Notes: generated by a model not told the origin, from the sequence alone. Shown: positions 1-64,000, counted from the first letter of the stretch. The stretch is DNA of 64,000 bases from Deltaproteobacteria bacterium (GCA_002731275.1 PCBK01000098.1:62001-126000); one strand, 5' to 3'. Program-made: numbers and translations.

Positions 1-274
1 TCTTCTGAGATGATGAATCTCCTCTTTCTTGGGCGTTGAGGGGTCTCTTCAGTCATACGTTGTAAGCCTTTCTTGCTATTGGGTAGTATATGCCCCATGA
101 GTATACCGATAATGTAGGAACTTCGCGAAAAAGTGCAAATAGAAGGTTGACGATGTCAGGGGGGTATGCGATCTTTGCCTCACTCATATCGTTCACCGAG
201 ATACTGTCATGGTTTGTATAGACCATGCCGACATATTGTGCGCAGTGATTTCGAAACTGATGAAGGTATACAAC
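1..274. other. Leader region without a convincing gene
   Basis: No reading frame here has recognisable protein features. The reverse-strand frame covering 53-361 runs antisense into the pilin gene and shows no family motif. The region probably carries the promoter of the pilin/HEAT pair, but I could not find a well-spaced -35/-10 pair or a sigma-54 site that I would defend. Confidence 0.4.
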
Positions 275-796
275 ATGCGAAAAAAGCAACGAGGGTTTAC
301 GTTGATCGAGCTGATGATCGTTGTGGCGATTCTTGGAATCCTGGCCGCGACTGCGATCCAAGGATACCGACGGTTTCTTTGGAAGAGCAAGACGACCGAA
401 GCGATCATCAATCTCAAGCAGATCGCCCAGTCATCTGTTGTATATTACCAGTCCGAACGAAGCAAAAACGGTGTGGCACAACCCAATACATTCCCTTCCA
501 TCGTCTTTACGCCTGCAAAACCTCCATGTTTTGGCGGAGTGGCTCTTTATAAGCCCGATTACAGTGAGTGGAAGAAAGCGGGATGGGAGGAGTTAAATTT
601 TGGGCTGACCAAAGCGCATTATTACCGTTATCGGATTGTTTCAACTGGAGTTGGAAAGAACGCTGTGTTTCGCGCTGAGGCGCAAGGTGATCTCGATTGC
701 GATGGGGGGTTTTCGTCTTACATCGTGATAGGCGAGGTTGATTCGGAGATCGGACCGACTGTTTCGGGAATGATCGTTGTTCAGGGTTTGGAGTGA
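275..796 (+). CDS. Type IV pilin-like protein (prepilin N-terminal motif)
   Basis: This 173-residue protein opens with a short basic leader and the class III prepilin motif [14 protein letters not shown]. Prepilin peptidase would cut after Gly7 and methylate Phe8, and Glu12 is the conserved +5 glutamate. About 20 hydrophobic residues follow, as in the pilin assembly helix. The C-terminal two thirds look like a small globular pilin domain with two Cys (in PPCFGG and DLDCDGG) that could form the usual disulfide loop. I chose the ATG at 275 because GAAGG lies 8 bp upstream and the leader is then the normal length; upstream starts add 5 to 22 residues of non-leader sequence. It could be a major pilin, a minor pilin or a type II secretion pseudopilin. 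No pil or gsp machinery lies in the window. The next gene starts 13 bp downstream, suggesting co-expression. Confidence 0.85.
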
Positions 797-809
797 TTGA
801 GGAGATACT

Positions 810-3800
810 ATGAGGAAGACAAGTCATCTGAGGCGACTGTCATACGGCGCAATATGTTGTCTGGTGTGGATGGGAGCATCGTTTGCCTACGGGCAAGGAA
901 CGACTGAGACATCTATGGTGCAGACGCTACGCCAGCGACTGCAGACCAACCAGGATGTGTTTCAAAAAATCGAGACCATCCGAGCGATCGGACGTCTTGG
1001 CGCAAAAGGCGCGGACGCTGTCAACGATCTGCACCTGTTGTTTTCATCCAAAGACGAGCTCGTACGTGCCGCTGTTGCCTGGTCTCTTGGTCAAATTGGA
1101 GCAAAAGCGTCTCTCCCACTGTTGCAAAAAGGTGCGTTCAAAGATCCTAAAAAGATCGTGCGCGCGAGCTGCATGGAGGCTCTTGTTGGTTACGGTACCA
1201 AGGCTGTCTCAATGCTTCCTGCGTTTTGCAAGGCGTTGTCCGATCGTGACAAGTGGGTGCAGCTCGAAGCAGCTCGGGCCATTCGTGCTTTTGGTGCTGC
1301 TGGTGCGCCGTGTGTCCGTGCGCTCGGGGCTGCCTACTCCTCGACTTACAGCAACATGGTCAAAAAAAGCTTTGCCTGGACGCTTGGAAAACTTGGGCCA
1401 GAGGCCAAAAGTACGGCAACCACGCTCGCTGTCGGCCTCGACAGGCTGGATAACCAGACCAAGTTCACTGTTGCTTGGGCACTCGGTCAAATTGGCGTCA
1501 AAAATAGAAACGTCGTGTACAATCTACGACGTCTGTTGTCCAATGAGGCCATTCTGGTCCGTCAGATGGCGCGCCAGGCTCTTCGGCAGTTGGGCCTTCC
1601 CAACGCCAAACCCCTCGAACAAAAGAAACCCATCAACACCGCTCTCACTGCGACAGAGACCATTCTCGGTGTCCAACAACCTCACGACGTCAAGCTCCCT
1701 CCAGTTCCAGACAAGCCCGCGCTGGATGCAAAGAGTGAGCTCGAAGTCCAAGAGAAGCTCGCGTCGATCGATGCGTTTAAAGCGAAGAGTTGGCGCGTGA
1801 AGTTTGCCCCCGATGCGATGTGGAAACCCGTCGCGAAGATAGGTCCTGGTGCAGCAGGTCTTGTTGTCGCGTCCATCGAAAATGAACGCAAGGGCAACAA
1901 GCGTCGTGTGCAGCTTCGGACGTACATCAAAATCCTCGCGAACATGCACCCGAAACCTCACTCCGCGATCCCCACATTGGCTTCATTGCTCTCCATTGGA
2001 AATTACCGTGTACGTAAAGATGCAGCAAAGATCTTACCGCTGTTTGGTCCACATGTGGTCCCTTACTTGTTGAAAGTTCTCGACAGTAAAAATTACAGCG
2101 CTCGCAATAGCGCACATTCGATCCTCTCTGCTGGGTACAGTGGCTATGCTGTTCCGAGCTTGATCAAGGCGCTCAAAGCCAATAAAAATTGGAGCAAACG
2201 TTATCGTCTGCGTGGTACATTGGCTGCGGCTGGAGCTGTTGCTCTGCCTTCACTCGTTGGCTTGCTGTCCCACTCAAACATCGACGTTGCAATCGAGGCT
2301 GCTAAGGCTATCCGGACTCTCGCGACAAAGCAAAAAGAAGTCGCGAAGGCAGCACTCCCCGCGCTCAAGTTCTACTTTCCCAGAGGACGTAAGGGAATCA
2401 AGTGGTACACATTGATGAAGTTGAGACGTGCAATCGCTGACGCGATCCTCGCGATCGAAGGGGACAAAGCTGTTGACTTCTTTATCCAATATGTTTCGGG
2501 CTCTGATCGATGGCTCGCTTCGGTCGCGTCTGGACGACTTGGAAAATGTGGTCCAAGTGCCATCCCCGCGCTGCTCAAATTACTCAAACATCCTGATAAC
2601 AAACTGCGCCGCGCTGGTGCTCAATCTTTCCAAAGACTTCGCGAAAAAGCTGCTCCCGCAATCCCCGAATTGTTGAAGTTACTTCGTGATCCCTACTACC
2701 CAGGAAAACGAGCTCTCATCAAGATCTTCGAAAATATTGGTCCAAAAGCGAAGGTCGCGACACCTGACCTGTTCAAGGCGCTCAACGAACCCAAACTCGC
2801 AGACGCAGCGGCATCGACCATCGCAAACCTGAAAATCGATCACAAGATCGCCGTTCCCAAACTGATCAAAGCGCTGGAAGGGATGACTGGTTGGAAGCGT
2901 CGTGGTCCTATCAATGCGCTCGCAAAATACAAAGAACATGCGTTACCCGCGCTCCCTCTCGCACGTAAACTGCTTAAAGAAAACAGCAGAGGATTGCTCT
3001 CCTCCTTGTTGTACTTGATCAGCAGCGTTGGACCGAAAGCCTCCGTTGTTGTGCCCGACTTGATCCCCTTACTCAAGGGAGCTTCGAGCTACACTCGTGG
3101 GAAAGTCGCTGAAGCACTCGGTTCTTTTGGTGCCAAGTCCGCAAAAGCCGTCCCTGCCCTTATCAAGGCGTTTGAGAACGAAACAGGGTGGAAAAAACGC
3201 ACATACGCCAAGGCTCTTGGAATGATCGGTCCTGCAGCTGCGTCGGCAGCACCTGCGCTCGCAGCGTTTTACAAAAAAACCACGAGCTCTTGGACCAAAC
3301 GTGAAGTCCTCGAAGCGCTCGGTCAGTTTGGGCCAAAAGCCAGCAAGACGGTCCTCCCCATCCTGGAAGCAGCGTTGTTCTCTGGTAAATGGGCGATGTA
3401 CAAACGCGCGACGCGCCTGCTGCCCAACTTCGGAAAAGCCGGACAGGCTATCTTGATGAAGGGTTTGCAAGATAAAAAGACCCTCAAACATGTACTGAGT
3501 GGGCTTCGAGATCTGAAGCCCGCTCAGCTTAGACCTTATCTTCCTGTCGTCATGGAAGAATTCAAGGGAAAGAATACGTGGTACACAACTGTAGTCTTGC
3601 GCAAATTTGGTAAGAGCATTTTGCCCAAACTGCAAAAGATCTACCCAACAGCGGGTGTACGGGTTCGCCATGCAATTATCGATCTCCATCGATACAACTT
3701 GAAGTCGGCGAAAGACCCGTCAGTTACATTCCTCGTAGAGCAGCTCGCTCAAGGCAAGAGATTTTACACCAAGCTGCGAATCGTCGACACGTTGTTGAAA

Positions 3801-4991
3801 ATCGACCCCAAAAGCACTTCTTTCTACGCGATGTTTTTCCGTGTTGCAGCAGAGAAGCCAGGGTCATACACGGTTCGTCGGATGATGAAGCGGCTCTACT
3901 CCAAACCGACACCCCAAGCTGTTGGGAGCCTGAAACAACAACTCGTGACTGCGGACACCAAAACGAAGAAAATCATCTTGGGTCTACTCCACCGTTGGGG
4001 CAAAAAAGCACTTCCCATGCTGCCCATTTTGAAGACCTCCAGCCTGTTTGATGCGGATGGTGGTGTGCGCGCTGATGCTGCCGCTGTTATTGGTAAGATG
4101 GGGCCTCTTGCGCGCTCAGCAGTGTCTCCTCTTATGGCGTTGTTTGCGGACACCACACCTCGCGCCATCGCGAACGCTTTGTGGGCAACAGCACATGTCC
4201 ATCCAGCCTCTTTGATCGTAAAGAAGGTCACTGGATTCCTCTCCCATGAGAATAGCATGGTGCGTTACCAGGCTGCGTTTGCGTTGAGTAAACTTGGAAA
4301 GAGAGCTGCAAGTGCGACGGATGAGTTGCTCAAAGTGATGATGAGTGATCGTTCGGCGAAGGCGAGATTCTTTGCGGCTGTCGCGCTGCGCAAGATCGAC
4401 ACACCTACACCCGCAGTGCTGTCGTCCTTCTTGCAAGGTATGAAAGATCACTCCAAGCTCGTCAGGGGTGCCGTCAAACGTGGACTCACACAGTGGTCTG
4501 AGAAGATCTTTTTGGTGGTGAAATCCGATATCCTCAGCAAAGATCCCAAAAAACGCGAGCTTGGTCTCGATGTGTTGGGTGAACTTTCCCTACAAAAACC
4601 TGCTTCCGTGAAAGCTCTTGGGCAACTCTTTACAAGCAAAGATGAGGCTGTTTTGAAGGTTGCCTTGCGTGCACTTGGTAAGTCTGGAAAAGCTGGTAAG
4701 AGCATGGCATCCAAGTTGCTTCCTTTGCTGAAGGATTCGCGTTGGAAGGTGCGACACGCTGCTCTCTCTACCTACGGTAAACTCGTTGATTCGTATGGTA
4801 AAGACGGCAAGTACGTGTTGGGACTGCTCGAAGATCCTCAGTGGCAAGTGCGTGCATTGGCTGCGAAGGTTCTTGGCAGCTGGGGAGTCTCTGCGAAAGG
4901 GACACTCAAGGTCTTGATCTCGGTCCTTAAAAAGGACTCTATCTTTGTTCAAAATCAAGCATGGTTTGCCATCGTTGCCATCGAAGGTTGA
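810..4991 (+). CDS. Exported giant HEAT-repeat protein
   Basis: A 1393-residue protein with a Sec-type signal peptide: basic n-region MRKTSHLRR, then a hydrophobic stretch ending near ASFAYG. Nearly all the rest is HEAT/ARM-like helical repeats of about 35-40 residues. The recurring pattern is a helix with L..L..D followed by A...LG.IG, and phrases such as IGPKA, ALPAL and VP.LIKAL recur throughout. The protein is rich in Lys and Ala. HEAT solenoids are protein-binding scaffolds. No catalytic motif is visible, so an extracytoplasmic scaffold is the most I can infer. GAGGAGATACT precedes the ATG with good spacing. It lies 13 bp after the pilin gene and just before a strong terminator, so the two genes probably form a bicistronic unit. 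PBS-lyase-type HEAT proteins are the nearest family I recognise. Confidence 0.8.
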   Translation: MRKTSHLRRLSYGAICCLVWMGASFAYGQGTTETSMVQTLRQRLQTNQDVFQKIETIRAIGRLGAKGADAVNDLHLLFSSKDELVRAAVAWSLGQIGAKASLPLLQKGAFKDPKKIVRASCMEALVGYGTKAVSMLPAFCKALSDRDKWVQLEAARAIRAFGAAGAPCVRALGAAYSSTYSNMVKKSFAWTLGKLGPEAKSTATTLAVGLDRLDNQTKFTVAWALGQIGVKNRNVVYNLRRLLSNEAILVRQMARQALRQLGLPNAKPLEQKKPINTALTATETILGVQQPHDVKLPPVPDKPALDAKSELEVQEKLASIDAFKAKSWRVKFAPDAMWKPVAKIGPGAAGLVVASIENERKGNKRRVQLRTYIKILANMHPKPHSAIPTLASLLSIGNYRVRKDAAKILPLFGPHVVPYLLKVLDSKNYSARNSAHSILSAGYSGYAVPSLIKALKANKNWSKRYRLRGTLAAAGAVALPSLVGLLSHSNIDVAIEAAKAIRTLATKQKEVAKAALPALKFYFPRGRKGIKWYTLMKLRRAIADAILAIEGDKAVDFFIQYVSGSDRWLASVASGRLGKCGPSAIPALLKLLKHPDNKLRRAGAQSFQRLREKAAPAIPELLKLLRDPYYPGKRALIKIFENIGPKAKVATPDLFKALNEPKLADAAASTIANLKIDHKIAVPKLIKALEGMTGWKRRGPINALAKYKEHALPALPLARKLLKENSRGLLSSLLYLISSVGPKASVVVPDLIPLLKGASSYTRGKVAEALGSFGAKSAKAVPALIKAFENETGWKKRTYAKALGMIGPAAASAAPALAAFYKKTTSSWTKREVLEALGQFGPKASKTVLPILEAALFSGKWAMYKRATRLLPNFGKAGQAILMKGLQDKKTLKHVLSGLRDLKPAQLRPYLPVVMEEFKGKNTWYTTVVLRKFGKSILPKLQKIYPTAGVRVRHAIIDLHRYNLKSAKDPSVTFLVEQLAQGKRFYTKLRIVDTLLKIDPKSTSFYAMFFRVAAEKPGSYTVRRMMKRLYSKPTPQAVGSLKQQLVTADTKTKKIILGLLHRWGKKALPMLPILKTSSLFDADGGVRADAAAVIGKMGPLARSAVSPLMALFADTTPRAIANALWATAHVHPASLIVKKVTGFLSHENSMVRYQAAFALSKLGKRAASATDELLKVMMSDRSAKARFFAAVALRKIDTPTPAVLSSFLQGMKDHSKLVRGAVKRGLTQWSEKIFLVVKSDILSKDPKKRELGLDVLGELSLQKPASVKALGQLFTSKDEAVLKVALRALGKSGKAGKSMASKLLPLLKDSRWKVRHAALSTYGKLVDSYGKDGKYVLGLLEDPQWQVRALAAKVLGSWGVSAKGTLKVLISVLKKDSIFVQNQAWFAIVAIEG

Positions 4992-5041
4992 TGATTTTTG
5001 CCCTACCTGTTGATGTCCCCCTTCGTACCCCTCATTTTTTC

Positions 5042-5079
5042 CCCAGCGTGCGCAGACAGCGCACGCTGGGATCTTTTTT
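5042..5079 (+). terminator. Intrinsic terminator after the pilin/HEAT unit
   Basis: A perfect 12-bp stem has arms at 5042-5053 and 5059-5070, a 5-nt loop AGACA, and ATCTTTTTT directly after the stem. It lies 50 bp past the HEAT gene stop and before the molybdopterin synthase gene, so it separates the two units. Confidence 0.92.
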
Positions 5080-5111
5080 CGCTATACCATCTACAACATG
5101 GGAGCCCTTTG

Positions 5112-5813
5112 ATGTTTGTAAACGTCAAGTATTTTGCTGTATTGCGTGAACTTACAGGCCTCTCTGAGGAGCGCTTCTCCTTGGCTGACGGTGTGACTGT
5201 CAGTGTACTGTTGGAGGCGATTCTGGAGAAACATCCTGCTCTATCTGGTCGTTTGGAGCAGGTCTCTGTAGCGGTTAATCACCAATACGCTTCGAAAGAG
5301 ACGACTCTATCCGAAGGTGCAGAGGTTGCGCTTTTACCACCTGTTGCAGGTGGCCACGATGGCTCACAGGCGACCCATGACACGTGGACGAGCGAGGATG
5401 GTCGTTTGGCATTGACACATAAAGTGGTGGTGCCGGCGGACGTGGTTGCGTTGGTTGAGGGAGCATTCGCAGGAGCCGTTGTGACGTTCACTGGCATTGT
5501 GCGTCGAAAGAGTCAGGGACGAGAAGTCGTGCGGTTGGAGTACGAGGCGTACCCCGAGATGGTCCTCAAAGAGCTCGCTCGGATCGTCGAAGAGATGGAC
5601 GAGATGTGGCCTCAGGCGAAGGTGAGTATCCACCACCGTATCGGTCATCTCTCGATCGGAGAGGTTGCGGTCGTGATCGCAGTGTGTACCCCTCACCGCA
5701 AAGAAGCCTTTGCGGCTTGTTCCCACGCGATCGAAGTGTTAAAGGAGCGCGTCCCCATTTGGAAGAAAGAGATCTTTACAGATGGCACAACCTGGGTTGG
5801 TTGGGGGCCTTAA
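5112..5813 (+). CDS. MoaD-MoaE fusion, molybdopterin synthase
   Basis: One 233-residue chain carries both molybdopterin synthase subunits. Residues 1-81 are a MoaD/ubiquitin-like fold ([14 protein letters not shown] start) ending in the MoaD Gly-Gly at 80-81 (PPVAGG). After a short polar linker, residues from about 95 form MoaE, with [25 protein letters not shown] and the active-site region VPIWKKEIF. The enzyme inserts two sulfurs into cyclic pyranopterin monophosphate to make molybdopterin. In known MoaD the C-terminal glycine must be free to be adenylated and thiocarboxylated, so this internal Gly-Gly implies cleavage, as reported for mycobacterial MoaX, or a separate MoaD elsewhere. The ATG at 5112 is preferred because GGGAG lies 7 bp upstream and the MoaD fold starts there; the longer frame begins inside the upstream terminator region. 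No other moa gene is nearby. coaX follows 62 bp later. Confidence 0.9.
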
Positions 5814-5875
5814 GGTCGTTACAAAAAAAGCAAACAGGAAAAAGAGAACTGTGTTGTTTGAGGAAGGAGTCCATC

Positions 5876-6676
5876 ATGTTGTTGGTCATTGATGTCGGAA
5901 ATACAAATATCGTCTTGGGTTTGTTTCGTGGGACTGAGCTGCTCGAAAATTGGCGCGTAAACACCCTGCGCGAACGAACCAGCGATGAGTATGGGATTTT
6001 GTTTCGATCGTTACTTTCAAGTCGTGGGATCGAGCCCGATGACGTTGAGGACGTGATCACGAGCACTGTTGTGCCACCGATGAATTACGTTCTGGAACGA
6101 ACATGTAGTCGATACTTTGGGAAGAAGCCACTGCAGGTCGGGCCGGGATTGAAGACGGGGATGCCGATCTTGTACGAGAATCCCAGAGAGGTGGGCGCGG
6201 ATCGCATCGTCAACGCAGTCGCTGCGTTTGAGGAGTACAACAGTGGTGGGATTGTCGTCGATTTTGGGACTGCGACGACATTTGACGCGATCAGTCACAA
6301 AGGGGAGTACCTTGGTGGGGCGATCGCGCCAGGTGCAGGGATTGGGGCAGAAGCGTTGTTCCAAAGGGCTTCTAAATTGCCTCGTGTGGGGATGGAGAAG
6401 CCGCCTCAGGTGATCGGTCGCAACACAGTGCACAGTATCCAGGCTGGTTTGTTCTTTGGATACGTCGGTCTTGTCGATGAGATCGTCTTACGGATGAAGG
6501 CCGAGATCGTCGCGTACGCAGAAAAAGATGGTGTGAAGTCAGACGCATTCTTCGTGATCGCGACAGGGGGATTGGGTCATCTGATCGCTTCGGAGTCGAA
6601 GACGATAGAGAAGGTCTCTGAGAACCTCACGTTGGAAGGACTGCGGTTGTTGTATGAGAAAAACAGGAGGCGATAG
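5876..6676 (+). CDS. coaX: Type III pantothenate kinase
   Basis: A 266-residue cytoplasmic enzyme catalysing the first committed step of coenzyme A synthesis, phosphorylation of pantothenate. The type III signature motifs are in place: the N-terminal nucleotide-binding [23 protein letters not shown] in the middle, and [13 protein letters not shown]. The length matches the family (about 255-270). The start at 5876 has a near-perfect AGGAAGGAG 6 bp upstream. The frame is open 90 codons further up, but that part overlaps moaE and is not CoaX-like. It is 62 bp downstream of the MoaD-MoaE gene and probably co-transcribed. It ends 23 bp before the convergent rpmB gene. Confidence 0.95.
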
Positions 6677-6699
6677 GAGGGAAGAGGGAAGGGGGATAC

Positions 6700-6888
6700 T
6701 CAGGGCTTTGTGACGCGGCCAGTCTTGATGCACGTGGTACATGCACGGAGGCGTTGGGGGCGTCCGTTAACGACTGCGCGTACTTTTTGGATGTTCGCTT
6801 TGCAAACTTTTTTGCTGCGTTTGTGGGAGTGGCTGACTTTCATCAATACCAGACGACCTTTACCGCAAATTTCACAACGACGTGACAT
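6700..6888 (-). CDS. rpmB: 50S ribosomal protein L28, zinc-ribbon form
   Basis: A 62-residue ribosomal protein. It starts MSRRCEICGKG, has the L28 basic core (VSHSHKRSKK, NIQKVRAVVNG) and ends CTTCIKTGRVTK. The CxxC pair near residues 5-8 and the second CxxC near residues 50-53 form a zinc ribbon, so this is the Cys-containing (C+) form. AGGAAGG lies just upstream of the ATG. It is monocistronic here, convergent with coaX, with its own promoter inside the 3' end of mnmG and a leader of about 110 nt. Confidence 0.95.
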   Translation of the reverse strand: MSRRCEICGKGRLVLMKVSHSHKRSKKVCKANIQKVRAVVNGRPQRLRACTTCIKTGRVTKP

Positions 6889-7006
6889 ATCTACCTTCCT
6901 TTATATCTTGATTGTTGGTTTTTGGTTTTACCTACAGCATTTTGTAGTGCTTGATGACCCATTCACACAGGTAAAAACACTACCCAATCCTTGTCGAGGG
7001 AACCGA

Positions 7007-7034
7007 ATTATAACGAATTTTTTTCAGAAGACAA
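7007..7034 (-). promoter_or_regulatory. Probable sigma-70 promoter of rpmB
   Basis: On the reverse strand TTGTCT (7034-7029) and a perfect TATAAT (7012-7007) are 16 bp apart. The site overlaps the last codons of mnmG and would give an rpmB leader of about 110 nt. That leader contains two short inverted repeats (GGTAGTG..TTTTTACC and CTACA..TGTAG). Any regulatory role for them is only an inference. Confidence 0.6.
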
Positions 7035-8909
7035 GTCTTTTTGTCGAGCGTTCAGCATGACAGTAAGAAGTTGCAGTGCTGCCGGCGTAATACCGGGGAT
7101 CCTCGCTGCCTGTCCAAGCGAACGGGGACGTGTTTTTCCGAGCTTTTCTTGCATCTCTGCGCGAAGGCCCGGCACATCTTCGTAACAAAAATCTTCGGGG
7201 ATGGTGATGGATTCACCCTCCCGAAACAACGCGGCCTCTTGTTCCTGTCTTTGCAGGTAGCCGGCGTAGCGTTGTTGGATAAATAATTGCTCAAGCGCAT
7301 CTGGACGCAACGATGAGAGCGAGGTGTCAAGCGTTGTGATCGCCTCTGTTTCAAGGTCTGAGCGTCGAAGTAACTCGAACAACGAGGTTTTATTTTTGAT
7401 CGGGCTGATCCCTAGTGGACCGGTGTAATGAGCACCATTGGGGCCTGGAGGGATTTGGAATGTATTGAGCGTCTCTTTGGCTGAGGCGATCGCGTCCATT
7501 TTTTCGTTGAAGCGTCGCCATCGTGCGTCGTCAACAAGTCCGAGCTCCCGTCCAAGGGGTGTCAGGCGCTGATCTGCGTTGTCCTCACGTAGAAGGAGGC
7601 GATACTCAGCGCGGGATGTGAACATCCTATAGGGTTCGGAGACACCGCGTGTTGTGAGATCGTCGATCATCACACCAATGTATCCCTGTGTGCGATCGAG
7701 CACAAATGGTTCTTGATCACGCAGGTGTCGTACTGCGTTGATCCCCGCGATCAGACCTTGTCCTGCAGCTTCTTCATAACCACTTGTCCCGTTGATTTGT
7801 CCTGCGAGGAACAAGCCCTGTACATCGCGGACTTCGAGCCAAGGGTGAAGGCTTTGTGGCTCGACGGCGTCGTACTCGACAGCGTAACCCATCGTGATGA
7901 TCTTGGCATCTTCGAGTCCAGCGATAGAGCGAACGAGTTCGATTTGGATCTCTTCGGGGAGGCTTGTGCTGATCCCATTTGGATAGACAAGTGGGCTGTT
8001 TCGCGCGACAGGCTCCAAAAAGATCTGGTGGCGCAGTCGGTCTGGGAAGCGCACGACTTTGTCTTCAATGCTTGGGCAGTAACGTGGCCCGATCCCCTGA
8101 ATTTGTCCATTGAAGAGTGGGGAGCGATCGATGCCGCTGTTGATGATCTCGTGTGTGCGTTCGTTGGTGTACGTGATGTGACAGGCTACTTGATCTTGTT
8201 GCGCGACTACATCGTTCATAAACGAGAAGGGCAGAGGGGGTTGATCGCCATATTGTGGTTCGAGCTGCGCGTAGTCGATCGTGTTGGTGTCAAGTCGCGC
8301 AGGCGTCCCTGTTTTGAGACGCAGCAGGGGGAGTCCTAGCTCTCTCAAAGAGTCTGAGAGAGTGTTGCTAGGTCCTTCGTCGACACGTCCACCTGGTGTG
8401 GCTTCTTCGCCTTTATGGAGAAGGCCACGCAAAAATGTCCCTGTCGTGACGATCACACTCTGGGCGTGTACTTTGCTTCCATCTTCAAGGACGACACCTT
8501 CGACGCGCTGGTTGTTGTGCAGAAGACCTGTCGCTTTGCTCGGAATAACCGTTAAGTTTGGGGTGTTCTGGACGACTTCGGACATGCGATCGGCGTACTC
8601 GAACATGTCAGCTTGTGCGCGTCTTGATTGGACCGCAGGACCTTTTCGTGTGTTGAGCCTGCGAAACTGAATACCTGTAGCGTCGATACAGTGTGCTTGT
8701 TCGCCACCTAGGGCGTCGATTTCACGGACGAGTTGTCCTTTGCCAACACCACCGATCGCGGGGTTACATGGCATCCAGCCAGAACGCTCTGGTCGTGGCG
8801 TGATGACAGCTGTTTGTGCGCCCATGCGTGCTGCAGCGAGCGCGGCTTCACAGCCGGCATGACCCGAGCCGATGACGAGCACCTCGAAGGTCTGATGGGT
8901 GTGACTCAT
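7008..8909 (-). CDS. mnmG: tRNA uridine-5-carboxymethylaminomethyl modification enzyme MnmG (GidA)
   Basis: A 633-residue FAD- and NADH-binding enzyme. With MnmE it builds the (carboxymethyl)aminomethyl group on wobble uridine 34 of several tRNAs. The N-terminal FAD motif is VIGSGHAGCEAALAAARMG. Also present are the MnmG landmarks GGRVDEGPSNTLSDSLRELG, LKTGTPARLD, RYCPSIEDKVVRFPD with the conserved Cys, and NGTSGYEEAAGQGLIAG. The length is typical (about 630). The start at 8909 has AAAGGA 8-9 bp upstream. The longer frame adds 27 residues that do not belong to the family. No mnmE is nearby. It lies 58 bp below the tRNA-Pro terminator, so it either has its own promoter or relies on read-through. 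Confidence 0.96.
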   Translation of the reverse strand: MSHTHQTFEVLVIGSGHAGCEAALAAARMGAQTAVITPRPERSGWMPCNPAIGGVGKGQLVREIDALGGEQAHCIDATGIQFRRLNTRKGPAVQSRRAQADMFEYADRMSEVVQNTPNLTVIPSKATGLLHNNQRVEGVVLEDGSKVHAQSVIVTTGTFLRGLLHKGEEATPGGRVDEGPSNTLSDSLRELGLPLLRLKTGTPARLDTNTIDYAQLEPQYGDQPPLPFSFMNDVVAQQDQVACHITYTNERTHEIINSGIDRSPLFNGQIQGIGPRYCPSIEDKVVRFPDRLRHQIFLEPVARNSPLVYPNGISTSLPEEIQIELVRSIAGLEDAKIITMGYAVEYDAVEPQSLHPWLEVRDVQGLFLAGQINGTSGYEEAAGQGLIAGINAVRHLRDQEPFVLDRTQGYIGVMIDDLTTRGVSEPYRMFTSRAEYRLLLREDNADQRLTPLGRELGLVDDARWRRFNEKMDAIASAKETLNTFQIPPGPNGAHYTGPLGISPIKNKTSLFELLRRSDLETEAITTLDTSLSSLRPDALEQLFIQQRYAGYLQRQEQEAALFREGESITIPEDFCYEDVPGLRAEMQEKLGKTRPRSLGQAARIPGITPAALQLLTVMLNARQKDLSSEKNSL

Positions 8910-8967
8910 GATGCATATCCTTTTGATGGTCCGAGGGAGTGGAGGGCCCGGACGACAAACGTGTGGT

Positions 8968-9002
8968 AAAAAAAAAGCCCGATCTAGCAAGATCGAGCTT
9001 TT
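8968..9002 (-). terminator. Intrinsic terminator downstream of tRNA-Pro
   Basis: In the reverse-strand transcript a 13-bp stem (arms 9002-8990 and 8985-8973, one U-G pair) closes a 4-nt loop and runs into nine consecutive U. The hairpin begins 1-2 nt after the tRNA 3' end. Confidence 0.85.
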
Positions 9003-9003
9003 G

Positions 9004-9077
9004 TCGGCGTGAGAGGATTTGAACCTCCGACCCCTTGCTCCCGAAGCAAGTGCGCTACCAAACTGCGCTACACGCCG
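9004..9077 (-). tRNA. tRNA-Pro (anticodon CGG)
   Basis: The cloverleaf reads cleanly on the reverse strand. The acceptor arms are CGGCGTG and CACGCCG, and the D arm is GCGC..GCGC. The anticodon stem CTTGC/GCAAG holds the loop TTCGGGA, giving anticodon CGG. The T arm is GGAGG TTCAAAT CCTCT. The discriminator is A, and CCA is not encoded. The first 10 nt overlap the 3' end of rpe, and a terminator follows immediately. Confidence 0.96.
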
Positions 9078-9748
9078 ATATGGGCCTCTGCGATATTGCG
9101 GATGGTTGAGATGCGCTCTTTGTACTCCTCAGCAGGTGCTGAAAAGACTGCGCTTCCTGCGACCAGAACATTCGCTCCGGCCTTGCTCACCGCAGAAACG
9201 GTGTCCTTGTTTACACCACCATCGACCTCGATGTCAATAGTTTTTCCGTGCTCTTTTGCCCAGCCGCGAATTTGTTTGATTTTTGGCAGGACTTCCTCGA
9301 TCAAAGACTGTCCACCGAATCCTGGATTGACAGTCATGACGAGGGCAAGATCGACACAGTGCATGACGTACTTGATCGACTCTGGTGATGTCGCTGGGTT
9401 GAGTGCAACACCGGCCCGACAACCCAACGCGCGGATTCTTTGACAGACTCTTTCTAGATGGGTACATGCTTCTGCGTGGACGGTGATCACATCCGCGCCG
9501 GCTTTTGCAAAGTCATCGATCAAATCTTCTGGATTGGCGACCATCAAATGGACGTCAAACACCAGCTTCGAATGAGGTCGTAGGCTTTTGACAACGGATG
9601 CCCCAAAGGTAATGTTGGGGACAAAGTGTCCGTCCATGACATCGAGATGAAGCCAATCTGCACCAGCTCTTTCGACCGCAACAACTTCTTCAGCGAGGCG
9701 CGAGAAGTCGGCAGATAAGATGGAAGGTGCGATGTGAAGAGATGACAT
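9068..9748 (-). CDS. rpe: Ribulose-phosphate 3-epimerase
   Basis: A 226-residue TIM-barrel enzyme interconverting ribulose 5-phosphate and xylulose 5-phosphate in the pentose phosphate pathway. Family motifs are IAPSILSADF at the start, HLDVMDGHFVPN (metal/substrate ligands), VHLMV, MTVNPGFGGQS and EVDGGVN. The length is normal. GGGAG lies 5 bp before the ATG. It follows rpmG by 65 bp. Its last codons and TAG stop are read from the first 10 nt of the tRNA-Pro gene, so the coding sequence and the tRNA physically overlap. Confidence 0.96.
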   Translation of the reverse strand: MSSLHIAPSILSADFSRLAEEVVAVERAGADWLHLDVMDGHFVPNITFGASVVKSLRPHSKLVFDVHLMVANPEDLIDDFAKAGADVITVHAEACTHLERVCQRIRALGCRAGVALNPATSPESIKYVMHCVDLALVMTVNPGFGGQSLIEEVLPKIKQIRGWAKEHGKTIDIEVDGGVNKDTVSAVSKAGANVLVAGSAVFSAPAEEYKERISTIRNIAEAHIGV

Positions 9749-9813
9749 GTGACTCCCAAGAGTGTCAGAAAATCAGGGACGTTTTCTTCTCGTTTGAGAA
9801 AAGAACGCGTTGT

Positions 9814-9975
9814 TTACTTGTGTTCTTTGAAGATCACGTGGCGACGCAAGATGGGATCATACTTGCGCAGCTGCAAACGCTCTGGTGTGTTTCGTTTGCT
9901 TTTTGTGGTGTGGTACATGTACGAGCTCTCTGTGCTGCGCAACTTGATGATGATTCGATCGTCTTTCTTTGCCAT
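9814..9975 (-). CDS. rpmG: 50S ribosomal protein L33, Cys-free form
   Basis: A 53-residue ribosomal protein read directly from the reverse strand. It starts [18 protein letters not shown], has the L33 core [21 protein letters not shown] and ends [10 protein letters not shown]. It lacks the two CxxC pairs of zinc-binding L33, so it is the C- paralogue. AGGAG lies 6-7 bp upstream of the ATG at 9975. It is the first gene of an apparent rpmG-rpe-tRNA unit read from a promoter at about 10055-10083. Confidence 0.95.
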
Positions 9976-10054
9976 GATCGCAACTCCTGAATGTATATAA
10001 ATTGTCCTTGTTTTTATTCATCTTTTTTGGTCACAATGACCCAAATGGGGTATT

Positions 10055-10083
10055 CTTATAACACAAGGATTGCCGGCTTGCAA
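10055..10083 (-). promoter_or_regulatory. Probable sigma-70 promoter of rpmG-rpe
   Basis: On the reverse strand TTGCAA (10083-10078) and TATAAG (10060-10055) are separated by exactly 17 bp. The site lies about 80 bp upstream of the rpmG start, in the region divergent from the GGDEF/EAL gene. Confidence 0.6.
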
Positions 10084-10212
10084 CTGATCTGTGCGATTTG
10101 CTGTTTTTTCCAACGATGGAAACGAATCGAGGGTTCACTTTTTTTCGAAAATTGAGTACGATACGGAATCGTGTTACGCGATGCTATCAGGATTCACATA
10201 GTGTAGGGTTTG

Positions 10213-13200
10213 ATGAACAATCAAGAGAAAGACTTGGTGGAAGTGGTCGGAACTTCTGCTGTACGTGACGGGCAAAGTGCTGATGCTGCCCAACAACTTA
10301 TCCCCAATTTTAAAGATCACGATAGCGAATGGCGTTATCGTCGTCTGGTTGCCGAGATTCCCTACGCCATCATTTTACATTGTGAGGGGGTGATTGTTTT
10401 CGTCAATCCCGCAGCTGTACGTATGTTGCGAGCGTCTTGTGAAGACGACCTGATCGGGCGGACGATGTTGTCATTGATCCACCCCGACTCCCGCCCCTTT
10501 GTTGCCGAGCGTATCCAACAGACATTGCATGAACACCAAACGACCGATTTGCGGGAGGAGTGCTTCTTGCGCCTGGATGGCACCGCTTTTTATGCCGATG
10601 TCACGGGAAGCTATGTCACGTGGAATCAGCGACCTGCGGCGCAGGTGATCTGTCGGGATGTGACGATCCGCAAGAAAGCCTTGCAGGCCATTCGCGAAAA
10701 TGAGGCGAGATTCCGAGAGCTGGCAGAGGGAGTGAATGCGATCTTTTGGCTCGCCAAAGTCGACGAGACGATCCTCTACATTTCGCCTGTCTACGAAGAG
10801 ATATTCCAGCAGTCCTGTGACGCTTTGTACCAAGATCCCAACGCCTTTTTGGAGCGCGTACATCCCCTTGATCGGGAGCGTATCGCGAAGAGTATCCCTC
10901 GCACGTCCGCTGATCTCTATGATCACAGCTACAGGATCATTCAAAACGATGGCTCCATGCGTTGGATCCAGACGCGCTCGTATCCGATCCGTGACGAAAC
11001 AGGAGAAGTATATCGAGTCGCCGGTATCTCTGAAGATATCACGGAAAGAAAACACATCAGCACTCTCCTCGAAGGGCGCAACAAAGTCCTCGAACTGCTC
11101 ACCAAGAGCGCCAGCGTCGATGAAATCCTGTCCTTCCTCGTGCGGTTTCTTCGAGACGCCTTCCCCGATATGCACTGTGGTGTCTTGTTCATCGACGACA
11201 GTCTTCGGCGGATCCGCTTGATGGAGGCTGGATTCCCCGAAGCCTACAGCCAATTTTTGCAGCAAACCAATTTCCAGGGGTTTCGTGGTTGGAATCGAGT
11301 CGTTAAGAAAGGGGAGCGCCTGATCATCGAAGATCTGCTCGCTGAAACAACACCCCAATCGGCTTGGCAAAAGACGATCCAGGACGCGGGATTCCAGAGC
11401 TGCTGGCTTGAACCGATCAAGGAGTCGAGTGGGGCGAGTCTTGGGGCCTTTGTGATCCACTACAAACATCGCAAGGTTCCCACCTCTCTGGAGATCGAGA
11501 CCGTCCAAGTCACCGCGCAACAGGCCGCGATCGCGATCAACAAACGGCGGACTGAGCAAACGCTACTGGAGAGTGAGGCGCGCTTTCGGACGATCACTGA
11601 ACACACAAATGACGTCCACCTGATCCTGGATAAACGGGGATACTGTCAGTATATCAGTCCTGCTGTTGAGAAGGTGCTTGGATTTCCGCCGGTCTATTTT
11701 CTCGGTGAGAAAACCGAGAAGTTCGTACACCCCGATGATTGGGAGCGTGTCGTTCTGATGATTGGAGAGGCTGTTAGTGAGCCTGGTGTGACGAAAGAGT
11801 TTTCCAATTGGCGTGCCTATCACAAAGATGGACGTGAGTTATGGGTCGACGGTCGCTGTACTGCGCTGTTGGATGTCGTAGGGGTCGAGGGGATCGTCCT
11901 CAATTGTCGCGATATCACCGCACGTCGACAAGCCGAAATTGAGCTGCGTAAGCTCTCACAAGCCGTCGAACAATCTCCTTCAAGTGTGCTCATTTGCGAC
12001 GCAGATGGTGCGATCCAGTACATCAACCCTTCATTCTCTGCGCTCTCGGGTTTTACCGCAGAGGAGGTCGAAGGCAAAGATGTCCGTCGTTTGGACTCTG
12101 GCTACACACCACGTCATGTGTATGAGGATATGTGGGAGACGCTCAAGAGGGGAGAGTCATGGCGTGGTGAGCTACATAATCGCCGCAGTGATGGTGCCAT
12201 CTTTCTCGGATTTGCTCGCATCACGCCGATCAAAGAACGCGAACATGTGACTCATTATGTGTGGGTGATCGAAGATCTCTCTATTCGCAAAGAGTACGAA
12301 GAGAAGCTCGCACGACAAGCGCACTTTGATCCATTGACAGAGCTGCCCAACAGAGTGTTGTTTTTCGATCGTCTGTCACAGGTCGTCTCGCGAGCAAGGC
12401 GAGATGGTGACAAAGTCGCGCTGTTGGTTGTCAATCTCGATCACTTCAAGGACGTCAACAACACCTTGGGGCATCAATTTGGCGATCAATTGCTGTGTGC
12501 CGTGGCGCGGCGTTTACGTGAGAGTGTTCACGAGAGCCACACAGTCGCTCGGATGACTGGAGATGGTTTCGCCGTCGCGCTTGATGAAGTCGACATCCCC
12601 GATGTCGAAGTTGTGATCAACGAGATCCTACATGTCTTCTCACAGCCATTTGAAATCGACGGTCACGAGGTCTTTTCGACGGTGAGTGTTGGCGCTGCGA
12701 TCTTCCCGAGCGACGGTGATGACGCGCGCACGCTTCATCGACACGCTGAGGCCGCGATGTTCCGGGCGAAGCAAAAGGGACGCTGCACGGCTTGCTTCTT
12801 CGCTTTTGAGATGAATCAAAAAGCGCAAGAGCGCATTCAACTCGAATCTCGATTACATCGAGCGATCGAGCGAGATGAATTGATGCTCGTGTACCAACCG
12901 ATTATCGAAGCCGAACAAACGCATATCGTAGGGGTTGAGGCGCTCGTGCGTTGGGAAAATCGCGAGCTTGGGTTGATGGTTCCAGACCGTTTTATACCTC
13001 TCGCTGAAAACAACGGTTTGATCGTACCTATCGGAGCATGGGTTCTTCAGCAAGCCTGTCAGCAAGCGATGGAGTGGTCTGCACGTTTACCCCTTCGGAT
13101 CGCGGTCAATGTGTCCGCACAGCAATTTAAATCGCCCTCCTTTTACGGAGAGATCGTCAAGGCCCTCGACGAGAGTGGTCTTGCTCCTGATCGCCTGGAG

Positions 13201-13641
13201 ATCGAGGTGACGGAGCGTGTCTTGATGGATGACGCGCCTCAAATTCATCACACCTTTCTTCGCCTGCGCGAGCTGGGTGTGCGTCTCTCTATCGATGATT
13301 TTGGTACGGGCTACTCCTCACTCAGCTATCTCAAACGATTTCCCTTCGATGTCTTGAAGATCGATCGCTCCTTTGTGCGCGATATCCCGAAAGACAAAGA
13401 CAACGCGCTGTTGGTTGAGTCTTTGATCTCATTTGCACATCGCATTGGGCTCGAAGTCCTCGCGGAAGGTGTCGAGACGCAAGAGCAGCTCGACTTCTTA
13501 AAGCGCTCTGGGTGCCAGCTGATTCAGGGGTATTATTTGGGCCGCCCCATGGGCGTTGAAAAGTTTGAAGCGTGGCTGGACACGCACTTGCAAAGTGCGT
13601 CTTCGCGAGGGACTGCTATCGAGTTGAAAACGGAAATGTGA
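10213..13641 (+). CDS. PAS-GAF-PAS-GGDEF-EAL cyclic-di-GMP signalling protein, degenerate GGDEF
   Basis: A 1142-residue soluble sensor. By eye the order is PAS (about 40-150), PAS-PAC (165-285), GAF (290-440), PAS-PAC (455-580), PAS-PAC (590-705), GGDEF (715-870) and EAL (880-1130). The GGDEF signature is replaced by TGDGF at 782-786, so diguanylate cyclase activity is unlikely. The EAL domain keeps its catalytic motifs: EALVRW at 909, DDFGTGYSSLSYLK from 1028, the Lys in DVLKIDRSF, and EGVETQEQL. I infer a c-di-GMP phosphodiesterase gated by ligands or redox/gas sensing through PAS/GAF. The GGDEF domain may serve as a GTP-binding regulatory module. No transmembrane segment was seen. The start is uncertain: the ATG at 10213 follows TAGGG closely, with a TTG one codon earlier. 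It stands alone and is divergent from rpmG. Confidence 0.92.
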   Translation: MNNQEKDLVEVVGTSAVRDGQSADAAQQLIPNFKDHDSEWRYRRLVAEIPYAIILHCEGVIVFVNPAAVRMLRASCEDDLIGRTMLSLIHPDSRPFVAERIQQTLHEHQTTDLREECFLRLDGTAFYADVTGSYVTWNQRPAAQVICRDVTIRKKALQAIRENEARFRELAEGVNAIFWLAKVDETILYISPVYEEIFQQSCDALYQDPNAFLERVHPLDRERIAKSIPRTSADLYDHSYRIIQNDGSMRWIQTRSYPIRDETGEVYRVAGISEDITERKHISTLLEGRNKVLELLTKSASVDEILSFLVRFLRDAFPDMHCGVLFIDDSLRRIRLMEAGFPEAYSQFLQQTNFQGFRGWNRVVKKGERLIIEDLLAETTPQSAWQKTIQDAGFQSCWLEPIKESSGASLGAFVIHYKHRKVPTSLEIETVQVTAQQAAIAINKRRTEQTLLESEARFRTITEHTNDVHLILDKRGYCQYISPAVEKVLGFPPVYFLGEKTEKFVHPDDWERVVLMIGEAVSEPGVTKEFSNWRAYHKDGRELWVDGRCTALLDVVGVEGIVLNCRDITARRQAEIELRKLSQAVEQSPSSVLICDADGAIQYINPSFSALSGFTAEEVEGKDVRRLDSGYTPRHVYEDMWETLKRGESWRGELHNRRSDGAIFLGFARITPIKEREHVTHYVWVIEDLSIRKEYEEKLARQAHFDPLTELPNRVLFFDRLSQVVSRARRDGDKVALLVVNLDHFKDVNNTLGHQFGDQLLCAVARRLRESVHESHTVARMTGDGFAVALDEVDIPDVEVVINEILHVFSQPFEIDGHEVFSTVSVGAAIFPSDGDDARTLHRHAEAAMFRAKQKGRCTACFFAFEMNQKAQERIQLESRLHRAIERDELMLVYQPIIEAEQTHIVGVEALVRWENRELGLMVPDRFIPLAENNGLIVPIGAWVLQQACQQAMEWSARLPLRIAVNVSAQQFKSPSFYGEIVKALDESGLAPDRLEIEVTERVLMDDAPQIHHTFLRLRELGVRLSIDDFGTGYSSLSYLKRFPFDVLKIDRSFVRDIPKDKDNALLVESLISFAHRIGLEVLAEGVETQEQLDFLKRSGCQLIQGYYLGRPMGVEKFEAWLDTHLQSASSRGTAIELKTEM

Positions 13642-13690
13642 GCAGTTTGGGGAGAGTCGTTGAGGAGAGGGAGCCTGGGGTGTCTTGGTG

Positions 13691-14083
13691 TTAGCGAATG
13701 CGTTTGATCTTGAGGATGGATTTTTTGTGGTCAAGCATGGCAAATGGACCGCGGAAGCTGACGATCATCGTCTCCGTTTTTTGTGTCTTTTTTTCGACAG
13801 TGATCAACACATCTCCACGTAACGTCCATGTTCCTTTGAGTTTTTTGGAGGGCTTTTTCTTGTTCTTTTTGTAGTAAGCGAACAAGAATTTTCCGTCCTT
13901 GCTGAAGGACAATTTGATCTTTGTGTGTTTGGGCAGCTTCTTTGCTTTGCCGTCAGGGCGAGAAATCGATTGAGCCTCCCACGTGCCTGTGAGAGTCTTG
14001 GCCGACGCGAGCGCTGGAAAACATAGCATCATCATCGCGATCGAGCAGATGAGAGTACGGAGAAGAGGGGAGGTTTGTTTCAT
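13691..14083 (-). CDS. Small exported protein of unknown function
   Basis: A 130-residue protein with a clear Sec signal peptide (basic start, a hydrophobic stretch, and cleavage probably after PALASA). The mature part is small and Lys-rich. It begins LTGTWEAQSI and contains KLKGTWTLRGDVL, and the GTW repeats with alternating beta-like segments resemble lipocalin-like domains that compare a variant to a cutoff fold. I do not recognise a specific family. AAAGG lies 8 bp before the ATG. It lies 30 bp upstream, in gene order, of the end of the PP2C gene on the same strand and is convergent with the EAL gene. Confidence 0.7.
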   Translation of the reverse strand: MKQTSPLLRTLICSIAMMMLCFPALASAKTLTGTWEAQSISRPDGKAKKLPKHTKIKLSFSKDGKFLFAYYKKNKKKPSKKLKGTWTLRGDVLITVEKKTQKTETMIVSFRGPFAMLDHKKSILKIKRIR

Positions 14084-14113
14084 GATGTATACCTTTCGTC
14101 TTGCAAAGGTCGT

Positions 14114-15385
14114 TTATGTGTCAGTGCGAAATGGAGCAGGGAGATAGTCTTCGGATGATTGTGCATCACCAAAAACAGCCTGGTTGGTTTCATCGAGCCG
14201 CAAGCTAAGCTCTTGTGCGAGTCGCCAAAGCAGTTTGGCGCCGATCAACGGCTCCGAAAGCAGAAGCTGTGTAAACCCAGCTCGCTCTAACTTGAGGAGC
14301 CTTGAGGGTTCGACAGCGCGAACTGTTGCGGAGCGTGGTCGCTTATTGAGCAGCGCCATCTCTCCGACGTGTTTTCCGGACTCAAGGACGGTGATCTCTT
14401 GTCCCCCACGTGAGACGCTGAGCATCCCTTCGAGGGCGATGTACATCGTCTCACTCGTGCTTCCCTCTTCGATCAACACATCGCCAGCTTCGCAGTGTTC
14501 AACGCTGGTGATGTTCATCACTTTGGAGAGCTCTTGCAGGTCGAGGTGCTCGAACAGGTAGACTTGGCGAAGTGTGTCATAGCGGAGCTGAAGATCTTCG
14601 GCACGTTGCTGGGCTTCTTCGGACAGCTCTTCGTCGGCTTCAGCGCGGACGATAAGGCTGGTGATGTTGTCTGAACCATCGCGCTGTCGTGCTAGCTCGA
14701 TCAGAACCGCGGGGATCTCTTCGATTCCCAATTGAAGAATATTGCTGAGCTCACCGGGATCGTTGACGGAGTTGCTGAGGCCATCCGAACAAATCAAAAA
14801 GGTGTCGTTGGGGATCAAGTCGAAGAGGAGGGAGTCGACTTTGACGGAGGATTGAAGACCGATGGCCCGCGTCAGGATGTGGTTGCTGGGGTGGTGTTTT
14901 GCGGTCTCTGGGGTGAGCACGCCGCTGTACAGGAGCTCTGTGACGAGGGTGTGATCGGTGCTTAATTTGTATACTTTGCCGTCGCGTTGGAGGTAGAGGC
15001 GGCTGTCCCCAACGTGTCCGATCGCCGCGACATTACCGACACACAGAATCGCAGTTAATGTCGTCCCCATGCCCGCGTAGGATTGGTTGTCTACACTCAT
15101 TTTGTAGACGGTGGCGCAGGATTCGGAGATGGCGTCTTTGAGCAGTTGTGTCACGGCGATACGCGCGGCTGGTGAGTCGTCGAATGTGTTGAGGATTTCT
15201 TTGCGTTCTTGGACGTAGGCGAGGACTGTTTTGGCTGCATTTTCGGAGGCCACTTCACCTGCTGCGTGTCCACCCATCCCATCACACACAATGTACAGGC
15301 CAAGATCCCGATCGAGAATATAGTAGTCTTCGTTGTGATCTCGAACGAGGCCGACGTCTGTTTGTCCTACACCGCTAATACGCAT
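14114..15385 (-). CDS. PP2C-family Ser/Thr protein phosphatase fused to a cyclic-nucleotide-binding domain
   Basis: A 423-residue protein. Residues 1-240 are a complete PP2C (PPM) phosphatase with metal-binding motifs DHNEDYY, CDGMGGHAAGE, GMGTTLTA, GHVGDSRLY, CSDGLSNSV and DGSDNIT. After a short helical linker, residues from about 277 form a CAP_ED/cNMP-binding fold with FEHLDLQEL, EAGDVLIEEGS and the phosphate-binding cassette-like HVGEMALLNKRPRSATVRA. Phosphatases of this kind reverse Hanks-type kinase phosphorylation. The C-terminal domain suggests control by a cyclic nucleotide or another ligand; the cassette has GEMALLNKRPRSATV, close to the canonical GE.AL....R.A.V. The start at 15385 has GAGGAG 6 bp upstream; the longer frame is not PP2C-like. 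No kinase gene is adjacent. Confidence 0.93.
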   Translation of the reverse strand: MRISGVGQTDVGLVRDHNEDYYILDRDLGLYIVCDGMGGHAAGEVASENAAKTVLAYVQERKEILNTFDDSPAARIAVTQLLKDAISESCATVYKMSVDNQSYAGMGTTLTAILCVGNVAAIGHVGDSRLYLQRDGKVYKLSTDHTLVTELLYSGVLTPETAKHHPSNHILTRAIGLQSSVKVDSLLFDLIPNDTFLICSDGLSNSVNDPGELSNILQLGIEEIPAVLIELARQRDGSDNITSLIVRAEADEELSEEAQQRAEDLQLRYDTLRQVYLFEHLDLQELSKVMNITSVEHCEAGDVLIEEGSTSETMYIALEGMLSVSRGGQEITVLESGKHVGEMALLNKRPRSATVRAVEPSRLLKLERAGFTQLLLSEPLIGAKLLWRLAQELSLRLDETNQAVFGDAQSSEDYLPAPFRTDT

Positions 15386-15534
15386 GATCTGCTCCTCAGC
15401 ATGTCGTTGCAATTGATCGAGAGCCCATCTGATGATGGACGCTTCTGGGAAAATGTACGTGTCTACAAAGCCATCACCATACCGCAAACAACAGCATACA
15501 ACAAGCGGTACCTGCATCGTGACAGACATGCAAA

Positions 15535-15564
15535 TTGTTTCTGTCTTCTGCGATATGCTATGAT
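15535..15564 (+). promoter_or_regulatory. Possible promoter for the FAD oxidoreductase
   Basis: TTGTTT and TATGAT lie 18 bp apart in the divergent gap, about 100 bp before the oxidoreductase start. Confidence 0.4.
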
Positions 15565-15667
15565 GCCTCGATCGTCCAAAGAGCCCCTTCATGAGGCCCT
15601 TTGGTCTATGGCAATGATGTCATTTTGTAAGTGTTGAAGATCGTTGGATGCTTGTTTAGGAGGATTG

Positions 15668-17053
15668 ATGGGCATTTCTCATGTCACGATTTTAGGTGGG
15701 GGATGGTGTGGACTTGCGGCTGCGCTCAAGCTACAGAAGGCGGGCATCCAGACCCTCATACTGGAAAAGCAACCCCAAGTAGGGGGGCTGGCCAAAACGC
15801 TGACATGGCGAGGTTTTCGCTATGACATAGGGGCGTCTTCTTTTTACACGACAGAGAAGATGGTCGCCGATGAGTTTCGGGCATTGATGGGGGGGACGTA
15901 CCAGACGAGTTTGAAGCGCAACCAGTTGTGGTTCCAAGGACGCTGGGTGAGCTATCCTCTCAACATGAAATCGGCGTTTCAAATCCCGCTGCCGACGCTC
16001 GCGCGAGCGTCGGCAGAGTATGCACTCCTGCAGCTTCGGGAGAGGGTCCCGCTGCTGCCTACACCCAAACACAAAGATCAACGACAACACTACGGATACA
16101 TCCTCGATCAGGTGATGATGAGCGAGTACGCTCGAAAAATATGGGAGAACCCGGTCAAATCACTTCACCCATCGTGGTCAGCCGGGATGAAAAAAGAACG
16201 CTCACCCATCGAGCAGCTGCGAGAGCTCTTTGAGGGGCTCTTTCGGGAACGTAACTCCCACACAGCGACCTTCCACAACCCTGCCAAAGGGATCGGCTCG
16301 ATCAATGATGCGCTGGAGCTCGCGCTCCTCGAAGCCGGTGGTGAAATACGCACGGGCGCACGTGTCCACCGCATTTTTGCGCCAGATGGTGAGGTACAAT
16401 CTGTACACTACCATTGTGACGGAGGAGAGCATCGACAACAGACGGACTATGTGTTCTCCACGATCCCGCTGCCATCGCTACTCACGCTCTTTGATCCGCT
16501 GCCTCCTCACGCGCTCACTGAGAACGCCTTTCAGCTGCGATACAGAGCGCTCGTCTTTTTGAACATCCTCCACGAAAACGCTGACGTCGATCCCTTCTTG
16601 CACTATTACTTCCCTGAACAGCGCTTTCCGTTTTTCCGGGCAGGATACGCGACACCTGTCTCGGCTGATTCGATGGGGCACAAACACGCCTGTCTCAACG
16701 TCGAATGGTTTTTGGAGCAGGAGGCGCCCTTGTTTGACGCCGATGCACACGAACTCTTCGATAGGTGTCGTGAGCAGCTCGAAGAGACGGGTCTGTTGCA
16801 ACACCATCGTGTCCTTGAGTTGGATGTCCACCGCGAAGAACACGCGATGCCTGTACTCAACAAACGTAACATTGAGAGTCTTCGACAAGTAAAGAGCTAT
16901 TTGACAGGGATTCGAAGGATTCGTGCGATTGGCCGTCAGGGGAGATTTGATCAGTCCGATCTGCTCGGCACTGTTCGCATGGGATTCCAGGCTGCGCGGG
17001 GGATCCTCGATGAACGTTCATCATCCCGTCGCCATCTGACCGCGGAGTCCTAA
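15668..17053 (+). CDS. FAD-dependent amine-oxidase/protoporphyrinogen-oxidase-like oxidoreductase
   Basis: A 461-residue flavoprotein. It opens with the dinucleotide-binding motif VTILGGGWCGLAAALKLQKAG and the GG doublet region EKQPQVGGLAKT typical of the amine oxidase / NAD(P)-binding Rossmann group. It continues with YDIGASSFY and ends with a C-terminal FAD-contact region (IGRQGRF...DLLGTVRMGFQAA). Related proteins include UDP-galactopyranose mutase-like and protoporphyrinogen-oxidase-like enzymes found in polysaccharide clusters; I cannot assign the substrate. AGGAGG precedes the ATG at 15668, and the start fits the Rossmann fold. It stands alone between a divergent phosphatase and a convergent hydrolase-like gene. 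Confidence 0.82.
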   Translation: MGISHVTILGGGWCGLAAALKLQKAGIQTLILEKQPQVGGLAKTLTWRGFRYDIGASSFYTTEKMVADEFRALMGGTYQTSLKRNQLWFQGRWVSYPLNMKSAFQIPLPTLARASAEYALLQLRERVPLLPTPKHKDQRQHYGYILDQVMMSEYARKIWENPVKSLHPSWSAGMKKERSPIEQLRELFEGLFRERNSHTATFHNPAKGIGSINDALELALLEAGGEIRTGARVHRIFAPDGEVQSVHYHCDGGEHRQQTDYVFSTIPLPSLLTLFDPLPPHALTENAFQLRYRALVFLNILHENADVDPFLHYYFPEQRFPFFRAGYATPVSADSMGHKHACLNVEWFLEQEAPLFDADAHELFDRCREQLEETGLLQHHRVLELDVHREEHAMPVLNKRNIESLRQVKSYLTGIRRIRAIGRQGRFDQSDLLGTVRMGFQAARGILDERSSSRRHLTAES

Positions 17054-17087
17054 AGCTGTATGAGGTCCAGAAGGTCGTTGACTTTCT

Positions 17088-18662
17088 TTATGTTTTTGAT
17101 GGGATGGTCGTGGGGATGGCTGGCTGCTTCGGCTTTTTGGTGGATCGTTTCTTCGGAGCCTTACGTGGAGCAGGTGCTTTCGCTTTTTTCTTTCGGATAG
17201 TAGGTGCTTTCGCTTTTTTCTTTTGGATAGTAGGTGCTTTTGCTTTTTTCTTTTGGATAGTCGGTGCTTTCGCTTTTTTCTTTTGGAGCGCTTGCTTGCT
17301 GGGGAACACCTGTTGCTTAAATCGCCGCAGTTTATTGTTCTTATAAACGCGGACAGATGGGCGAGGTATACGCTTTGTTCGTTTTTGAGGGGCGCGACGT
17401 CGACTCTTTCGTAGCCTCCGCTTCCGCGCGCGGCGAATACGTTCTGCGCGATTTCTTCGGCTTTTTCTCACGACTCCCAAGAAGTTCGACAAGAAGCGCG
17501 TGCTTTTCTTTTTGGCTTGTTTGGGGAGTCGTTTCCACCAAGAGGGACCGCGTACGGCTTTTCGACGATCGCGTTTGCGCGATGTTGTCTGCTTAGGGGC
17601 CTTGGCCTTGGGAGGGAGTTTGCTGAGTGGCGCGTGAGACAGACGGCACTGGCCTCGTTTGCCTTTACAGAAGACTCTGTAGGGGTGATTGGCCTTCATT
17701 GGTTTGGAGCTGATGATCTTGATCGCGGTGTGGTACATGTAAGGCGCTTTGCGCGCGGGCCGGCTGTATTTGAATTGCAAAGACGCCACACGAGAGACCC
17801 GCGTTAGCGTAAAGGACTGCAACCACTCCGGGACATTCATATCGTTGAGTCGTTTCGTGAGTTCCTTTTTCAGGTCGAGGATGGGGTCAAACAGCACCAG
17901 CGCTTTCAGGTTGCGGGTATTGGAGGCGGCGAAGATCGCTGCACCTGCGCCTGTCCCCTTGGCCACAATTCCAGCGTTTCTTTGCCATCTGTTGGGGTAG
18001 AGCTTGCGCAGGTAGTTGTAGGCTCGTGAGATGTCGTCTGCTTGTTTGTTGAGGTGCAGCGGAATTCTTCCTTTGCTCTCGCCATGACCGCGCTGATCAA
18101 ATGTAAATACGTCGAATCCTTCGTTGAGAAGCGTGTTGAGTATGTCGAAGTTTTCCCATCGGTCGGTGCCATGATCGTGCACGAGGATGACAAGTCGCTT
18201 GTTCTGCTTCCAAGGAGTGTGAAGTTCGCCCTTGAGAAGGGTATTGCTGCGGCCTTCAAAGTAAAGCTCGACGTACTTTTTGGAGACGCTGCGCATTTTG
18301 CGTATCCAATAGCGGCTGTGTTTGACTTTTTTGACGGACAGCAGTTTGCTGCAGTAGTAATCGGCGAGGACCGCAGGGGTCAACAAGATGGCACAGAGCA
18401 CGAGAGAGACCATCGCGAGCTTTCCAGCTTGTGCTTTTGTCATAACAACACCTGTTTGGGTGTTGTCCTCCGTTGTTTCAGCTTCGGGCTTTGGAGTCTC
18501 TTCCACTTCGTTCGGTGTCTCATCTTCAGCTTTGGGTTTTGAAGTGTCTTCAGCTTCGGATGGTGTCTCGTCTTCGGCAGTGACCTCTGCTTGGGTCTCT
18601 TCGGTGACTTCTTGTGTTTCGTTTGTCTCGGTGTTCTTGTCGTTTTCGTCTTCTTTATGCAT
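17088..18662 (-). CDS. Membrane-anchored alpha/beta-hydrolase-like protein with Lys/Arg-rich repeat tail
   Basis: About 524 residues in four parts. The N-terminus is an acidic Glu/Thr-rich segment of some 70 residues (TEETQAEVTAEDE style). One transmembrane helix follows (AMVSLVLCAILLTPAVLA). Next is an alpha/beta-hydrolase-like domain with HDHGTDRWENF and FDQRGHGESKG. The tail is extremely basic, about 170 residues, and contains four tandem copies of KKKAKAPTIQ-type decapeptides. The nucleophile elbow reads KGTGAGA where active hydrolases have GxSxG, and no late catalytic His is evident, so it may be inactive. A basic tail like this could bind nucleic acid, LPS or peptidoglycan. The start at 18662 is a judgement; the frame is open to 18779. 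It lies 129 bp below the FadL-like gene on the same strand. Confidence 0.7.
   Translation of the reverse strand: MHKEDENDKNTETNETQEVTEETQAEVTAEDETPSEAEDTSKPKAEDETPNEVEETPKPEAETTEDNTQTGVVMTKAQAGKLAMVSLVLCAILLTPAVLADYYCSKLLSVKKVKHSRYWIRKMRSVSKKYVELYFEGRSNTLLKGELHTPWKQNKRLVILVHDHGTDRWENFDILNTLLNEGFDVFTFDQRGHGESKGRIPLHLNKQADDISRAYNYLRKLYPNRWQRNAGIVAKGTGAGAAIFAASNTRNLKALVLFDPILDLKKELTKRLNDMNVPEWLQSFTLTRVSRVASLQFKYSRPARKAPYMYHTAIKIISSKPMKANHPYRVFCKGKRGQCRLSHAPLSKLPPKAKAPKQTTSRKRDRRKAVRGPSWWKRLPKQAKKKSTRFLSNFLGVVRKSRRNRAERIRRARKRRLRKSRRRAPQKRTKRIPRPSVRVYKNNKLRRFKQQVFPSKQALQKKKAKAPTIQKKKAKAPTIQKKKAKAPTIRKKKAKAPAPRKAPKKRSTKKPKQPAIPTTIPSKT
17172..17291 (-). repeat. Four tandem 30-bp repeats inside the basic tail
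   Basis: Four near-identical 30-bp units (17172-17201, 17202-17231, 17232-17261, 17262-17291) encode KKKAKAPTIQ, KKKAKAPTIQ, KKKAKAPTIR and KKKAKAPAPR in reading order. The middle two differ by one base. The array is in frame and could vary in copy number. Confidence 0.9.
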
Positions 18663-18791
18663 CGCTCGGTGGTCTCCGATTGAAGGTGAACGTCCGTTTT
18701 CTTTTTGGGTGTATTTGTGGCACATCCGGATGGTGTGGGCAAGTCTCTTGTCGAGACAGGAGGTCGTGAGTGTCTGCAATATCCGATGATT

Positions 18792-20246
18792 TTAGAAGGC
18801 GGCCCGCCAAGAGAAGCCGATGACATCGTATGAGGATTCGTAGATCCCCTCTCCGATCACGATCGCGCCATCTGGGTTGAGAGGGTTAATTTGTCGCATG
18901 CATCGGATTTTTGAACCATCGGGACGTTGTTGTCCGCAGGTGGTCTTTTGGACGTCTCTTGTGTGTTGAAAGTAGTGTCCATAGGAGAGATCGAAGACCA
19001 TTTTTTTCCACCGAAAGCTGATCCCGATACCGAGGAGGTGTTTGTTGGCGTCGACGAGAAAGACGCTATGTGTTTCGTCGGGAATCGCGCTTGTCTCGAA
19101 GGCATACCCTGCGTGAAGTTGGATGCTGGAGGTCAATGTGAAGGTCCCACCGAGTCTGACGGAGAGCGCGTCCTGAAAGTCCCTAGGGAGAATGGTGTCG
19201 GGGATTTTGTATCGCCCGATGGTGGGGACATTGTTGACCCAAATGCCAGGTGGATCGATGGGGTTGATCGTGACCTCTTTGAGTGAAGACCAGCCTTCGT
19301 AGACAAATGCCAGTTCGATGTTGTGCTTGTTCATCAGCGTGGCGCGGACTGCGGCGCGTAAGATCAGCGGGAGATTGAGGCTGGTGGTGGTGTCTTCTCC
19401 TTCGACAGTTGCGTCGTCAAAGAGCGCGTGTGTAGGGAGTCGGACCTTGAGTTTTCCGTTAAGTGTGATCGAGACAGGGAGCTGGATACTTGCGGCGAGG
19501 TCGAGCGCAAAGTTGGATGTGTCGACGACTCTCCCCCACACACCTGCGTTGGCCGTGATATTGATCCACGAATCCCCGACAGCCTCTGCGTACAGATCGA
19601 GCTCTTTGTCTTCTGGGCCTCCGAATATACCGAGATAGGCAGAGGTCGCAGAGGCGAGCCGAATGGATGCCGACATGTTTTGGATGCCTGCACCAAGTCG
19701 AAAACGCGGATGAGGGGACCACGCGACCGCGATGTGACTGATCACAAAGAGGCTCTCTGTGAGGTCGATCAGGGCGTAGCGTTGTGCTCCTTTTTCTGGA
19801 AACTTGAGGTGCGCAGCATAAGGCGCGTAGATGCCTCCAGCGATCGTGATATTCGGCTTTTTGAACCCGTAGCTAAACAGCATCGAGGGATCGGGGAGAG
19901 GAGGCGCTTCGTTTTTGACAGGGTCGTATGTCTTGAGTTGTCCGTTATCGTCGATACGTGAAGCGCGTTGGTATGTGACGTGTGTAAAGATCACGCCAGC
20001 GTCGATCAGTGTTTGGAATCCTTTGAGCTCGACGAGATTGGCTGGGTTGTACCATAGGGATTGAAGCGTCTCGCCACCACCGATACTTGCACCGCCTCTT
20101 GCGAGAGGTTGGACGCCACGACCTGGAATGTAAAAACCAGCTCCCCAAGCGTAAGACCCTGTGAGATGGAAAGTGAGCAGGCTGAGAGCTATGAGCCACC
20201 ACTTGAGGCGCGTTTGCGTGGTGTGGACAGAGGTGTCGAAGGGCAT
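18792..20246 (-). CDS. FadL/OMPP1-type outer-membrane transport protein
   Basis: A 484-residue outer-membrane beta-barrel of the OMPP1/FadL/TodX family, which passes fatty acids or hydrophobic compounds. After the signal peptide (WWLIALSLLTFHLTGSYAWGA) the mature protein begins GFYIPGRGVQPLARGGAS. It continues with the family hallmark of a plug-like N-terminus and LWYNPANLVEL. The C-terminus has alternating aromatic strands and ends SYDVIGFSWRAAF, a typical barrel end with a terminal Phe. The ATG at 20246 is preferred over a GTG three codons earlier because GGTGAAG precedes it, though spacing is short; the start is uncertain. It follows the small membrane protein gene by 27 bp, so they are probably co-transcribed. 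Confidence 0.85.
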   Translation of the reverse strand: MPFDTSVHTTQTRLKWWLIALSLLTFHLTGSYAWGAGFYIPGRGVQPLARGGASIGGGETLQSLWYNPANLVELKGFQTLIDAGVIFTHVTYQRASRIDDNGQLKTYDPVKNEAPPLPDPSMLFSYGFKKPNITIAGGIYAPYAAHLKFPEKGAQRYALIDLTESLFVISHIAVAWSPHPRFRLGAGIQNMSASIRLASATSAYLGIFGGPEDKELDLYAEAVGDSWINITANAGVWGRVVDTSNFALDLAASIQLPVSITLNGKLKVRLPTHALFDDATVEGEDTTTSLNLPLILRAAVRATLMNKHNIELAFVYEGWSSLKEVTINPIDPPGIWVNNVPTIGRYKIPDTILPRDFQDALSVRLGGTFTLTSSIQLHAGYAFETSAIPDETHSVFLVDANKHLLGIGISFRWKKMVFDLSYGHYFQHTRDVQKTTCGQQRPDGSKIRCMRQINPLNPDGAIVIGEGIYESSYDVIGFSWRAAF

Positions 20247-20273
20247 GGTCTTCACCAGGGTCGGTTGAGGCGT

Positions 20274-20882
20274 TTAGCGCGTTTCTTCACGGAGGAAGTC
20301 GATGTGCTTGTGGATCTTATGGAACAGCGGCTTGGTGTCTTTGAAGAAGTCGTAAAAGGTCTTCTCCTGTTTGCGCTGGAGCTTCTTTAGCGCTGTGATG
20401 GTTTGTGTGAAGGACGCGCCAAGTTCGGTCTGTTGACTGATAGGACATTGCTCTTCGAGCGCTTCCATTCGATGTCGCCAGTTTTTGGAGAAGTCCTTCC
20501 ACAAGAGAAGATGGCGGCCATTGCGATCACCGTGGCGCATCTTAAACCAGAGGTCTTTGGAGGTCTCTTCCAGATCGTGATCGAGCCCTCGTAAGCGCTT
20601 GACACATTTTTTGAGGTGTCGTGGTTTGATCAGTGTGTACTTTCCTTGAGGAGAGCGCAACAACACATTGGGTTGGGTGGTCACGGCCTGATATGCTGAG
20701 ATAAAGATCGCCAGCGTAAATCCTCCGACAAAGATCACATAAAGCACGAGGATGAGACGCTTTCCAAGCCTGTGGAAGGATTCTCGTGCTTCATCCATTT
20801 CGACATCTTCTGTCGATACATTGGTCGCTTCAGGGTTTTGTTCCTGGTCTTCTTTGGACGCCGGACGCTGGGTTTCGGACAT
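20274..20882 (-). CDS. Single-pass membrane protein of unknown function
   Basis: A 202-residue protein: an acidic cytoplasmic N-terminus of about 40 residues, one transmembrane helix (LILVLYVIFVGGFTLAIFISAY), then a charged, mostly helical domain of some 140 residues with repeated K/R/E heptad-like spacing (LKKLQRKQEKTF). It belongs to no family I recognise. AGGAGC lies 5-6 bp upstream of the ATG. It is directly upstream of the FadL-like porin with a 27-bp gap, so it could be an accessory inner-membrane partner of that porin. That link is inference from position. Confidence 0.7.
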   Translation of the reverse strand: MSETQRPASKEDQEQNPEATNVSTEDVEMDEARESFHRLGKRLILVLYVIFVGGFTLAIFISAYQAVTTQPNVLLRSPQGKYTLIKPRHLKKCVKRLRGLDHDLEETSKDLWFKMRHGDRNGRHLLLWKDFSKNWRHRMEALEEQCPISQQTELGASFTQTITALKKLQRKQEKTFYDFFKDTKPLFHKIHKHIDFLREETR

Positions 20883-21148
20883 ATTGGCTCCTGGTGAAGA
20901 TGATGATGCTTTCGGTTATCCCGCGCTTTGCGAGAGTCCATCGCATTCTATATGTGTCACTGTAGAGATGGCTCCACAGTGTGTCTGTACAAAGATGGGT
21001 GAACATGCACAGGTGGATGATGTCTTTTTGTCTACCAAAAAGCCGCCCACTCTACAAGTCATAAGGCCATCAGATGAAAAAAAGTGTACTAGAGAGGGAG
21101 AGCTTGCAGGAGGGAGCGAGGGGAGTTGGGGGATGATATTGGAGCTTG

Positions 21149-22879
21149 TTACTCGGCAGGGGAGATGTTTTTCCAGCCACGTACACGAGCGTTAAATGTG
21201 TATTTGAGCAGGCCTGTTGTCCAGCCCGAAGGCATCTCTCCTTTGAGATAGAGAGTGACGCGACCTGAACGTTTACGGAGGCTGATCATGCTTTTTCCTT
21301 TGCCGTCTTTGATCAACGTTCTGTTGAGGCTTGGGCGGTTGAAGGAGTAGCGGATCGTTTTGAAGTACTGCTTTCCAGAGGCGACAAACATCGGCATCAT
21401 TTGCAAGCGACGACCAGCCCGTCCAACACGGAGTCGTTTCATCAGTGGGAGTGACCATTGGTATTGGATGAAGTGTTTGGCGCGTGTGTCTTCCATCGCC
21501 TCGATCTTGGCGTTGACTTCAAAGGGACCGTTCATCTGGTCCTTCATGTCTTTGTATTTGACCTGGACGAGGTTGTCGCCGATCTGGAGTTTGGTCGTCT
21601 TGATGTTGTAGTTGGGCATATTTTGTCCGGTGACGGGGTTTTTGACGCTCATCTTTCCGGTCGATTTGAAGTCGCTCATGTGGGGAAGTTTGTAGAAGAT
21701 CTCTTTGGCACCGCCGAGGATGATGAAGGTGACCTGAAAGTCGCCTTTGCTGTACTCTGAAGCCTGTACTTTGACAGGGTTTTTGGCCATCGCTTTGAAG
21801 AAGGGGTTGTTCTCGTACATTTTGAGCATGGTGGAGGCGGCTTTGACGCGGCTTTTGCTCTCTTCTTGTGCGAGATAGAAGCGGGAGATATCTTTCAACC
21901 CACCTTTCTCCTTGAACATCTTGAGGTACTTCATCTCTTTGGCGCGCTCTGCGTTGGTCTGTGAGCCGAGCTGTTGGTGGGAAAATTCTTTGCTGAGCGC
22001 GAGGTAGACAGGGACAAAGTTGGGGTATGTCTGGGCGATTTGTTTGAAGGCGGCGATGCGTTGTTTGTCTTCGAGCAGCTTGGCGTGTGCGAAAGATACC
22101 GCAGGGTTTTTCGGGTACTTAGCCTTCAGTCCGCGATAAATACGGCGTGTTGCGGAGATGCCCTCGGCGTTTTTGAGCAGGTCTTGGTAGGACAGGTGTG
22201 GATCGACATAGCGGCGGTTGAAGGTGATGTATTTTTCGTACGCTTTTCGTGCTTTCGCGCGGTCGCTTCGCATCATGTAGACACGTGCGTTGTGGTAGTA
22301 GTCTTGATCTTTTTGTGGATTTGCGATGACACCGCCGAGATTCCCGATTTTTCCGATACCTTTTTTGATGTCGTTGATGCCTTTTTTGATGTCTTTCACA
22401 TCTTGCTGAATGTTAAACAGGGTGTTCTGGATGCGCTGCAACGGGGTGATGTTACTCGCGAGAAAACCGCGTTTTTTCTGTCCTGCGAAGGCGTTAAAGC
22501 TAAAAAATCCGATGAAGAAGATGCCGATCACTGTGCTGTACGAGAAGGCCTTCACAAAGAAGCTACTTGAGACCGCGTCATTGTACTGTGCGATGTCGAT
22601 GCTCCCACCGTCGAGTGCGCTATCGAGCTCTTTCTTTTTGTTGCCAAACCAGACATAGCCTGTCCAACCTGCGAGAGACAAGCAAACGACCGCAAAGATC
22701 AGCGTCCACGGACCAAGTGGTGTTAGCAGGTCAGCGATCGAGCCTCCCCCAATACCGAGGATTGCCCCCATCTTTTTGGCGGAGTTCAGTTGATCTTTCA
22801 TGCCAATGGCGTTTTGATACATGACCCGCGCGGTCGAGTTTGTGACCTGACCGGAACCCGGGTTTGTTGGTGATTCCAT
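21149..22879 (-). CDS. Two-pass membrane protein with TPR-like region
   Basis: A 576-residue protein. Transmembrane helices lie at about 56-78 (WTLIFAVVCLSLAGWTGYVW) and 111-133 (STVIGIFFIGFFSFNAFAG). They are followed by a coiled stretch with repeated DIKKGI units, then TPR-like helical pairs (YYHNARVYMMRSDRAKARKAYEKY, ISATRRIYRGLKAKYP), and a C-terminal beta-rich domain of some 200 residues. I do not recognise the C-terminal domain. The start at 22879 is preferred because TAGGAAAT sits directly upstream, whereas the ATG 12 codons earlier has no ribosome-binding site. It is 59 bp downstream of the SNF2 gene on the same strand and could be the last gene of a POT-SNF2-TPR unit. It is followed by a 266-bp gap with no gene. 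Confidence 0.72.
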   Translation of the reverse strand: MESPTNPGSGQVTNSTARVMYQNAIGMKDQLNSAKKMGAILGIGGGSIADLLTPLGPWTLIFAVVCLSLAGWTGYVWFGNKKKELDSALDGGSIDIAQYNDAVSSSFFVKAFSYSTVIGIFFIGFFSFNAFAGQKKRGFLASNITPLQRIQNTLFNIQQDVKDIKKGINDIKKGIGKIGNLGGVIANPQKDQDYYHNARVYMMRSDRAKARKAYEKYITFNRRYVDPHLSYQDLLKNAEGISATRRIYRGLKAKYPKNPAVSFAHAKLLEDKQRIAAFKQIAQTYPNFVPVYLALSKEFSHQQLGSQTNAERAKEMKYLKMFKEKGGLKDISRFYLAQEESKSRVKAASTMLKMYENNPFFKAMAKNPVKVQASEYSKGDFQVTFIILGGAKEIFYKLPHMSDFKSTGKMSVKNPVTGQNMPNYNIKTTKLQIGDNLVQVKYKDMKDQMNGPFEVNAKIEAMEDTRAKHFIQYQWSLPLMKRLRVGRAGRRLQMMPMFVASGKQYFKTIRYSFNRPSLNRTLIKDGKGKSMISLRKRSGRVTLYLKGEMPSGWTTGLLKYTFNARVRGWKNISPAE

Positions 22880-22938
22880 ATTTCCTACCTCGTTTTTTGG
22901 GTTTGTCTGTGACATTGCAGCAGAGAATAAAAGTCTGT

Positions 22939-25900
22939 CTAAGGAGTGTCAACCTCTGTGATTTTTGTTTCGGCGAAGGACTCCTCAAAGAGCTCCATCA
23001 ACTGCTCAATCGAGAGTGTTCCTGCCTGTTCAGAACCTTCGAGAAGAGCGTCTGCGAGTGCGCGCTTTTGTTGGTGTAGCGCGAGGATCTTCTCTTCGAC
23101 AGAGTCTTTGGTGATGAGTCTTATGATCGTCACGGGCTGTGTTTGTCCAATGCGATGGGCGCGGTCTGATGCCTGCGATTCAACCGCTGGATTCCACCAA
23201 GGGTCCATGTGGATCACGTAGTTCGCCTGTGTCAAATTGAGCCCCACACCTCCCGCACGTAAGCTGATCAAAAAGAAGTCCACCTCACCGCTCTGGAATC
23301 TTTCGATACACGTTTGCCTCTGTGTTTGTGGTGTGCTCCCGTCCAGATACACGTAGGAATACCCAAGTCGATCGAGTGTCTCTTGTAGGATCTTGAGGTG
23401 TTTGACAAATTGACTGAATACAAGCGCTTTGTGTCCACCCTCTCGGAGCTCTGTCGCGAGTTCTGTGAAGCGTTGGAGCTTGCTCGATTCGACTTTTGAT
23501 TCTGGTAGGACGAGTTTGGGGTGGCAGCTCGCCTGTCTGAGCTTGGTCAGCTCACTGAGGATCAAGAAGCGTCTCTGTGCAGTCGGAGAGTCGTTATTGC
23601 TGATACGCTCTTGTGCCCGTCTACGGAGCGCCTCGTAGATGTGGGCTTCTTCTTTGCTTTGCTCGATCAACTCGTTAATCTCGGTTTTTTCAGGGAGATC
23701 ATCGAGCACGTCTTCTTTGCGTCTGCGTAAGATAAATGGTTTGAGTAGGCGACGCAGACTTTGCCGCGTGAGGGTGTCGTCGTATTGCTCGATGCGTTTG
23801 GAGAAGTGCTCTTTGAAGTGGCGTTGTGTCCCAAGCAACCCTGGGTTGAGGAAGTGAAATAAGCTCCACAGTTCGTCGAGGTTATTCTCAATCGGGGTCC
23901 CGGTCATTGCGACCTTGTGCTGGCCTTTGAGCGCTGCTGCTGCACGGGCGCGTTTGCTCTGTGGGTTCTTGATCGCCTGTGCTTCATCGAGGACGACACA
24001 CGACCACTCGATCTCTTGGAGAGAGGGGCGCTCTATGTGCAGCAGCGCATAACTACACAACAACACATCTCCTCTCCCTAAAGCTGCGATGTTTTCTGCC
24101 CGATCTGAGAAGTGATGTAGGATGTGACCTTGTAGAGAGGGTGTGAAGCGGCTGATCTCTTGTTGCCAATTGAACAGCACAGAGGTCGGCGCGACGACGA
24201 TTGAAGGGCCTTTGCTCGCATAAGTCGAGATCATCGCGAGACTTTGCACAGTCTTTCCCAAACCCATATCATCTGCGAGACACGCGCCCAACTCCCATTG
24301 CCCCATTCTCATAAGCCACTGAAATCCACTCTCTTGGTAAGGTCGCAAGGTCGCTTGAAAGTCTTCTGGGACTGGATGCGTACGCTGCTCGATGTGTCGG
24401 CTTTTTTGTGTGTATGCACGCCACTTCGCGCTCGCAGTCAGCGTGCTCTCCTGTAACAATTGATCAAGTGTCAATCCCGCGACTTTTGGGAACAGTGCGC
24501 TCTCTTCTTCTTCTCTGTGTGGGAGTCCACGTAGCATCCTGAGCTTTTCTCGAAGCTGCGCTGTCAATGCGATAAATCGACCATTGTCTAGCTCGACAAA
24601 GCTACCCGAAGTGTTCTCCATTAACTTGAGCAGATGGGTGAGCTGGATGATATATCCCTCGTCAAGCTCGATAGAACCGGAGAGTGCAAACCATCCGTCT
24701 CTCTCGTCGATGTGAAGGTGAAGGTCTGACCAGTCCTTTTCTCCGATGACTTCGAATGACTTCCCTTGTGGCCATTTGATCGTATACAGATGTTGTACTG
24801 CGCGCAGCTCTGCGAGGACATGGAGCGCGTCCAAGGGCAACTGAATATACCATTGTCCCAGCTCTTCTTCGTAGCTGAGCAGCGTTGGACAGGCTTGAAG
24901 GAGCGCTTCTTTGCTTTGTCTCTCTGTGTCAAAGTCGCGGTGGGTTTGAAAGGTCTGTCCCTCTGTGTGGAAGAGCAGCTGTGGGCTGCCTTCACCTGGG
25001 GGGTACGTTGCTCCTATATTTCCGAAGGGGCGGACCCATAGCGCGACTTGTAACCCCGACTCTTTGGGGCGTAAGTACACGTGAAGATGGGGATCTGCCT
25101 GCACTTGCTGGGCTTGTGCGATGTCCCCTGTTACTTCGGAGTGGATGGGGAGAAGAGGGGCGAGCTGATGAAGCATGTCGAAGAGTCTCTCTTGTCCCCA
25201 AGTCGGGATCGTGAGACCGTGTTTCCCTACAATTTCAGCGATCTGAAAGTGAGCCTCTTGGAACTTCGTCAGGTGCAGTGTGTGTGCGTCGGCATGTGTG
25301 AGCGCGATCTCTTCCTTGTTGGGGAATGGTCGCAATTGTACGTTGACGCTCTCCTCTCGCTGGGTCTTGATATAGAGCGCTGGTGGGACTTCCCGCAATT
25401 GGACGGGGATGCGCTCTTTGCCTTGCTGAAGGCAGAGGTGGGGGTGGTCTACCAGCTCGAAGAGCGCTTCTGCATCTAGCTCAAGTGGGCCATTGGAGTG
25501 GCTGTAAACACCCTTGTACATGATCACAACTTCGTTTTGCCGCAGCGCTGTAGGTTGGATGTATTGGCAGACGACATGGTCTTTTGGATCGAGGTAGTCG
25601 AACTCATCGATGAATCTGTATAGTCTATCCAGTCCGATCACTCGCCCTTTAGACCACGTTCCGTCCTTTTTGCGCTTTTGGTAAATAGGCCTGGGGAGGA
25701 TGCTTTTTTCGAGCTCAAAGAGCCACACAAGTCGCTTTGTTTTCTCCTCTTGTCGGTTCCCTGGAGTGTTGTGTGTAGGGGAGATGTTGGAGAGGGCTTC
25801 GAGTGCAAACTCCCACGCTTGTTTGGGGGTCCACTCCTTTGCGAGGGGCACACAGGAAGAACGACGCTCGGTGTCGAGTTGGGTGTAGTAAGTGTTGTGG

Positions 25901-27117
25901 GGAAATTGTCTCTTGAGCAACGCCGCAATCTCGTCTGCGAGCCAGAAGTAGCCGTGTTCTTTAGCCGCTGTCAGATCATCTTCGAGTTGTTTGGTCCAGC
26001 TGCGAGGGTATGGTTCTTCTGTGATGGTATAGGCAAGCGCGAGCAAAAATCGGGCGTAGGGGACAAGCTCGTCGAGGTCCTCCGAGAGGATGAGAGGGGC
26101 TGTGTTTGAGGTGGTATATTGGTGGAGGAATGCGAAGATCTCCAAAGCCTTCTCATAATAGGAGTGGGAGAGGCTCAGCGCCTCCTCTCCTTCGAAGGGG
26201 AGATCTGTCAAGAGGAGACTGAGTGTGGCATGGCAGCAAGCCACAAAGTTTTTGTTGAAGAGCCGCTTGGGTAAACGCTCGTTGTACACCATGTCAAAGT
26301 GTTCTCGGGATTTCGGGAGTTGATACAGGAGCAGGTGCGCGGCGGCCTTGATGGAGAGGGCAGAGGGGGACATATTGTTTTCGAGGAGCGCGAGCGCGTC
26401 GTGAGGGGAGCCCTCCCACAAAGACTGCTGTGCTAACAGACTGTAAAGCTCATCTGGACAGTCTTCGATGTTGGCACAATACAGCTCCAACAGTTGGGAG
26501 TAGTGCTGGTGGGAGGAGAGCGTATGAAAACAGTGTTCGAGCAGGTATGCGAAGATCCTCGTGAGGGTGGTGGGGGGAAATTGTGTAAACCACGTCGGTA
26601 CGAAGACTCTTTTGATAAGCGCAAAGAGAGGGTGAGGGTGTTGGTGTCGTTCGTGCAACAACTCCGCGAGGAATAGCACACGGTCCCATCGGTGCGTGTA
26701 GAGGCTGATGCGAAAGTCTCGACCTATATCCTCCGCCGTCTTGGCGATTCGTCTGGTGTTCGCTTTGTGCAGGAAGTGTGTGCGTGGAGTCTGTCTGAGC
26801 CACAGGTCGTAATGACCGGACTGAAAAGTCTCTTGAGCGACGACCTCCTGCAAGAGCGGAGAGAGAGAGAACCCATCGTGATGTTCATGGATGAGTGTTC
26901 TCTGTTTAAGAAGGTGCAGTGCATCGCTGAGGCTTTGTTGGGTCCAGCGCTTGCCTTGCCGCTCAATCCCAAGCTCAGTGAGTTCTTTTTGGAGCGCATT
27001 GAGTGGGAGCGGTGCAAAGAAGAGTGACAAGACGCGTATCAGATCTTGGTAAAGGGATGGAAGCTCCTCGAATACAGAGAGAAGTTCTATCTGTTTGGCT
27101 TGGTTTTGTTCAAACAC
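22939..27117 (-). CDS. SNF2-family DEAD/DEAH-like ATPase (Swi2/Snf2 helicase)
   Basis: About 1392 residues. The C-terminal half is a full SNF2 motor: motif I DDMGLGKTVQS near residue 950, then FNWQQE, motif II DEAQ near 1040, motif III MTGTPIENN, and helicase-C motifs ALVFSQF, YLDGSTPQTQR, SLRAGGVGLNLT and ASDRAHRIGQTQPV. Such ATPases translocate on double-stranded DNA and remodel protein-DNA complexes. The N-terminal 900 residues lack motifs I recognise; part is helical and TPR-like, and a following beta-rich region precedes the motor, as in other bacterial SNF2 proteins. I chose the GTG at 27117 with AGGA upstream. An ATG at 27210 overlaps the end of the transporter gene by 22 bp and is the alternative. 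Confidence 0.9.
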   Translation of the reverse strand: MFEQNQAKQIELLSVFEELPSLYQDLIRVLSLFFAPLPLNALQKELTELGIERQGKRWTQQSLSDALHLLKQRTLIHEHHDGFSLSPLLQEVVAQETFQSGHYDLWLRQTPRTHFLHKANTRRIAKTAEDIGRDFRISLYTHRWDRVLFLAELLHERHQHPHPLFALIKRVFVPTWFTQFPPTTLTRIFAYLLEHCFHTLSSHQHYSQLLELYCANIEDCPDELYSLLAQQSLWEGSPHDALALLENNMSPSALSIKAAAHLLLYQLPKSREHFDMVYNERLPKRLFNKNFVACCHATLSLLLTDLPFEGEEALSLSHSYYEKALEIFAFLHQYTTSNTAPLILSEDLDELVPYARFLLALAYTITEEPYPRSWTKQLEDDLTAAKEHGYFWLADEIAALLKRQFPHNTYYTQLDTERRSSCVPLAKEWTPKQAWEFALEALSNISPTHNTPGNRQEEKTKRLVWLFELEKSILPRPIYQKRKKDGTWSKGRVIGLDRLYRFIDEFDYLDPKDHVVCQYIQPTALRQNEVVIMYKGVYSHSNGPLELDAEALFELVDHPHLCLQQGKERIPVQLREVPPALYIKTQREESVNVQLRPFPNKEEIALTHADAHTLHLTKFQEAHFQIAEIVGKHGLTIPTWGQERLFDMLHQLAPLLPIHSEVTGDIAQAQQVQADPHLHVYLRPKESGLQVALWVRPFGNIGATYPPGEGSPQLLFHTEGQTFQTHRDFDTERQSKEALLQACPTLLSYEEELGQWYIQLPLDALHVLAELRAVQHLYTIKWPQGKSFEVIGEKDWSDLHLHIDERDGWFALSGSIELDEGYIIQLTHLLKLMENTSGSFVELDNGRFIALTAQLREKLRMLRGLPHREEEESALFPKVAGLTLDQLLQESTLTASAKWRAYTQKSRHIEQRTHPVPEDFQATLRPYQESGFQWLMRMGQWELGACLADDMGLGKTVQSLAMISTYASKGPSIVVAPTSVLFNWQQEISRFTPSLQGHILHHFSDRAENIAALGRGDVLLCSYALLHIERPSLQEIEWSCVVLDEAQAIKNPQSKRARAAAALKGQHKVAMTGTPIENNLDELWSLFHFLNPGLLGTQRHFKEHFSKRIEQYDDTLTRQSLRRLLKPFILRRRKEDVLDDLPEKTEINELIEQSKEEAHIYEALRRRAQERISNNDSPTAQRRFLILSELTKLRQASCHPKLVLPESKVESSKLQRFTELATELREGGHKALVFSQFVKHLKILQETLDRLGYSYVYLDGSTPQTQRQTCIERFQSGEVDFFLISLRAGGVGLNLTQANYVIHMDPWWNPAVESQASDRAHRIGQTQPVTIIRLITKDSVEEKILALHQQKRALADALLEGSEQAGTLSIEQLMELFEESFAETKITEVDTP

Positions 27118-27188
27118 GGAGTGGTCCTGACGTTGTGAGCGGGTGAATGGCTGGGATGGGGGATGGAGTAGGCAAGGAAAGAGCGGTC

Positions 27189-28799
27189 TTAGCGAATGCC
27201 GTGCATCCATTTTTTGATGATGGGGCTGAGCAAGAGCAGGAAGACGCCGGCTGCAACAGCAATAAAGCCAACTGTTGTGAACACTTTTGTGTAGATGGGG
27301 AGTGTCTGCGCTGGCGTCAACTCATACGTCTGGAGTGTGACCAGTTTGGACGCAAACTCCACCGCAGGCGTTTGACTGAAGCTGCCGAACAAGTCTTTGG
27401 CGAGGGAGGTCGTATCAGGTGCTGTGAGCCCTGCGACGAACTTTCCTGCTTGGTGCGCGATCGAGGAGGAGAGGAACCAGATCCCCATGATAAACCCAAC
27501 GATGCGTGTTGGAGATAGCTTGGTGACGAGTGAGAGTCCAACAGGTGAGAGACACAATTCACCGAGTGTGTGGAGGAGGTAAGCGAAGATCAAGAAGTAG
27601 ACTGGGACCATACCATCTTTGGCGAAGCCTTGACCAAAGGTAAATCCGAAGAAACCAACGCCGAGCAGGATCAAGCCGAGGCTGAACTTGATCGGGGCGC
27701 TTGGCTCGATGTTCTTTTTGTTCATCAGGTTCCAGATGCCGGAAAAAGCAGGCGCGAGGAGGATGATGAAGAGTGGGTTGACACTTTGGAACATCGAGGT
27801 CGCGAGTTTTTGCCCGAACATGACCTTGTTGACGTTTTCTTTGGTGTAGAGGGTGATCGCGGAGCCTGCAAGCTCGAAGAAGGTCCAAAAGAGGGTGGTG
27901 AATAACAATAAGATGACGATAACCCAGAGTCGCTGTCCTTCTTCGTGATTTTCATCTCTTGCGCCCATCACGACGAGGTAGCCAAGCATCGATACTCCGA
28001 GGAGACCGAGACCCACGTCGAGGACTTCGTTGTGTTGGATGAGGATCATCAAGAGGGGAAGGGCGAGGATACTCGCGAGATAGATCAGCCACTCGTTGGG
28101 CAAGATGAACTTCTCTTGTGAGAGCAACTCGGCATCGGGTGGGGCACCTTTGTCTTCGAAGACACCCATACGTTGACCGATCATAAAGACGACGAGTCCC
28201 AACACCATACCGACACCGGCGAGACCAAAGCCGTAGTGCCATCCGGCAATTTCGCCGATCGCTCCACACGTCAGCGGGGTGAGAAAGGCACCAGCGTTGA
28301 TCCCCATGTAGAAGAGGGTGTAGGCACCGTCTTTGCGGGGGTCATTTTTTTCGTAGAAGGTGGAGATGAAGCTGGAGATGTTGGGCTTGAAGAAGCCATT
28401 GCCGAGGATCAACAGGGCGAGGGCGAGGAAGAAGACGAGTTTGTACTCGAATGCCATCGCGAAGTGACCGGCCGCCATGAGGATACCACCCCAGAGGATG
28501 GCTTTTTGGTAGCCAAAGAGTTTTTCGGCGATCAGTCCACCGAGGATAGGTGTCGCGTAGACCATCGCACCGTAGGCTGCGTACACACCGTACGCATCTT
28601 TCTTGGTATATTTGAGAGCAGAGACCATGTACAACACGAGCAACGCGCGCATACCATAGTAAGAGAAGCGCTCCCAAAACTCCGCAAAAAAGAGAAAGAA
28701 GAGGGCTTTGGGGTGGACTTTTCTATTCATAAAGATGACCGCGCCGATCCAAATGATGACTGCGGCCCAGGCTATCGCCATTATCGCATATGGGTGCAT
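27189..28799 (-). CDS. POT/PTR2-family proton-coupled peptide transporter
   Basis: A 536-residue major-facilitator protein with about 12-14 hydrophobic helices in the inner membrane. The diagnostic ExxERFxYYG motif is present as EFWERFSYYG near residue 40. The second PTR2 signature appears as FYMGINAGAFLTPL, and PNISSFISTFY follows the expected pattern. Such proteins import di- and tripeptides with protons, using the ExxER motif for proton coupling. AGGAG lies 8 bp before the ATG at 28799. It is the first gene of a same-strand group followed by the SNF2 ATPase, with a 71-bp gap to the chosen SNF2 start or a 22-bp overlap if the earlier start is used. It is divergent from the AmrB gene. Confidence 0.93.
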   Translation of the reverse strand: MHPYAIMAIAWAAVIIWIGAVIFMNRKVHPKALFFLFFAEFWERFSYYGMRALLVLYMVSALKYTKKDAYGVYAAYGAMVYATPILGGLIAEKLFGYQKAILWGGILMAAGHFAMAFEYKLVFFLALALLILGNGFFKPNISSFISTFYEKNDPRKDGAYTLFYMGINAGAFLTPLTCGAIGEIAGWHYGFGLAGVGMVLGLVVFMIGQRMGVFEDKGAPPDAELLSQEKFILPNEWLIYLASILALPLLMILIQHNEVLDVGLGLLGVSMLGYLVVMGARDENHEEGQRLWVIVILLLFTTLFWTFFELAGSAITLYTKENVNKVMFGQKLATSMFQSVNPLFIILLAPAFSGIWNLMNKKNIEPSAPIKFSLGLILLGVGFFGFTFGQGFAKDGMVPVYFLIFAYLLHTLGELCLSPVGLSLVTKLSPTRIVGFIMGIWFLSSSIAHQAGKFVAGLTAPDTTSLAKDLFGSFSQTPAVEFASKLVTLQTYELTPAQTLPIYTKVFTTVGFIAVAAGVFLLLLSPIIKKWMHGIR

Positions 28800-29056
28800 G
28801 ACTGAAACTCCTGTCTCGAACGCCGTGTAATGGGGCGTTCTTCGTCTTGCTTGGGTGTCTTGAGGAGAATGAGCTTATCGTTATTAGCTCGTGTATCCTA
28901 GCAAAGCAAGTCGTTTGCGTCGAGCGTTTTTTTGAAGGCTCTTTTCTGGTTCTCTTCTGCCCTTCATCAGTCATGCACAAGAACATTGTGGTGTCTTGAT
29001 GTCCCAGTTTTCTTGTGTATACACTTGGCACATCTTCTTTTGCCTGGAGGTGAAGT

Positions 29057-29860
29057 ATGTATCGAGAAGCTGCGATGTCTGGTCGGTTTTATCCTGCGAA
29101 TGCATCTACATTGGACGCGATGGTGCGTCAATATCTCGAAGTCCCTGTTGAGACCTCGAAGGTGAGGGGGGCTGTCGTCCCCCATGCGGGCTATGTCTAC
29201 TCAGGCGAAGTGGCTGGGAGGACGATCGCGTCGATTGAGCTCCCTCAAACGGTGTTGTTGATGGGTCCAAAACATACCCGCTTGGGAGAGCATTCTGCGA
29301 TCATGCATCGTGGCGCGTGGTCTTTACCTGGCGAAGCTGTCCCCATCCACGAGGCTCTCGCCGATCATTTGTTACAGGGGCTTCCTGGTGTGGTCGTCGA
29401 CGCAGAGGCGCATCGTGAGGAGCACGCGCTGGAGGTGATTCTTCCGTTTTTGCGAGCGAGACGCCCTGATGTGCGTTTTGTGCCCCTTATTCTGGGGTTT
29501 CGCTCATACGCTGCTTGTGAGGAGCTTGGTCGTGCGCTCGCGAAGCTGCTTGAAGAGTGGGATGAAGAAGTCCTTGTCATCGCTTCTTCCGATATGAATC
29601 ACTTTGACACACATGATGAAACACTTCGTAAAGATCAGATGGCGCTCGACAAGTGCCTCTCATTTGATCCACAGGGATTGTACGAGGTCTGTCGGGAGCA
29701 TGACATCAGCATGTGTGGTGTCGTCCCAACGACGGCGATGATGGTGATGCTCGCACAGGAGGGCATCAACAGTACACGGCTTGTACAACACATGACGAGC
29801 GGTGATGTGTCAGGAGATACACGCAGTGTCGTTGGCTACGCTGGGATGCTTATGGGGTGA
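29057..29860 (+). CDS. amrB: AmmeMemoRadiSam system protein B (Memo family)
   Basis: A 267-residue protein of the MEMO1/AmrB family, related to extradiol dioxygenase folds. It has the metal-site-like motifs VVPHAGYVYSG near residue 40, LMGPKHTRLGE, HREEHALEVILPFL, ASSDMNHF and CGVVPTTAMM. Its length is typical. In many bacteria this protein is encoded with AmrA (AMMECR1) and a radical-SAM protein; neither is in the window. The biochemical role of the bacterial protein is not settled. GGAGGTGA lies 4-5 bp upstream of the ATG. It is flanked by a divergent transporter and a convergent citrate synthase gene. Confidence 0.9.
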   Translation: MYREAAMSGRFYPANASTLDAMVRQYLEVPVETSKVRGAVVPHAGYVYSGEVAGRTIASIELPQTVLLMGPKHTRLGEHSAIMHRGAWSLPGEAVPIHEALADHLLQGLPGVVVDAEAHREEHALEVILPFLRARRPDVRFVPLILGFRSYAACEELGRALAKLLEEWDEEVLVIASSDMNHFDTHDETLRKDQMALDKCLSFDPQGLYEVCREHDISMCGVVPTTAMMVMLAQEGINSTRLVQHMTSGDVSGDTRSVVGYAGMLMG

Positions 29861-29894
29861 GGTGTGGGGAAACAGAGAGGGGAAAAATGAAGCT

Positions 29895-31199
29895 CTACTT
29901 TCGTTGTTCAATAGGAACGTAAGCGCGTTGGGCTGGGCCTGTGTAGAGCTGGCTTGGGCGTCCGATGCGGACACGTTCAGCGTTGATCATCTCATTCCAC
30001 TGGCTGATCCATCCGACTGAACGGCCCATTGTAAAGATCACGGTGAACATATTGGTGGGGATACCGAGGGCACGCAGGACGATCCCTGAGTAAAAGTCGA
30101 CGTTGGGGAACAGTCGTCTAGAGGCGAAATATTCATCTTGGAGAGCTGCTTCTTCGAGTGCCTCGGCGACTTCGAGGAGGGGGTCATCGACTTGCAGGTC
30201 TTCGAGCACCTGTTGACACATGTTGCGCATCAATTTGGCCCGTGGGTCGTAGTTTTTGTAGACCCTGTGTCCAAATCCCATCAACCTGAAGGGATCATCT
30301 TTGTCTTTCGCACGTTCGAGTGCCTTGGCGATATTCTTGGTGCTGCCGATGTCCGCGAGCATTTTGATGACGGCTTCGTTGGCGCCACCGTGAGCAGGTC
30401 CCCACAATGTACCGACGCTCGCGGAGATACAGGCGAAGGGGTTGGCCTTGGATGAGCCTGCGAGTCGGATGGTCGAAGCCGAAGCGTTTTGGCCATGATC
30501 GGCGTGTAACAAGAACAACAAGTCCATGGCTTTCGCTGCGATGGAGTTGATGGCGTAAGGTTCTGTTGGGTAGGAGAACATCATGTGGAGGAAGTTGGAA
30601 GCGTACCCGAGTTCGTTTCGTGGGTAGGGGAAGGGCTCGCCCTTTGAATAGCGGTAGGCCCAGGCTGCGATGGTCGGGATCTTGGCGATCAGACGGTGGG
30701 CTGAGACCTCGCGACTGTTGGGATCGGAGATGTCAAGTGAGTCGTGGTAGAACGCGGACATTGCGCCGAGAATTCCGACCATGATCGCCATAGGGTGGGC
30801 GTCTCTTCGGAAGCCTTTGTAAAATTCGCGCAGTCCCTCGTGCAGGAGTGTGTGGTGGGTGATGAGGTCTCGGAACTTGTCATACTCGCCTTCTGTGGGA
30901 AGTTCACCGTAGAGGAGCAGGTAACAGACTTCGAGGAAAGAGCTGTGCTCGGCGAGCTCTTCGATGGGGTAGCCGCGAAAGAGCAGGCGACCTTCTTCAC
31001 CGTCGATGAAGGTGATTTTACTCTCACAGGCAGCGGTGCTGACAAAGCCAGGGTCAAATGTGTAGAGATTCATCTTCTTGCGAAGTTGGTTGATGTCGAT
31101 CACAGGGACACCATCGGTCCCCCGTAAGATCGGAAGATCCATCGATTGTCCGGTGGAGTGGTCCGTGATCGTGACGTAATCTTTCCCTTGTATGCTCAT
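29895..31199 (-). CDS. gltA: Citrate synthase
   Basis: A 434-residue enzyme condensing oxaloacetate and acetyl-CoA at the head of the citric acid cycle. Catalytic landmarks are [11 protein letters not shown] (first His), [14 protein letters not shown] (second His) and FPNVDFYSG (Asp). Other hallmarks are [20 protein letters not shown] and the R-rich CoA-binding segment near the C-terminus. The length fits the large, type II-like bacterial form. The start at 31199 has AAAGGAAAG 6 bp upstream; the longer frame adds 15 unrelated residues. It follows the OmpA gene by 128 bp on the same strand, far enough to allow its own promoter, which I could not identify with confidence. Confidence 0.96.
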
Positions 31200-31327
31200 T
31201 ATATCTTTCCTTTCGTCCAAAGGCGTAGGGATACCTCCCATCAAACGCTTTCTATTGTGCGTCAGGATACTCGATCATGTGATGTGAAGCCATTGAAATA
31301 TCGATGGGGATGGTGTGGGGAGTTCAA

Positions 31328-33229
31328 TTATTTGGTGTTTTGGGCAGGCGTGCTTGTGGGTTGTTTGATCACATTGAATTGAACGCGCCTGTTTTTGGCG
31401 CGGTTCTCTGTGGAGGTGTTGGGGACGAGTGGTTTGTTCATCCCGTAACCCTCGTGGGTGAGACGTTTTGCGTCGATTTTGCCGCGCGTGACGATAAATT
31501 GGAAGACCGCCTCTGCCCGTTTTTTCGAGAGGTTCATGTTAAAGGTTTTGTCACCGACATCGTCTGTGTGCCCTTCGATACGAAGGCGCATCTTGGGACG
31601 ACTCTTGAGGACAGAGATGACCTGCTCGATGATGCCATATGAGCGCTTATTGATGGTGGCGCTTCCTGTCTTAAATTCGATCTTTTGAAGGATCTTGATC
31701 TCCTCTTTGGTGACCTCGATCAGGACTTTTTTGGGGCATCCGATTTTGGTCTTCTTCGTGGCGACTTTGACCCCTGGCACATCAGGGCACGCATCGAGTC
31801 TATCGATAATACCGTCTTTATCACGATCAGTATCTGGGCAGCCGTTGTTCTCTTTGGGGCCTTTTTGCTTGGGGCATTTGTCGATGTTGTCGGTCAAGCC
31901 GTCTTTATCTTGATCTCCCCAGGGGCATCCTTTGTTCTCTTTCGGGCCGCTTTTTTCCGGGCATTTGTCGATGTTGTCAGTTAAACCGTCTTTGTCTTTG
32001 TCTCCCCAAGGACAACCATCGTTCTCTTTGGGACCTTTCTGTTTGGGGCATCGATCGATGTTGTCTGTGACGCCGTCTTTGTCGATATCTGTGAGTGGAC
32101 AACCTTTATTGAAGGTCGGACCGATCTGTTTGGGACATCGATCCACGTTGTCCTTGAGTCCATCGCCGTCAGAGTCTGGCCAGGGGCAACCCCGGTTTTC
32201 TTTGGGGCCTTCGACACTTGGGCAGCGATCAATGTTGTCTGTGAGGCCGTCTTTGTCGCGGTCGTACTTACGTGGTGCCCACGTGACACCCCCAAGGGCG
32301 CGTAGCGTTGGTGTCCCATATCCTGCGATGATGCCGACCGCGACACCCAATTGGACGGCAAGATCGAGATTGGAAAGAGGGTAGATTTTTGCGCCGATGT
32401 AAGCGTCAATGGGGATTTTATTCCATGTCATCTCTGTGGAGAGAATCCCTGAACCGGTCAACTCGAAAATCAGGTCCAGCGTATTAGGGGCGACCCGAAG
32501 CCGACCTCCGAGGCTGTAAAAGAGTTCATGTTGTAGATCGAGATCCACAAATGTCGTGGGAGGGAGATAGCGATATCCTACGTTCAAGGCCAGTTTAAAA
32601 GACTGGAAGCGTTTGCTAAGCGCGAGGAACCCACCCAATCGGAAGCCATCTTCTCCATTGAAGCGTTGTGTGTCTCCTGTTGGGGCACCCGCATACAACA
32701 TAAACGCCAGTGAGACAAAGTGTTTGTGTTCTTGAAGAGCCTGTAACTTCACACCGAGTTTGAGATCGGATAAGGCGAAGCCTGTGACGCTCTGATCGCG
32801 ATCTGCATCTGCAAACGCCGGATGGTCTGGGATGTGACCTGTTTGATACAGGGTCATGGGGAGGACGAGATGGACGTCAAGCCAGGGGAGGATCCCGAAT
32901 CCTGCGGCGAAGTCAGCACCTATTTGATGTGAGATGATGGGGACGCTTCTGCCGCCTCCACCTTGCGCGACCATCGGGTGATGTCCGTAGTTGACGAGGA
33001 AGCCAGCGTGGTACGAAAATTGTCCAAGAGTCTCGCCTGATTGGGTCTGAAACATGCCTCTTGGATCAAACCAGGGGCGGAATTGTTGAACTTGAAATGC
33101 CCTTGTCGTCGACTGAGCTGATGAGATAGATGGGGAGAGGATACCTACACAGAGCAACTGGAGAAAGAGATAATATCCAAACCAGGTGTGTGTGGTGGAT
33201 GGTTTGTATGTGAGCGGCTGCGTGAACAT
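31328..33229 (-). CDS. OmpA-family outer-membrane protein with thrombospondin type 3 repeats
   Basis: A 633-residue protein. A signal peptide (cleavage probably after SISSA) is followed by a beta-barrel-like region of about 280 residues with alternating aromatic strands. Six TSP3 calcium-binding repeats (residues about 320-481) each carry D.DKDGLTDNIDKCP and a GCP motif. The C-terminal OmpA domain (about 500-625) holds KIEFKTGSATI and RIEGHTDDVGD...LSKKRAEAV, which bind peptidoglycan, with the conserved Asp and Arg present. Proteins of this plan tether the outer membrane to the cell wall. GGAG lies about 11 bp upstream of the ATG. It is 82 bp downstream of the giant gene A on the same strand with no evident terminator between, so it may be the last gene of that operon. 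Confidence 0.9.
   Translation of the reverse strand: MFTQPLTYKPSTTHTWFGYYLFLQLLCVGILSPSISSAQSTTRAFQVQQFRPWFDPRGMFQTQSGETLGQFSYHAGFLVNYGHHPMVAQGGGGRSVPIISHQIGADFAAGFGILPWLDVHLVLPMTLYQTGHIPDHPAFADADRDQSVTGFALSDLKLGVKLQALQEHKHFVSLAFMLYAGAPTGDTQRFNGEDGFRLGGFLALSKRFQSFKLALNVGYRYLPPTTFVDLDLQHELFYSLGGRLRVAPNTLDLIFELTGSGILSTEMTWNKIPIDAYIGAKIYPLSNLDLAVQLGVAVGIIAGYGTPTLRALGGVTWAPRKYDRDKDGLTDNIDRCPSVEGPKENRGCPWPDSDGDGLKDNVDRCPKQIGPTFNKGCPLTDIDKDGVTDNIDRCPKQKGPKENDGCPWGDKDKDGLTDNIDKCPEKSGPKENKGCPWGDQDKDGLTDNIDKCPKQKGPKENNGCPDTDRDKDGIIDRLDACPDVPGVKVATKKTKIGCPKKVLIEVTKEEIKILQKIEFKTGSATINKRSYGIIEQVISVLKSRPKMRLRIEGHTDDVGDKTFNMNLSKKRAEAVFQFIVTRGKIDAKRLTHEGYGMNKPLVPNTSTENRAKNRRVQFNVIKQPTSTPAQNTK
31772..32263 (-). 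repeat. TSP3 calcium-binding repeat array
   Basis: Six in-frame copies of about 87 bp (29 residues) encode D.DKDGLTDNIDKCP..GPKEN.GCPWGD. Cys pairs and Asp ladders in each unit are the calcium-binding signature of thrombospondin type 3 repeats. The third to fifth copies are nearly identical in protein sequence. Confidence 0.85.
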
Positions 33230-33311
33230 AGGAATGTGTGCTCCATCAAGAGGTCTTTTCCAAACTCTTTTTTATCCCACGGCCCAAGGCCTAAAGAGGG
33301 TCATCGATGAA

Positions 33312-36300
33312 TCAAGGGGCAAGCTGCCAAACGAGGACGTCACTGCCATTTGAGGTCAGATTGGTTCCACCCAACGTACCCGCACCGTTAAGGGAGCCTG
33401 TAATGAACACATTGCCATTCGCGAAGGTGATGTTGTTCACGACTTCCTGACCTGTGCCTGATGAGTTTCGAACATACTCAATGCTGCCTGAGGCGTTGAC
33501 TTTGATAACAAACACATCAATGTCTGCCGAAGTGTATGGCGTTGTGCCAAGTGTGACGGGTTTGGCGTTTTGAACGGTAGTGTTGATGTAGCGGTCTCCG
33601 TTGGGTGATACGGCCATCGAGACGCGATTGAGATTGGTACCTACGAGGCTGTTTACATCACCAACATTGATGCCTGAGAGCCATTTCCCTGTGGAGTCGA
33701 TACTTGCGAGGAAGATTCTGTTGTTCAATGTCTTTTTATTGATTGCATACGTACCCACAGAGAAGTCTCCTGTTGCGTACCCCGTTGTGTGCATCACATT
33801 GTTGCTGTCTATGGCAATTTTGAATGGATAGACGATGACATTTGCTGTATCGGAGGAAAGTCTGACCCATTGCCATGTCCCTGTGCTGTTGAGTTTTCCT
33901 ACAAACATAGGCCTTCCGTTTGTCGTGACTGTCGCGCTCACAGTTCCGAATGTGTATGTCCCTGTGTTGTTCAAATAGCCGAGCACATAAACATTTCCAC
34001 CTGAGTCTGTTGTGAGGGCGTGTCCACGAGCTTGCAAAGTCGCGTGATTGCTGCTTCGTGCGGTCCATTGGTGGACTCCATTGGTGTTTAATTTGGTGAC
34101 AAAAGTCTCCAGGGCATTGGACGCGGTGGTGATCGCCGGGCTTCCCGCAACATTGAAGGTTCCTCCTGCATAACCAGTGAAATAGACATTTCCTTGTGTG
34201 TCGACATGGAGTGCATTTTTGTCTGTGTAGAAAGTGCCTCCCACTGTTGATTTTGCCCACGTGGGATTCCCAAGGGTGTCGAACTTTGCGACGATCAGTT
34301 TGTGGTTGCTGTTAAATGGGGTGCTTGCGAGAGTCACGTTTCCATTGTCGTTGTATTGAAGTGTGTAAATGTTTCCGACACCATCGACCATAAGTCCTCT
34401 CGGATGGTCGTGATTGGTTCCTGAGAGACTTCTTGCCCAGACGACGTCACCGCTGGCATTTAATTTGAGCAGAGCAAGATCAGCGCCACCACCCGCTGAG
34501 AGTGTGACGGGCCCACCTGTTGTTGTGAGTGTGAGTGTATTGTAGTAATTGCCCAATACATACACATTGCCCTGCTTGTCGACTGCGATGTGTTCGCCAA
34601 TCTGTGTATCTGCAGCGTTGACATTGTTGATGATGGGGGTCGTGCATGTGCCAGCCCCACAGTACTGTGTGGCGCCACATGCAGTGCCACATGAACCGCA
34701 ATTGTTTTTGTCGGATGATAGGTCTGCACAACCTGTCGCTGCACAATAGAATTGCTTGGAAGGACAGCTCAATGGGATCTGCCAGATAAACATATCGTAG
34801 GCGTTGGAGCGGAAGGATGTACCACCGAAATTACCCACACCAAAGAATTGACCCACGAGATAAAGCGCTTGGTTTTTGTAAAGAATGTTGAGCGCTTGTT
34901 CTGCGCTCGTTCCTTTCGAGCGTGCGACCCATTCGACGTTGTCTGATGTGTCGACTTTTATCACGATGGCGTTGTTGTTTCCTGTGGGGGTGAGTGGGAT
35001 TCCATTGATTTCGGTTTTAGGGGAGTTTCCTCCCACCGTGCTGATGTAGCGATTTCCTGAGGGATCAATGTCCATGCGGACGAAGGTCGGATTTGCGATA
35101 TCTTTTCCAAGCCGTTTGGCTGTTTTCCAGGAGCCAGCTTTGTCAAGTGTCAGAAGGAACAGATCATCGGTCCCTGTGCTTTTGTTCACAGTAAGCGTTC
35201 CAGCCTGGAAGCTACCTATTCTAAAGTATCCGGCAAGGTGGATCTTTCCGGATGAATCGACTTTGATGGAGTAAGGTTGGACGATCGCGTTGCTGGTGTT
35301 GCTGGTCGCTCTAGCCCATTGCCACTGTCCTGATGCATTGAGCTTCGCGACAAAGACATCCTTTCCATTTGTGTGGCCGATAGTATGTGTTCCAAACGTA
35401 TAACTACCCGCAGTGATCAGCTCTCCTGTGGTGTATACGTTCCCAGAGGCATCCGTTGTGATCGCGAAGCTTCCGGCCAATCGATTTGCATGATTGCTCG
35501 ACTGAGAGACCCACTGTAGGTTTCCTGATGTGTCGAACTTGGCGACAAAGACCTCCCAAGCACCGGCTGCGGTTGTGCGACTTGAACTTGCGACACTGAA
35601 TGCGCCAGAGGCAGCAGCGTTAACGAAGACGTTACCTTCTTCGTCAACATGGAGCCCACCGCTTGAGACGTTTGTACCGTTGATAGCTTGTGACCAGAGG
35701 TAGCCCCCGTTGGGGTCGTACTTGGAGATGATGATCTTGTCAGAGGGAGTGTATGTTTTTCCTGGAAGATTCACTGTTCCTCCAAGATTTTCTTGTAGGA
35801 TGTAGAGATTGCCTCGCTTGTCGACGCCTAATCCCCTTGGTTGATCTGTGGCTGTACCGCTTGGTGAGAAGGCATGGACAATATTGTTACTTCGATCGTA
35901 TTTGAAGACAAAGAGGTCTGTACCCCCGTATGTCGAGAAGTTGATCGTTCCTTGCTGTGTGACGACAGAGAAAGCGTTGGTGTAGTAGCCAAGTGTATAA
36001 ACATGTCCGGATGGATCGACAGCGATGTGTGTCGCGGTTTGGTTGTTGGTGATATCTTGGGCGTGTGTGATGGGTGCAACACAACTGCTTGTAAAGCAAG
36101 ACTGGGTGCTTGAGCAAGTGTTGCCACAATCACCACAGTTATTCTTGTCGTTTTGAACGTCTTTACAGCCGTTTGTGCCACAGAATTTACCTGCATTTGG
36201 GCAGGTTGTGGGGAGCTTCCAAATAAAGTAATCGTCATCTAATGTGAGCGTTGGCGCTTGTGGGGGACCGTAGAGAGAGATGCTGCCGTTTGCCCGCCCT

Positions 36301-39300
36301 GTGACGTAGAGTGCGTTGCGACTAAGCGCCATTCCAAGTGGATGTTCGGTTCCACTGCCTTTTGTTTGCTGAACCCATTCGATTGAGCTTTGTTGATTGA
36401 TTTTTACGACAAGAGTGTCAATTGCGCCGTTTGTTGAATACGTCTTTCCTTGTACTGTAATGGAGTTGCTGTTGAGAGATAGGAGGACAAACCGATTGCC
36501 TTGTGTGTCGACGTGTAAGAGCAGATTGTCTTGACCTGTGTATATCCTTCCTAAATCAAGCGCAGACAGCCATGAGCCTGTGCTATCCATTTGAGCGACA
36601 AAGACTTGTTTTGCTCCTGCTGAACTCGTAATACCAGAGCTACCGAAGCGAACGAGTCCATCTGACACATAGCCGCTGAGATGGATAAAGCCTGCAGTGT
36701 CAGCCACAATCGAGTTGGGTATCGCTGTATATGTGCCTGTTCCTGATGTGCTGCGAACCCACTGCCAGGCTCCGCTACTATCGATTTTAGCGACAAACAA
36801 TTTTTGGGGGTTATTGATACCGACACTCGCGAGCTTTGTCCCGAAGTTGTATGTCCCAAGGCCTATAAAATATCCTGTCACGAAAACATCACCATTTGTG
36901 GTGACTGTGACTGCACGTGTGCGTGCTTGTTTGTTTGCGTGGTTTGTCGTATTGGACAGCCATAACACTTTTCCTGTAGGGTCGAGTTTTGCGACAAAGG
37001 TCTCATGGGCACCAGACGCGGCTGTCACACTTTTCCCTGCGATTGTGTATGTTCCACTGGCATATCCCGCCCAGTAACTGTTTCCTGCCTCATCGACGTG
37101 GAGTCCATTATGGGTGCTGATCGTTGTTGCGGTTGCTGCTTTTGACCACACTGCATTCCCAAGCGAGTTGAACTTGGTGAGAATTTGTTTGTGTGTGTTG
37201 TTGTAGTTGGTCGTGCCAACGGTGATATTCCCTCCGGCGTTGGTTTGGAGGACATAGATATTGTCTTGTGCATCAACGTGAAGACCATTGGCTGCGTCGT
37301 CACCTGTACCGGAGATACTCTTCGCCCATATCAAACCTCCAGAGCCGTCCAGTTTTACAAGGGCGATGTCTTCTTGGCCTTTTGCTGAAATGATCGCGTT
37401 ACGTTGTGGGGTTGTGAGTGTCCAGGTTTGACTGTAACCCACAATGAGGATGAGATTGCCTTGGCTATCTACTGCAATATGTGTCCCTAGTTGCGCGGTG
37501 CTGTTGGCGACTTGTATTTTCTCGAGAGTCGTATATTGACAGGCACCATCAACACATGTGTCTCCATGTGGGCAGGTAAATCCACACGTTCCACAATGAT
37601 CTTTGTCGGTTTGAAGATCCGTACATATCCTCGCATTGTTGCCAACAGAACATTGTGTCTCTGTTGTACTACAAGTGATACATTTACCTGCTGAGCAAAA
37701 TGCTGGATTTGTGCATGCGTTTCCACAACCACCACAATTGCTGTCATCATTTACAATGTCCAAACATTGTCCGACGCTACTACAAAAGGCTGTTCCTATT
37801 GGGCATTGGCATTGACCACGCACACAACTGAAGCCTGATTTACAGCACCCTGTTCCACAACGAGTTTCTCCACTTTGACATGATGTTGGACATTTATTTT
37901 GGCATTGACATGTGCCGTTGACACAATTCCAACCAAGGGCAGTGTTACAGGTCGTGCCACACGTCCCACAAGTCGAAGCGTTGGAAGAAACATCGACACA
38001 AGTCGAACCTGCAATACATGCAAGTTGCCCACTTTGACAACAAGTCATAAGGGCGAGCTTTTTGTCCCCTCCAATCAATAGCTTCGAACCATCTGAGTTG
38101 ATCGCAAAGCGACCCACTGTCGAGCCTGCTCCATGCTTGAGGACTTTGTTGTAGGGGGCTTGTACATCGACATTCCACTGTTCGACGCCAGGGATGATAA
38201 TGCTCGCGCCGTCGGGGCTAAAGATCACATCAGATTTGTAGGCTGTCCCACCACTTGTTGAGTTGAGATTGCTCTTGACCGCAGGCGTCGCTGTGGGAGG
38301 AGAAGCGTTGAGTGTCCAAACAGTGACGCTGAGATTGGTGATGGCTGCGAGTTTCAGGTTGTCTGGAGAGAAAGCGAGACCTGTGACATCTGTTTGTGCA
38401 GCTGCTGTAAGAGAGTAAAGTAATTGTGAGCCTGTCGATGTGAAGGACCATATGTGGACGTTTTCAGTTCCTGTTGCTTTGCGTTCAGAGCTTGCGAGCA
38501 TCTTTCCATCGGGACTGAAGGCGACCGATTTATGCTCTGTCAATCTTGAGTAAGGTATGCCGTATGCGATCGTTGGAGGGGTTTGTGTCAGGTCGATGAT
38601 GTCAATACCATTTCTCCCTCTGGCGATCGCTGCGTACTTGCCGTCCTTGGTGATATCGATATCTGCACAGTTGTTTGCATTAACCTGTTGGGTCAAGCCT
38701 GTTTGGGTGTCCCAGATCCTGAGTCCTTCGTAGGGGTTACAATAGAGGACTTTGGTCGTGTTGGGGATGAACTCTGTGATGGTTGGGTTGGTTGAAGGTG
38801 TATTGTTCTCGTTGAGATCGTAGGAGCGAATCAAAACGGGAGGTGTTTTGGTGGCATCCCATGCGCTGAGACGTCCTTTTTGTGTACCACCATCGCCATA
38901 CTCTGCGAGGACAAAGACCTTGTCATCGGATGAAAAGTCGATATCGGAGACCCGGCCTAGGATACTGATCAACAATGAACTGTCAAGGCACAGATCGGGG
39001 ATAGGACTACATTTGTTTCCGGAGAGAACGGTCCCTGACGGACATTGACACACACCTTGTGTACAGAGCTGTCCGGTTTTGCACGCCGTCCCACAGGCTC
39101 CACAGTGGCTCGTGCTGCTCTGAAGGTCAATACAGAGTCCCGGTGAAGTCGCACATGTGGTTTGTGACAGTGTACAGCAAGACCACTTCATGATCTGGCC
39201 TTTGCTGTTGTGTCCGGTCCACACAACGTCTTGGTTGGGGTGGTACAACGCTGCCGCGATGGTTCCTTGTGAGGTGACGCCGATCGTGCGTTTTTTAGTC

Positions 39301-42300
39301 GCTGTCGCTGTCGAGATATCCCACTCTTCGGCGTGTGTGTCGTAAGTGACAAGGATTCTTTTGCCTCCTGGTCGGAAGGTCACGGCTGTTGGATTGAGTG
39401 GTAGGGTGATGTCATGTGTGAGGGTTGGGGCATTGGTCCCATTGTATGTAAAGACTTTGGCTTTTTTATCTTCGCCGACAGATGCGATCTTGCTGCCATC
39501 ATCGCTAAAGGCGACACCCACAACGTCAGCTGTATGGTTGGTGATGCGGTGTGCAATTTTGAGCTGGAAATTGGTAGAGAGGTCCCAGATAATCACCGTT
39601 TTATCGAGTGAGGCGGTGGCAAAGAACTTCCTATCTGGTCGCAGCGCGAAGGCTGTTGTGGAGTCTGTATGGCTGCGATTGTAGCTTCCTATTGCTTGGG
39701 GTGTTTGTGGTTTTTTGACATCGAAGAGGTAGTAGTTTTCGTTTGATGTGCCAACAAGAAGTTGCTCGTCATTTTTGATGAAGGCGACAAATGTAAGGGG
39801 TTCTTGGTTTGCGACCTGGAAGTTTTTGATCTCGGTGTTGTTTGCGCTTGTGTCGAAGACCGAAACATAACCATCTTTTCGCCCTACAAATACGTATTTT
39901 TTGTTCGCGCTGACGGCGATGCTAAGGGGTTCATCTGTTGTTGCGCCTGCAGGACCGACGGCGACAGGCGGTGTTTGTGAGATGTCCCAGATGCGGAATG
40001 TTTTGTCCTCTGAAGCGGAGAGTAACCACATGTTATCCCTGGAGACAGCGAGAACATTGACCGTGTTGCTGTGCCCAGAGAGTGCGGTGGAACCACCAAA
40101 TCCACTAGCACATTGACAGTCTCCACTGGCGCAACTCGAACCTTGTGGGCAGGTGTTGTTACAAGCACCACAGTGTTGTTGAGAAGAGGCGAGGATGTAG
40201 CAAGCGCTGGAGCAGAGTTGTTGTCCTGTTGGGCATGATTGACATACGCCTTGTACACACGTCTGGTTGCTTGGACATGCATTCCCGCACGCTCCACAGT
40301 GAGTGTTGTTGGAGAGGATATCTGTACATGTTCCGTTGCAAAGCGCCTCACTGGAGAGGCAAGATACGCAGCCACCGTTGATACAAGTTTCGTTGTTGGC
40401 ACAGGTTGTCCCACAGATACCACAGTGTTGTCTGTTGTTGGTTGTATCCGTACAGACACCTGCACAGGATTGTTGTCCATTGGGGCAGTTGGGTTGGGAA
40501 TAGGATACGACATAGTGGTCGACTTGACCTGCCGCAGTGAACGTTTGAGTGCCAAAGGTCGCGGTTCCCTGGTAATTTCCAAAGAGGTAGATGTTACCGG
40601 AACCATCAGCTCCAATGAATCTGTCTTTGATGGGGGAGGTTGCGTGTGAGCCTGTACGAGACCACGTAAAGGCACCTGTTGGTGATACCTGCGCAGCAAA
40701 TACGTTCTCTGCGCCGTTTACAGCGGTATGAGGTTGGAAGATGGAGACATCTCCTGTCATGTTACCGATGATATAGATGTTGCCGTTGACATCTGTGGAG
40801 ACATCTTGGACGCTCTCGTCGGCGGTATTTCCACCTACAGGTGTTGTGAGCCATTTCCAGCCTCCGGAAGTGTCCATTTGCGCGACGAAGAAGTCGAGAC
40901 CTGCGACTGCCGCGACGTTGATCGTATTGAAGGATGCTTGTGACTGGAAGTGTCCGCCGAGATAAATGTTGTCATTTTTGTCAATCGCGATGGCGTTGAT
41001 TTTGTCTTCGCCTGCTCCTCCTCCAGTTTCAACCCACTGGGCCTTTCCTGTGCTATCGAGCTTGACGATGATCGCATCAAAGTTACCGAGGCTTGTGTAT
41101 GTGTTTTGTCCAATTTTAAGTGTCCCTGTGAAGGCTCCTACAACATACACGTTTCCAGCGCTATCTACCGCGACGTCGTTGATCTCGACATCGTGTTGGA
41201 CCTTCGCCCATACCCAATTCCCGCTACTGTCGAGTTTGGCGATAACATAACTACCTGCACCTGATGAGGAGAGTGTCGTCGTACCGAAGGTCTCCGTACC
41301 ATTGAGGAAACCAATAAAGTAGACATTACCCGACGCATCGACTGCGAGTCGTTTGCCTTCGATCTTGCTGGGATCTCCCTTGCTCTGTGTGGCCCAGATG
41401 ACATTGCCATTGCTGTCTAGCTTGGTCACGTACGTCATTGAGCTTGACGAAGGCGTCAACGTCGTCGTACCAAAGGTGAGCTGGGCAGAGACTGTGCCTG
41501 TGATGTAGATGTTGTCGTTTTTGTCGACTGCGAGGCCATACAAGAAGGTATCAAGACCACTTCCAACAGAGTAACTCCAAAGCACTTTACCTTGTGGATC
41601 ACGTTTGTAAACGAAGATATCGGAGCTTCCCGTTGCTCCAATCGTATGAGGAGCGGCTAAGAAGCCACCGTTAAACCGCCCTGCAAGGATAGCGTTTCCT
41701 TTGCTGTCGAGTGTGGCGTTTCTGAGGTTTTCGGCAACCAAACCACTTGAGCTGCTTGTGTTCGTCGCGTTTCCTTGCTGCTCGCACTTGCCAAGCTTGC
41801 AGATCTCGCCGTGCTGACAGGCACTACCGCACGCCCCACAGTGGTTGAAATCAGCTTGGGTGTCCACACATTTGCCATAGCAGGATATGGGGGTGGCTGT
41901 GGGACAACCTGTGCATGTACCATTCGTGCAGATCTGCTTTGCAACGCAAGATGTGGAACAGTTTCCGCAAGTGTCTGGGTCACTTTGGAGGTCTTTGCAT
42001 TGTCCAGAGCATAGTGTCGCTCCGCTGTCACAACATCCCCAAACGCGCATATGGTCGACCCCACCACCGCCTGCATATAGATGCGTTCCATCTTTGTTGT
42101 ACAACAAGGCGTGGACCAACGAGAGGCCTTGTACGCTGAGTGTGGCGATATTTTGTGGGGGACTCTTTTGAAGATCCCATAATTTGATCTGGCCAGCATA
42201 ATCGCCGGATGCGAGGAGATCGTTGCTCGGATGGAACGCCAGGCTCATGACCTCTTTGGTGTGTCCACTCAGTGTGTGCTTAAGTGTGGGTGGAGATTGG

Positions 42301-45300
42301 GTCATATCCCAGAGCTTGATTTTCTCTTTGTCTGTTGTTGCCAGTAAGGTCCCATCGCGGTTGAATAAGACACGTCGGACCTCGTTTGTGAAACCTGTGA
42401 GAGTGTGTAACAAAGTGGGAGGGGATTGTTTCATATCCCATAACTTCACTGTCTTGTCGCGGCTACCACTTGCGAGGATCGTTCCTGTTGGGTTGAACGC
42501 GACGGTTTCAACTTCTGCCGTATGTCCTGTGAGGGTGTGGAGTTTGAGCGTGGAGATGACAGAAAGATCCCAAATAATAATGCTCTTATCCCAAGAAGCC
42601 GATGCCATTTTTGTTCCGTGAATGGCGAGATCGATGACTCTGTCATTGTGATCTGTCAATGAGAATTGTTTTACAGGTGGGATGATGGCAGCATCCCATA
42701 CGTCAATTCCGTTCCACGATGCGACAAATACTTGCTGATGCTTTTCGCTGTAAGCGACGCTCTCGGTACTACCCGTCGCAGAGGATTGAGCAGACATCAT
42801 CCGTGTGGGAGGTAGCTGGTTCGCATTCCAGACTTGGAGATCCCCTGCGCTTCCGACGCTGTAAAGAATATTTCCCCGTGCATCAAATGCGTAGTTGTAG
42901 GTGTCTTGGGTAATAATGGGGAAAGTTGCGAGGGTTGCGCGGCCCACTGTGCATTGACATATCCCGCCGCTACACGTTCCTTTACACGGAAGCCCACAGC
43001 CTCCACAGTTGTTCGCATCTTTTTGGGTATCGATACACCTGCCATTGCATAGCTCTTGCCCTGTGGGGCAGGATTTACAAACAGGTGTTCCTCCGTTTGG
43101 ATCACAGAACTCTCCTGCGTTACATTGTGCACCACACGCACCACAGTTTTTGGGGTCGTTGGAGACATCAATGCACTTACCATTGCAATTAAGTTGGTTA
43201 CTCGCGCAACTAAAGCATACCCCTTGTTGGCAATACTGTCGTGGGTTACAGACATTCCCACAAGCACCACAGTGATTGGAGTCTGTGAGGAGATCCGCGC
43301 AGTACCCGCTGCACATTTTGGCGGAGCTACGGCAGGCTGGTGTTGCAAACTGGAGGAGAAAGTAATCGTACGAGCTCGACGCTGTCAGGGTCTTTGTACC
43401 AAATGTCGCGGTCCCTCTCATGCCACCTGTCAGGTAGATGTTGTCATTGCGGTCAAAGGAGAGCCCTGCGCACTGCAAGTCGTTGAGACCGTTTCCTGCA
43501 ATGGACCACAGCGGTTGACCTTTTTCATCGAGCAGGATGACAAAGATATCCAGGCCGGCGCGGAAGGAGAAGGTCAGGTTTTGAAAAGAGAATGGGTCTT
43601 GAAATGTTCCTGTTACAGCGACTTGACCAAGTGAGTTGGTTGCAAGCCCAAACGGGATTTCTCCAAGTGCACCACCGCCTGCGTGGCTCCATTGCACAGC
43701 TCCGTTGGTGTCCAATCGAGCGACAAAGAAGTCAGCGTCGCCTTTGGAGGTGTGTGTGAAGGTACCGATCTCTGTGGTCCCTGAAAATGCAGCTGTTAGG
43801 TAGAGGTTGTCGTTTTTGTCGATCGCGAGCTTTGAATAGTTTTCGCTGTTTGAGCCACCATAACGATTGAGCCAGACAACCAAACCATTCGGGGAGATTT
43901 TCGCGATATAGATATCTTTGTCGTTGGTGCCGCCTTTTGCAGTGACAGTTTTGTTCCCTCTATCACCAATACTTCCTTCAAAAACACCAGAGATATAGAC
44001 GTTATCCTTACTATCCACGACGATATCGTGGACTTCGTCGTCTCTCGTTCCTCCCAGACTCACACCACCATACCACTGGCCATTTTCGCTCATTGTCAAA
44101 ACAATGACATCTTCACCGCCAGCAGGAACATCGTTGAACGACCCGAACGCGATCTCTGTCCTAAATTGTGCGGTGACGTAGACGATACCGTTCTTGTAGT
44201 AAATTCCGGTGCCTCGGTGGTTACCTGTTGTCATGCTGCTGGTTTCTTTGGCCCACAGCCAGTTACCATTACTGTCCAACTTTGCGACAAATGCGGAGCC
44301 TGGAAGTGTCCCATTTAGTGGGATGCTGCCAAACTTGAGGGGACCTTCTTTTGTACCGGTGATGTACACGTTGTCTTTTTCGTCAATTGTGATCGCGACA
44401 GCCAACTCATTATTCTTGTCTCCGGCAGAACGCAGCCAAAGGTAGTTTCCGTTTTGATCCCTTTTGGCGACAAAGATATCGTTTCCGCCTTTACTTGTGA
44501 TCGTCGTGGTCCCTAGAGTCAGGCTACCTTTGAAGTGTCCGACGATGTATACATTGTTTTTGTTGTCGATCGCGATGTCACGACCAAATTCGTCGTTGAG
44601 CCCGCTACCATTTGTGTTGGTTTGTGTTACTGAGCCCTGTGTATAGCATGAACCCAGTCGACAGACCTGCCCGGACTGACACGCATTGTTACAGGTCGAA
44701 CAATGGCGAAAATCGTTTTGTGGATCGACACACTTGCCACCACACACGAGCTCTGTGGGGAGACAACCTTCACATTTTCCGTTTTTGCATGTCTCATTGG
44801 AGCGACAGACATTTCCGCATGCGCCACAGTTGTTGTTGTCCGTGAGGATCTCTTCACATTTTGAGCCACAAAACTTTTGTCCGAGCACACAGGGAGGCTT
44901 ACACGTTCCAGCGTCACAGATCTCACCTGTTTGGCAGGTGTTACCACAGGCTCCGCAGTGTTGTGTATTTGTGAGTATGTCGACACATTGGTTGTTACAG
45001 ACGGTTCGATTGGTGCTACAGTCAACACACAGGCTGTTGCTACAGATTGCATTCGCGCTGCATTTTTTGTTGCAACCACCACAGTGGTCTCGGTTGGTTT
45101 TTGGATCGATACAACTGGCACCACATCCGATCTCGCCGGGCGTTGTACAGGCTGTACACGCGCTGCTCACACAACGTTCGTTGGTTTTACAGGCTTTGTT
45201 ACAGCCACCACAATGTGCCGAGCTGCTGCGTGGATCGATACACTGTCCACCACACGTTTGGAAGGGTGTTGGGCAAATAAACGACGCACATTTGAATGCG

Positions 45301-48300
45301 AAGTTATCGTGCTTTCCTGATGATTTTAGATTGAGTCCGCCCGTGAAGTTGAGCTGTGGGGATTGAAAGTAACCTGCAACGTACACATCCCCTACAGAGT
45401 CGATGGAGATGCTGCGCCCTACATCGGCATCCGTTCCTCCTGCTTTCTCTATACGCACAAAGTTTCCTGTGCTTGGTGTCATTTGAACCAGGAACACATC
45501 ACTATTGCCTACAGATGCGAGGGAGAGTGTGCCAAAAGTCGCATTTCCCTGGAATTCACCTGTCAGGTACAGGCGTCCTTTTCCGTCGGATTTGATGCCC
45601 CAACCTTGATCGTTGTTAGTGCCTCCTGCTGCGCGTGTCCACACCCATTGGCCTTGATCAGATAGCTTTGAGACGAAGATATCCGTTCCACCCTGGCTCG
45701 TGAGGGGGGTTGTTCCGAAGGTAGATGATTGCTGAAAGTATCCAATGACATAGACATCTTTTCCATCTACAGTGATATCCTTACCTTCATCGAAATCAGA
45801 ACCACCAGCAGAGAGCGCCCACAGACCATTCCCGTTACTATCCATTTTGGCAATGAAGATATCACCACGTCCCTTAGAGGTCAGGTTGACGTTTTGTGGT
45901 TTGGCTGGGAAGTTTACTGTTCCCGAATAGTTTCCTGTGAGGTAGAGATTGCTTTGTGCGTCCAGTGCGATACAGCCACCGTAGTCATCATCGCTACCAC
46001 CTATTTGTTTAGCCCACACGTAGTTGCCGTTTTTGTCGACCTTTGTGACGAAGATGTCGGCGCCACCTTTGGAGGTGAGGGTGGTTGTACCAAAGCTCGC
46101 AGTGTCGCGAAAATACCCCGTCACGTAGGCATTCCCTTGTACGTCAACGGTAACACAACCACCGTAGTCATTCTCAGAACCACCTGCTTTGATGGCCCAC
46201 TGCCATTGTCCACCGCTGCTCAGTTTTGCGATAAAAACATCTGAATTACCCGCACTTGATAATGTTGTGGAGCCTAAGTTCGCAGTTCCACCGAAGTAGC
46301 CTGTGATATAGACGCTGCCATCTGGGGCTGTTGAGACACCACGTGCGCCGTCAAAAGAGGTCCCACCACCTGTTGCGACCCATAAGTGGTTGCCTGACTT
46401 GTTCTTTTTGGCGACAAAGATGTCAGTACCGTCTATACTGCTCGTTATATCTGTACCAAAGGAGCTCGTGCCAAAGAAGAACCCTGTGGTGAGCACGTTG
46501 TCCTGCTTGTCGATATGAATGCGCCAGTTTTGCTCACTCGACGTACCACCTGTACTGTTCGCCCATTGAGGACAATTGGGACGTTGGATACAGGTCGCAT
46601 TCAGGCAAAACTGATTTGAGTTACAGAGATTTCCACAAGCACCACAGTTGTCGTCGTCTTCTTGTGTGTCGACACATTGGCCGTTACACTTTGTTTGGTT
46701 ATTGTTACAGGGGACACCGCCATATTTGGCGACGTAGGTGTTGCCACTTCCAGAGGGGGAGAAGGGGGTCCCCCCAAAGTTGGTTGGGCCACCTGCATTT
46801 CCGACGACGATAACATTGCCTGCTGGGTCGACGGTTACACCTTTCCCCTGGTCATTTTTGTTGCTGCCGATATTTGTCGCCTGGCTTACATTTCCGTTAC
46901 TGCCCATTTTGACGACAAAAGCGTCTTTGTCATTGGGGCCACCTGTCGCGTTGAGGCGCGTTGTTCCAAAACCCGCCGAGCCTTGGTAGGTCCCTGTGGT
47001 GATCACATCTCCTTTGCTGTCTACGACGACTTTTCCTGAGGTGTCATCCTTTTGTCCACCAAAACGCTTGGCCCACAGCCATTGGCAGGTCGGGCTTAAC
47101 TTGGCAATGAATACATCCGTCCCGCCTTCTGCGGTCAGAGTGATAGCGCCAAATGTAGCCTTTCCACTGAAAGTCCCTGTGATGTAAATGTTGTCTTGTG
47201 GATCTGTCGAGAGGTCTGTGACATCGTCTTGATTCGCGCCACCTGCCTGGGTTGAACAAAGAATACTGCCCTGGTCATTCATCTTGATCAGGAAGACATC
47301 TTCGCCACCTTTAGATGTGAGCTTGCTTTGGTTGACAGTCATATCTCCCGAGAACGTCCCTGCGAGGATGGGGTTCTCTTTTGAGTCGACGTCGATGGAT
47401 TTTCCTGCGTCTCTCCCTGTCCCTCCGAAACTCTTGCTCCAGGTGACGGCCCCTTTGTCATCGATACGGGTGAGGATGATGTCCGCGCCACCTTGTGGTG
47501 TGAGCGTCGTGCTCCCCATCGTGACGGGGGAGCTGAATTCACCACTGACATACACGTTGTCTTTTGTGTCGGCTTTGATAGCGCGTCCGATCTCATGCCC
47601 CGTACCACCGAAACTCTTCACCCACTTCCAATTCCCATTTGCATCGAGTCGGCCAACATAGATGTCGCTGCCACCTTTTGAGGTCGCCTGAAGCGTATCG
47701 AAGCCTGCGATACCTTGAATCGCACCTGTGACGTAGATCTTATCTTGGGGTCCGATGGTGAGGGCGTGAGATTCGTTTGTCCCTGCGCCGCCTGCGTGTT
47801 TGGCCCACAGGAAGTTGCCGTTGGGGTCTTGTTTGGTCACAAAGATGTCTTGTGCCCCAACAGAGCGAAGATTGTATGCGCCTAACGTGAGGTCACCTGA
47901 GAAGTGTCCAGTCGAGTAAATGTTGCCATTGGCTCCGACAGTCAGGTCGTTGTTGGAGTTGGGGTTTTGGCCTGTCATGCCTTTGACCCAGAGGGGGCAG
48001 CCTATACACTGGCGACATACTCCGCCAACACAGGATTCGTTTTGTTGGCAACCGATGCCGCAAGCTCCACAGTTATCTCTGTCTGAGCGTTTGTTTACAC
48101 ATTTTCCGTTACAGATGACCTGTCCAACAGGGCAGGCAAGGGCACACGTTCCGTTGCGGCAGATCTCCTGTGATGGGCACGCTTTTCCACAACCACCACA
48201 GTGTCGTGTGTCTATCGAAGTATCGACGCATTGTGCTCCACAGAGTGTGGTCCCGCCACCACAAAGGACACCACATTGGCTCTGTGAGCAGACCTCACCT

Positions 48301-49205
48301 GTCGGACAGGCATTTCCACAAGCGCTACAGTGAGCGCGGTCAAGTGTTGTGTCGACACATTTTCCGTTGCACAAGGTGAGACCGTTGCCACAGACGATCT
48401 TGCACTGCCCTTGTTCACACGTCTCACCAGCCTTGCAAGATGTTCCACAAGCCCCACAGTGATTGCTGTTCCGGCTTGTATCGATACACACGTTGTTGCA
48501 AAGGGAGAAGCCTGAGGGACAGCGAAGGACACACTTACCATCAATACATGTGTCGCCACCCTGGCAAGCGTTTCCACACGCGCCACAGTGTTGGTTGTCG
48601 CTCTTGAGCGAAACACACGTTCCACTACATCGGGTGGTCGTACTTGAACAGCTGTCCTGGCATTTGCTGTCTACACACACTTTGCCTTGTCCACAAGTCG
48701 TTCCACACGCGCCACAATTGTATGGGTCTGATTGTTGGTCAACACAGCTGCCATTGCATTCTTTGAGACCAAGCGCACAGGAGAAGACACACTGCTTTTT
48801 TTGACAGACCTGACCGGGTCCACATGCCTCATTACAGGCTTTACAGTGAAGTCTGTTGCCGTCAGGTGCGACACAAGCAGTCCCACAGATCGTGTAGGTT
48901 TCGGGGCAGAGCAATGTGCAACTACCTTTGACACAGGATTCACCGACTGGACATACTTTCCCGCAGCCACCGCAGTGTGTGCGGTCATTTTGAACATCTG
49001 TACATACACCATTGCAGATCTCTTGACCTGTTGGGCAGGGCTTCTTGCACTTCTCGTGTCGGAACGTTGCGCCGCCTCCACCGGAGATGGAGATGTCCTG
49101 GCAAGGGTCATCGTATGGTTGACCACATCCGACACTGACGCCAAAGAGCAAACACAACCCAAAAAGGGTGTAGATGAGTCGGAGAGTCACTTGATGTCGG
49201 CTCAT
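33312..49205 (-). CDS. Gene A: giant lipoprotein with ten seven-bladed propellers and Cys-rich Stig1-like modules
   Basis: A 5297-residue exported protein. The start at 49205 (AGGAG 9 bp upstream) gives a signal ending in the lipobox-like SVGC at residues 24-27. Eight Cys modules of 8 Cys each follow (CPTGQEICNGVC..HCGGCGKVC pattern, similar to Stig1). Then come an SBBP propeller P1 (about 400-833), one Cys module, P2 (875-1305), five modules, P3 (1520-1953), three modules, a WD40 propeller W1 (2085-2392), two modules, P4 (2477-2908), three modules, W2 (3030-3347), one module, W3 (3407-3722), four modules, P5 (3895-4330), one module, P6 (4378-4810), one module and P7 (4857-end). Each propeller counts to exactly seven blades. 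No enzyme motif or C-terminal sorting signal was seen. It probably sits on the outer membrane surface as an adhesin-like scaffold, but the function is unknown. It lies 52 bp below gene B. Confidence 0.9.
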   Translation of the reverse strand: MSRHQVTLRLIYTLFGLCLLFGVSVGCGQPYDDPCQDISISGGGGATFRHEKCKKPCPTGQEICNGVCTDVQNDRTHCGGCGKVCPVGESCVKGSCTLLCPETYTICGTACVAPDGNRLHCKACNEACGPGQVCQKKQCVFSCALGLKECNGSCVDQQSDPYNCGACGTTCGQGKVCVDSKCQDSCSSTTTRCSGTCVSLKSDNQHCGACGNACQGGDTCIDGKCVLRCPSGFSLCNNVCIDTSRNSNHCGACGTSCKAGETCEQGQCKIVCGNGLTLCNGKCVDTTLDRAHCSACGNACPTGEVCSQSQCGVLCGGGTTLCGAQCVDTSIDTRHCGGCGKACPSQEICRNGTCALACPVGQVICNGKCVNKRSDRDNCGACGIGCQQNESCVGGVCRQCIGCPLWVKGMTGQNPNSNNDLTVGANGNIYSTGHFSGDLTLGAYNLRSVGAQDIFVTKQDPNGNFLWAKHAGGAGTNESHALTIGPQDKIYVTGAIQGIAGFDTLQATSKGGSDIYVGRLDANGNWKWVKSFGGTGHEIGRAIKADTKDNVYVSGEFSSPVTMGSTTLTPQGGADIILTRIDDKGAVTWSKSFGGTGRDAGKSIDVDSKENPILAGTFSGDMTVNQSKLTSKGGEDVFLIKMNDQGSILCSTQAGGANQDDVTDLSTDPQDNIYITGTFSGKATFGAITLTAEGGTDVFIAKLSPTCQWLWAKRFGGQKDDTSGKVVVDSKGDVITTGTYQGSAGFGTTRLNATGGPNDKDAFVVKMGSNGNVSQATNIGSNKNDQGKGVTVDPAGNVIVVGNAGGPTNFGGTPFSPSGSGNTYVAKYGGVPCNNNQTKCNGQCVDTQEDDDNCGACGNLCNSNQFCLNATCIQRPNCPQWANSTGGTSSEQNWRIHIDKQDNVLTTGFFFGTSSFGTDITSSIDGTDIFVAKKNKSGNHLWVATGGGTSFDGARGVSTAPDGSVYITGYFGGTANLGSTTLSSAGNSDVFIAKLSSGGQWQWAIKAGGSENDYGGCVTVDVQGNAYVTGYFRDTASFGTTTLTSKGGADIFVTKVDKNGNYVWAKQIGGSDDDYGGCIALDAQSNLYLTGNYSGTVNFPAKPQNVNLTSKGRGDIFIAKMDSNGNGLWALSAGGSDFDEGKDITVDGKDVYVIGYFQQSSTFGTTPLTSQGGTDIFVSKLSDQGQWVWTRAAGGTNNDQGWGIKSDGKGRLYLTGEFQGNATFGTLSLASVGNSDVFLVQMTPSTGNFVRIEKAGGTDADVGRSISIDSVGDVYVAGYFQSPQLNFTGGLNLKSSGKHDNFAFKCASFICPTPFQTCGGQCIDPRSSSAHCGGCNKACKTNERCVSSACTACTTPGEIGCGASCIDPKTNRDHCGGCNKKCSANAICSNSLCVDCSTNRTVCNNQCVDILTNTQHCGACGNTCQTGEICDAGTCKPPCVLGQKFCGSKCEEILTDNNNCGACGNVCRSNETCKNGKCEGCLPTELVCGGKCVDPQNDFRHCSTCNNACQSGQVCRLGSCYTQGSVTQTNTNGSGLNDEFGRDIAIDNKNNVYIVGHFKGSLTLGTTTITSKGGNDIFVAKRDQNGNYLWLRSAGDKNNELAVAITIDEKDNVYITGTKEGPLKFGSIPLNGTLPGSAFVAKLDSNGNWLWAKETSSMTTGNHRGTGIYYKNGIVYVTAQFRTEIAFGSFNDVPAGGEDVIVLTMSENGQWYGGVSLGGTRDDEVHDIVVDSKDNVYISGVFEGSIGDRGNKTVTAKGGTNDKDIYIAKISPNGLVVWLNRYGGSNSENYSKLAIDKNDNLYLTAAFSGTTEIGTFTHTSKGDADFFVARLDTNGAVQWSHAGGGALGEIPFGLATNSLGQVAVTGTFQDPFSFQNLTFSFRAGLDIFVILLDEKGQPLWSIAGNGLNDLQCAGLSFDRNDNIYLTGGMRGTATFGTKTLTASSSYDYFLLQFATPACRSSAKMCSGYCADLLTDSNHCGACGNVCNPRQYCQQGVCFSCASNQLNCNGKCIDVSNDPKNCGACGAQCNAGEFCDPNGGTPVCKSCPTGQELCNGRCIDTQKDANNCGGCGLPCKGTCSGGICQCTVGRATLATFPIITQDTYNYAFDARGNILYSVGSAGDLQVWNANQLPPTRMMSAQSSATGSTESVAYSEKHQQVFVASWNGIDVWDAAIIPPVKQFSLTDHNDRVIDLAIHGTKMASASWDKSIIIWDLSVISTLKLHTLTGHTAEVETVAFNPTGTILASGSRDKTVKLWDMKQSPPTLLHTLTGFTNEVRRVLFNRDGTLLATTDKEKIKLWDMTQSPPTLKHTLSGHTKEVMSLAFHPSNDLLASGDYAGQIKLWDLQKSPPQNIATLSVQGLSLVHALLYNKDGTHLYAGGGGVDHMRVWGCCDSGATLCSGQCKDLQSDPDTCGNCSTSCVAKQICTNGTCTGCPTATPISCYGKCVDTQADFNHCGACGSACQHGEICKLGKCEQQGNATNTSSSSGLVAENLRNATLDSKGNAILAGRFNGGFLAAPHTIGATGSSDIFVYKRDPQGKVLWSYSVGSGLDTFLYGLAVDKNDNIYITGTVSAQLTFGTTTLTPSSSSMTYVTKLDSNGNVIWATQSKGDPSKIEGKRLAVDASGNVYFIGFLNGTETFGTTTLSSSGAGSYVIAKLDSSGNWVWAKVQHDVEINDVAVDSAGNVYVVGAFTGTLKIGQNTYTSLGNFDAIIVKLDSTGKAQWVETGGGAGEDKINAIAIDKNDNIYLGGHFQSQASFNTINVAAVAGLDFFVAQMDTSGGWKWLTTPVGGNTADESVQDVSTDVNGNIYIIGNMTGDVSIFQPHTAVNGAENVFAAQVSPTGAFTWSRTGSHATSPIKDRFIGADGSGNIYLFGNYQGTATFGTQTFTAAGQVDHYVVSYSQPNCPNGQQSCAGVCTDTTNNRQHCGICGTTCANNETCINGGCVSCLSSEALCNGTCTDILSNNTHCGACGNACPSNQTCVQGVCQSCPTGQQLCSSACYILASSQQHCGACNNTCPQGSSCASGDCQCASGFGGSTALSGHSNTVNVLAVSRDNMWLLSASEDKTFRIWDISQTPPVAVGPAGATTDEPLSIAVSANKKYVFVGRKDGYVSVFDTSANNTEIKNFQVANQEPLTFVAFIKNDEQLLVGTSNENYYLFDVKKPQTPQAIGSYNRSHTDSTTAFALRPDRKFFATASLDKTVIIWDLSTNFQLKIAHRITNHTADVVGVAFSDDGSKIASVGEDKKAKVFTYNGTNAPTLTHDITLPLNPTAVTFRPGGKRILVTYDTHAEEWDISTATATKKRTIGVTSQGTIAAALYHPNQDVVWTGHNSKGQIMKWSCCTLSQTTCATSPGLCIDLQSSTSHCGACGTACKTGQLCTQGVCQCPSGTVLSGNKCSPIPDLCLDSSLLISILGRVSDIDFSSDDKVFVLAEYGDGGTQKGRLSAWDATKTPPVLIRSYDLNENNTPSTNPTITEFIPNTTKVLYCNPYEGLRIWDTQTGLTQQVNANNCADIDITKDGKYAAIARGRNGIDIIDLTQTPPTIAYGIPYSRLTEHKSVAFSPDGKMLASSERKATGTENVHIWSFTSTGSQLLYSLTAAAQTDVTGLAFSPDNLKLAAITNLSVTVWTLNASPPTATPAVKSNLNSTSGGTAYKSDVIFSPDGASIIIPGVEQWNVDVQAPYNKVLKHGAGSTVGRFAINSDGSKLLIGGDKKLALMTCCQSGQLACIAGSTCVDVSSNASTCGTCGTTCNTALGWNCVNGTCQCQNKCPTSCQSGETRCGTGCCKSGFSCVRGQCQCPIGTAFCSSVGQCLDIVNDDSNCGGCGNACTNPAFCSAGKCITCSTTETQCSVGNNARICTDLQTDKDHCGTCGFTCPHGDTCVDGACQYTTLEKIQVANSTAQLGTHIAVDSQGNLILIVGYSQTWTLTTPQRNAIISAKGQEDIALVKLDGSGGLIWAKSISGTGDDAANGLHVDAQDNIYVLQTNAGGNITVGTTNYNNTHKQILTKFNSLGNAVWSKAATATTISTHNGLHVDEAGNSYWAGYASGTYTIAGKSVTAASGAHETFVAKLDPTGKVLWLSNTTNHANKQARTRAVTVTTNGDVFVTGYFIGLGTYNFGTKLASVGINNPQKLFVAKIDSSGAWQWVRSTSGTGTYTAIPNSIVADTAGFIHLSGYVSDGLVRFGSSGITSSAGAKQVFVAQMDSTGSWLSALDLGRIYTGQDNLLLHVDTQGNRFVLLSLNSNSITVQGKTYSTNGAIDTLVVKINQQSSIEWVQQTKGSGTEHPLGMALSRNALYVTGRANGSISLYGPPQAPTLTLDDDYFIWKLPTTCPNAGKFCGTNGCKDVQNDKNNCGDCGNTCSSTQSCFTSSCVAPITHAQDITNNQTATHIAVDPSGHVYTLGYYTNAFSVVTQQGTINFSTYGGTDLFVFKYDRSNNIVHAFSPSGTATDQPRGLGVDKRGNLYILQENLGGTVNLPGKTYTPSDKIIISKYDPNGGYLWSQAINGTNVSSGGLHVDEEGNVFVNAAASGAFSVASSSRTTAAGAWEVFVAKFDTSGNLQWVSQSSNHANRLAGSFAITTDASGNVYTTGELITAGSYTFGTHTIGHTNGKDVFVAKLNASGQWQWARATSNTSNAIVQPYSIKVDSSGKIHLAGYFRIGSFQAGTLTVNKSTGTDDLFLLTLDKAGSWKTAKRLGKDIANPTFVRMDIDPSGNRYISTVGGNSPKTEINGIPLTPTGNNNAIVIKVDTSDNVEWVARSKGTSAEQALNILYKNQALYLVGQFFGVGNFGGTSFRSNAYDMFIWQIPLSCPSKQFYCAATGCADLSSDKNNCGSCGTACGATQYCGAGTCTTPIINNVNAADTQIGEHIAVDKQGNVYVLGNYYNTLTLTTTGGPVTLSAGGGADLALLKLNASGDVVWARSLSGTNHDHPRGLMVDGVGNIYTLQYNDNGNVTLASTPFNSNHKLIVAKFDTLGNPTWAKSTVGGTFYTDKNALHVDTQGNVYFTGYAGGTFNVAGSPAITTASNALETFVTKLNTNGVHQWTARSSNHATLQARGHALTTDSGGNVYVLGYLNNTGTYTFGTVSATVTTNGRPMFVGKLNSTGTWQWVRLSSDTANVIVYPFKIAIDSNNVMHTTGYATGDFSVGTYAINKKTLNNRIFLASIDSTGKWLSGINVGDVNSLVGTNLNRVSMAVSPNGDRYINTTVQNAKPVTLGTTPYTSADIDVFVIKVNASGSIEYVRNSSGTGQEVVNNITFANGNVFITGSLNGAGTLGGTNLTSNGSDVLVWQLAP
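33315..37680 (-). repeat. Three tandem Cys-module plus propeller units at the C-terminus of gene A
   Basis: Units of about 1.45 kb, with Cys modules starting near 37680, 36210 and 34770, share blade order and wording. Examples are the first-blade GTHIAVD / ATHIAVD / GEHIAVD and the last-blade WVQQTKGSGTE / WVARSKGTSAE / YVRNSSGTGQE. They are more like each other than like propellers P1-P4, pointing to later tandem duplication. Confidence 0.75.
48005..49090 (-). repeat. Eight tandem Cys-rich (Stig1-like) modules of gene A
   Basis: Eight in-frame modules of about 43 residues, each with 8 Cys in the order CPxG..xC.G.C......HCG.CG..C..G..C..G.C. Cysteine parity suggests four disulfides per module. 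The same number of modules opens gene B. Confidence 0.85.
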
Positions 49206-49257
49206 TTGGGTGTCTCCTGTGTGCTGTGTATATCGCATCGTCTGTGTATCCATCGAT

Positions 49258-52200
49258 CTATTGGCATGTGCCGGTTGTACATGTTTTGTTTTGTGTGCAT
49301 TTGTTGTTGCAGGTACCACAGTGTTCATCGCTTGTGTTGGGATCGACACATCGACCCCCACAATCCTTGAAGGGGGCTGCACAAGGGAGCGTGGTGTATT
49401 TGCTGACAAAGATGTCGCTATTTCCTCGTGCACTTCGTCGGAATAGTCCAAAGTTTGCGGGAGTCGAGAAGAAGTTTCCGGAGATCAAAAAGTGTCCATT
49501 CTGATCGATCGAGAGCGCTGAACCTTCATCAATGGAAGCACCACCTGCCTGGAGTGCTCGCAAAAAACGACCTTTTGTGTTGACGTGTAGCAAGAAGATA
49601 TCGCTGCCACCTTTACTGAGCAAGGGCAGCGTCTCAAACGTCGCATTCCCCCGGAACTCTCCCGTGATATAGATGTCACCGTGTGGACCAAGTTGAAGAT
49701 CGTATGCTGCGTCGAACAACACACCTCCTCCACCTGACACCCACTCCCACTGGCCGTTTACGCTCACCTTGGCGACAAATACATCTGCGCTGCCTTTGGA
49801 TTTGATCGTCTTCGTACCAAATGCCGCCTCGCCGTGAAAGTAACCTGTCAGGTAGATGGCTCCTGTGTTGTCGAGTGCAAAGCCCCGTCCGTAGTCAAAT
49901 CCATCGCCTCCTGCAGAGAGAGACCACTTAAATGTCCCGCTCTTGTCGAGTTTTGTGATGAAGATGTCGCCTTCTTTTTTGGCGCTGTGATTTTTGGAGC
50001 CAAATGTCGCCGTCCCCGCGTAGTATCCGGAAACAAAGATGTTTGATTGTGTATCCAGTCGGATTTTCCAACTCGCGATCGACTCTGTTCCTTCGATCAC
50101 AGCGGTCGATTTCCACGCACCTTGTTTGTCCAACAAGGTGATAAACGAGTCGTGGTTGCCTTTCGATTTGTAAGTCGTTGTGCCGAAGCTTGCGGTCCCA
50201 TAAAAGTATCCTGTCAACGCGACGAAGCTGTTGTTGACGTCGAGACTCGTCGTAAAGTCTGCGGCGGCGCCACCTGCGGACTTCACCCATTTAAATTTTC
50301 CATCTGCGTCAAGCGCCGCGACAAATACGTCCACGCCACCCTTGGAGGTCTGTGTGTTGTTTCCAAAGCGCGCTGTTGCGCTGTAATAGCCGGCGATAAA
50401 CAGGTTATCTTGTGCATCAAGTGCCAGCGTTTGGCCCACATCCTGTGCTGTCCCCCCAGCTTTTGTCGCCCAGATGAGCGCACCATCCTTGTCCAACTTG
50501 AGCACAAAGATGTCCGATGCCCCCGACGCATGAAGGACTGTATTGTCGACCTGAAGGGATTTTTCAAATTGACCGATGATATAGATGTTGCCTTTGGAGT
50601 CGACTGTGCTCTGCCAGATCTTTTCATTCGCGAGTCCACCGAGCGCCTTGACCCACGAGGGGCAATTAGAACACACCGAACATTGGCCAATTGCGCAGAT
50701 TTGACCACCTGTGCAGGTTGTATTACATGCACCACAATGTGTTTTGTTTTCTTGTACGTCGACGCATCCGTTGCCACAATTGCGTTGGTCATCAGGGCAG
50801 GGGAGAGAGCGGTATTTTGTCAAAAATGTGTCGCTGCGACCGCCAAACGTGAAGGTCGTTTTTCCAAAGAGAGCCGCGTCGTAAAGCAGACCCTGAAAGA
50901 TGATGGCACCTTTTGTGTCGATGTGGATCTGGCTGCTGCTTTCCTTCGCCTGGGAACCAAAGCGGACCGTTGTCTTGGGGAATCCCTGTGGATTGATCTC
51001 CATCATGAACAGATCTTGGTCGCTCTCTCCTCCAAGCGCTTTGCGGATCGTTGTGCCAAATTGCGCGGAGCCCTGAAAGGAACCTGACGCGTACAGTTGA
51101 TCGTTTGGGGAGAGAGAGAGGCGTTCTATCGTGTCGATCCCTGCGCCTCCCATGCTTTGCAACCACAAGAGGGCACCTGTTGAGGTCCACTTGCCCACAA
51201 AAGCATCTCGTGCACCAAGCGATGTGAGCGAACTGTTCGAAGAGGAGGCCAGATCTTGAAATTCACCGGCCATGTACACGTTGTCTTTACTGTCTACGAC
51301 AACGCTGCGCCCTTTATCCGAGAGTTTGCCGCCAATTGTTTGTAGCCAAACGTATGTTCCTGTGTTGTCGAATTTGGCGAGAAAGGCGTCTGTCATACCT
51401 TTGGAGCCAAAGGAGGCGTTGTTGACCTTTATGAGACCCAAAAACTGCCCGCTCACGTAGATATTTCCTTGTGAATCCAGCGCGATCTGTGTCACGCGTT
51501 CATCAAGTGTGCCGCCAAAGGATGTTGCCCACCGCCACTGTCCTTTGCTGTCGAGACTCGCGAGGAAGATGTCTGCGTCACCTGTCGCTGTGAGCGTTGT
51601 TTGTCCCAATGTCATGGAACCTCGGAACGTGCCAGCGACGTAAAGATTATCCTGCGCGTCGATTGCGATGCTTATCCCTGTGTCATTGTCTTTTCCGCCA
51701 AAGGCTTTGGCCCATTGCCAGACACCATTTTTGTCGATCTTTGTGATGACGACGTCACTTCCACCTTTTACAGTGAGAGAAGTCTGTCCAAATGTCCCCG
51801 TCCCTTCAAACGAGCCGATAGCATACACATTATATGCTGTATCCGTCGTGACATCGTTGGCCTCTGTGAAACCTACACTGCTGGCGCTTTGTGCCCACAA
51901 GATGTTCCCATTTGTGTCGAATTTGCTGATGTACAGGTCCTGTGTTCCCTTGGCTCGGAGGACGCGGAGACCGAGTTGACTGTTTCCCCTAAATGTCCCT
52001 ACGCTGTAGATGTTACCTGTATCATCTGAGTGTATTGCGCGGCCTTCTTCGAAGGATTGGCCTGTGAATGAAGCGAGCCAGAGTGGACAGTTTAGGCACG
52101 CCACACACGTTCCAGCGCTACATGTCTGTTGATCATTGCACGTCGTACCACATGCTCCACAATCGTAACGTGAAGTGTTGATATTGACGCAAAGCCCCTT

Positions 52201-53307
52201 GCATGTCAGATAACCTGATGGACAGGAGGGTTGACAGGTCCCTTGGATACAGACCTCTTCGTTTTGGCATGTGATGTTACAGTCACCACAGTGTCTTGGG
52301 TCTCTGCTTGTATTGGCACAGATCGCGTCACATTTTTTGGTACCGCTTCCACAAAAGACATTACAACTTCCACCCGAACAGACTGTCCCATTGGAGCAGG
52401 CTTTGTCACAAGCACCACAATGTTTGGGGTTGAGCTGTGGGTCGACACAAGCGCCACTACATTCTAGATAGCCAAGTGGACACTTGAGCTTACATTGTCC
52501 GTTTTGACAGGACTCGTTGGTGGCGCAGGCTTTGTTACAAGCACCACAGTGTTTGTTGTTGCGTTGTGCGTCGACACAACTCGTGCCACACCGTGTCAAT
52601 CCACTGGTACATTCGAGTGTGCAGACCCCTTTGACGCACTGCTCTCCACTCTTGCACACATTGCCACAAGCACCACAATTGGAGGCGTCTTTTGAGATAT
52701 CGGTGCAGCTCTGTGCACAGGCTGTGAAGGGGGTGAGGCAATTGAGCGCGCAGAGGCCTTTTTGGCAGGTGTAGTTGTTCTGGCATGTTTTTCCGCACAC
52801 ACCGCAGTGTTGTGCGTTTGTGTTGAGGTCTACACATTGGCTTCCGCAGACACTTTGTCCAGAGGGACATGACGCGAAGCACCGACCTTCTCGGCATATG
52901 TATCCCTTGACACATTCATTTCCGCAACGACCACAATGTTCGCGGGCTGTTTTGATGTCGACACACTGTCCGTCACAGGAGACAAAGTCGGGTAAACAGG
53001 TGTTTTTGCATTCACCATAAAGGCAGGTCTCATTGGACTTACAGGCGACATCACAAGCGCCGCAGTGTTTGGGGTTGGATTGTGGATCGACACATTCGCT
53101 CTGACAGGAGAGTTGGCCTGTCGGACAAAAAGGGCGACAACGTCCTTTCTCTGCGCAGGGACCTTGATCGGTACATCCCCCAAAGAGGTGGAGTGTTCCA
53201 AAGAGAAGCGCGATGACACATACACGTGCCCCATCGTAGACGAGACGGCGAGCGCGTGTCTCTACGTTTGTGAGGTGGATGGTATGGGCAGGTAGTGCGT
53301 TCTTCAC
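49258..53307 (-). CDS. Gene B: exported Cys-rich protein with two SBBP propellers
   Basis: A 1349-residue protein. No ATG exists near the expected N-terminus. The GTG at 53307 has GGAG 7 bp upstream and gives a signal sequence whose hydrophobic core (VCVIALLFGTLHLFGG) ends at Cys45, a lipobox-like site. Eight Stig1-like Cys modules (about 55-400) precede an SBBP propeller of seven blades (406-836), one Cys module (840-886), a second seven-bladed propeller (886-1306) and a final Cys module at the very C-terminus. Blade phrases such as IYITGEFRG and FVAKVSVNGQWEW are typical SBBP repeats. This order matches the first 1350 or so residues of gene A, so the two are paralogues. It starts 25 bp after gene C and ends 52 bp before gene A. 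Function unknown; a surface-binding role is inference. Confidence 0.87.
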   Translation of the reverse strand: MKNALPAHTIHLTNVETRARRLVYDGARVCVIALLFGTLHLFGGCTDQGPCAEKGRCRPFCPTGQLSCQSECVDPQSNPKHCGACDVACKSNETCLYGECKNTCLPDFVSCDGQCVDIKTAREHCGRCGNECVKGYICREGRCFASCPSGQSVCGSQCVDLNTNAQHCGVCGKTCQNNYTCQKGLCALNCLTPFTACAQSCTDISKDASNCGACGNVCKSGEQCVKGVCTLECTSGLTRCGTSCVDAQRNNKHCGACNKACATNESCQNGQCKLKCPLGYLECSGACVDPQLNPKHCGACDKACSNGTVCSGGSCNVFCGSGTKKCDAICANTSRDPRHCGDCNITCQNEEVCIQGTCQPSCPSGYLTCKGLCVNINTSRYDCGACGTTCNDQQTCSAGTCVACLNCPLWLASFTGQSFEEGRAIHSDDTGNIYSVGTFRGNSQLGLRVLRAKGTQDLYISKFDTNGNILWAQSASSVGFTEANDVTTDTAYNVYAIGSFEGTGTFGQTSLTVKGGSDVVITKIDKNGVWQWAKAFGGKDNDTGISIAIDAQDNLYVAGTFRGSMTLGQTTLTATGDADIFLASLDSKGQWRWATSFGGTLDERVTQIALDSQGNIYVSGQFLGLIKVNNASFGSKGMTDAFLAKFDNTGTYVWLQTIGGKLSDKGRSVVVDSKDNVYMAGEFQDLASSSNSSLTSLGARDAFVGKWTSTGALLWLQSMGGAGIDTIERLSLSPNDQLYASGSFQGSAQFGTTIRKALGGESDQDLFMMEINPQGFPKTTVRFGSQAKESSSQIHIDTKGAIIFQGLLYDAALFGKTTFTFGGRSDTFLTKYRSLPCPDDQRNCGNGCVDVQENKTHCGACNTTCTGGQICAIGQCSVCSNCPSWVKALGGLANEKIWQSTVDSKGNIYIIGQFEKSLQVDNTVLHASGASDIFVLKLDKDGALIWATKAGGTAQDVGQTLALDAQDNLFIAGYYSATARFGNNTQTSKGGVDVFVAALDADGKFKWVKSAGGAAADFTTSLDVNNSFVALTGYFYGTASFGTTTYKSKGNHDSFITLLDKQGAWKSTAVIEGTESIASWKIRLDTQSNIFVSGYYAGTATFGSKNHSAKKEGDIFITKLDKSGTFKWSLSAGGDGFDYGRGFALDNTGAIYLTGYFHGEAAFGTKTIKSKGSADVFVAKVSVNGQWEWVSGGGGVLFDAAYDLQLGPHGDIYITGEFRGNATFETLPLLSKGGSDIFLLHVNTKGRFLRALQAGGASIDEGSALSIDQNGHFLISGNFFSTPANFGLFRRSARGNSDIFVSKYTTLPCAAPFKDCGGRCVDPNTSDEHCGTCNNKCTQNKTCTTGTCQ

Positions 53308-53332
53308 AGGTTTACTCCACAAGAGTCGTTGT

Positions 53333-56300
53333 TTAATGACATAGCCGGATGGGACCGACTTCAATGCTGCATGTTCTGCCTGAAGCGGTACAACCTGTCG
53401 CGAGTTGGCACTTGGGCAGGCACTTTTTGCCGCTACCATCGTCATGACAGACAAGAGACTGACCGTTTTGACAGCGCTTTTGGAAGGAGTCACATTGTTG
53501 GTAATCCAACGCTGTCCCCGGCACAAAGCAGTATTTATCTGAGCGGAACTCCGAGAACGTCTCGCATTTTCGGCTTCCAGTACAGTCACTGTCCACGTTG
53601 CATCCTTTGAGGCAGATTCCTTTTGCACAGTTGGCACCTGACTCACATGTACAGGTCAACCCTGTAAGACATGTGAGTTTTCCTGTCTCACAAGCAGTGC
53701 CTTCTTGAGCGGTCGGTTGGGGGACACAGTATCCTTTTCCTGCGACCCCTTGTAAGGCTTTACATGCAGCAACAGGCGCGCCGTTTTTGTCGAAGCATTG
53801 CGATGATTGTGTCGGGTCACATGGTCGAAGACAGATACTCTGGATACATTGCAACCCTGGTTCACATTGTTGTGTGGGGGAGCCCGATGAGCAGGCTTCG
53901 TTTTCTTTTTTGAGTTTTAGACAATAACCATTACCTGTCCCAAAAATCAGGCATGTTTCGCCTGTTGGGCAGTTTTGGTTCTGTGTTGGATTGCATGGAG
54001 CGCGACAGAAGGCCGTATTTTGCTGCGCATCTCCGATACACAACAGGTTGGATGTGCAGCGTTTATTGATCACATCGCAAGCATCACCGGCTTGTTGTGT
54101 TGGGTTCTTCAAGCAAAATCCTACGGTGTCACTGGCGTTGAACTTTGTACAGGATTGGGATGTCGGACACACGCCACTTTGACTCGGAGCACAAGACTGA
54201 AGGCAGACGTTACCCGTTGCACTTTGTACACACGTGAGTCCCTGCAGGCAGTCTTTGGTTTGTGTACAGAACTCGCCGACTTTTGCGGTCCCTTTGGGTT
54301 CACAGTACGCGCTGTTTTGGTTGAGTCGCTGACAAACAGAACCTGCCGGGCATGTGTTGGGAGTTTGTGTGTCACAGGTTTTGAGGCAGACAGATGGGAC
54401 ACCGGCCTTGTGTCGACAGACGAGCCCTGTCACACAGCGTTTGATCGTGCCATCACAGGGTTGTCCTTGTTGTTGGCTGGCGTTGTTCAAGCAGAAGTTG
54501 ACGTTTGCGCCGGCAAAGAGTGGGGCACAAGTTTGCGATGTACTGCATGTGTTGGATGGACCTGATGTACATGGTTTCAAACAATAAAATGCACCTTGAC
54601 TCCACTGACACTTCAAGCCTGTCAAGCAGCGCATCGTAGGGGAACACTGTTGACCTTCTTGTTGTGTTGGAGTGGGGAGACAGACTTTTGTGTTGGTTTC
54701 AACTTCCTGACATGTCTCGCCTGTAGAACATACGCTGTTTGTATTACAAGTCCGCAAACAGAGGAATCTGGAGTCGACATTTTGACAGACGAGTCCACCT
54801 TGGCAGCGGTTGTTGAGGTCGCATTGACCGCCTTTGGCGACGCTTCCTTGGTTGAGGCAGTAGCGATCGTTTTGGTTGTTGACGAGTCCCTGACATGTGC
54901 GTGGTTGGCCGCATGTGCTGGCGTTTTGCTGGCATGCTGTGAGGCAGACACGCGAACCAAATGCGCCGCGACAGATCAGGTTTCCTCGGCAGGCATCACC
55001 GAGTGCACAAACCTCACCTTCAAGACGCCTTCCGCTGATCAGACAGTAACCTCTCTCGCCTTGCTCAATGTAGCAGGAACGGCCCGAAGGACAGGATTTG
55101 GTGCCGTCGGCTGTGCAGTAGAATTTACACACACCTGCTCCGTTGGCACCGAGACACAAACTTCCAGAGACACAACGGTCTTGGCTGAGTTGGCAGGGTT
55201 GACCTTCTTGTTTGGTCGGCGCTGGGAGGCAGTAAGAAGCTTGTTGGTCGGGAGAGTAGGATTGGCATGTGCGTCCTTGTGAGCACGTGTTGGTGCCTGT
55301 GGTGGAGCAGGGTTTCAAACACCTCCCTTGTCCAAGGTCATCGATACACTTGAGTCCACTCTGACAGTCGCTGTTTTGGTTGCAACGTTCGCCTTCGATG
55401 GCGTTGCCAACAGGCACACATACACTCGAAGTTGCGTTGATTCCGACACATTTTGTCTGGCTTGGACAGGTTGGATTTTGCAGGTCGCAGGTCTCATAGC
55501 ACTTAAACGTGTTTCGATTATTGAGACATATTGCACCAGATTTACAGCGTTGTTTGACACCATCACACACATCACCTGCGTTTTGGGCGGCTGGAGCAAA
55601 GCAAAAGTACAACGAAGAGGTCGGGAGTAAGCGCTGACAGGTTTGTGTCGATTTGCACTGCCCTTGCTGTGAAGGTTGACACGGTTTTTTACAGTATCCA
55701 CCGTTGAGCCCGACGACACAGTTGAGCCCTTTGATACAACGTTTGTTGTTATCGCACGTTTGGCCTTCGGTCTGTGTGCCATCTTTCAAGCAGAAGGTGA
55801 CCCTATTGGTCGTCGTTTGTGTGCAGGTAAATCCTCCAGGGCAGGTATTGTTTGTGTTGAGCGTACACTGTTTGTAACAGAAGGCATTCCCTGTTGTCCC
55901 GAGACAGACGTTACCAGAGACACAGCGTTTGTCGATACCGTTGCACGCATCTCCTGTCTTCTGTGTTGGTGGCTTGTAACAGAATGAGAGGGCGGAGACT
56001 GGATCACCTTTTTGGCAGGTCCGACCGCTTGGGCAATTGCTCCCTGGTTGTGTGGGGTCGCAAGGTTGCACACAGTAATTGACGCCGAGATTTTCCTGAC
56101 AATAGAGCTGTGAGGTGCACTGGAGCGTCCCGCCGCAGCGTTCATCGATGAGCTGCGTCCCGTCACGAACGCAGATGTCGATCAGGTTTTTGGGTCCTTT
56201 TCGACAGCTGTAGTTGGTCGCGCAGTTGTTGGTTGCCTGGTTGGTGTCGCAGATCGTGTAGCAGCGACCCTCTGTGTTATCTCCGAGGCAGATGTGGTTG

Positions 56301-59300
56301 TTGACACAGCGTGCAGTCAGATGGTTGCAGACGTTGCCTTGTTGGATGCTGGGCGTGGGGAGACAGAAGTAGCGTTTGAGTGTCGGATCAAAGGCCTGAC
56401 AAGAGGTCCCTTGTGCACAAGTACCACTCTTTGTTGGATCGCAGGGACGAATACATTGGCTTTTGTTGAAGCTTGCAGCGCAGACAAGGCCCGGTTCACA
56501 TCGGAGCTGGGCGTTGCAATAACTGCCTTCTTTTTGGGTCCCCTGTTTGAGGCAGTAAAACCCATTTGTGCTACTTTCACACGAGAAGTTGGTGGGACAG
56601 ACGACACCCTGGAATGGATTGCAGCGCTGTTTACAAAAGCGGCCAGTTGTCGACTTAATACAACTGAGTCCTTGTTTACATCGGAACGTCAGCCAGTCAC
56701 ATGGGCCGTCGAGGTTGCGGACCTGTGTAGGGAGGCAAGCATACGTCGAAGAGCCATCGAAGAGTTGTTGGCATGTTTTCCCAACCCCACATGCATTGCT
56801 CTGATTGGGGCGACACGGTTTGATGCATTTGCGCTTATCTTCGTCGAGTTGGCAGATGAGGCCGGAGATGCAGCGTTTGGTCACTGCGTCGCACTCTTCG
56901 TCTTCTTTTTGTGAGGGGAGTTTTTGGCAAAATCCCTGCCCAGAGGCGTCAAAATCACAAAGTGTACCTGTTGGACATTGCCCTGTTTGACGGGGATCGC
57001 AACTCTTTGCACAGTAGCTACCTACACCAGCCTGACTTTGACTTCGCAAGCAGCTCGCGTCTGGCGCACATGGTTGGGTCGTCAGGTTACACGTCTCGCC
57101 GAGCTGTCGGCTCTGTGTGTTTCGACAGATGCCGCTCTTTGCGTCCGCATACAGGCGCGCACAGAAGTAGTTTTGAGGGCATTCGTTGGTCTTGGTGGGG
57201 TCACAAGATTGTTTACAGGTAAAGTGCGGAACAATCGCGAAGAAGCTGCTACAGGTGAGCCCTGAGATGCATCGATTGACGAATGGATCACACTCTTCAC
57301 CCATCGAGCGAGTGGGGGCTCGCTTACAGTAGGACGGTTGATCTTGCTCGCACACAAAACCTTGTGTGCAGTTATTTGATTGTTTGGGATCGCAAAGTTG
57401 GTGACACGTTTGTTGTCCGAGAACACCTCGGCAGATGAGCCCTGGAAGGCAACGTTGTGTGTAGTTGCAGGGGTCGCCAAGTCCTTGTGAAGCTTTGGCG
57501 ACGCAACGATCGGGTGCGTTGGTGTCACCTTGTTCACAGAAGGAGTTGACTGGGCACTGGTTACTGCTCTTGCTCGCATCACACTGGAGGTAACAGTAAG
57601 CGGCGTATGCGTCGCCTATACATGCCTGGCTGGTCCCACATCGCTTGAGGATACCGTCGCACGATTCACCGATGGTTTGTGATGGGTTGGGAAGACAGTA
57701 AAATGTGTTTGCGTCAGGTGTGACGCCCTGGCAAGTGCGTCCACTCCCACAGCTGTTGGGAAGCCTTGGGTCGCAGGGCAAAGCACAAACAGGTGGATAC
57801 AATTTGGAGCGCAGACAGCGCAGCCCTTTCACACATCGTAGGGAGATGTCATCACACGGGAATAGCGCCTTTTGTGTACCTTGTTTTTGACAAAACCCTG
57901 CCGCAGCACACTCGAAACCTGTTCGGCACTCTCCGACCTTTTGTGGATTGCAAGGCTGCATACACAGAGACTCTCCATCTTCTCGAATCGTGCGGCACGC
58001 GAGACCTTGTGCGCAACCTCTTGTGAAGTCACAGACTTCGCCTTCACGTTGGCTACCGGTGGGTTGGCAGACGTTGAGCTGTGCGTTGATCGCGTAACAG
58101 GTCTCATTTGCGCCACAAACTCCAGATGTACCGGGGTCACAAATACGATGGCAGATGGAGAGTTGGCTGCCGCGAAATCCGACACAAGCCATCCCTTGTT
58201 GGCAGGGGAGACTCAAATCGTCACAATCTTCTCCAACGCTTTGTGAGCGGGGAGCACCACAGTAGTAAGCGTTGTTGAAGCTCTGACAGAGCGTCCCTGT
58301 AGGGCAGTCATTGCTCGTGTTCGGGTCACATTGCTTGCGACAAAAGGAGCCTTTTTGTGTGTTGATGCACCGAAGGTCACTTGTGCAACGATTGCTTATC
58401 AAGTTGCAAGATTCACCTATTGTCCGCGTTCCGGCCTTCAGGCAGTACGAACGTCCAAGAGCATCTTTTGTGCACGTTTGGCCTCCTGTACAAGGGGTGT
58501 TTGCGTCGCAGCGTTGGAAGCAGATGGGTTGTCCGAGGTCGATACAGATCAGGCTCGATACACAAGGTTTGTTGACTGGATCACAAGATTCACCGAGGCG
58601 TTGGGTTCCTTGTGTGACACAATAGTGTGCTGTGCCTGTTGTGGCTTTTGTACAGGTCGCGTTGAGCGGACAGGTGTTGGCGACGTTGGGGGTGCACTTG
58701 AGCATACAGCGACTATCACCGGGTGTTAATTCGACACAAAGGGTTGTGGAGATACATCTCTCAGCAACACCTGAACCACACGGATCACCCACCTGTTGAG
58801 TGGGGGGACCAAATTGGTCCTGGCAGATCCCGCCGAGGTAGGACTGATTGACCGCGTTGAGGCAGAGCTGGCTGTTCTGGCAGAGTGGGTTGTTGCGCAC
58901 ACCGCGTCTGGGATCACAGGCTTTTGCGCAGGTCCCACTGAGACAGACGAGCCCGTCAGGTCCATTACACTGAAGCTCCACACGAGCATTTGAGCAGGTC
59001 GATCCTTCTGCGAGAGAGCCGTTCTTTTGGGTGTCTTGTGGGAACGAACTACAATATCCTGGCGGAAAGGTCGTCGAGAATTGACAATACATACCTGCAG
59101 GACAGGTCGAACCGACGATTACGCCGACTGAGGGATTACATGTTATGGCACATGGAGCGCCGGGGGAGGGACGGAAGCAGTTGTTTTCAGGGATTTGTTC
59201 AGAGGACGTTTCGGGAGCGCGCTCTGGTGAGGTCTCTGGTTGGGTCTCGGGGAGCACTTCTTGTGTGCCACCGTCCGGTATTTGTTCGGTTGGATTTGCT

Positions 59301-59974
59301 TCGGAGGCGATACACTTTCCACCGATGGCAGTACACTTGTTGTCGAGACGGCAGGCGTCACTCTCTAGACAGTCGCTGTCGTTGAGGGCGAGACAGGTGT
59401 CACTTCTTCGTGCACAGAGACCTTCTTTTTTGCAACCTTCGCTTTTTTTACAGAATGCATCAGAGAGAGTGCAGCGGCTCTCTTCGAGGATGCATTTGTT
59501 GTCCTGTTTGCAGAGCGTGCTCTCGGCACAATCTTGTGAGGAGCCGATGATACATTTATTGAATGTTTGATCGAGTGTACACAGCGCTTCTTTGGTGCAG
59601 CCGTCATGTGTTTTGCAGTATCCATCTGTGATCTCGACACATTGACCTTTACGTGCAAGGCAGAGGGCATTTTTGGAGCATTGGATCGATTGTCGACATT
59701 CAGCATCAGTCGAGGCGATACAGCGACCGTTGTCATGTGTACATTCCCCGAACTCTTTACATATATCGCTCTGTTGGCAATGTGCATCATCACGGGCGAC
59801 ACATTGTTTCTCTGAGGCGACACAAAGACCGGCACGTTTGCAGTCCGGATGATTCTGGCAGGTCACGTCGTTGACATCACCACATGCTTGAAAACACAAC
59901 AAGGTGAACGTCAGCAGCGCCAGACAAATGCCCGAAATGCGTGTAGGTTGGTTGTTTCGATGTTGAAAAGTCAC
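53333..59974 (-). CDS. Gene C: exported protein built from two kinds of Cys-rich module
   Basis: About 2213 residues. The GTG at 59974 is used: it overlaps the stop of gene D as GTGA, and GGAG lies 8 bp upstream. The signal sequence ends FTLLCFQAC, a lipoprotein-like Cys31. Residues about 35-225 hold eight or so short modules of the gene D type (C..S..C...G.C......C). A Pro/Glu/Ser-rich linker (about 225-270) follows. The remaining 1900 residues are about 30 modules of 50-60 residues with 8 Cys each, opening with T.EGESCD or similar and containing C.....L.C......C...CDP....C..G..C. No enzymatic motif was seen. All module types have even Cys counts, consistent with full disulfide bonding outside the cytoplasm. 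The module family is unknown to me beyond resemblance to EB/Dickkopf-like Cys patterns. Confidence 0.87.
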   Translation of the reverse strand: MTFQHRNNQPTRISGICLALLTFTLLCFQACGDVNDVTCQNHPDCKRAGLCVASEKQCVARDDAHCQQSDICKEFGECTHDNGRCIASTDAECRQSIQCSKNALCLARKGQCVEITDGYCKTHDGCTKEALCTLDQTFNKCIIGSSQDCAESTLCKQDNKCILEESRCTLSDAFCKKSEGCKKEGLCARRSDTCLALNDSDCLESDACRLDNKCTAIGGKCIASEANPTEQIPDGGTQEVLPETQPETSPERAPETSSEQIPENNCFRPSPGAPCAITCNPSVGVIVGSTCPAGMYCQFSTTFPPGYCSSFPQDTQKNGSLAEGSTCSNARVELQCNGPDGLVCLSGTCAKACDPRRGVRNNPLCQNSQLCLNAVNQSYLGGICQDQFGPPTQQVGDPCGSGVAERCISTTLCVELTPGDSRCMLKCTPNVANTCPLNATCTKATTGTAHYCVTQGTQRLGESCDPVNKPCVSSLICIDLGQPICFQRCDANTPCTGGQTCTKDALGRSYCLKAGTRTIGESCNLISNRCTSDLRCINTQKGSFCRKQCDPNTSNDCPTGTLCQSFNNAYYCGAPRSQSVGEDCDDLSLPCQQGMACVGFRGSQLSICHRICDPGTSGVCGANETCYAINAQLNVCQPTGSQREGEVCDFTRGCAQGLACRTIREDGESLCMQPCNPQKVGECRTGFECAAAGFCQKQGTQKALFPCDDISLRCVKGLRCLRSKLYPPVCALPCDPRLPNSCGSGRTCQGVTPDANTFYCLPNPSQTIGESCDGILKRCGTSQACIGDAYAAYCYLQCDASKSSNQCPVNSFCEQGDTNAPDRCVAKASQGLGDPCNYTQRCLPGLICRGVLGQQTCHQLCDPKQSNNCTQGFVCEQDQPSYCKRAPTRSMGEECDPFVNRCISGLTCSSFFAIVPHFTCKQSCDPTKTNECPQNYFCARLYADAKSGICRNTQSRQLGETCNLTTQPCAPDASCLRSQSQAGVGSYCAKSCDPRQTGQCPTGTLCDFDASGQGFCQKLPSQKEDEECDAVTKRCISGLICQLDEDKRKCIKPCRPNQSNACGVGKTCQQLFDGSSTYACLPTQVRNLDGPCDWLTFRCKQGLSCIKSTTGRFCKQRCNPFQGVVCPTNFSCESSTNGFYCLKQGTQKEGSYCNAQLRCEPGLVCAASFNKSQCIRPCDPTKSGTCAQGTSCQAFDPTLKRYFCLPTPSIQQGNVCNHLTARCVNNHICLGDNTEGRCYTICDTNQATNNCATNYSCRKGPKNLIDICVRDGTQLIDERCGGTLQCTSQLYCQENLGVNYCVQPCDPTQPGSNCPSGRTCQKGDPVSALSFCYKPPTQKTGDACNGIDKRCVSGNVCLGTTGNAFCYKQCTLNTNNTCPGGFTCTQTTTNRVTFCLKDGTQTEGQTCDNNKRCIKGLNCVVGLNGGYCKKPCQPSQQGQCKSTQTCQRLLPTSSLYFCFAPAAQNAGDVCDGVKQRCKSGAICLNNRNTFKCYETCDLQNPTCPSQTKCVGINATSSVCVPVGNAIEGERCNQNSDCQSGLKCIDDLGQGRCLKPCSTTGTNTCSQGRTCQSYSPDQQASYCLPAPTKQEGQPCQLSQDRCVSGSLCLGANGAGVCKFYCTADGTKSCPSGRSCYIEQGERGYCLISGRRLEGEVCALGDACRGNLICRGAFGSRVCLTACQQNASTCGQPRTCQGLVNNQNDRYCLNQGSVAKGGQCDLNNRCQGGLVCQNVDSRFLCLRTCNTNSVCSTGETCQEVETNTKVCLPTPTQQEGQQCSPTMRCLTGLKCQWSQGAFYCLKPCTSGPSNTCSTSQTCAPLFAGANVNFCLNNASQQQGQPCDGTIKRCVTGLVCRHKAGVPSVCLKTCDTQTPNTCPAGSVCQRLNQNSAYCEPKGTAKVGEFCTQTKDCLQGLTCVQSATGNVCLQSCAPSQSGVCPTSQSCTKFNASDTVGFCLKNPTQQAGDACDVINKRCTSNLLCIGDAQQNTAFCRAPCNPTQNQNCPTGETCLIFGTGNGYCLKLKKENEACSSGSPTQQCEPGLQCIQSICLRPCDPTQSSQCFDKNGAPVAACKALQGVAGKGYCVPQPTAQEGTACETGKLTCLTGLTCTCESGANCAKGICLKGCNVDSDCTGSRKCETFSEFRSDKYCFVPGTALDYQQCDSFQKRCQNGQSLVCHDDGSGKKCLPKCQLATGCTASGRTCSIEVGPIRLCH

Positions 59975-62900
59975 TTCACACACTCCAAAGATCCTGTTTG
60001 TGTATTGACCTGTAGTGTTTGTCTTTGGTCTCCGATACACGATGTGCATTTTTTACAGTCGAGTGCCGAGAGCAATTTGCAACTCCCCTCAAAAAATGAG
60101 CAGGCCGCTTCTTCTTTGCACAGTCTGCCTTTCTCGCAGTCGCGGCTGTCAGACGGCCCACAGTATGCGGTCCCGTCACTGTTTGTGAGCCGAGTGCAGG
60201 CTCCCTTCTCACCACAAAGGTCGCTGTCATCGCAGTCTTTTTGTTGTCCAGGCTGACAGGCGTTCCCTCGCCTCACACAATTTCCGAGCGCCCGGCAGTC
60301 TGTCGCGTCTTTGCAATGGTCATCTGTTCCTGGAGCACAAAAGACTTGGCGGCCTTGTGGATCTTCCACGATGGTGCGTTTGCAGCGTCCATGTGCTTTG
60401 CAGTAAGCGCTCTTACTACAGTCATCGTCTGTCAGTGGACCACAGACGGATTGTAGCTTTTTGCACTTGCCTTCGTTGGTACAGGCTGGACTGTTTTCGC
60501 AATCTTTGTCGTTACGTGGGATGCAACGTTGATTGCTCAACCCACACAACCCTTGTGCTGTACAGTCTTGACTGTCTTCGCAGTGCTTTTGGGTCGTGGG
60601 GATACAGAGTCTACCTGAGCGTGTGCATTTTCCCGATTGCGTGCAGGATGTGCCTTGTCCACACACAACACACACAAAGGCCTTCGTGTCTGCTGCACAT
60701 TTTCCTTGGCTGATGCAGACCTGGGCGTTTTGGCAGCTGTTGTCAGTCTTGGCGACACAGCGACCGTTTGTGTTGGTTGTCCCTGCTTGGAAGTCACACA
60801 GTCCATCGACCCGGCAGGATTGGCTAATACGGCAGTCTGCATCGCTTGAGGGGGCGCAGGTGCTCCCTTGGGAGGTCGTGACGAGAGAGCAGGCGCCTGT
60901 GCTTTGGCAGCCTTCACTGCGTCGACAATCACTGTCTGAGAGGCGAAGACAGGCGTTGTTTTGTCTCGTACAAAATCCCTGCTTCTTGCATCGCTCACTT
61001 TTCTCACAGTTGGCGTGGGTGTTGGCGATACATGAGAGGGATTGTGTGGCAAATCCGCATCTGCCTTCTTTTGTACAAAGGTTACTCAGAAGACATCCAT
61101 TGGCAGTCGCGATACACCGACCATCTTTCTCGGCACAGAGGCCCAGCGTTTTGCACTCTTTGCTGTTAAGGCAGTCGGTGTCTCCTCGCGCACCACATCG
61201 GGCGTATCGTGGCCCTTGTCTGATCGCGCCACAGTGTCCCTTCTCGTTACAGTAAGTGCTGCGTTGACAGTTGGCATCTGAAAACGAACCACACCGGCTC
61301 TCTGTCGCGTTGAGGCGTACAAATTCACAGAGCCCTTCATCTTTGCAAACATCGCTGTTTGCGCAGTGCGTGTTGGTCTTTGGTTGGCAGGTTGTCGTGG
61401 TGTTGAGCTGTACGACTTCGCAACGTCCTTCTTTTTGGCAGAGGCCGCTGTCGATACAATCCTGATTGGTGAGAGGCGCACAGCGCACGTTGTTGGCATC
61501 AAATGAACACGCTGCGTTGGTTTTGCACACTGTGCTTTGTTTGCAGTCGGCGTTGCTCTTGGGGACACATCGCTTACTGTTCGTGTCCCAGTGACAGCGG
61601 CCATCTGTTTGGCAGAGTTCGCTCTTTGCGCAGGCCGCGTCACTGCCTTGTACACACGTTTTTGTCGTGCTTTGGTACAGGCACGCGCCGATCTTGGTGC
61701 ATGTCTCGGTCAACGCACAATCTTGATCACTTTGGAGGCTACACGTTCCGTTTGTGGAGAGAGAACAGTGACCCTTTTGTTTACACTGGGTGCTGTTTTG
61801 ACAGTCGATGGTTCCGTATGCAACGCACTTGTTGTTTGAGCGAACACAGCGACCTTCTTCTGTACAAGCCGTGCTCTTTCGGCAATCCTCGTTGCTTTGG
61901 ACGACACAGTTGTTGTCGACGCGATGACAGCGACCTTCCTTTTGGCAGCCTTCGCTGCGACGGCAGTCAAGGTCGTAAAGCACCACACACTTGCCATTGA
62001 CGACATTGCAGCGGCCTTGTTGTTTACACTGATCTGAGAGGTAACACCACGTACAGACAGGGGAAAGACCTGACTTGTAACCACATTTGTTTCCGGCTGT
62101 GCATCCACTACTGGCCTCACATTTTTCGTCAGATGTCGCGATACATCCGAGGACCGGGCTGAGTGTGCAGCGGCCTTCACTTTGACAGAGGGAGCTCTTC
62201 TTGGTGCAGTCGTCGGTGTCTTGGAAGACACAAGTGTGGGTGCTCAACTGGTATGTGCAGCGACCTTGTGTCTTGCACAGGCTACTTTGGAGGCAGTCTT
62301 CTGGCTTGGTGGCCTGACAATTGCGGAGCGCCTGGGCATTTCCCTGACAAAGACCTTCTTCCTTACAGAGGCTCGAAGAAGCACACAGGGCGGGGACTGG
62401 AATGCAACCTTCGCCAACACGTTGTTTGACGCACCGTTTGTCTCTGCTGCAGGCTTCTGATGTCTTGCAATCTTCATCACCCCCAATGATACATTCTCCG
62501 GTCGCATTTGAACGAGTGCATCGACTTTTTACTTTGCAAACACTTTTGTTAAAGCAATCTTTGTCAGAGCCAACAACACAAGTCCCTTCACCGAGGATGT
62601 CTTTTTTGAGCGTACAAGTCCCGCTATTATCGCATTCCGTGCTGGTTTCGCAGTCTTTTTCATCTTTGGCAACACATTTTGTGCGGTCCTCACTCAGGTA
62701 ACAGAGGCCTTGTTCGCTACATTCAAGGCTGTCCTTGCACACGACACAGACGCCTTTGCTCGAACGTCCACATTGTCCTTTGTTGTTACAGATTTGACTG
62801 CCTACACAGTTTGTCGCGATACAGTGGAAGGGGGAGATGGTGCAATTGCGCTCTGGAGTGCAAGCGGTGCATTGACCGAGGAGTGTGCATTCTTCGCTGT

Positions 62901-64000
62901 TTTGGCACTCTGCGTCGGAGTCCGCAACACACGCGCCACGGAGAGCTGTACAGCGCCCTTGAAGTCGGCAAGCATCACTCTCCTTACACTCTGCGTTTGT
63001 CCCGGCGATGCAAGAGGGGGAGGCGTTTGGATCGGGGTTGCGTGTGCACAGTCCGTCTTTTTTGCAGGCTTCACCGAGTGAACAGAGTACGCACGTCCCA
63101 TTTTGTAAGGCGCAACGTCCATCCTTTCTGCACCCCAAAGAGGACGAACAATCCGATGGCGCTTTGCTTACACAGGCACCATTCTCCAGGGTGCATCGTC
63201 CGTCTTGAAGGCATCCTTTGGATTGGTTGCACAAGACACATTGATCGTCTAATTGACCACATTTGTTGTTGCTTGTGCAGGCTTCCGAGCGAGCACAGTC
63301 ACTGTCACCTTGGACGACACAGGCAAACTGCCATATTTGATTGCGTTTTACGTGTTGTCGTGTACAGCGTCCTTCTTTTTGGCAGCCTTCGCTCTGTTGG
63401 CAGTGGTTGTCTACACCTGGAGCGCAGTAAATTTCGGGGACGACATTGCCGATGTAGCGTGTCGAACGAATACACCGTCCTTCTTTTGTGCAGGCTTCTG
63501 AGCCTTTGCAGTCAGCGTCTGATTGGATCTCACAGCCAGCGAGGCCATCCTGGCACTTGCCCTCTTTGGCACATTCGAGTGTCTTTTGACAGAGGTTGCA
63601 ACCAGCTCCCTGGCAACGAAGTTCCTGGAAAATACGTGTTTTTCCCTGTGTGTCAGAGATCGAGAGGGTGGCGTTTCTGTTCGATCTGTCGAGCTTCCAT
63701 GTCCCGCGAATGGTCGTATTGGGGAGCGTTGTGGGGAGGAGATTGGGCTTGCAAGGTGAGATTCTTCTCGTCTGTTTTCGTTCAGGTGTGAGTGTGAGTG
63801 TGTTGTCGACGACTGCGATCGTGCCTTTTTCGACGATGAAGACCCCTGCGGCTCCTGCACAGTCTGGATCATCTTGCTTGGTGAATTTGCTGTAAGTGTA
63901 CTTGCCGCCGAGGAAGAAACTAAACGCTTCCGTATCAGCTGCGACGAGCTTTGGTGGATCGCCTCGTCGCTCGAAGACCTGGATGGTTGGGATACGCCAT
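59971..64000 (-). CDS. Gene D: Cys-rich repeat protein, 5' end outside the window
   Basis: The frame is open from the stop at 59971 to the window edge, giving 1342 visible residues. There is no ATG between 63234 and the edge, and the TTG at 63234 is mid-repeat, so it is not a start. The first 120 or so visible residues are not Cys-repetitive: they have beta-like segments such as FFLGGKYTYSKF and TIRGTWKLDRSNRNATLSIS, suggesting a lipocalin-like domain. From about residue 128 to the end I count about 42 modules of some 27 residues, each with 4 Cys: SDADC..SEACTKEGRC........CV. Consecutive units differ mainly between the third and fourth Cys. The role is unknown. It overlaps gene C by 4 bp (GTGA), implying translational coupling, and is the most upstream gene of the cluster seen here. 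Confidence 0.85.
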   Translation of the reverse strand, partial: WRIPTIQVFERRGDPPKLVAADTEAFSFFLGGKYTYSKFTKQDDPDCAGAAGVFIVEKGTIAVVDNTLTLTPERKQTRRISPCKPNLLPTTLPNTTIRGTWKLDRSNRNATLSISDTQGKTRIFQELRCQGAGCNLCQKTLECAKEGKCQDGLAGCEIQSDADCKGSEACTKEGRCIRSTRYIGNVVPEIYCAPGVDNHCQQSEGCQKEGRCTRQHVKRNQIWQFACVVQGDSDCARSEACTSNNKCGQLDDQCVLCNQSKGCLQDGRCTLENGACVSKAPSDCSSSLGCRKDGRCALQNGTCVLCSLGEACKKDGLCTRNPDPNASPSCIAGTNAECKESDACRLQGRCTALRGACVADSDAECQNSEECTLLGQCTACTPERNCTISPFHCIATNCVGSQICNNKGQCGRSSKGVCVVCKDSLECSEQGLCYLSEDRTKCVAKDEKDCETSTECDNSGTCTLKKDILGEGTCVVGSDKDCFNKSVCKVKSRCTRSNATGECIIGGDEDCKTSEACSRDKRCVKQRVGEGCIPVPALCASSSLCKEEGLCQGNAQALRNCQATKPEDCLQSSLCKTQGRCTYQLSTHTCVFQDTDDCTKKSSLCQSEGRCTLSPVLGCIATSDEKCEASSGCTAGNKCGYKSGLSPVCTWCYLSDQCKQQGRCNVVNGKCVVLYDLDCRRSEGCQKEGRCHRVDNNCVVQSNEDCRKSTACTEEGRCVRSNNKCVAYGTIDCQNSTQCKQKGHCSLSTNGTCSLQSDQDCALTETCTKIGACLYQSTTKTCVQGSDAACAKSELCQTDGRCHWDTNSKRCVPKSNADCKQSTVCKTNAACSFDANNVRCAPLTNQDCIDSGLCQKEGRCEVVQLNTTTTCQPKTNTHCANSDVCKDEGLCEFVRLNATESRCGSFSDANCQRSTYCNEKGHCGAIRQGPRYARCGARGDTDCLNSKECKTLGLCAEKDGRCIATANGCLLSNLCTKEGRCGFATQSLSCIANTHANCEKSERCKKQGFCTRQNNACLRLSDSDCRRSEGCQSTGACSLVTTSQGSTCAPSSDADCRISQSCRVDGLCDFQAGTTNTNGRCVAKTDNSCQNAQVCISQGKCAADTKAFVCVVCGQGTSCTQSGKCTRSGRLCIPTTQKHCEDSQDCTAQGLCGLSNQRCIPRNDKDCENSPACTNEGKCKKLQSVCGPLTDDDCSKSAYCKAHGRCKRTIVEDPQGRQVFCAPGTDDHCKDATDCRALGNCVRRGNACQPGQQKDCDDSDLCGEKGACTRLTNSDGTAYCGPSDSRDCEKGRLCKEEAACSFFEGSCKLLSALDCKKCTSCIGDQRQTLQVNTQTGSLECVK

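Follow-up and report, generated by a model that had tools for sequence, protein, structure and literature searches.

Giant cysteine-rich, putatively lipidated proteins are encoded beside a TraB-like gene in an uncultured myxobacteria-like bacterium

The stretch of DNA analysed here (the window) comprises 64,000 nucleotides and corresponds to positions 62001–126000 of PCBK01000098.1, contig C87 of assembly GCA_002731275.1. The source organism is an uncultured, myxobacteria-like bacterium, and its assembly totals 10.75 Mb in 200 contigs (94.65% complete, 5.5% contamination). The lineage is placed by the genome collection in a phylum of its own, with phylum and class consisting of the same five genomes. 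The comparisons below draw mainly on G003 (SBHC01, ‘Deltaproteobacteria bacterium M3003’), which belongs to another genus of the same family; the genome labelled G001 seems to correspond to JAKLKB01, ‘Myxococcota bacterium MAG.451’.

Five genes, D, C, B, A and O, lie head to tail on the minus strand of the window. Gene D has its stop at 59971, and its visible part (59971–64000) encodes the C-terminal 1342 of 1567 aa; the start codon lies 674 bp beyond the end of the window, at position 64674 (C87:126674). Gene C (53333–59974, GTG start, 2213 aa) overlaps D by 4 bp (GTGA) and is followed, across a gap of 25 bp, by gene B (49258–53307, GTG start, 1349 aa). Gene A (33312–49205, ATG start, 5297 aa) comes 52 bp after B, and the OmpA/TSP3 gene O (31328–33229, ATG start, 633 aa) another 82 bp after A. 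Together, D, C, B and A amount to 10,426 aa with 818 cysteines.

Simple scans of the minus-strand intergenic gaps found no terminator-like or promoter-like site, the overall counts of such sites being close to, and not above, shuffled expectation. Because the genes share one strand, are spaced by –4 to 82 bp and have no terminator in the gaps, they probably form a linked unit that may be co-expressed. The same-strand series continues upstream of D with E1 (440 aa), E2 (256 aa), a 220-aa membrane-type protein and a 386-aa exported protein, and also holds a lipoprotein gene, F (454 aa) and a gene for a 219-aa lipoprotein. E1, E2 and F are made largely of D-type modules. A preliminary description of the locus had given the order D-C-B-A-O and the gap sizes exactly, as checked against the sequence. 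It was also right that there is no obvious terminator, and that more than 10,000 residues of putatively disulfide-rich modules and beta-propellers are encoded, with Stig1, SBBP and WD40-type modules found among them. Its operon of four giants was drawn too small, as the unit also takes in E1, E2 and F.

Protein D begins with a lipobox-like signal, two Dickkopf-like cysteine units and an N-terminal domain of ~150 aa that has no Pfam match. The remainder consists of about 40 D-modules (60079–63591, minus strand), which follow the cysteine lattice C-x5-C-x5-C-x(6-15)-C-x7 with about 27 aa per unit. The consensus of this D/E module is DxDCxxSxxCxxxGxC, and all 16 cysteine columns (16/16) are invariant over ten four-module stretches; alignments of both the D- and the C-module repeats were built from non-overlapping windows. 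The cysteine content of C, D and E reaches 12–14%. There are zero matches to the D/E module in Pfam up to E 10 and zero in NCBIfam, with E2 alone giving a sub-threshold match to DUF7107 (14.2 bits). A single-sequence search of genome contigs with D returned no relatives, and among 195 genomes of Myxococcota (the phylum to which an Archangium MAG belongs) only three have D-module matches at 1e-10.

AlphaFold2, given window sequences only, predicts a helix-helix-beta-hairpin for each D-module unit (pLDDT 95.8, pTM 0.81). Compared with the PDB by Foldseek, the model is unmatched (best E 3.5, TM 0.13); none of seven aligned PDB chains has Z ≥ 2, and the viral library BFVD yields no match. The D-module sequence profile has one weak match in the PDB, to TSP3 repeats (E 0.01). 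The module can be said to have a confidently predicted shape for which the PDB gave no match, and a missing match does not prove a new fold.

In protein C, the lipobox is followed by 7 D-modules and then by about 30 C-modules (53786–58789, minus strand), each with 8 cysteines in ~62 aa. The AlphaFold2 model of the C-module is all-beta (pLDDT 88) and has weak knottin, Dickkopf and IGFBP look-alikes (Z ≤ 3.2; Foldseek E ≥ 0.6); its sequence profile finds only weak matches in the PDB. At 1e-8, the C-module is present in 73 of the same 195 Myxococcota genomes.

Proteins B and A are built from Stig1 units and propellers. Behind its lipobox, B has 10 Stig1 units and two 7-bladed SBBP propellers (14 blades). 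A is far more extended, with 28 Stig1 units, about seven SBBP propellers and three WD40-type propellers; eight Stig1 units come first, after which propellers and Stig1 units take turns. The score for the MXAN_6577-like Cys-rich/Stig1 family (cut-off 100 bits) is exceeded by B (395.3 bits) and by both halves of A (539 and 213 bits). Stig1 and SBBP are known families, and they are widespread in the source genome (249 matches). The Stig1 and SBBP modules of the preliminary description are thus located in B and A, and its TSP3 modules in O, together with the OmpA domain.

The signals of these proteins end in lipobox-like motifs, assigned by eye and pattern: FQAC in C, FGGC in B and SVGC in A, as had been proposed for these three, and LVHC in D. 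The counterparts of E, D, C, B and A in G003 carry lipobox-like signals too. From their sequences, A, B, C, D and E look like lipoproteins. Each of the five genomes of the class, and none of 14 controls, contains the myxobacterial sorting signal MYXO-CTERM, which indicates that this lineage uses myxobacterial surface sorting. The source genome has 19 matches, and among the matches listed none lies on contig C87.

Gene O encodes a signal, a TraB-like barrel region, TSP3 repeats and an OmpA domain. The barrel region (32270–33112, minus strand) corresponds to the N-terminal part of the TraB profile, the match spanning C87:94081-95130 against TraB positions 9-384 (105.9 bits, E 2.3e-30). The TSP3 repeats (31730–32269, minus strand; PF02412, 60.7 bits) contain DxDxDG motifs, are predicted to bind calcium, and match PDB entry 5wtl (E 3e-56). 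The OmpA peptidoglycan-binding domain (31388–31675, minus strand; PF00691, E 1.1e-19) lies in the half of O that matches TraB positions 321-502 (154 bits). TraB is an anchor protein that myxobacteria employ in cell-to-cell contact. It works with TraA, a Cys-rich receptor, in the exchange of outer membrane (PMC12045341, PMC3325183). It consists of a signal, an outer-membrane barrel, TSP3 repeats and an OmpA domain, and binds TraA at a ratio of 1:1; the Cys-rich region of TraA forms a stiff stalk (PMC12045341). In Myxococcus xanthus, traA and traB are adjacent genes and both are required (PMC3325183). O has the same layout, its barrel being predicted from the profile.

The best NCBIfam match of O is exchanger_TraB (NF033763), at 301.7 bits, below the curated cut-off of 700, which is passed by no protein of the class. 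Filing O as TraB was rejected on this score, and the protein is called TraB-like for the same reason. The TIGR04201 Cys-rich repeats of TraA are absent, at E 0.1, from D, C, B and both halves of A. The PA14-like variable recognition domain of TraA has no match in D and C at E 10 or in B at E 0.001, and PA14 is not among the best 25 families for A. A classification of the cluster as TraAB was rejected, since the TraA-defining features (TIGR04201 repeats, MYXO-CTERM) are missing. Judged by its sequence, the cluster is TraAB-like and not TraAB.

The source genome has several TraB-like paralogues. Of 22 TraB-like genes in the class, 6 come immediately after a large Cys-rich exported gene of the same strand; of 258 other genes, 6 do so. 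The corresponding Fisher p of 8e-5 is optimistic, because loci were selected for the presence of TraB-like or D-module genes and are not a random sample; moreover, the cluster and its counterpart account for two of the six pairings, and one further (trypsin-MopE) pair looks orthologous. Among such Cys-rich neighbours are a protein of 1631 aa with 26 MopE motifs, a giant with Ig domains and trypsin-MopE proteins, and protease domains (trypsin-MopE, M10) are found in some of them. The idea that a Cys-rich partner accompanies each TraB-like gene was rejected, 16 of the 22 having none. MopE repeats, which are putatively metal-binding, adjoin other TraB-like genes in the source genome.

Conservation of the gene order had been proposed as a check on the unit, and G003 bears it out. 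Contig C26 of that genome carries E-D-C-B-A-O in the order and orientation of the source, with identities of 54% for E, 49% for D (C26:520220-525052), 45% for C, 41% for B, 44% for A (first ~1600 aa only) and 48% for O. The G003 counterpart of O (C26:493971-496025) is its sister among 21 TraB-like proteins (support 98/98). Module numbers are mostly retained: 15 and 15 in E, 39-41 in D, about 30 and 30 in C, and 10 Stig1 units plus 14 blades in each B. Best partners stand at the collinear position for 22 of 30 modules in C and 12 of 15 in E, and D modules are collinear only in part. In A, the N-terminal ~1600 aa are kept and the remainder differs; strict one-to-one conservation of this protein was rejected, as its distal Stig1 array is not collinear with that of its counterpart. 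Since a second genus retains the gene order and, for the most part, the number of modules at 41–54% protein identity, the cluster is more than a chance assembly. The kept module counts and the collinear partners in C and E are as expected for stalks selected for length and order.

In G003, O is followed immediately by a further open frame of 12,240 codons that contains 116 Stig1 units. Past this frame, on the other strand, come counterparts of F (49%) and E2 (45%), which lie at the opposite end of the cluster from their place in the source. Among other genes in the sampled flanks of the two clusters, none is clearly common. A second cluster type, E'-C'-D', is common to contig C24 of the source and C27 of G003, and a third cluster lies on C9 of G003. 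The other three genomes of the class have only weak D-module matches, so that the full cluster is found in two of the five, all of which are incomplete. On this comparison, the unit appears conserved but patchy.

We give an even chance to the explanation that these genes are one conserved unit building a surface apparatus like an enlarged TraAB, likely for cell-cell or cell-surface adhesion. The Sec pathway would export the five large proteins (E, D, C, B and A) as lipoproteins, their cysteines would be oxidised in the periplasm, and the giants would be set in the outer membrane and shown on the outside. D, E and C would act as stiff, disulfide-stapled stalks, with the D/E module as a helix-helix-hairpin repeat, and B and A would do the binding through beta-propeller heads on Stig1 strings. 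The barrel of O would span the outer membrane, its calcium-binding TSP3 region would cross the periplasm and its OmpA domain would grip peptidoglycan, so that tension on the stalks may be passed via O to the wall. In its favour count the close spacing on one strand, the order and module numbers kept in G003, the match of O to TraB in both halves, the placing of TraB-like genes behind Cys-rich ones here and in M. xanthus, the predicted D-module fold and the occurrence of MYXO-CTERM across the class. Against this explanation stand the score of O far under the TraB cut-off, the lack of a Cys-rich neighbour at most TraB-like paralogues, the lack of TraA-type features in the cluster and its presence in only two of five genomes. 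A bolder version is offered tentatively and is the less probable of the two: that giant lipoproteins, made largely of a hitherto undescribed, disulfide-stapled helix-helix-hairpin repeat and with about a dozen propeller heads, sit on a TraB-like wall anchor as a new, lineage-specific surface machine of long, stiff contact structures. The co-expressed, anchored system of the preliminary description holds in so far as there is a linked and conserved unit with export signals, many cysteines and an OmpA domain able to anchor it to the wall; the large network or adhesive layer seen there is only one option. The statement that no described system has this composition overlooked TraAB, as O matches exchanger_TraB in both halves and has the published TraB layout.

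The genes might instead provide a passive coat, that is, a disulfide-rich layer on vegetative or resting cells, with O just tying the outer membrane to the wall and having no specific partner. The cysteine content of C, D and E, the module numbers kept between genera and the many Stig1 and SBBP matches in the genome would all suit such a layer. However, the roughly ten propellers of A would have no obvious place in a coat, which would also not lead one to expect a tail of A that differs strongly between genera while the N-terminal part is kept, and lipidated proteins beside a TraB-like gene better suit tethered display. A coat is considered unlikely. The wide occurrence of SBBP-propeller and Stig1 proteins outside the cluster, and the protease domains in some TraB-like neighbours, could also point to separate substrate-binding lipoproteins (for polysaccharide or peptide, in feeding or predation) that are co-transcribed by chance, with O serving in housekeeping envelope stabilisation. 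Yet D, E and C have no binding or catalytic domain look-alike in Pfam or NCBIfam, and six genes keep their order and mostly their module number across genera, which makes this explanation more doubtful still.

Least probable by a wide distance is a metal-storing or redox array, in which the D-module cysteines would bind a metal or cofactor and form no disulfides. The rigid C-x5-C-x5-C lattice is compatible with such an array, as is the proximity of the MopE repeats to other TraB-like genes, but signals of the lipoprotein type imply an oxidising location. The module consensus also has no CxxC, CxxCH or His-rich signature, although C-x2-C is seen eight times where units end or adjoin.

The enlarged TraAB-like apparatus can be set beside several known systems. 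The TraA-TraB pair of M. xanthus likewise places a gene for a Cys-rich, putatively lipid-anchored stalk beside a gene for an outer-membrane barrel with TSP3 and OmpA (PMC3325183, PMC12045341). The cluster differs in having five large lipoproteins in place of one receptor, N-terminal lipoboxes in place of MYXO-CTERM, no TIGR04201 repeats, and a TraB-like protein below the TraB cut-off. In addition, a helix-helix-hairpin is predicted for the D-module, whereas beta-hairpins are described for the TraA stalk. In the MXAN_6577-like/Stig1 families (NF041328, PF04885), a comparison for which nothing on MXAN_6577 was found in the literature, the cut-off is far exceeded by B and by both halves of A, but here the units are fused to many propellers, in proteins 1349 and 5297 aa long. 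Propellers in both A and B match SBBP, as in the LipL53 family of propeller lipoproteins (NF047494), and A also has the WD40 type; unlike in that family, they are strung in series with Stig1 units. Apilactobacillus kunkeei, a lactic acid bacterium, has no outer membrane, so that a TraB-like barrel anchor would be lacking there. Its Giant1-5 are described as giant extracellular proteins encoded by five consecutive genes (PMC12863079).

If the preferred explanation is true, the TraAB principle, in which a lipidated stalk stiffened by disulfides is linked to the wall via barrel, TSP3 and OmpA, would extend well beyond the M. xanthus pair in both generality and size, and would reach a lineage classed as its own phylum. 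The D/E module would add a disulfide repeat that is regular and very short, has a confidently predicted fold and found no solved relative; it may be useful as a rigid protein rod and in the annotation of folds. Because module numbers are conserved, it becomes a testable question whether the giants act as fixed-length molecular spacers.

The cysteine-rich product D carries an N-terminal domain of about 150 aa, of which D residues about 226-360 are encoded at 63591-64000 and the beginning lies outside the window. Its conservation is visible in the counterpart of D in G003, a genome of another genus in the same family, and a Pfam search to E 10 returned no match. At the other end of the cluster, a citrate synthase gene (29895-31244) lies 83 bp downstream of O, the TraB-like OmpA/TSP3 gene, and on the same minus strand; none was detected around the G003 counterpart cluster. 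There, the O counterpart is immediately followed by one uninterrupted open frame of 12,240 codons (C26:457229-493951; L289/L290/L107), which contains 116 Stig1 units and 28 propeller blades.

A second, shorter cluster with the same module types, E'-C'-D', is kept in both genera (own genome, C24:62770-71442, L080; G003, C27:31932-40499, L114), and these stretches as read lack a TraB-like gene. At own C186:16175-22938 (L084), a TraB-like gene starts 44 bp after the gene for an exported 1631-aa protein with 26 Cu-binding_MopE motifs. On own C34 and G003 C31, TraB-like genes come after genes of the trypsin-MopE type.

A search of the own assembly (G000) for a 16S rRNA gene gave no match. Matches on the contig pairs C71/C200 and C8/C191 are identical in score and length, which suggests that the assembly contains duplicated stretches. 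With B, a product of Stig1 units and SBBP propellers, as query, 249 matches were obtained across dozens of contigs; Stig1/SBBP stretches are thus strongly expanded in this genome.
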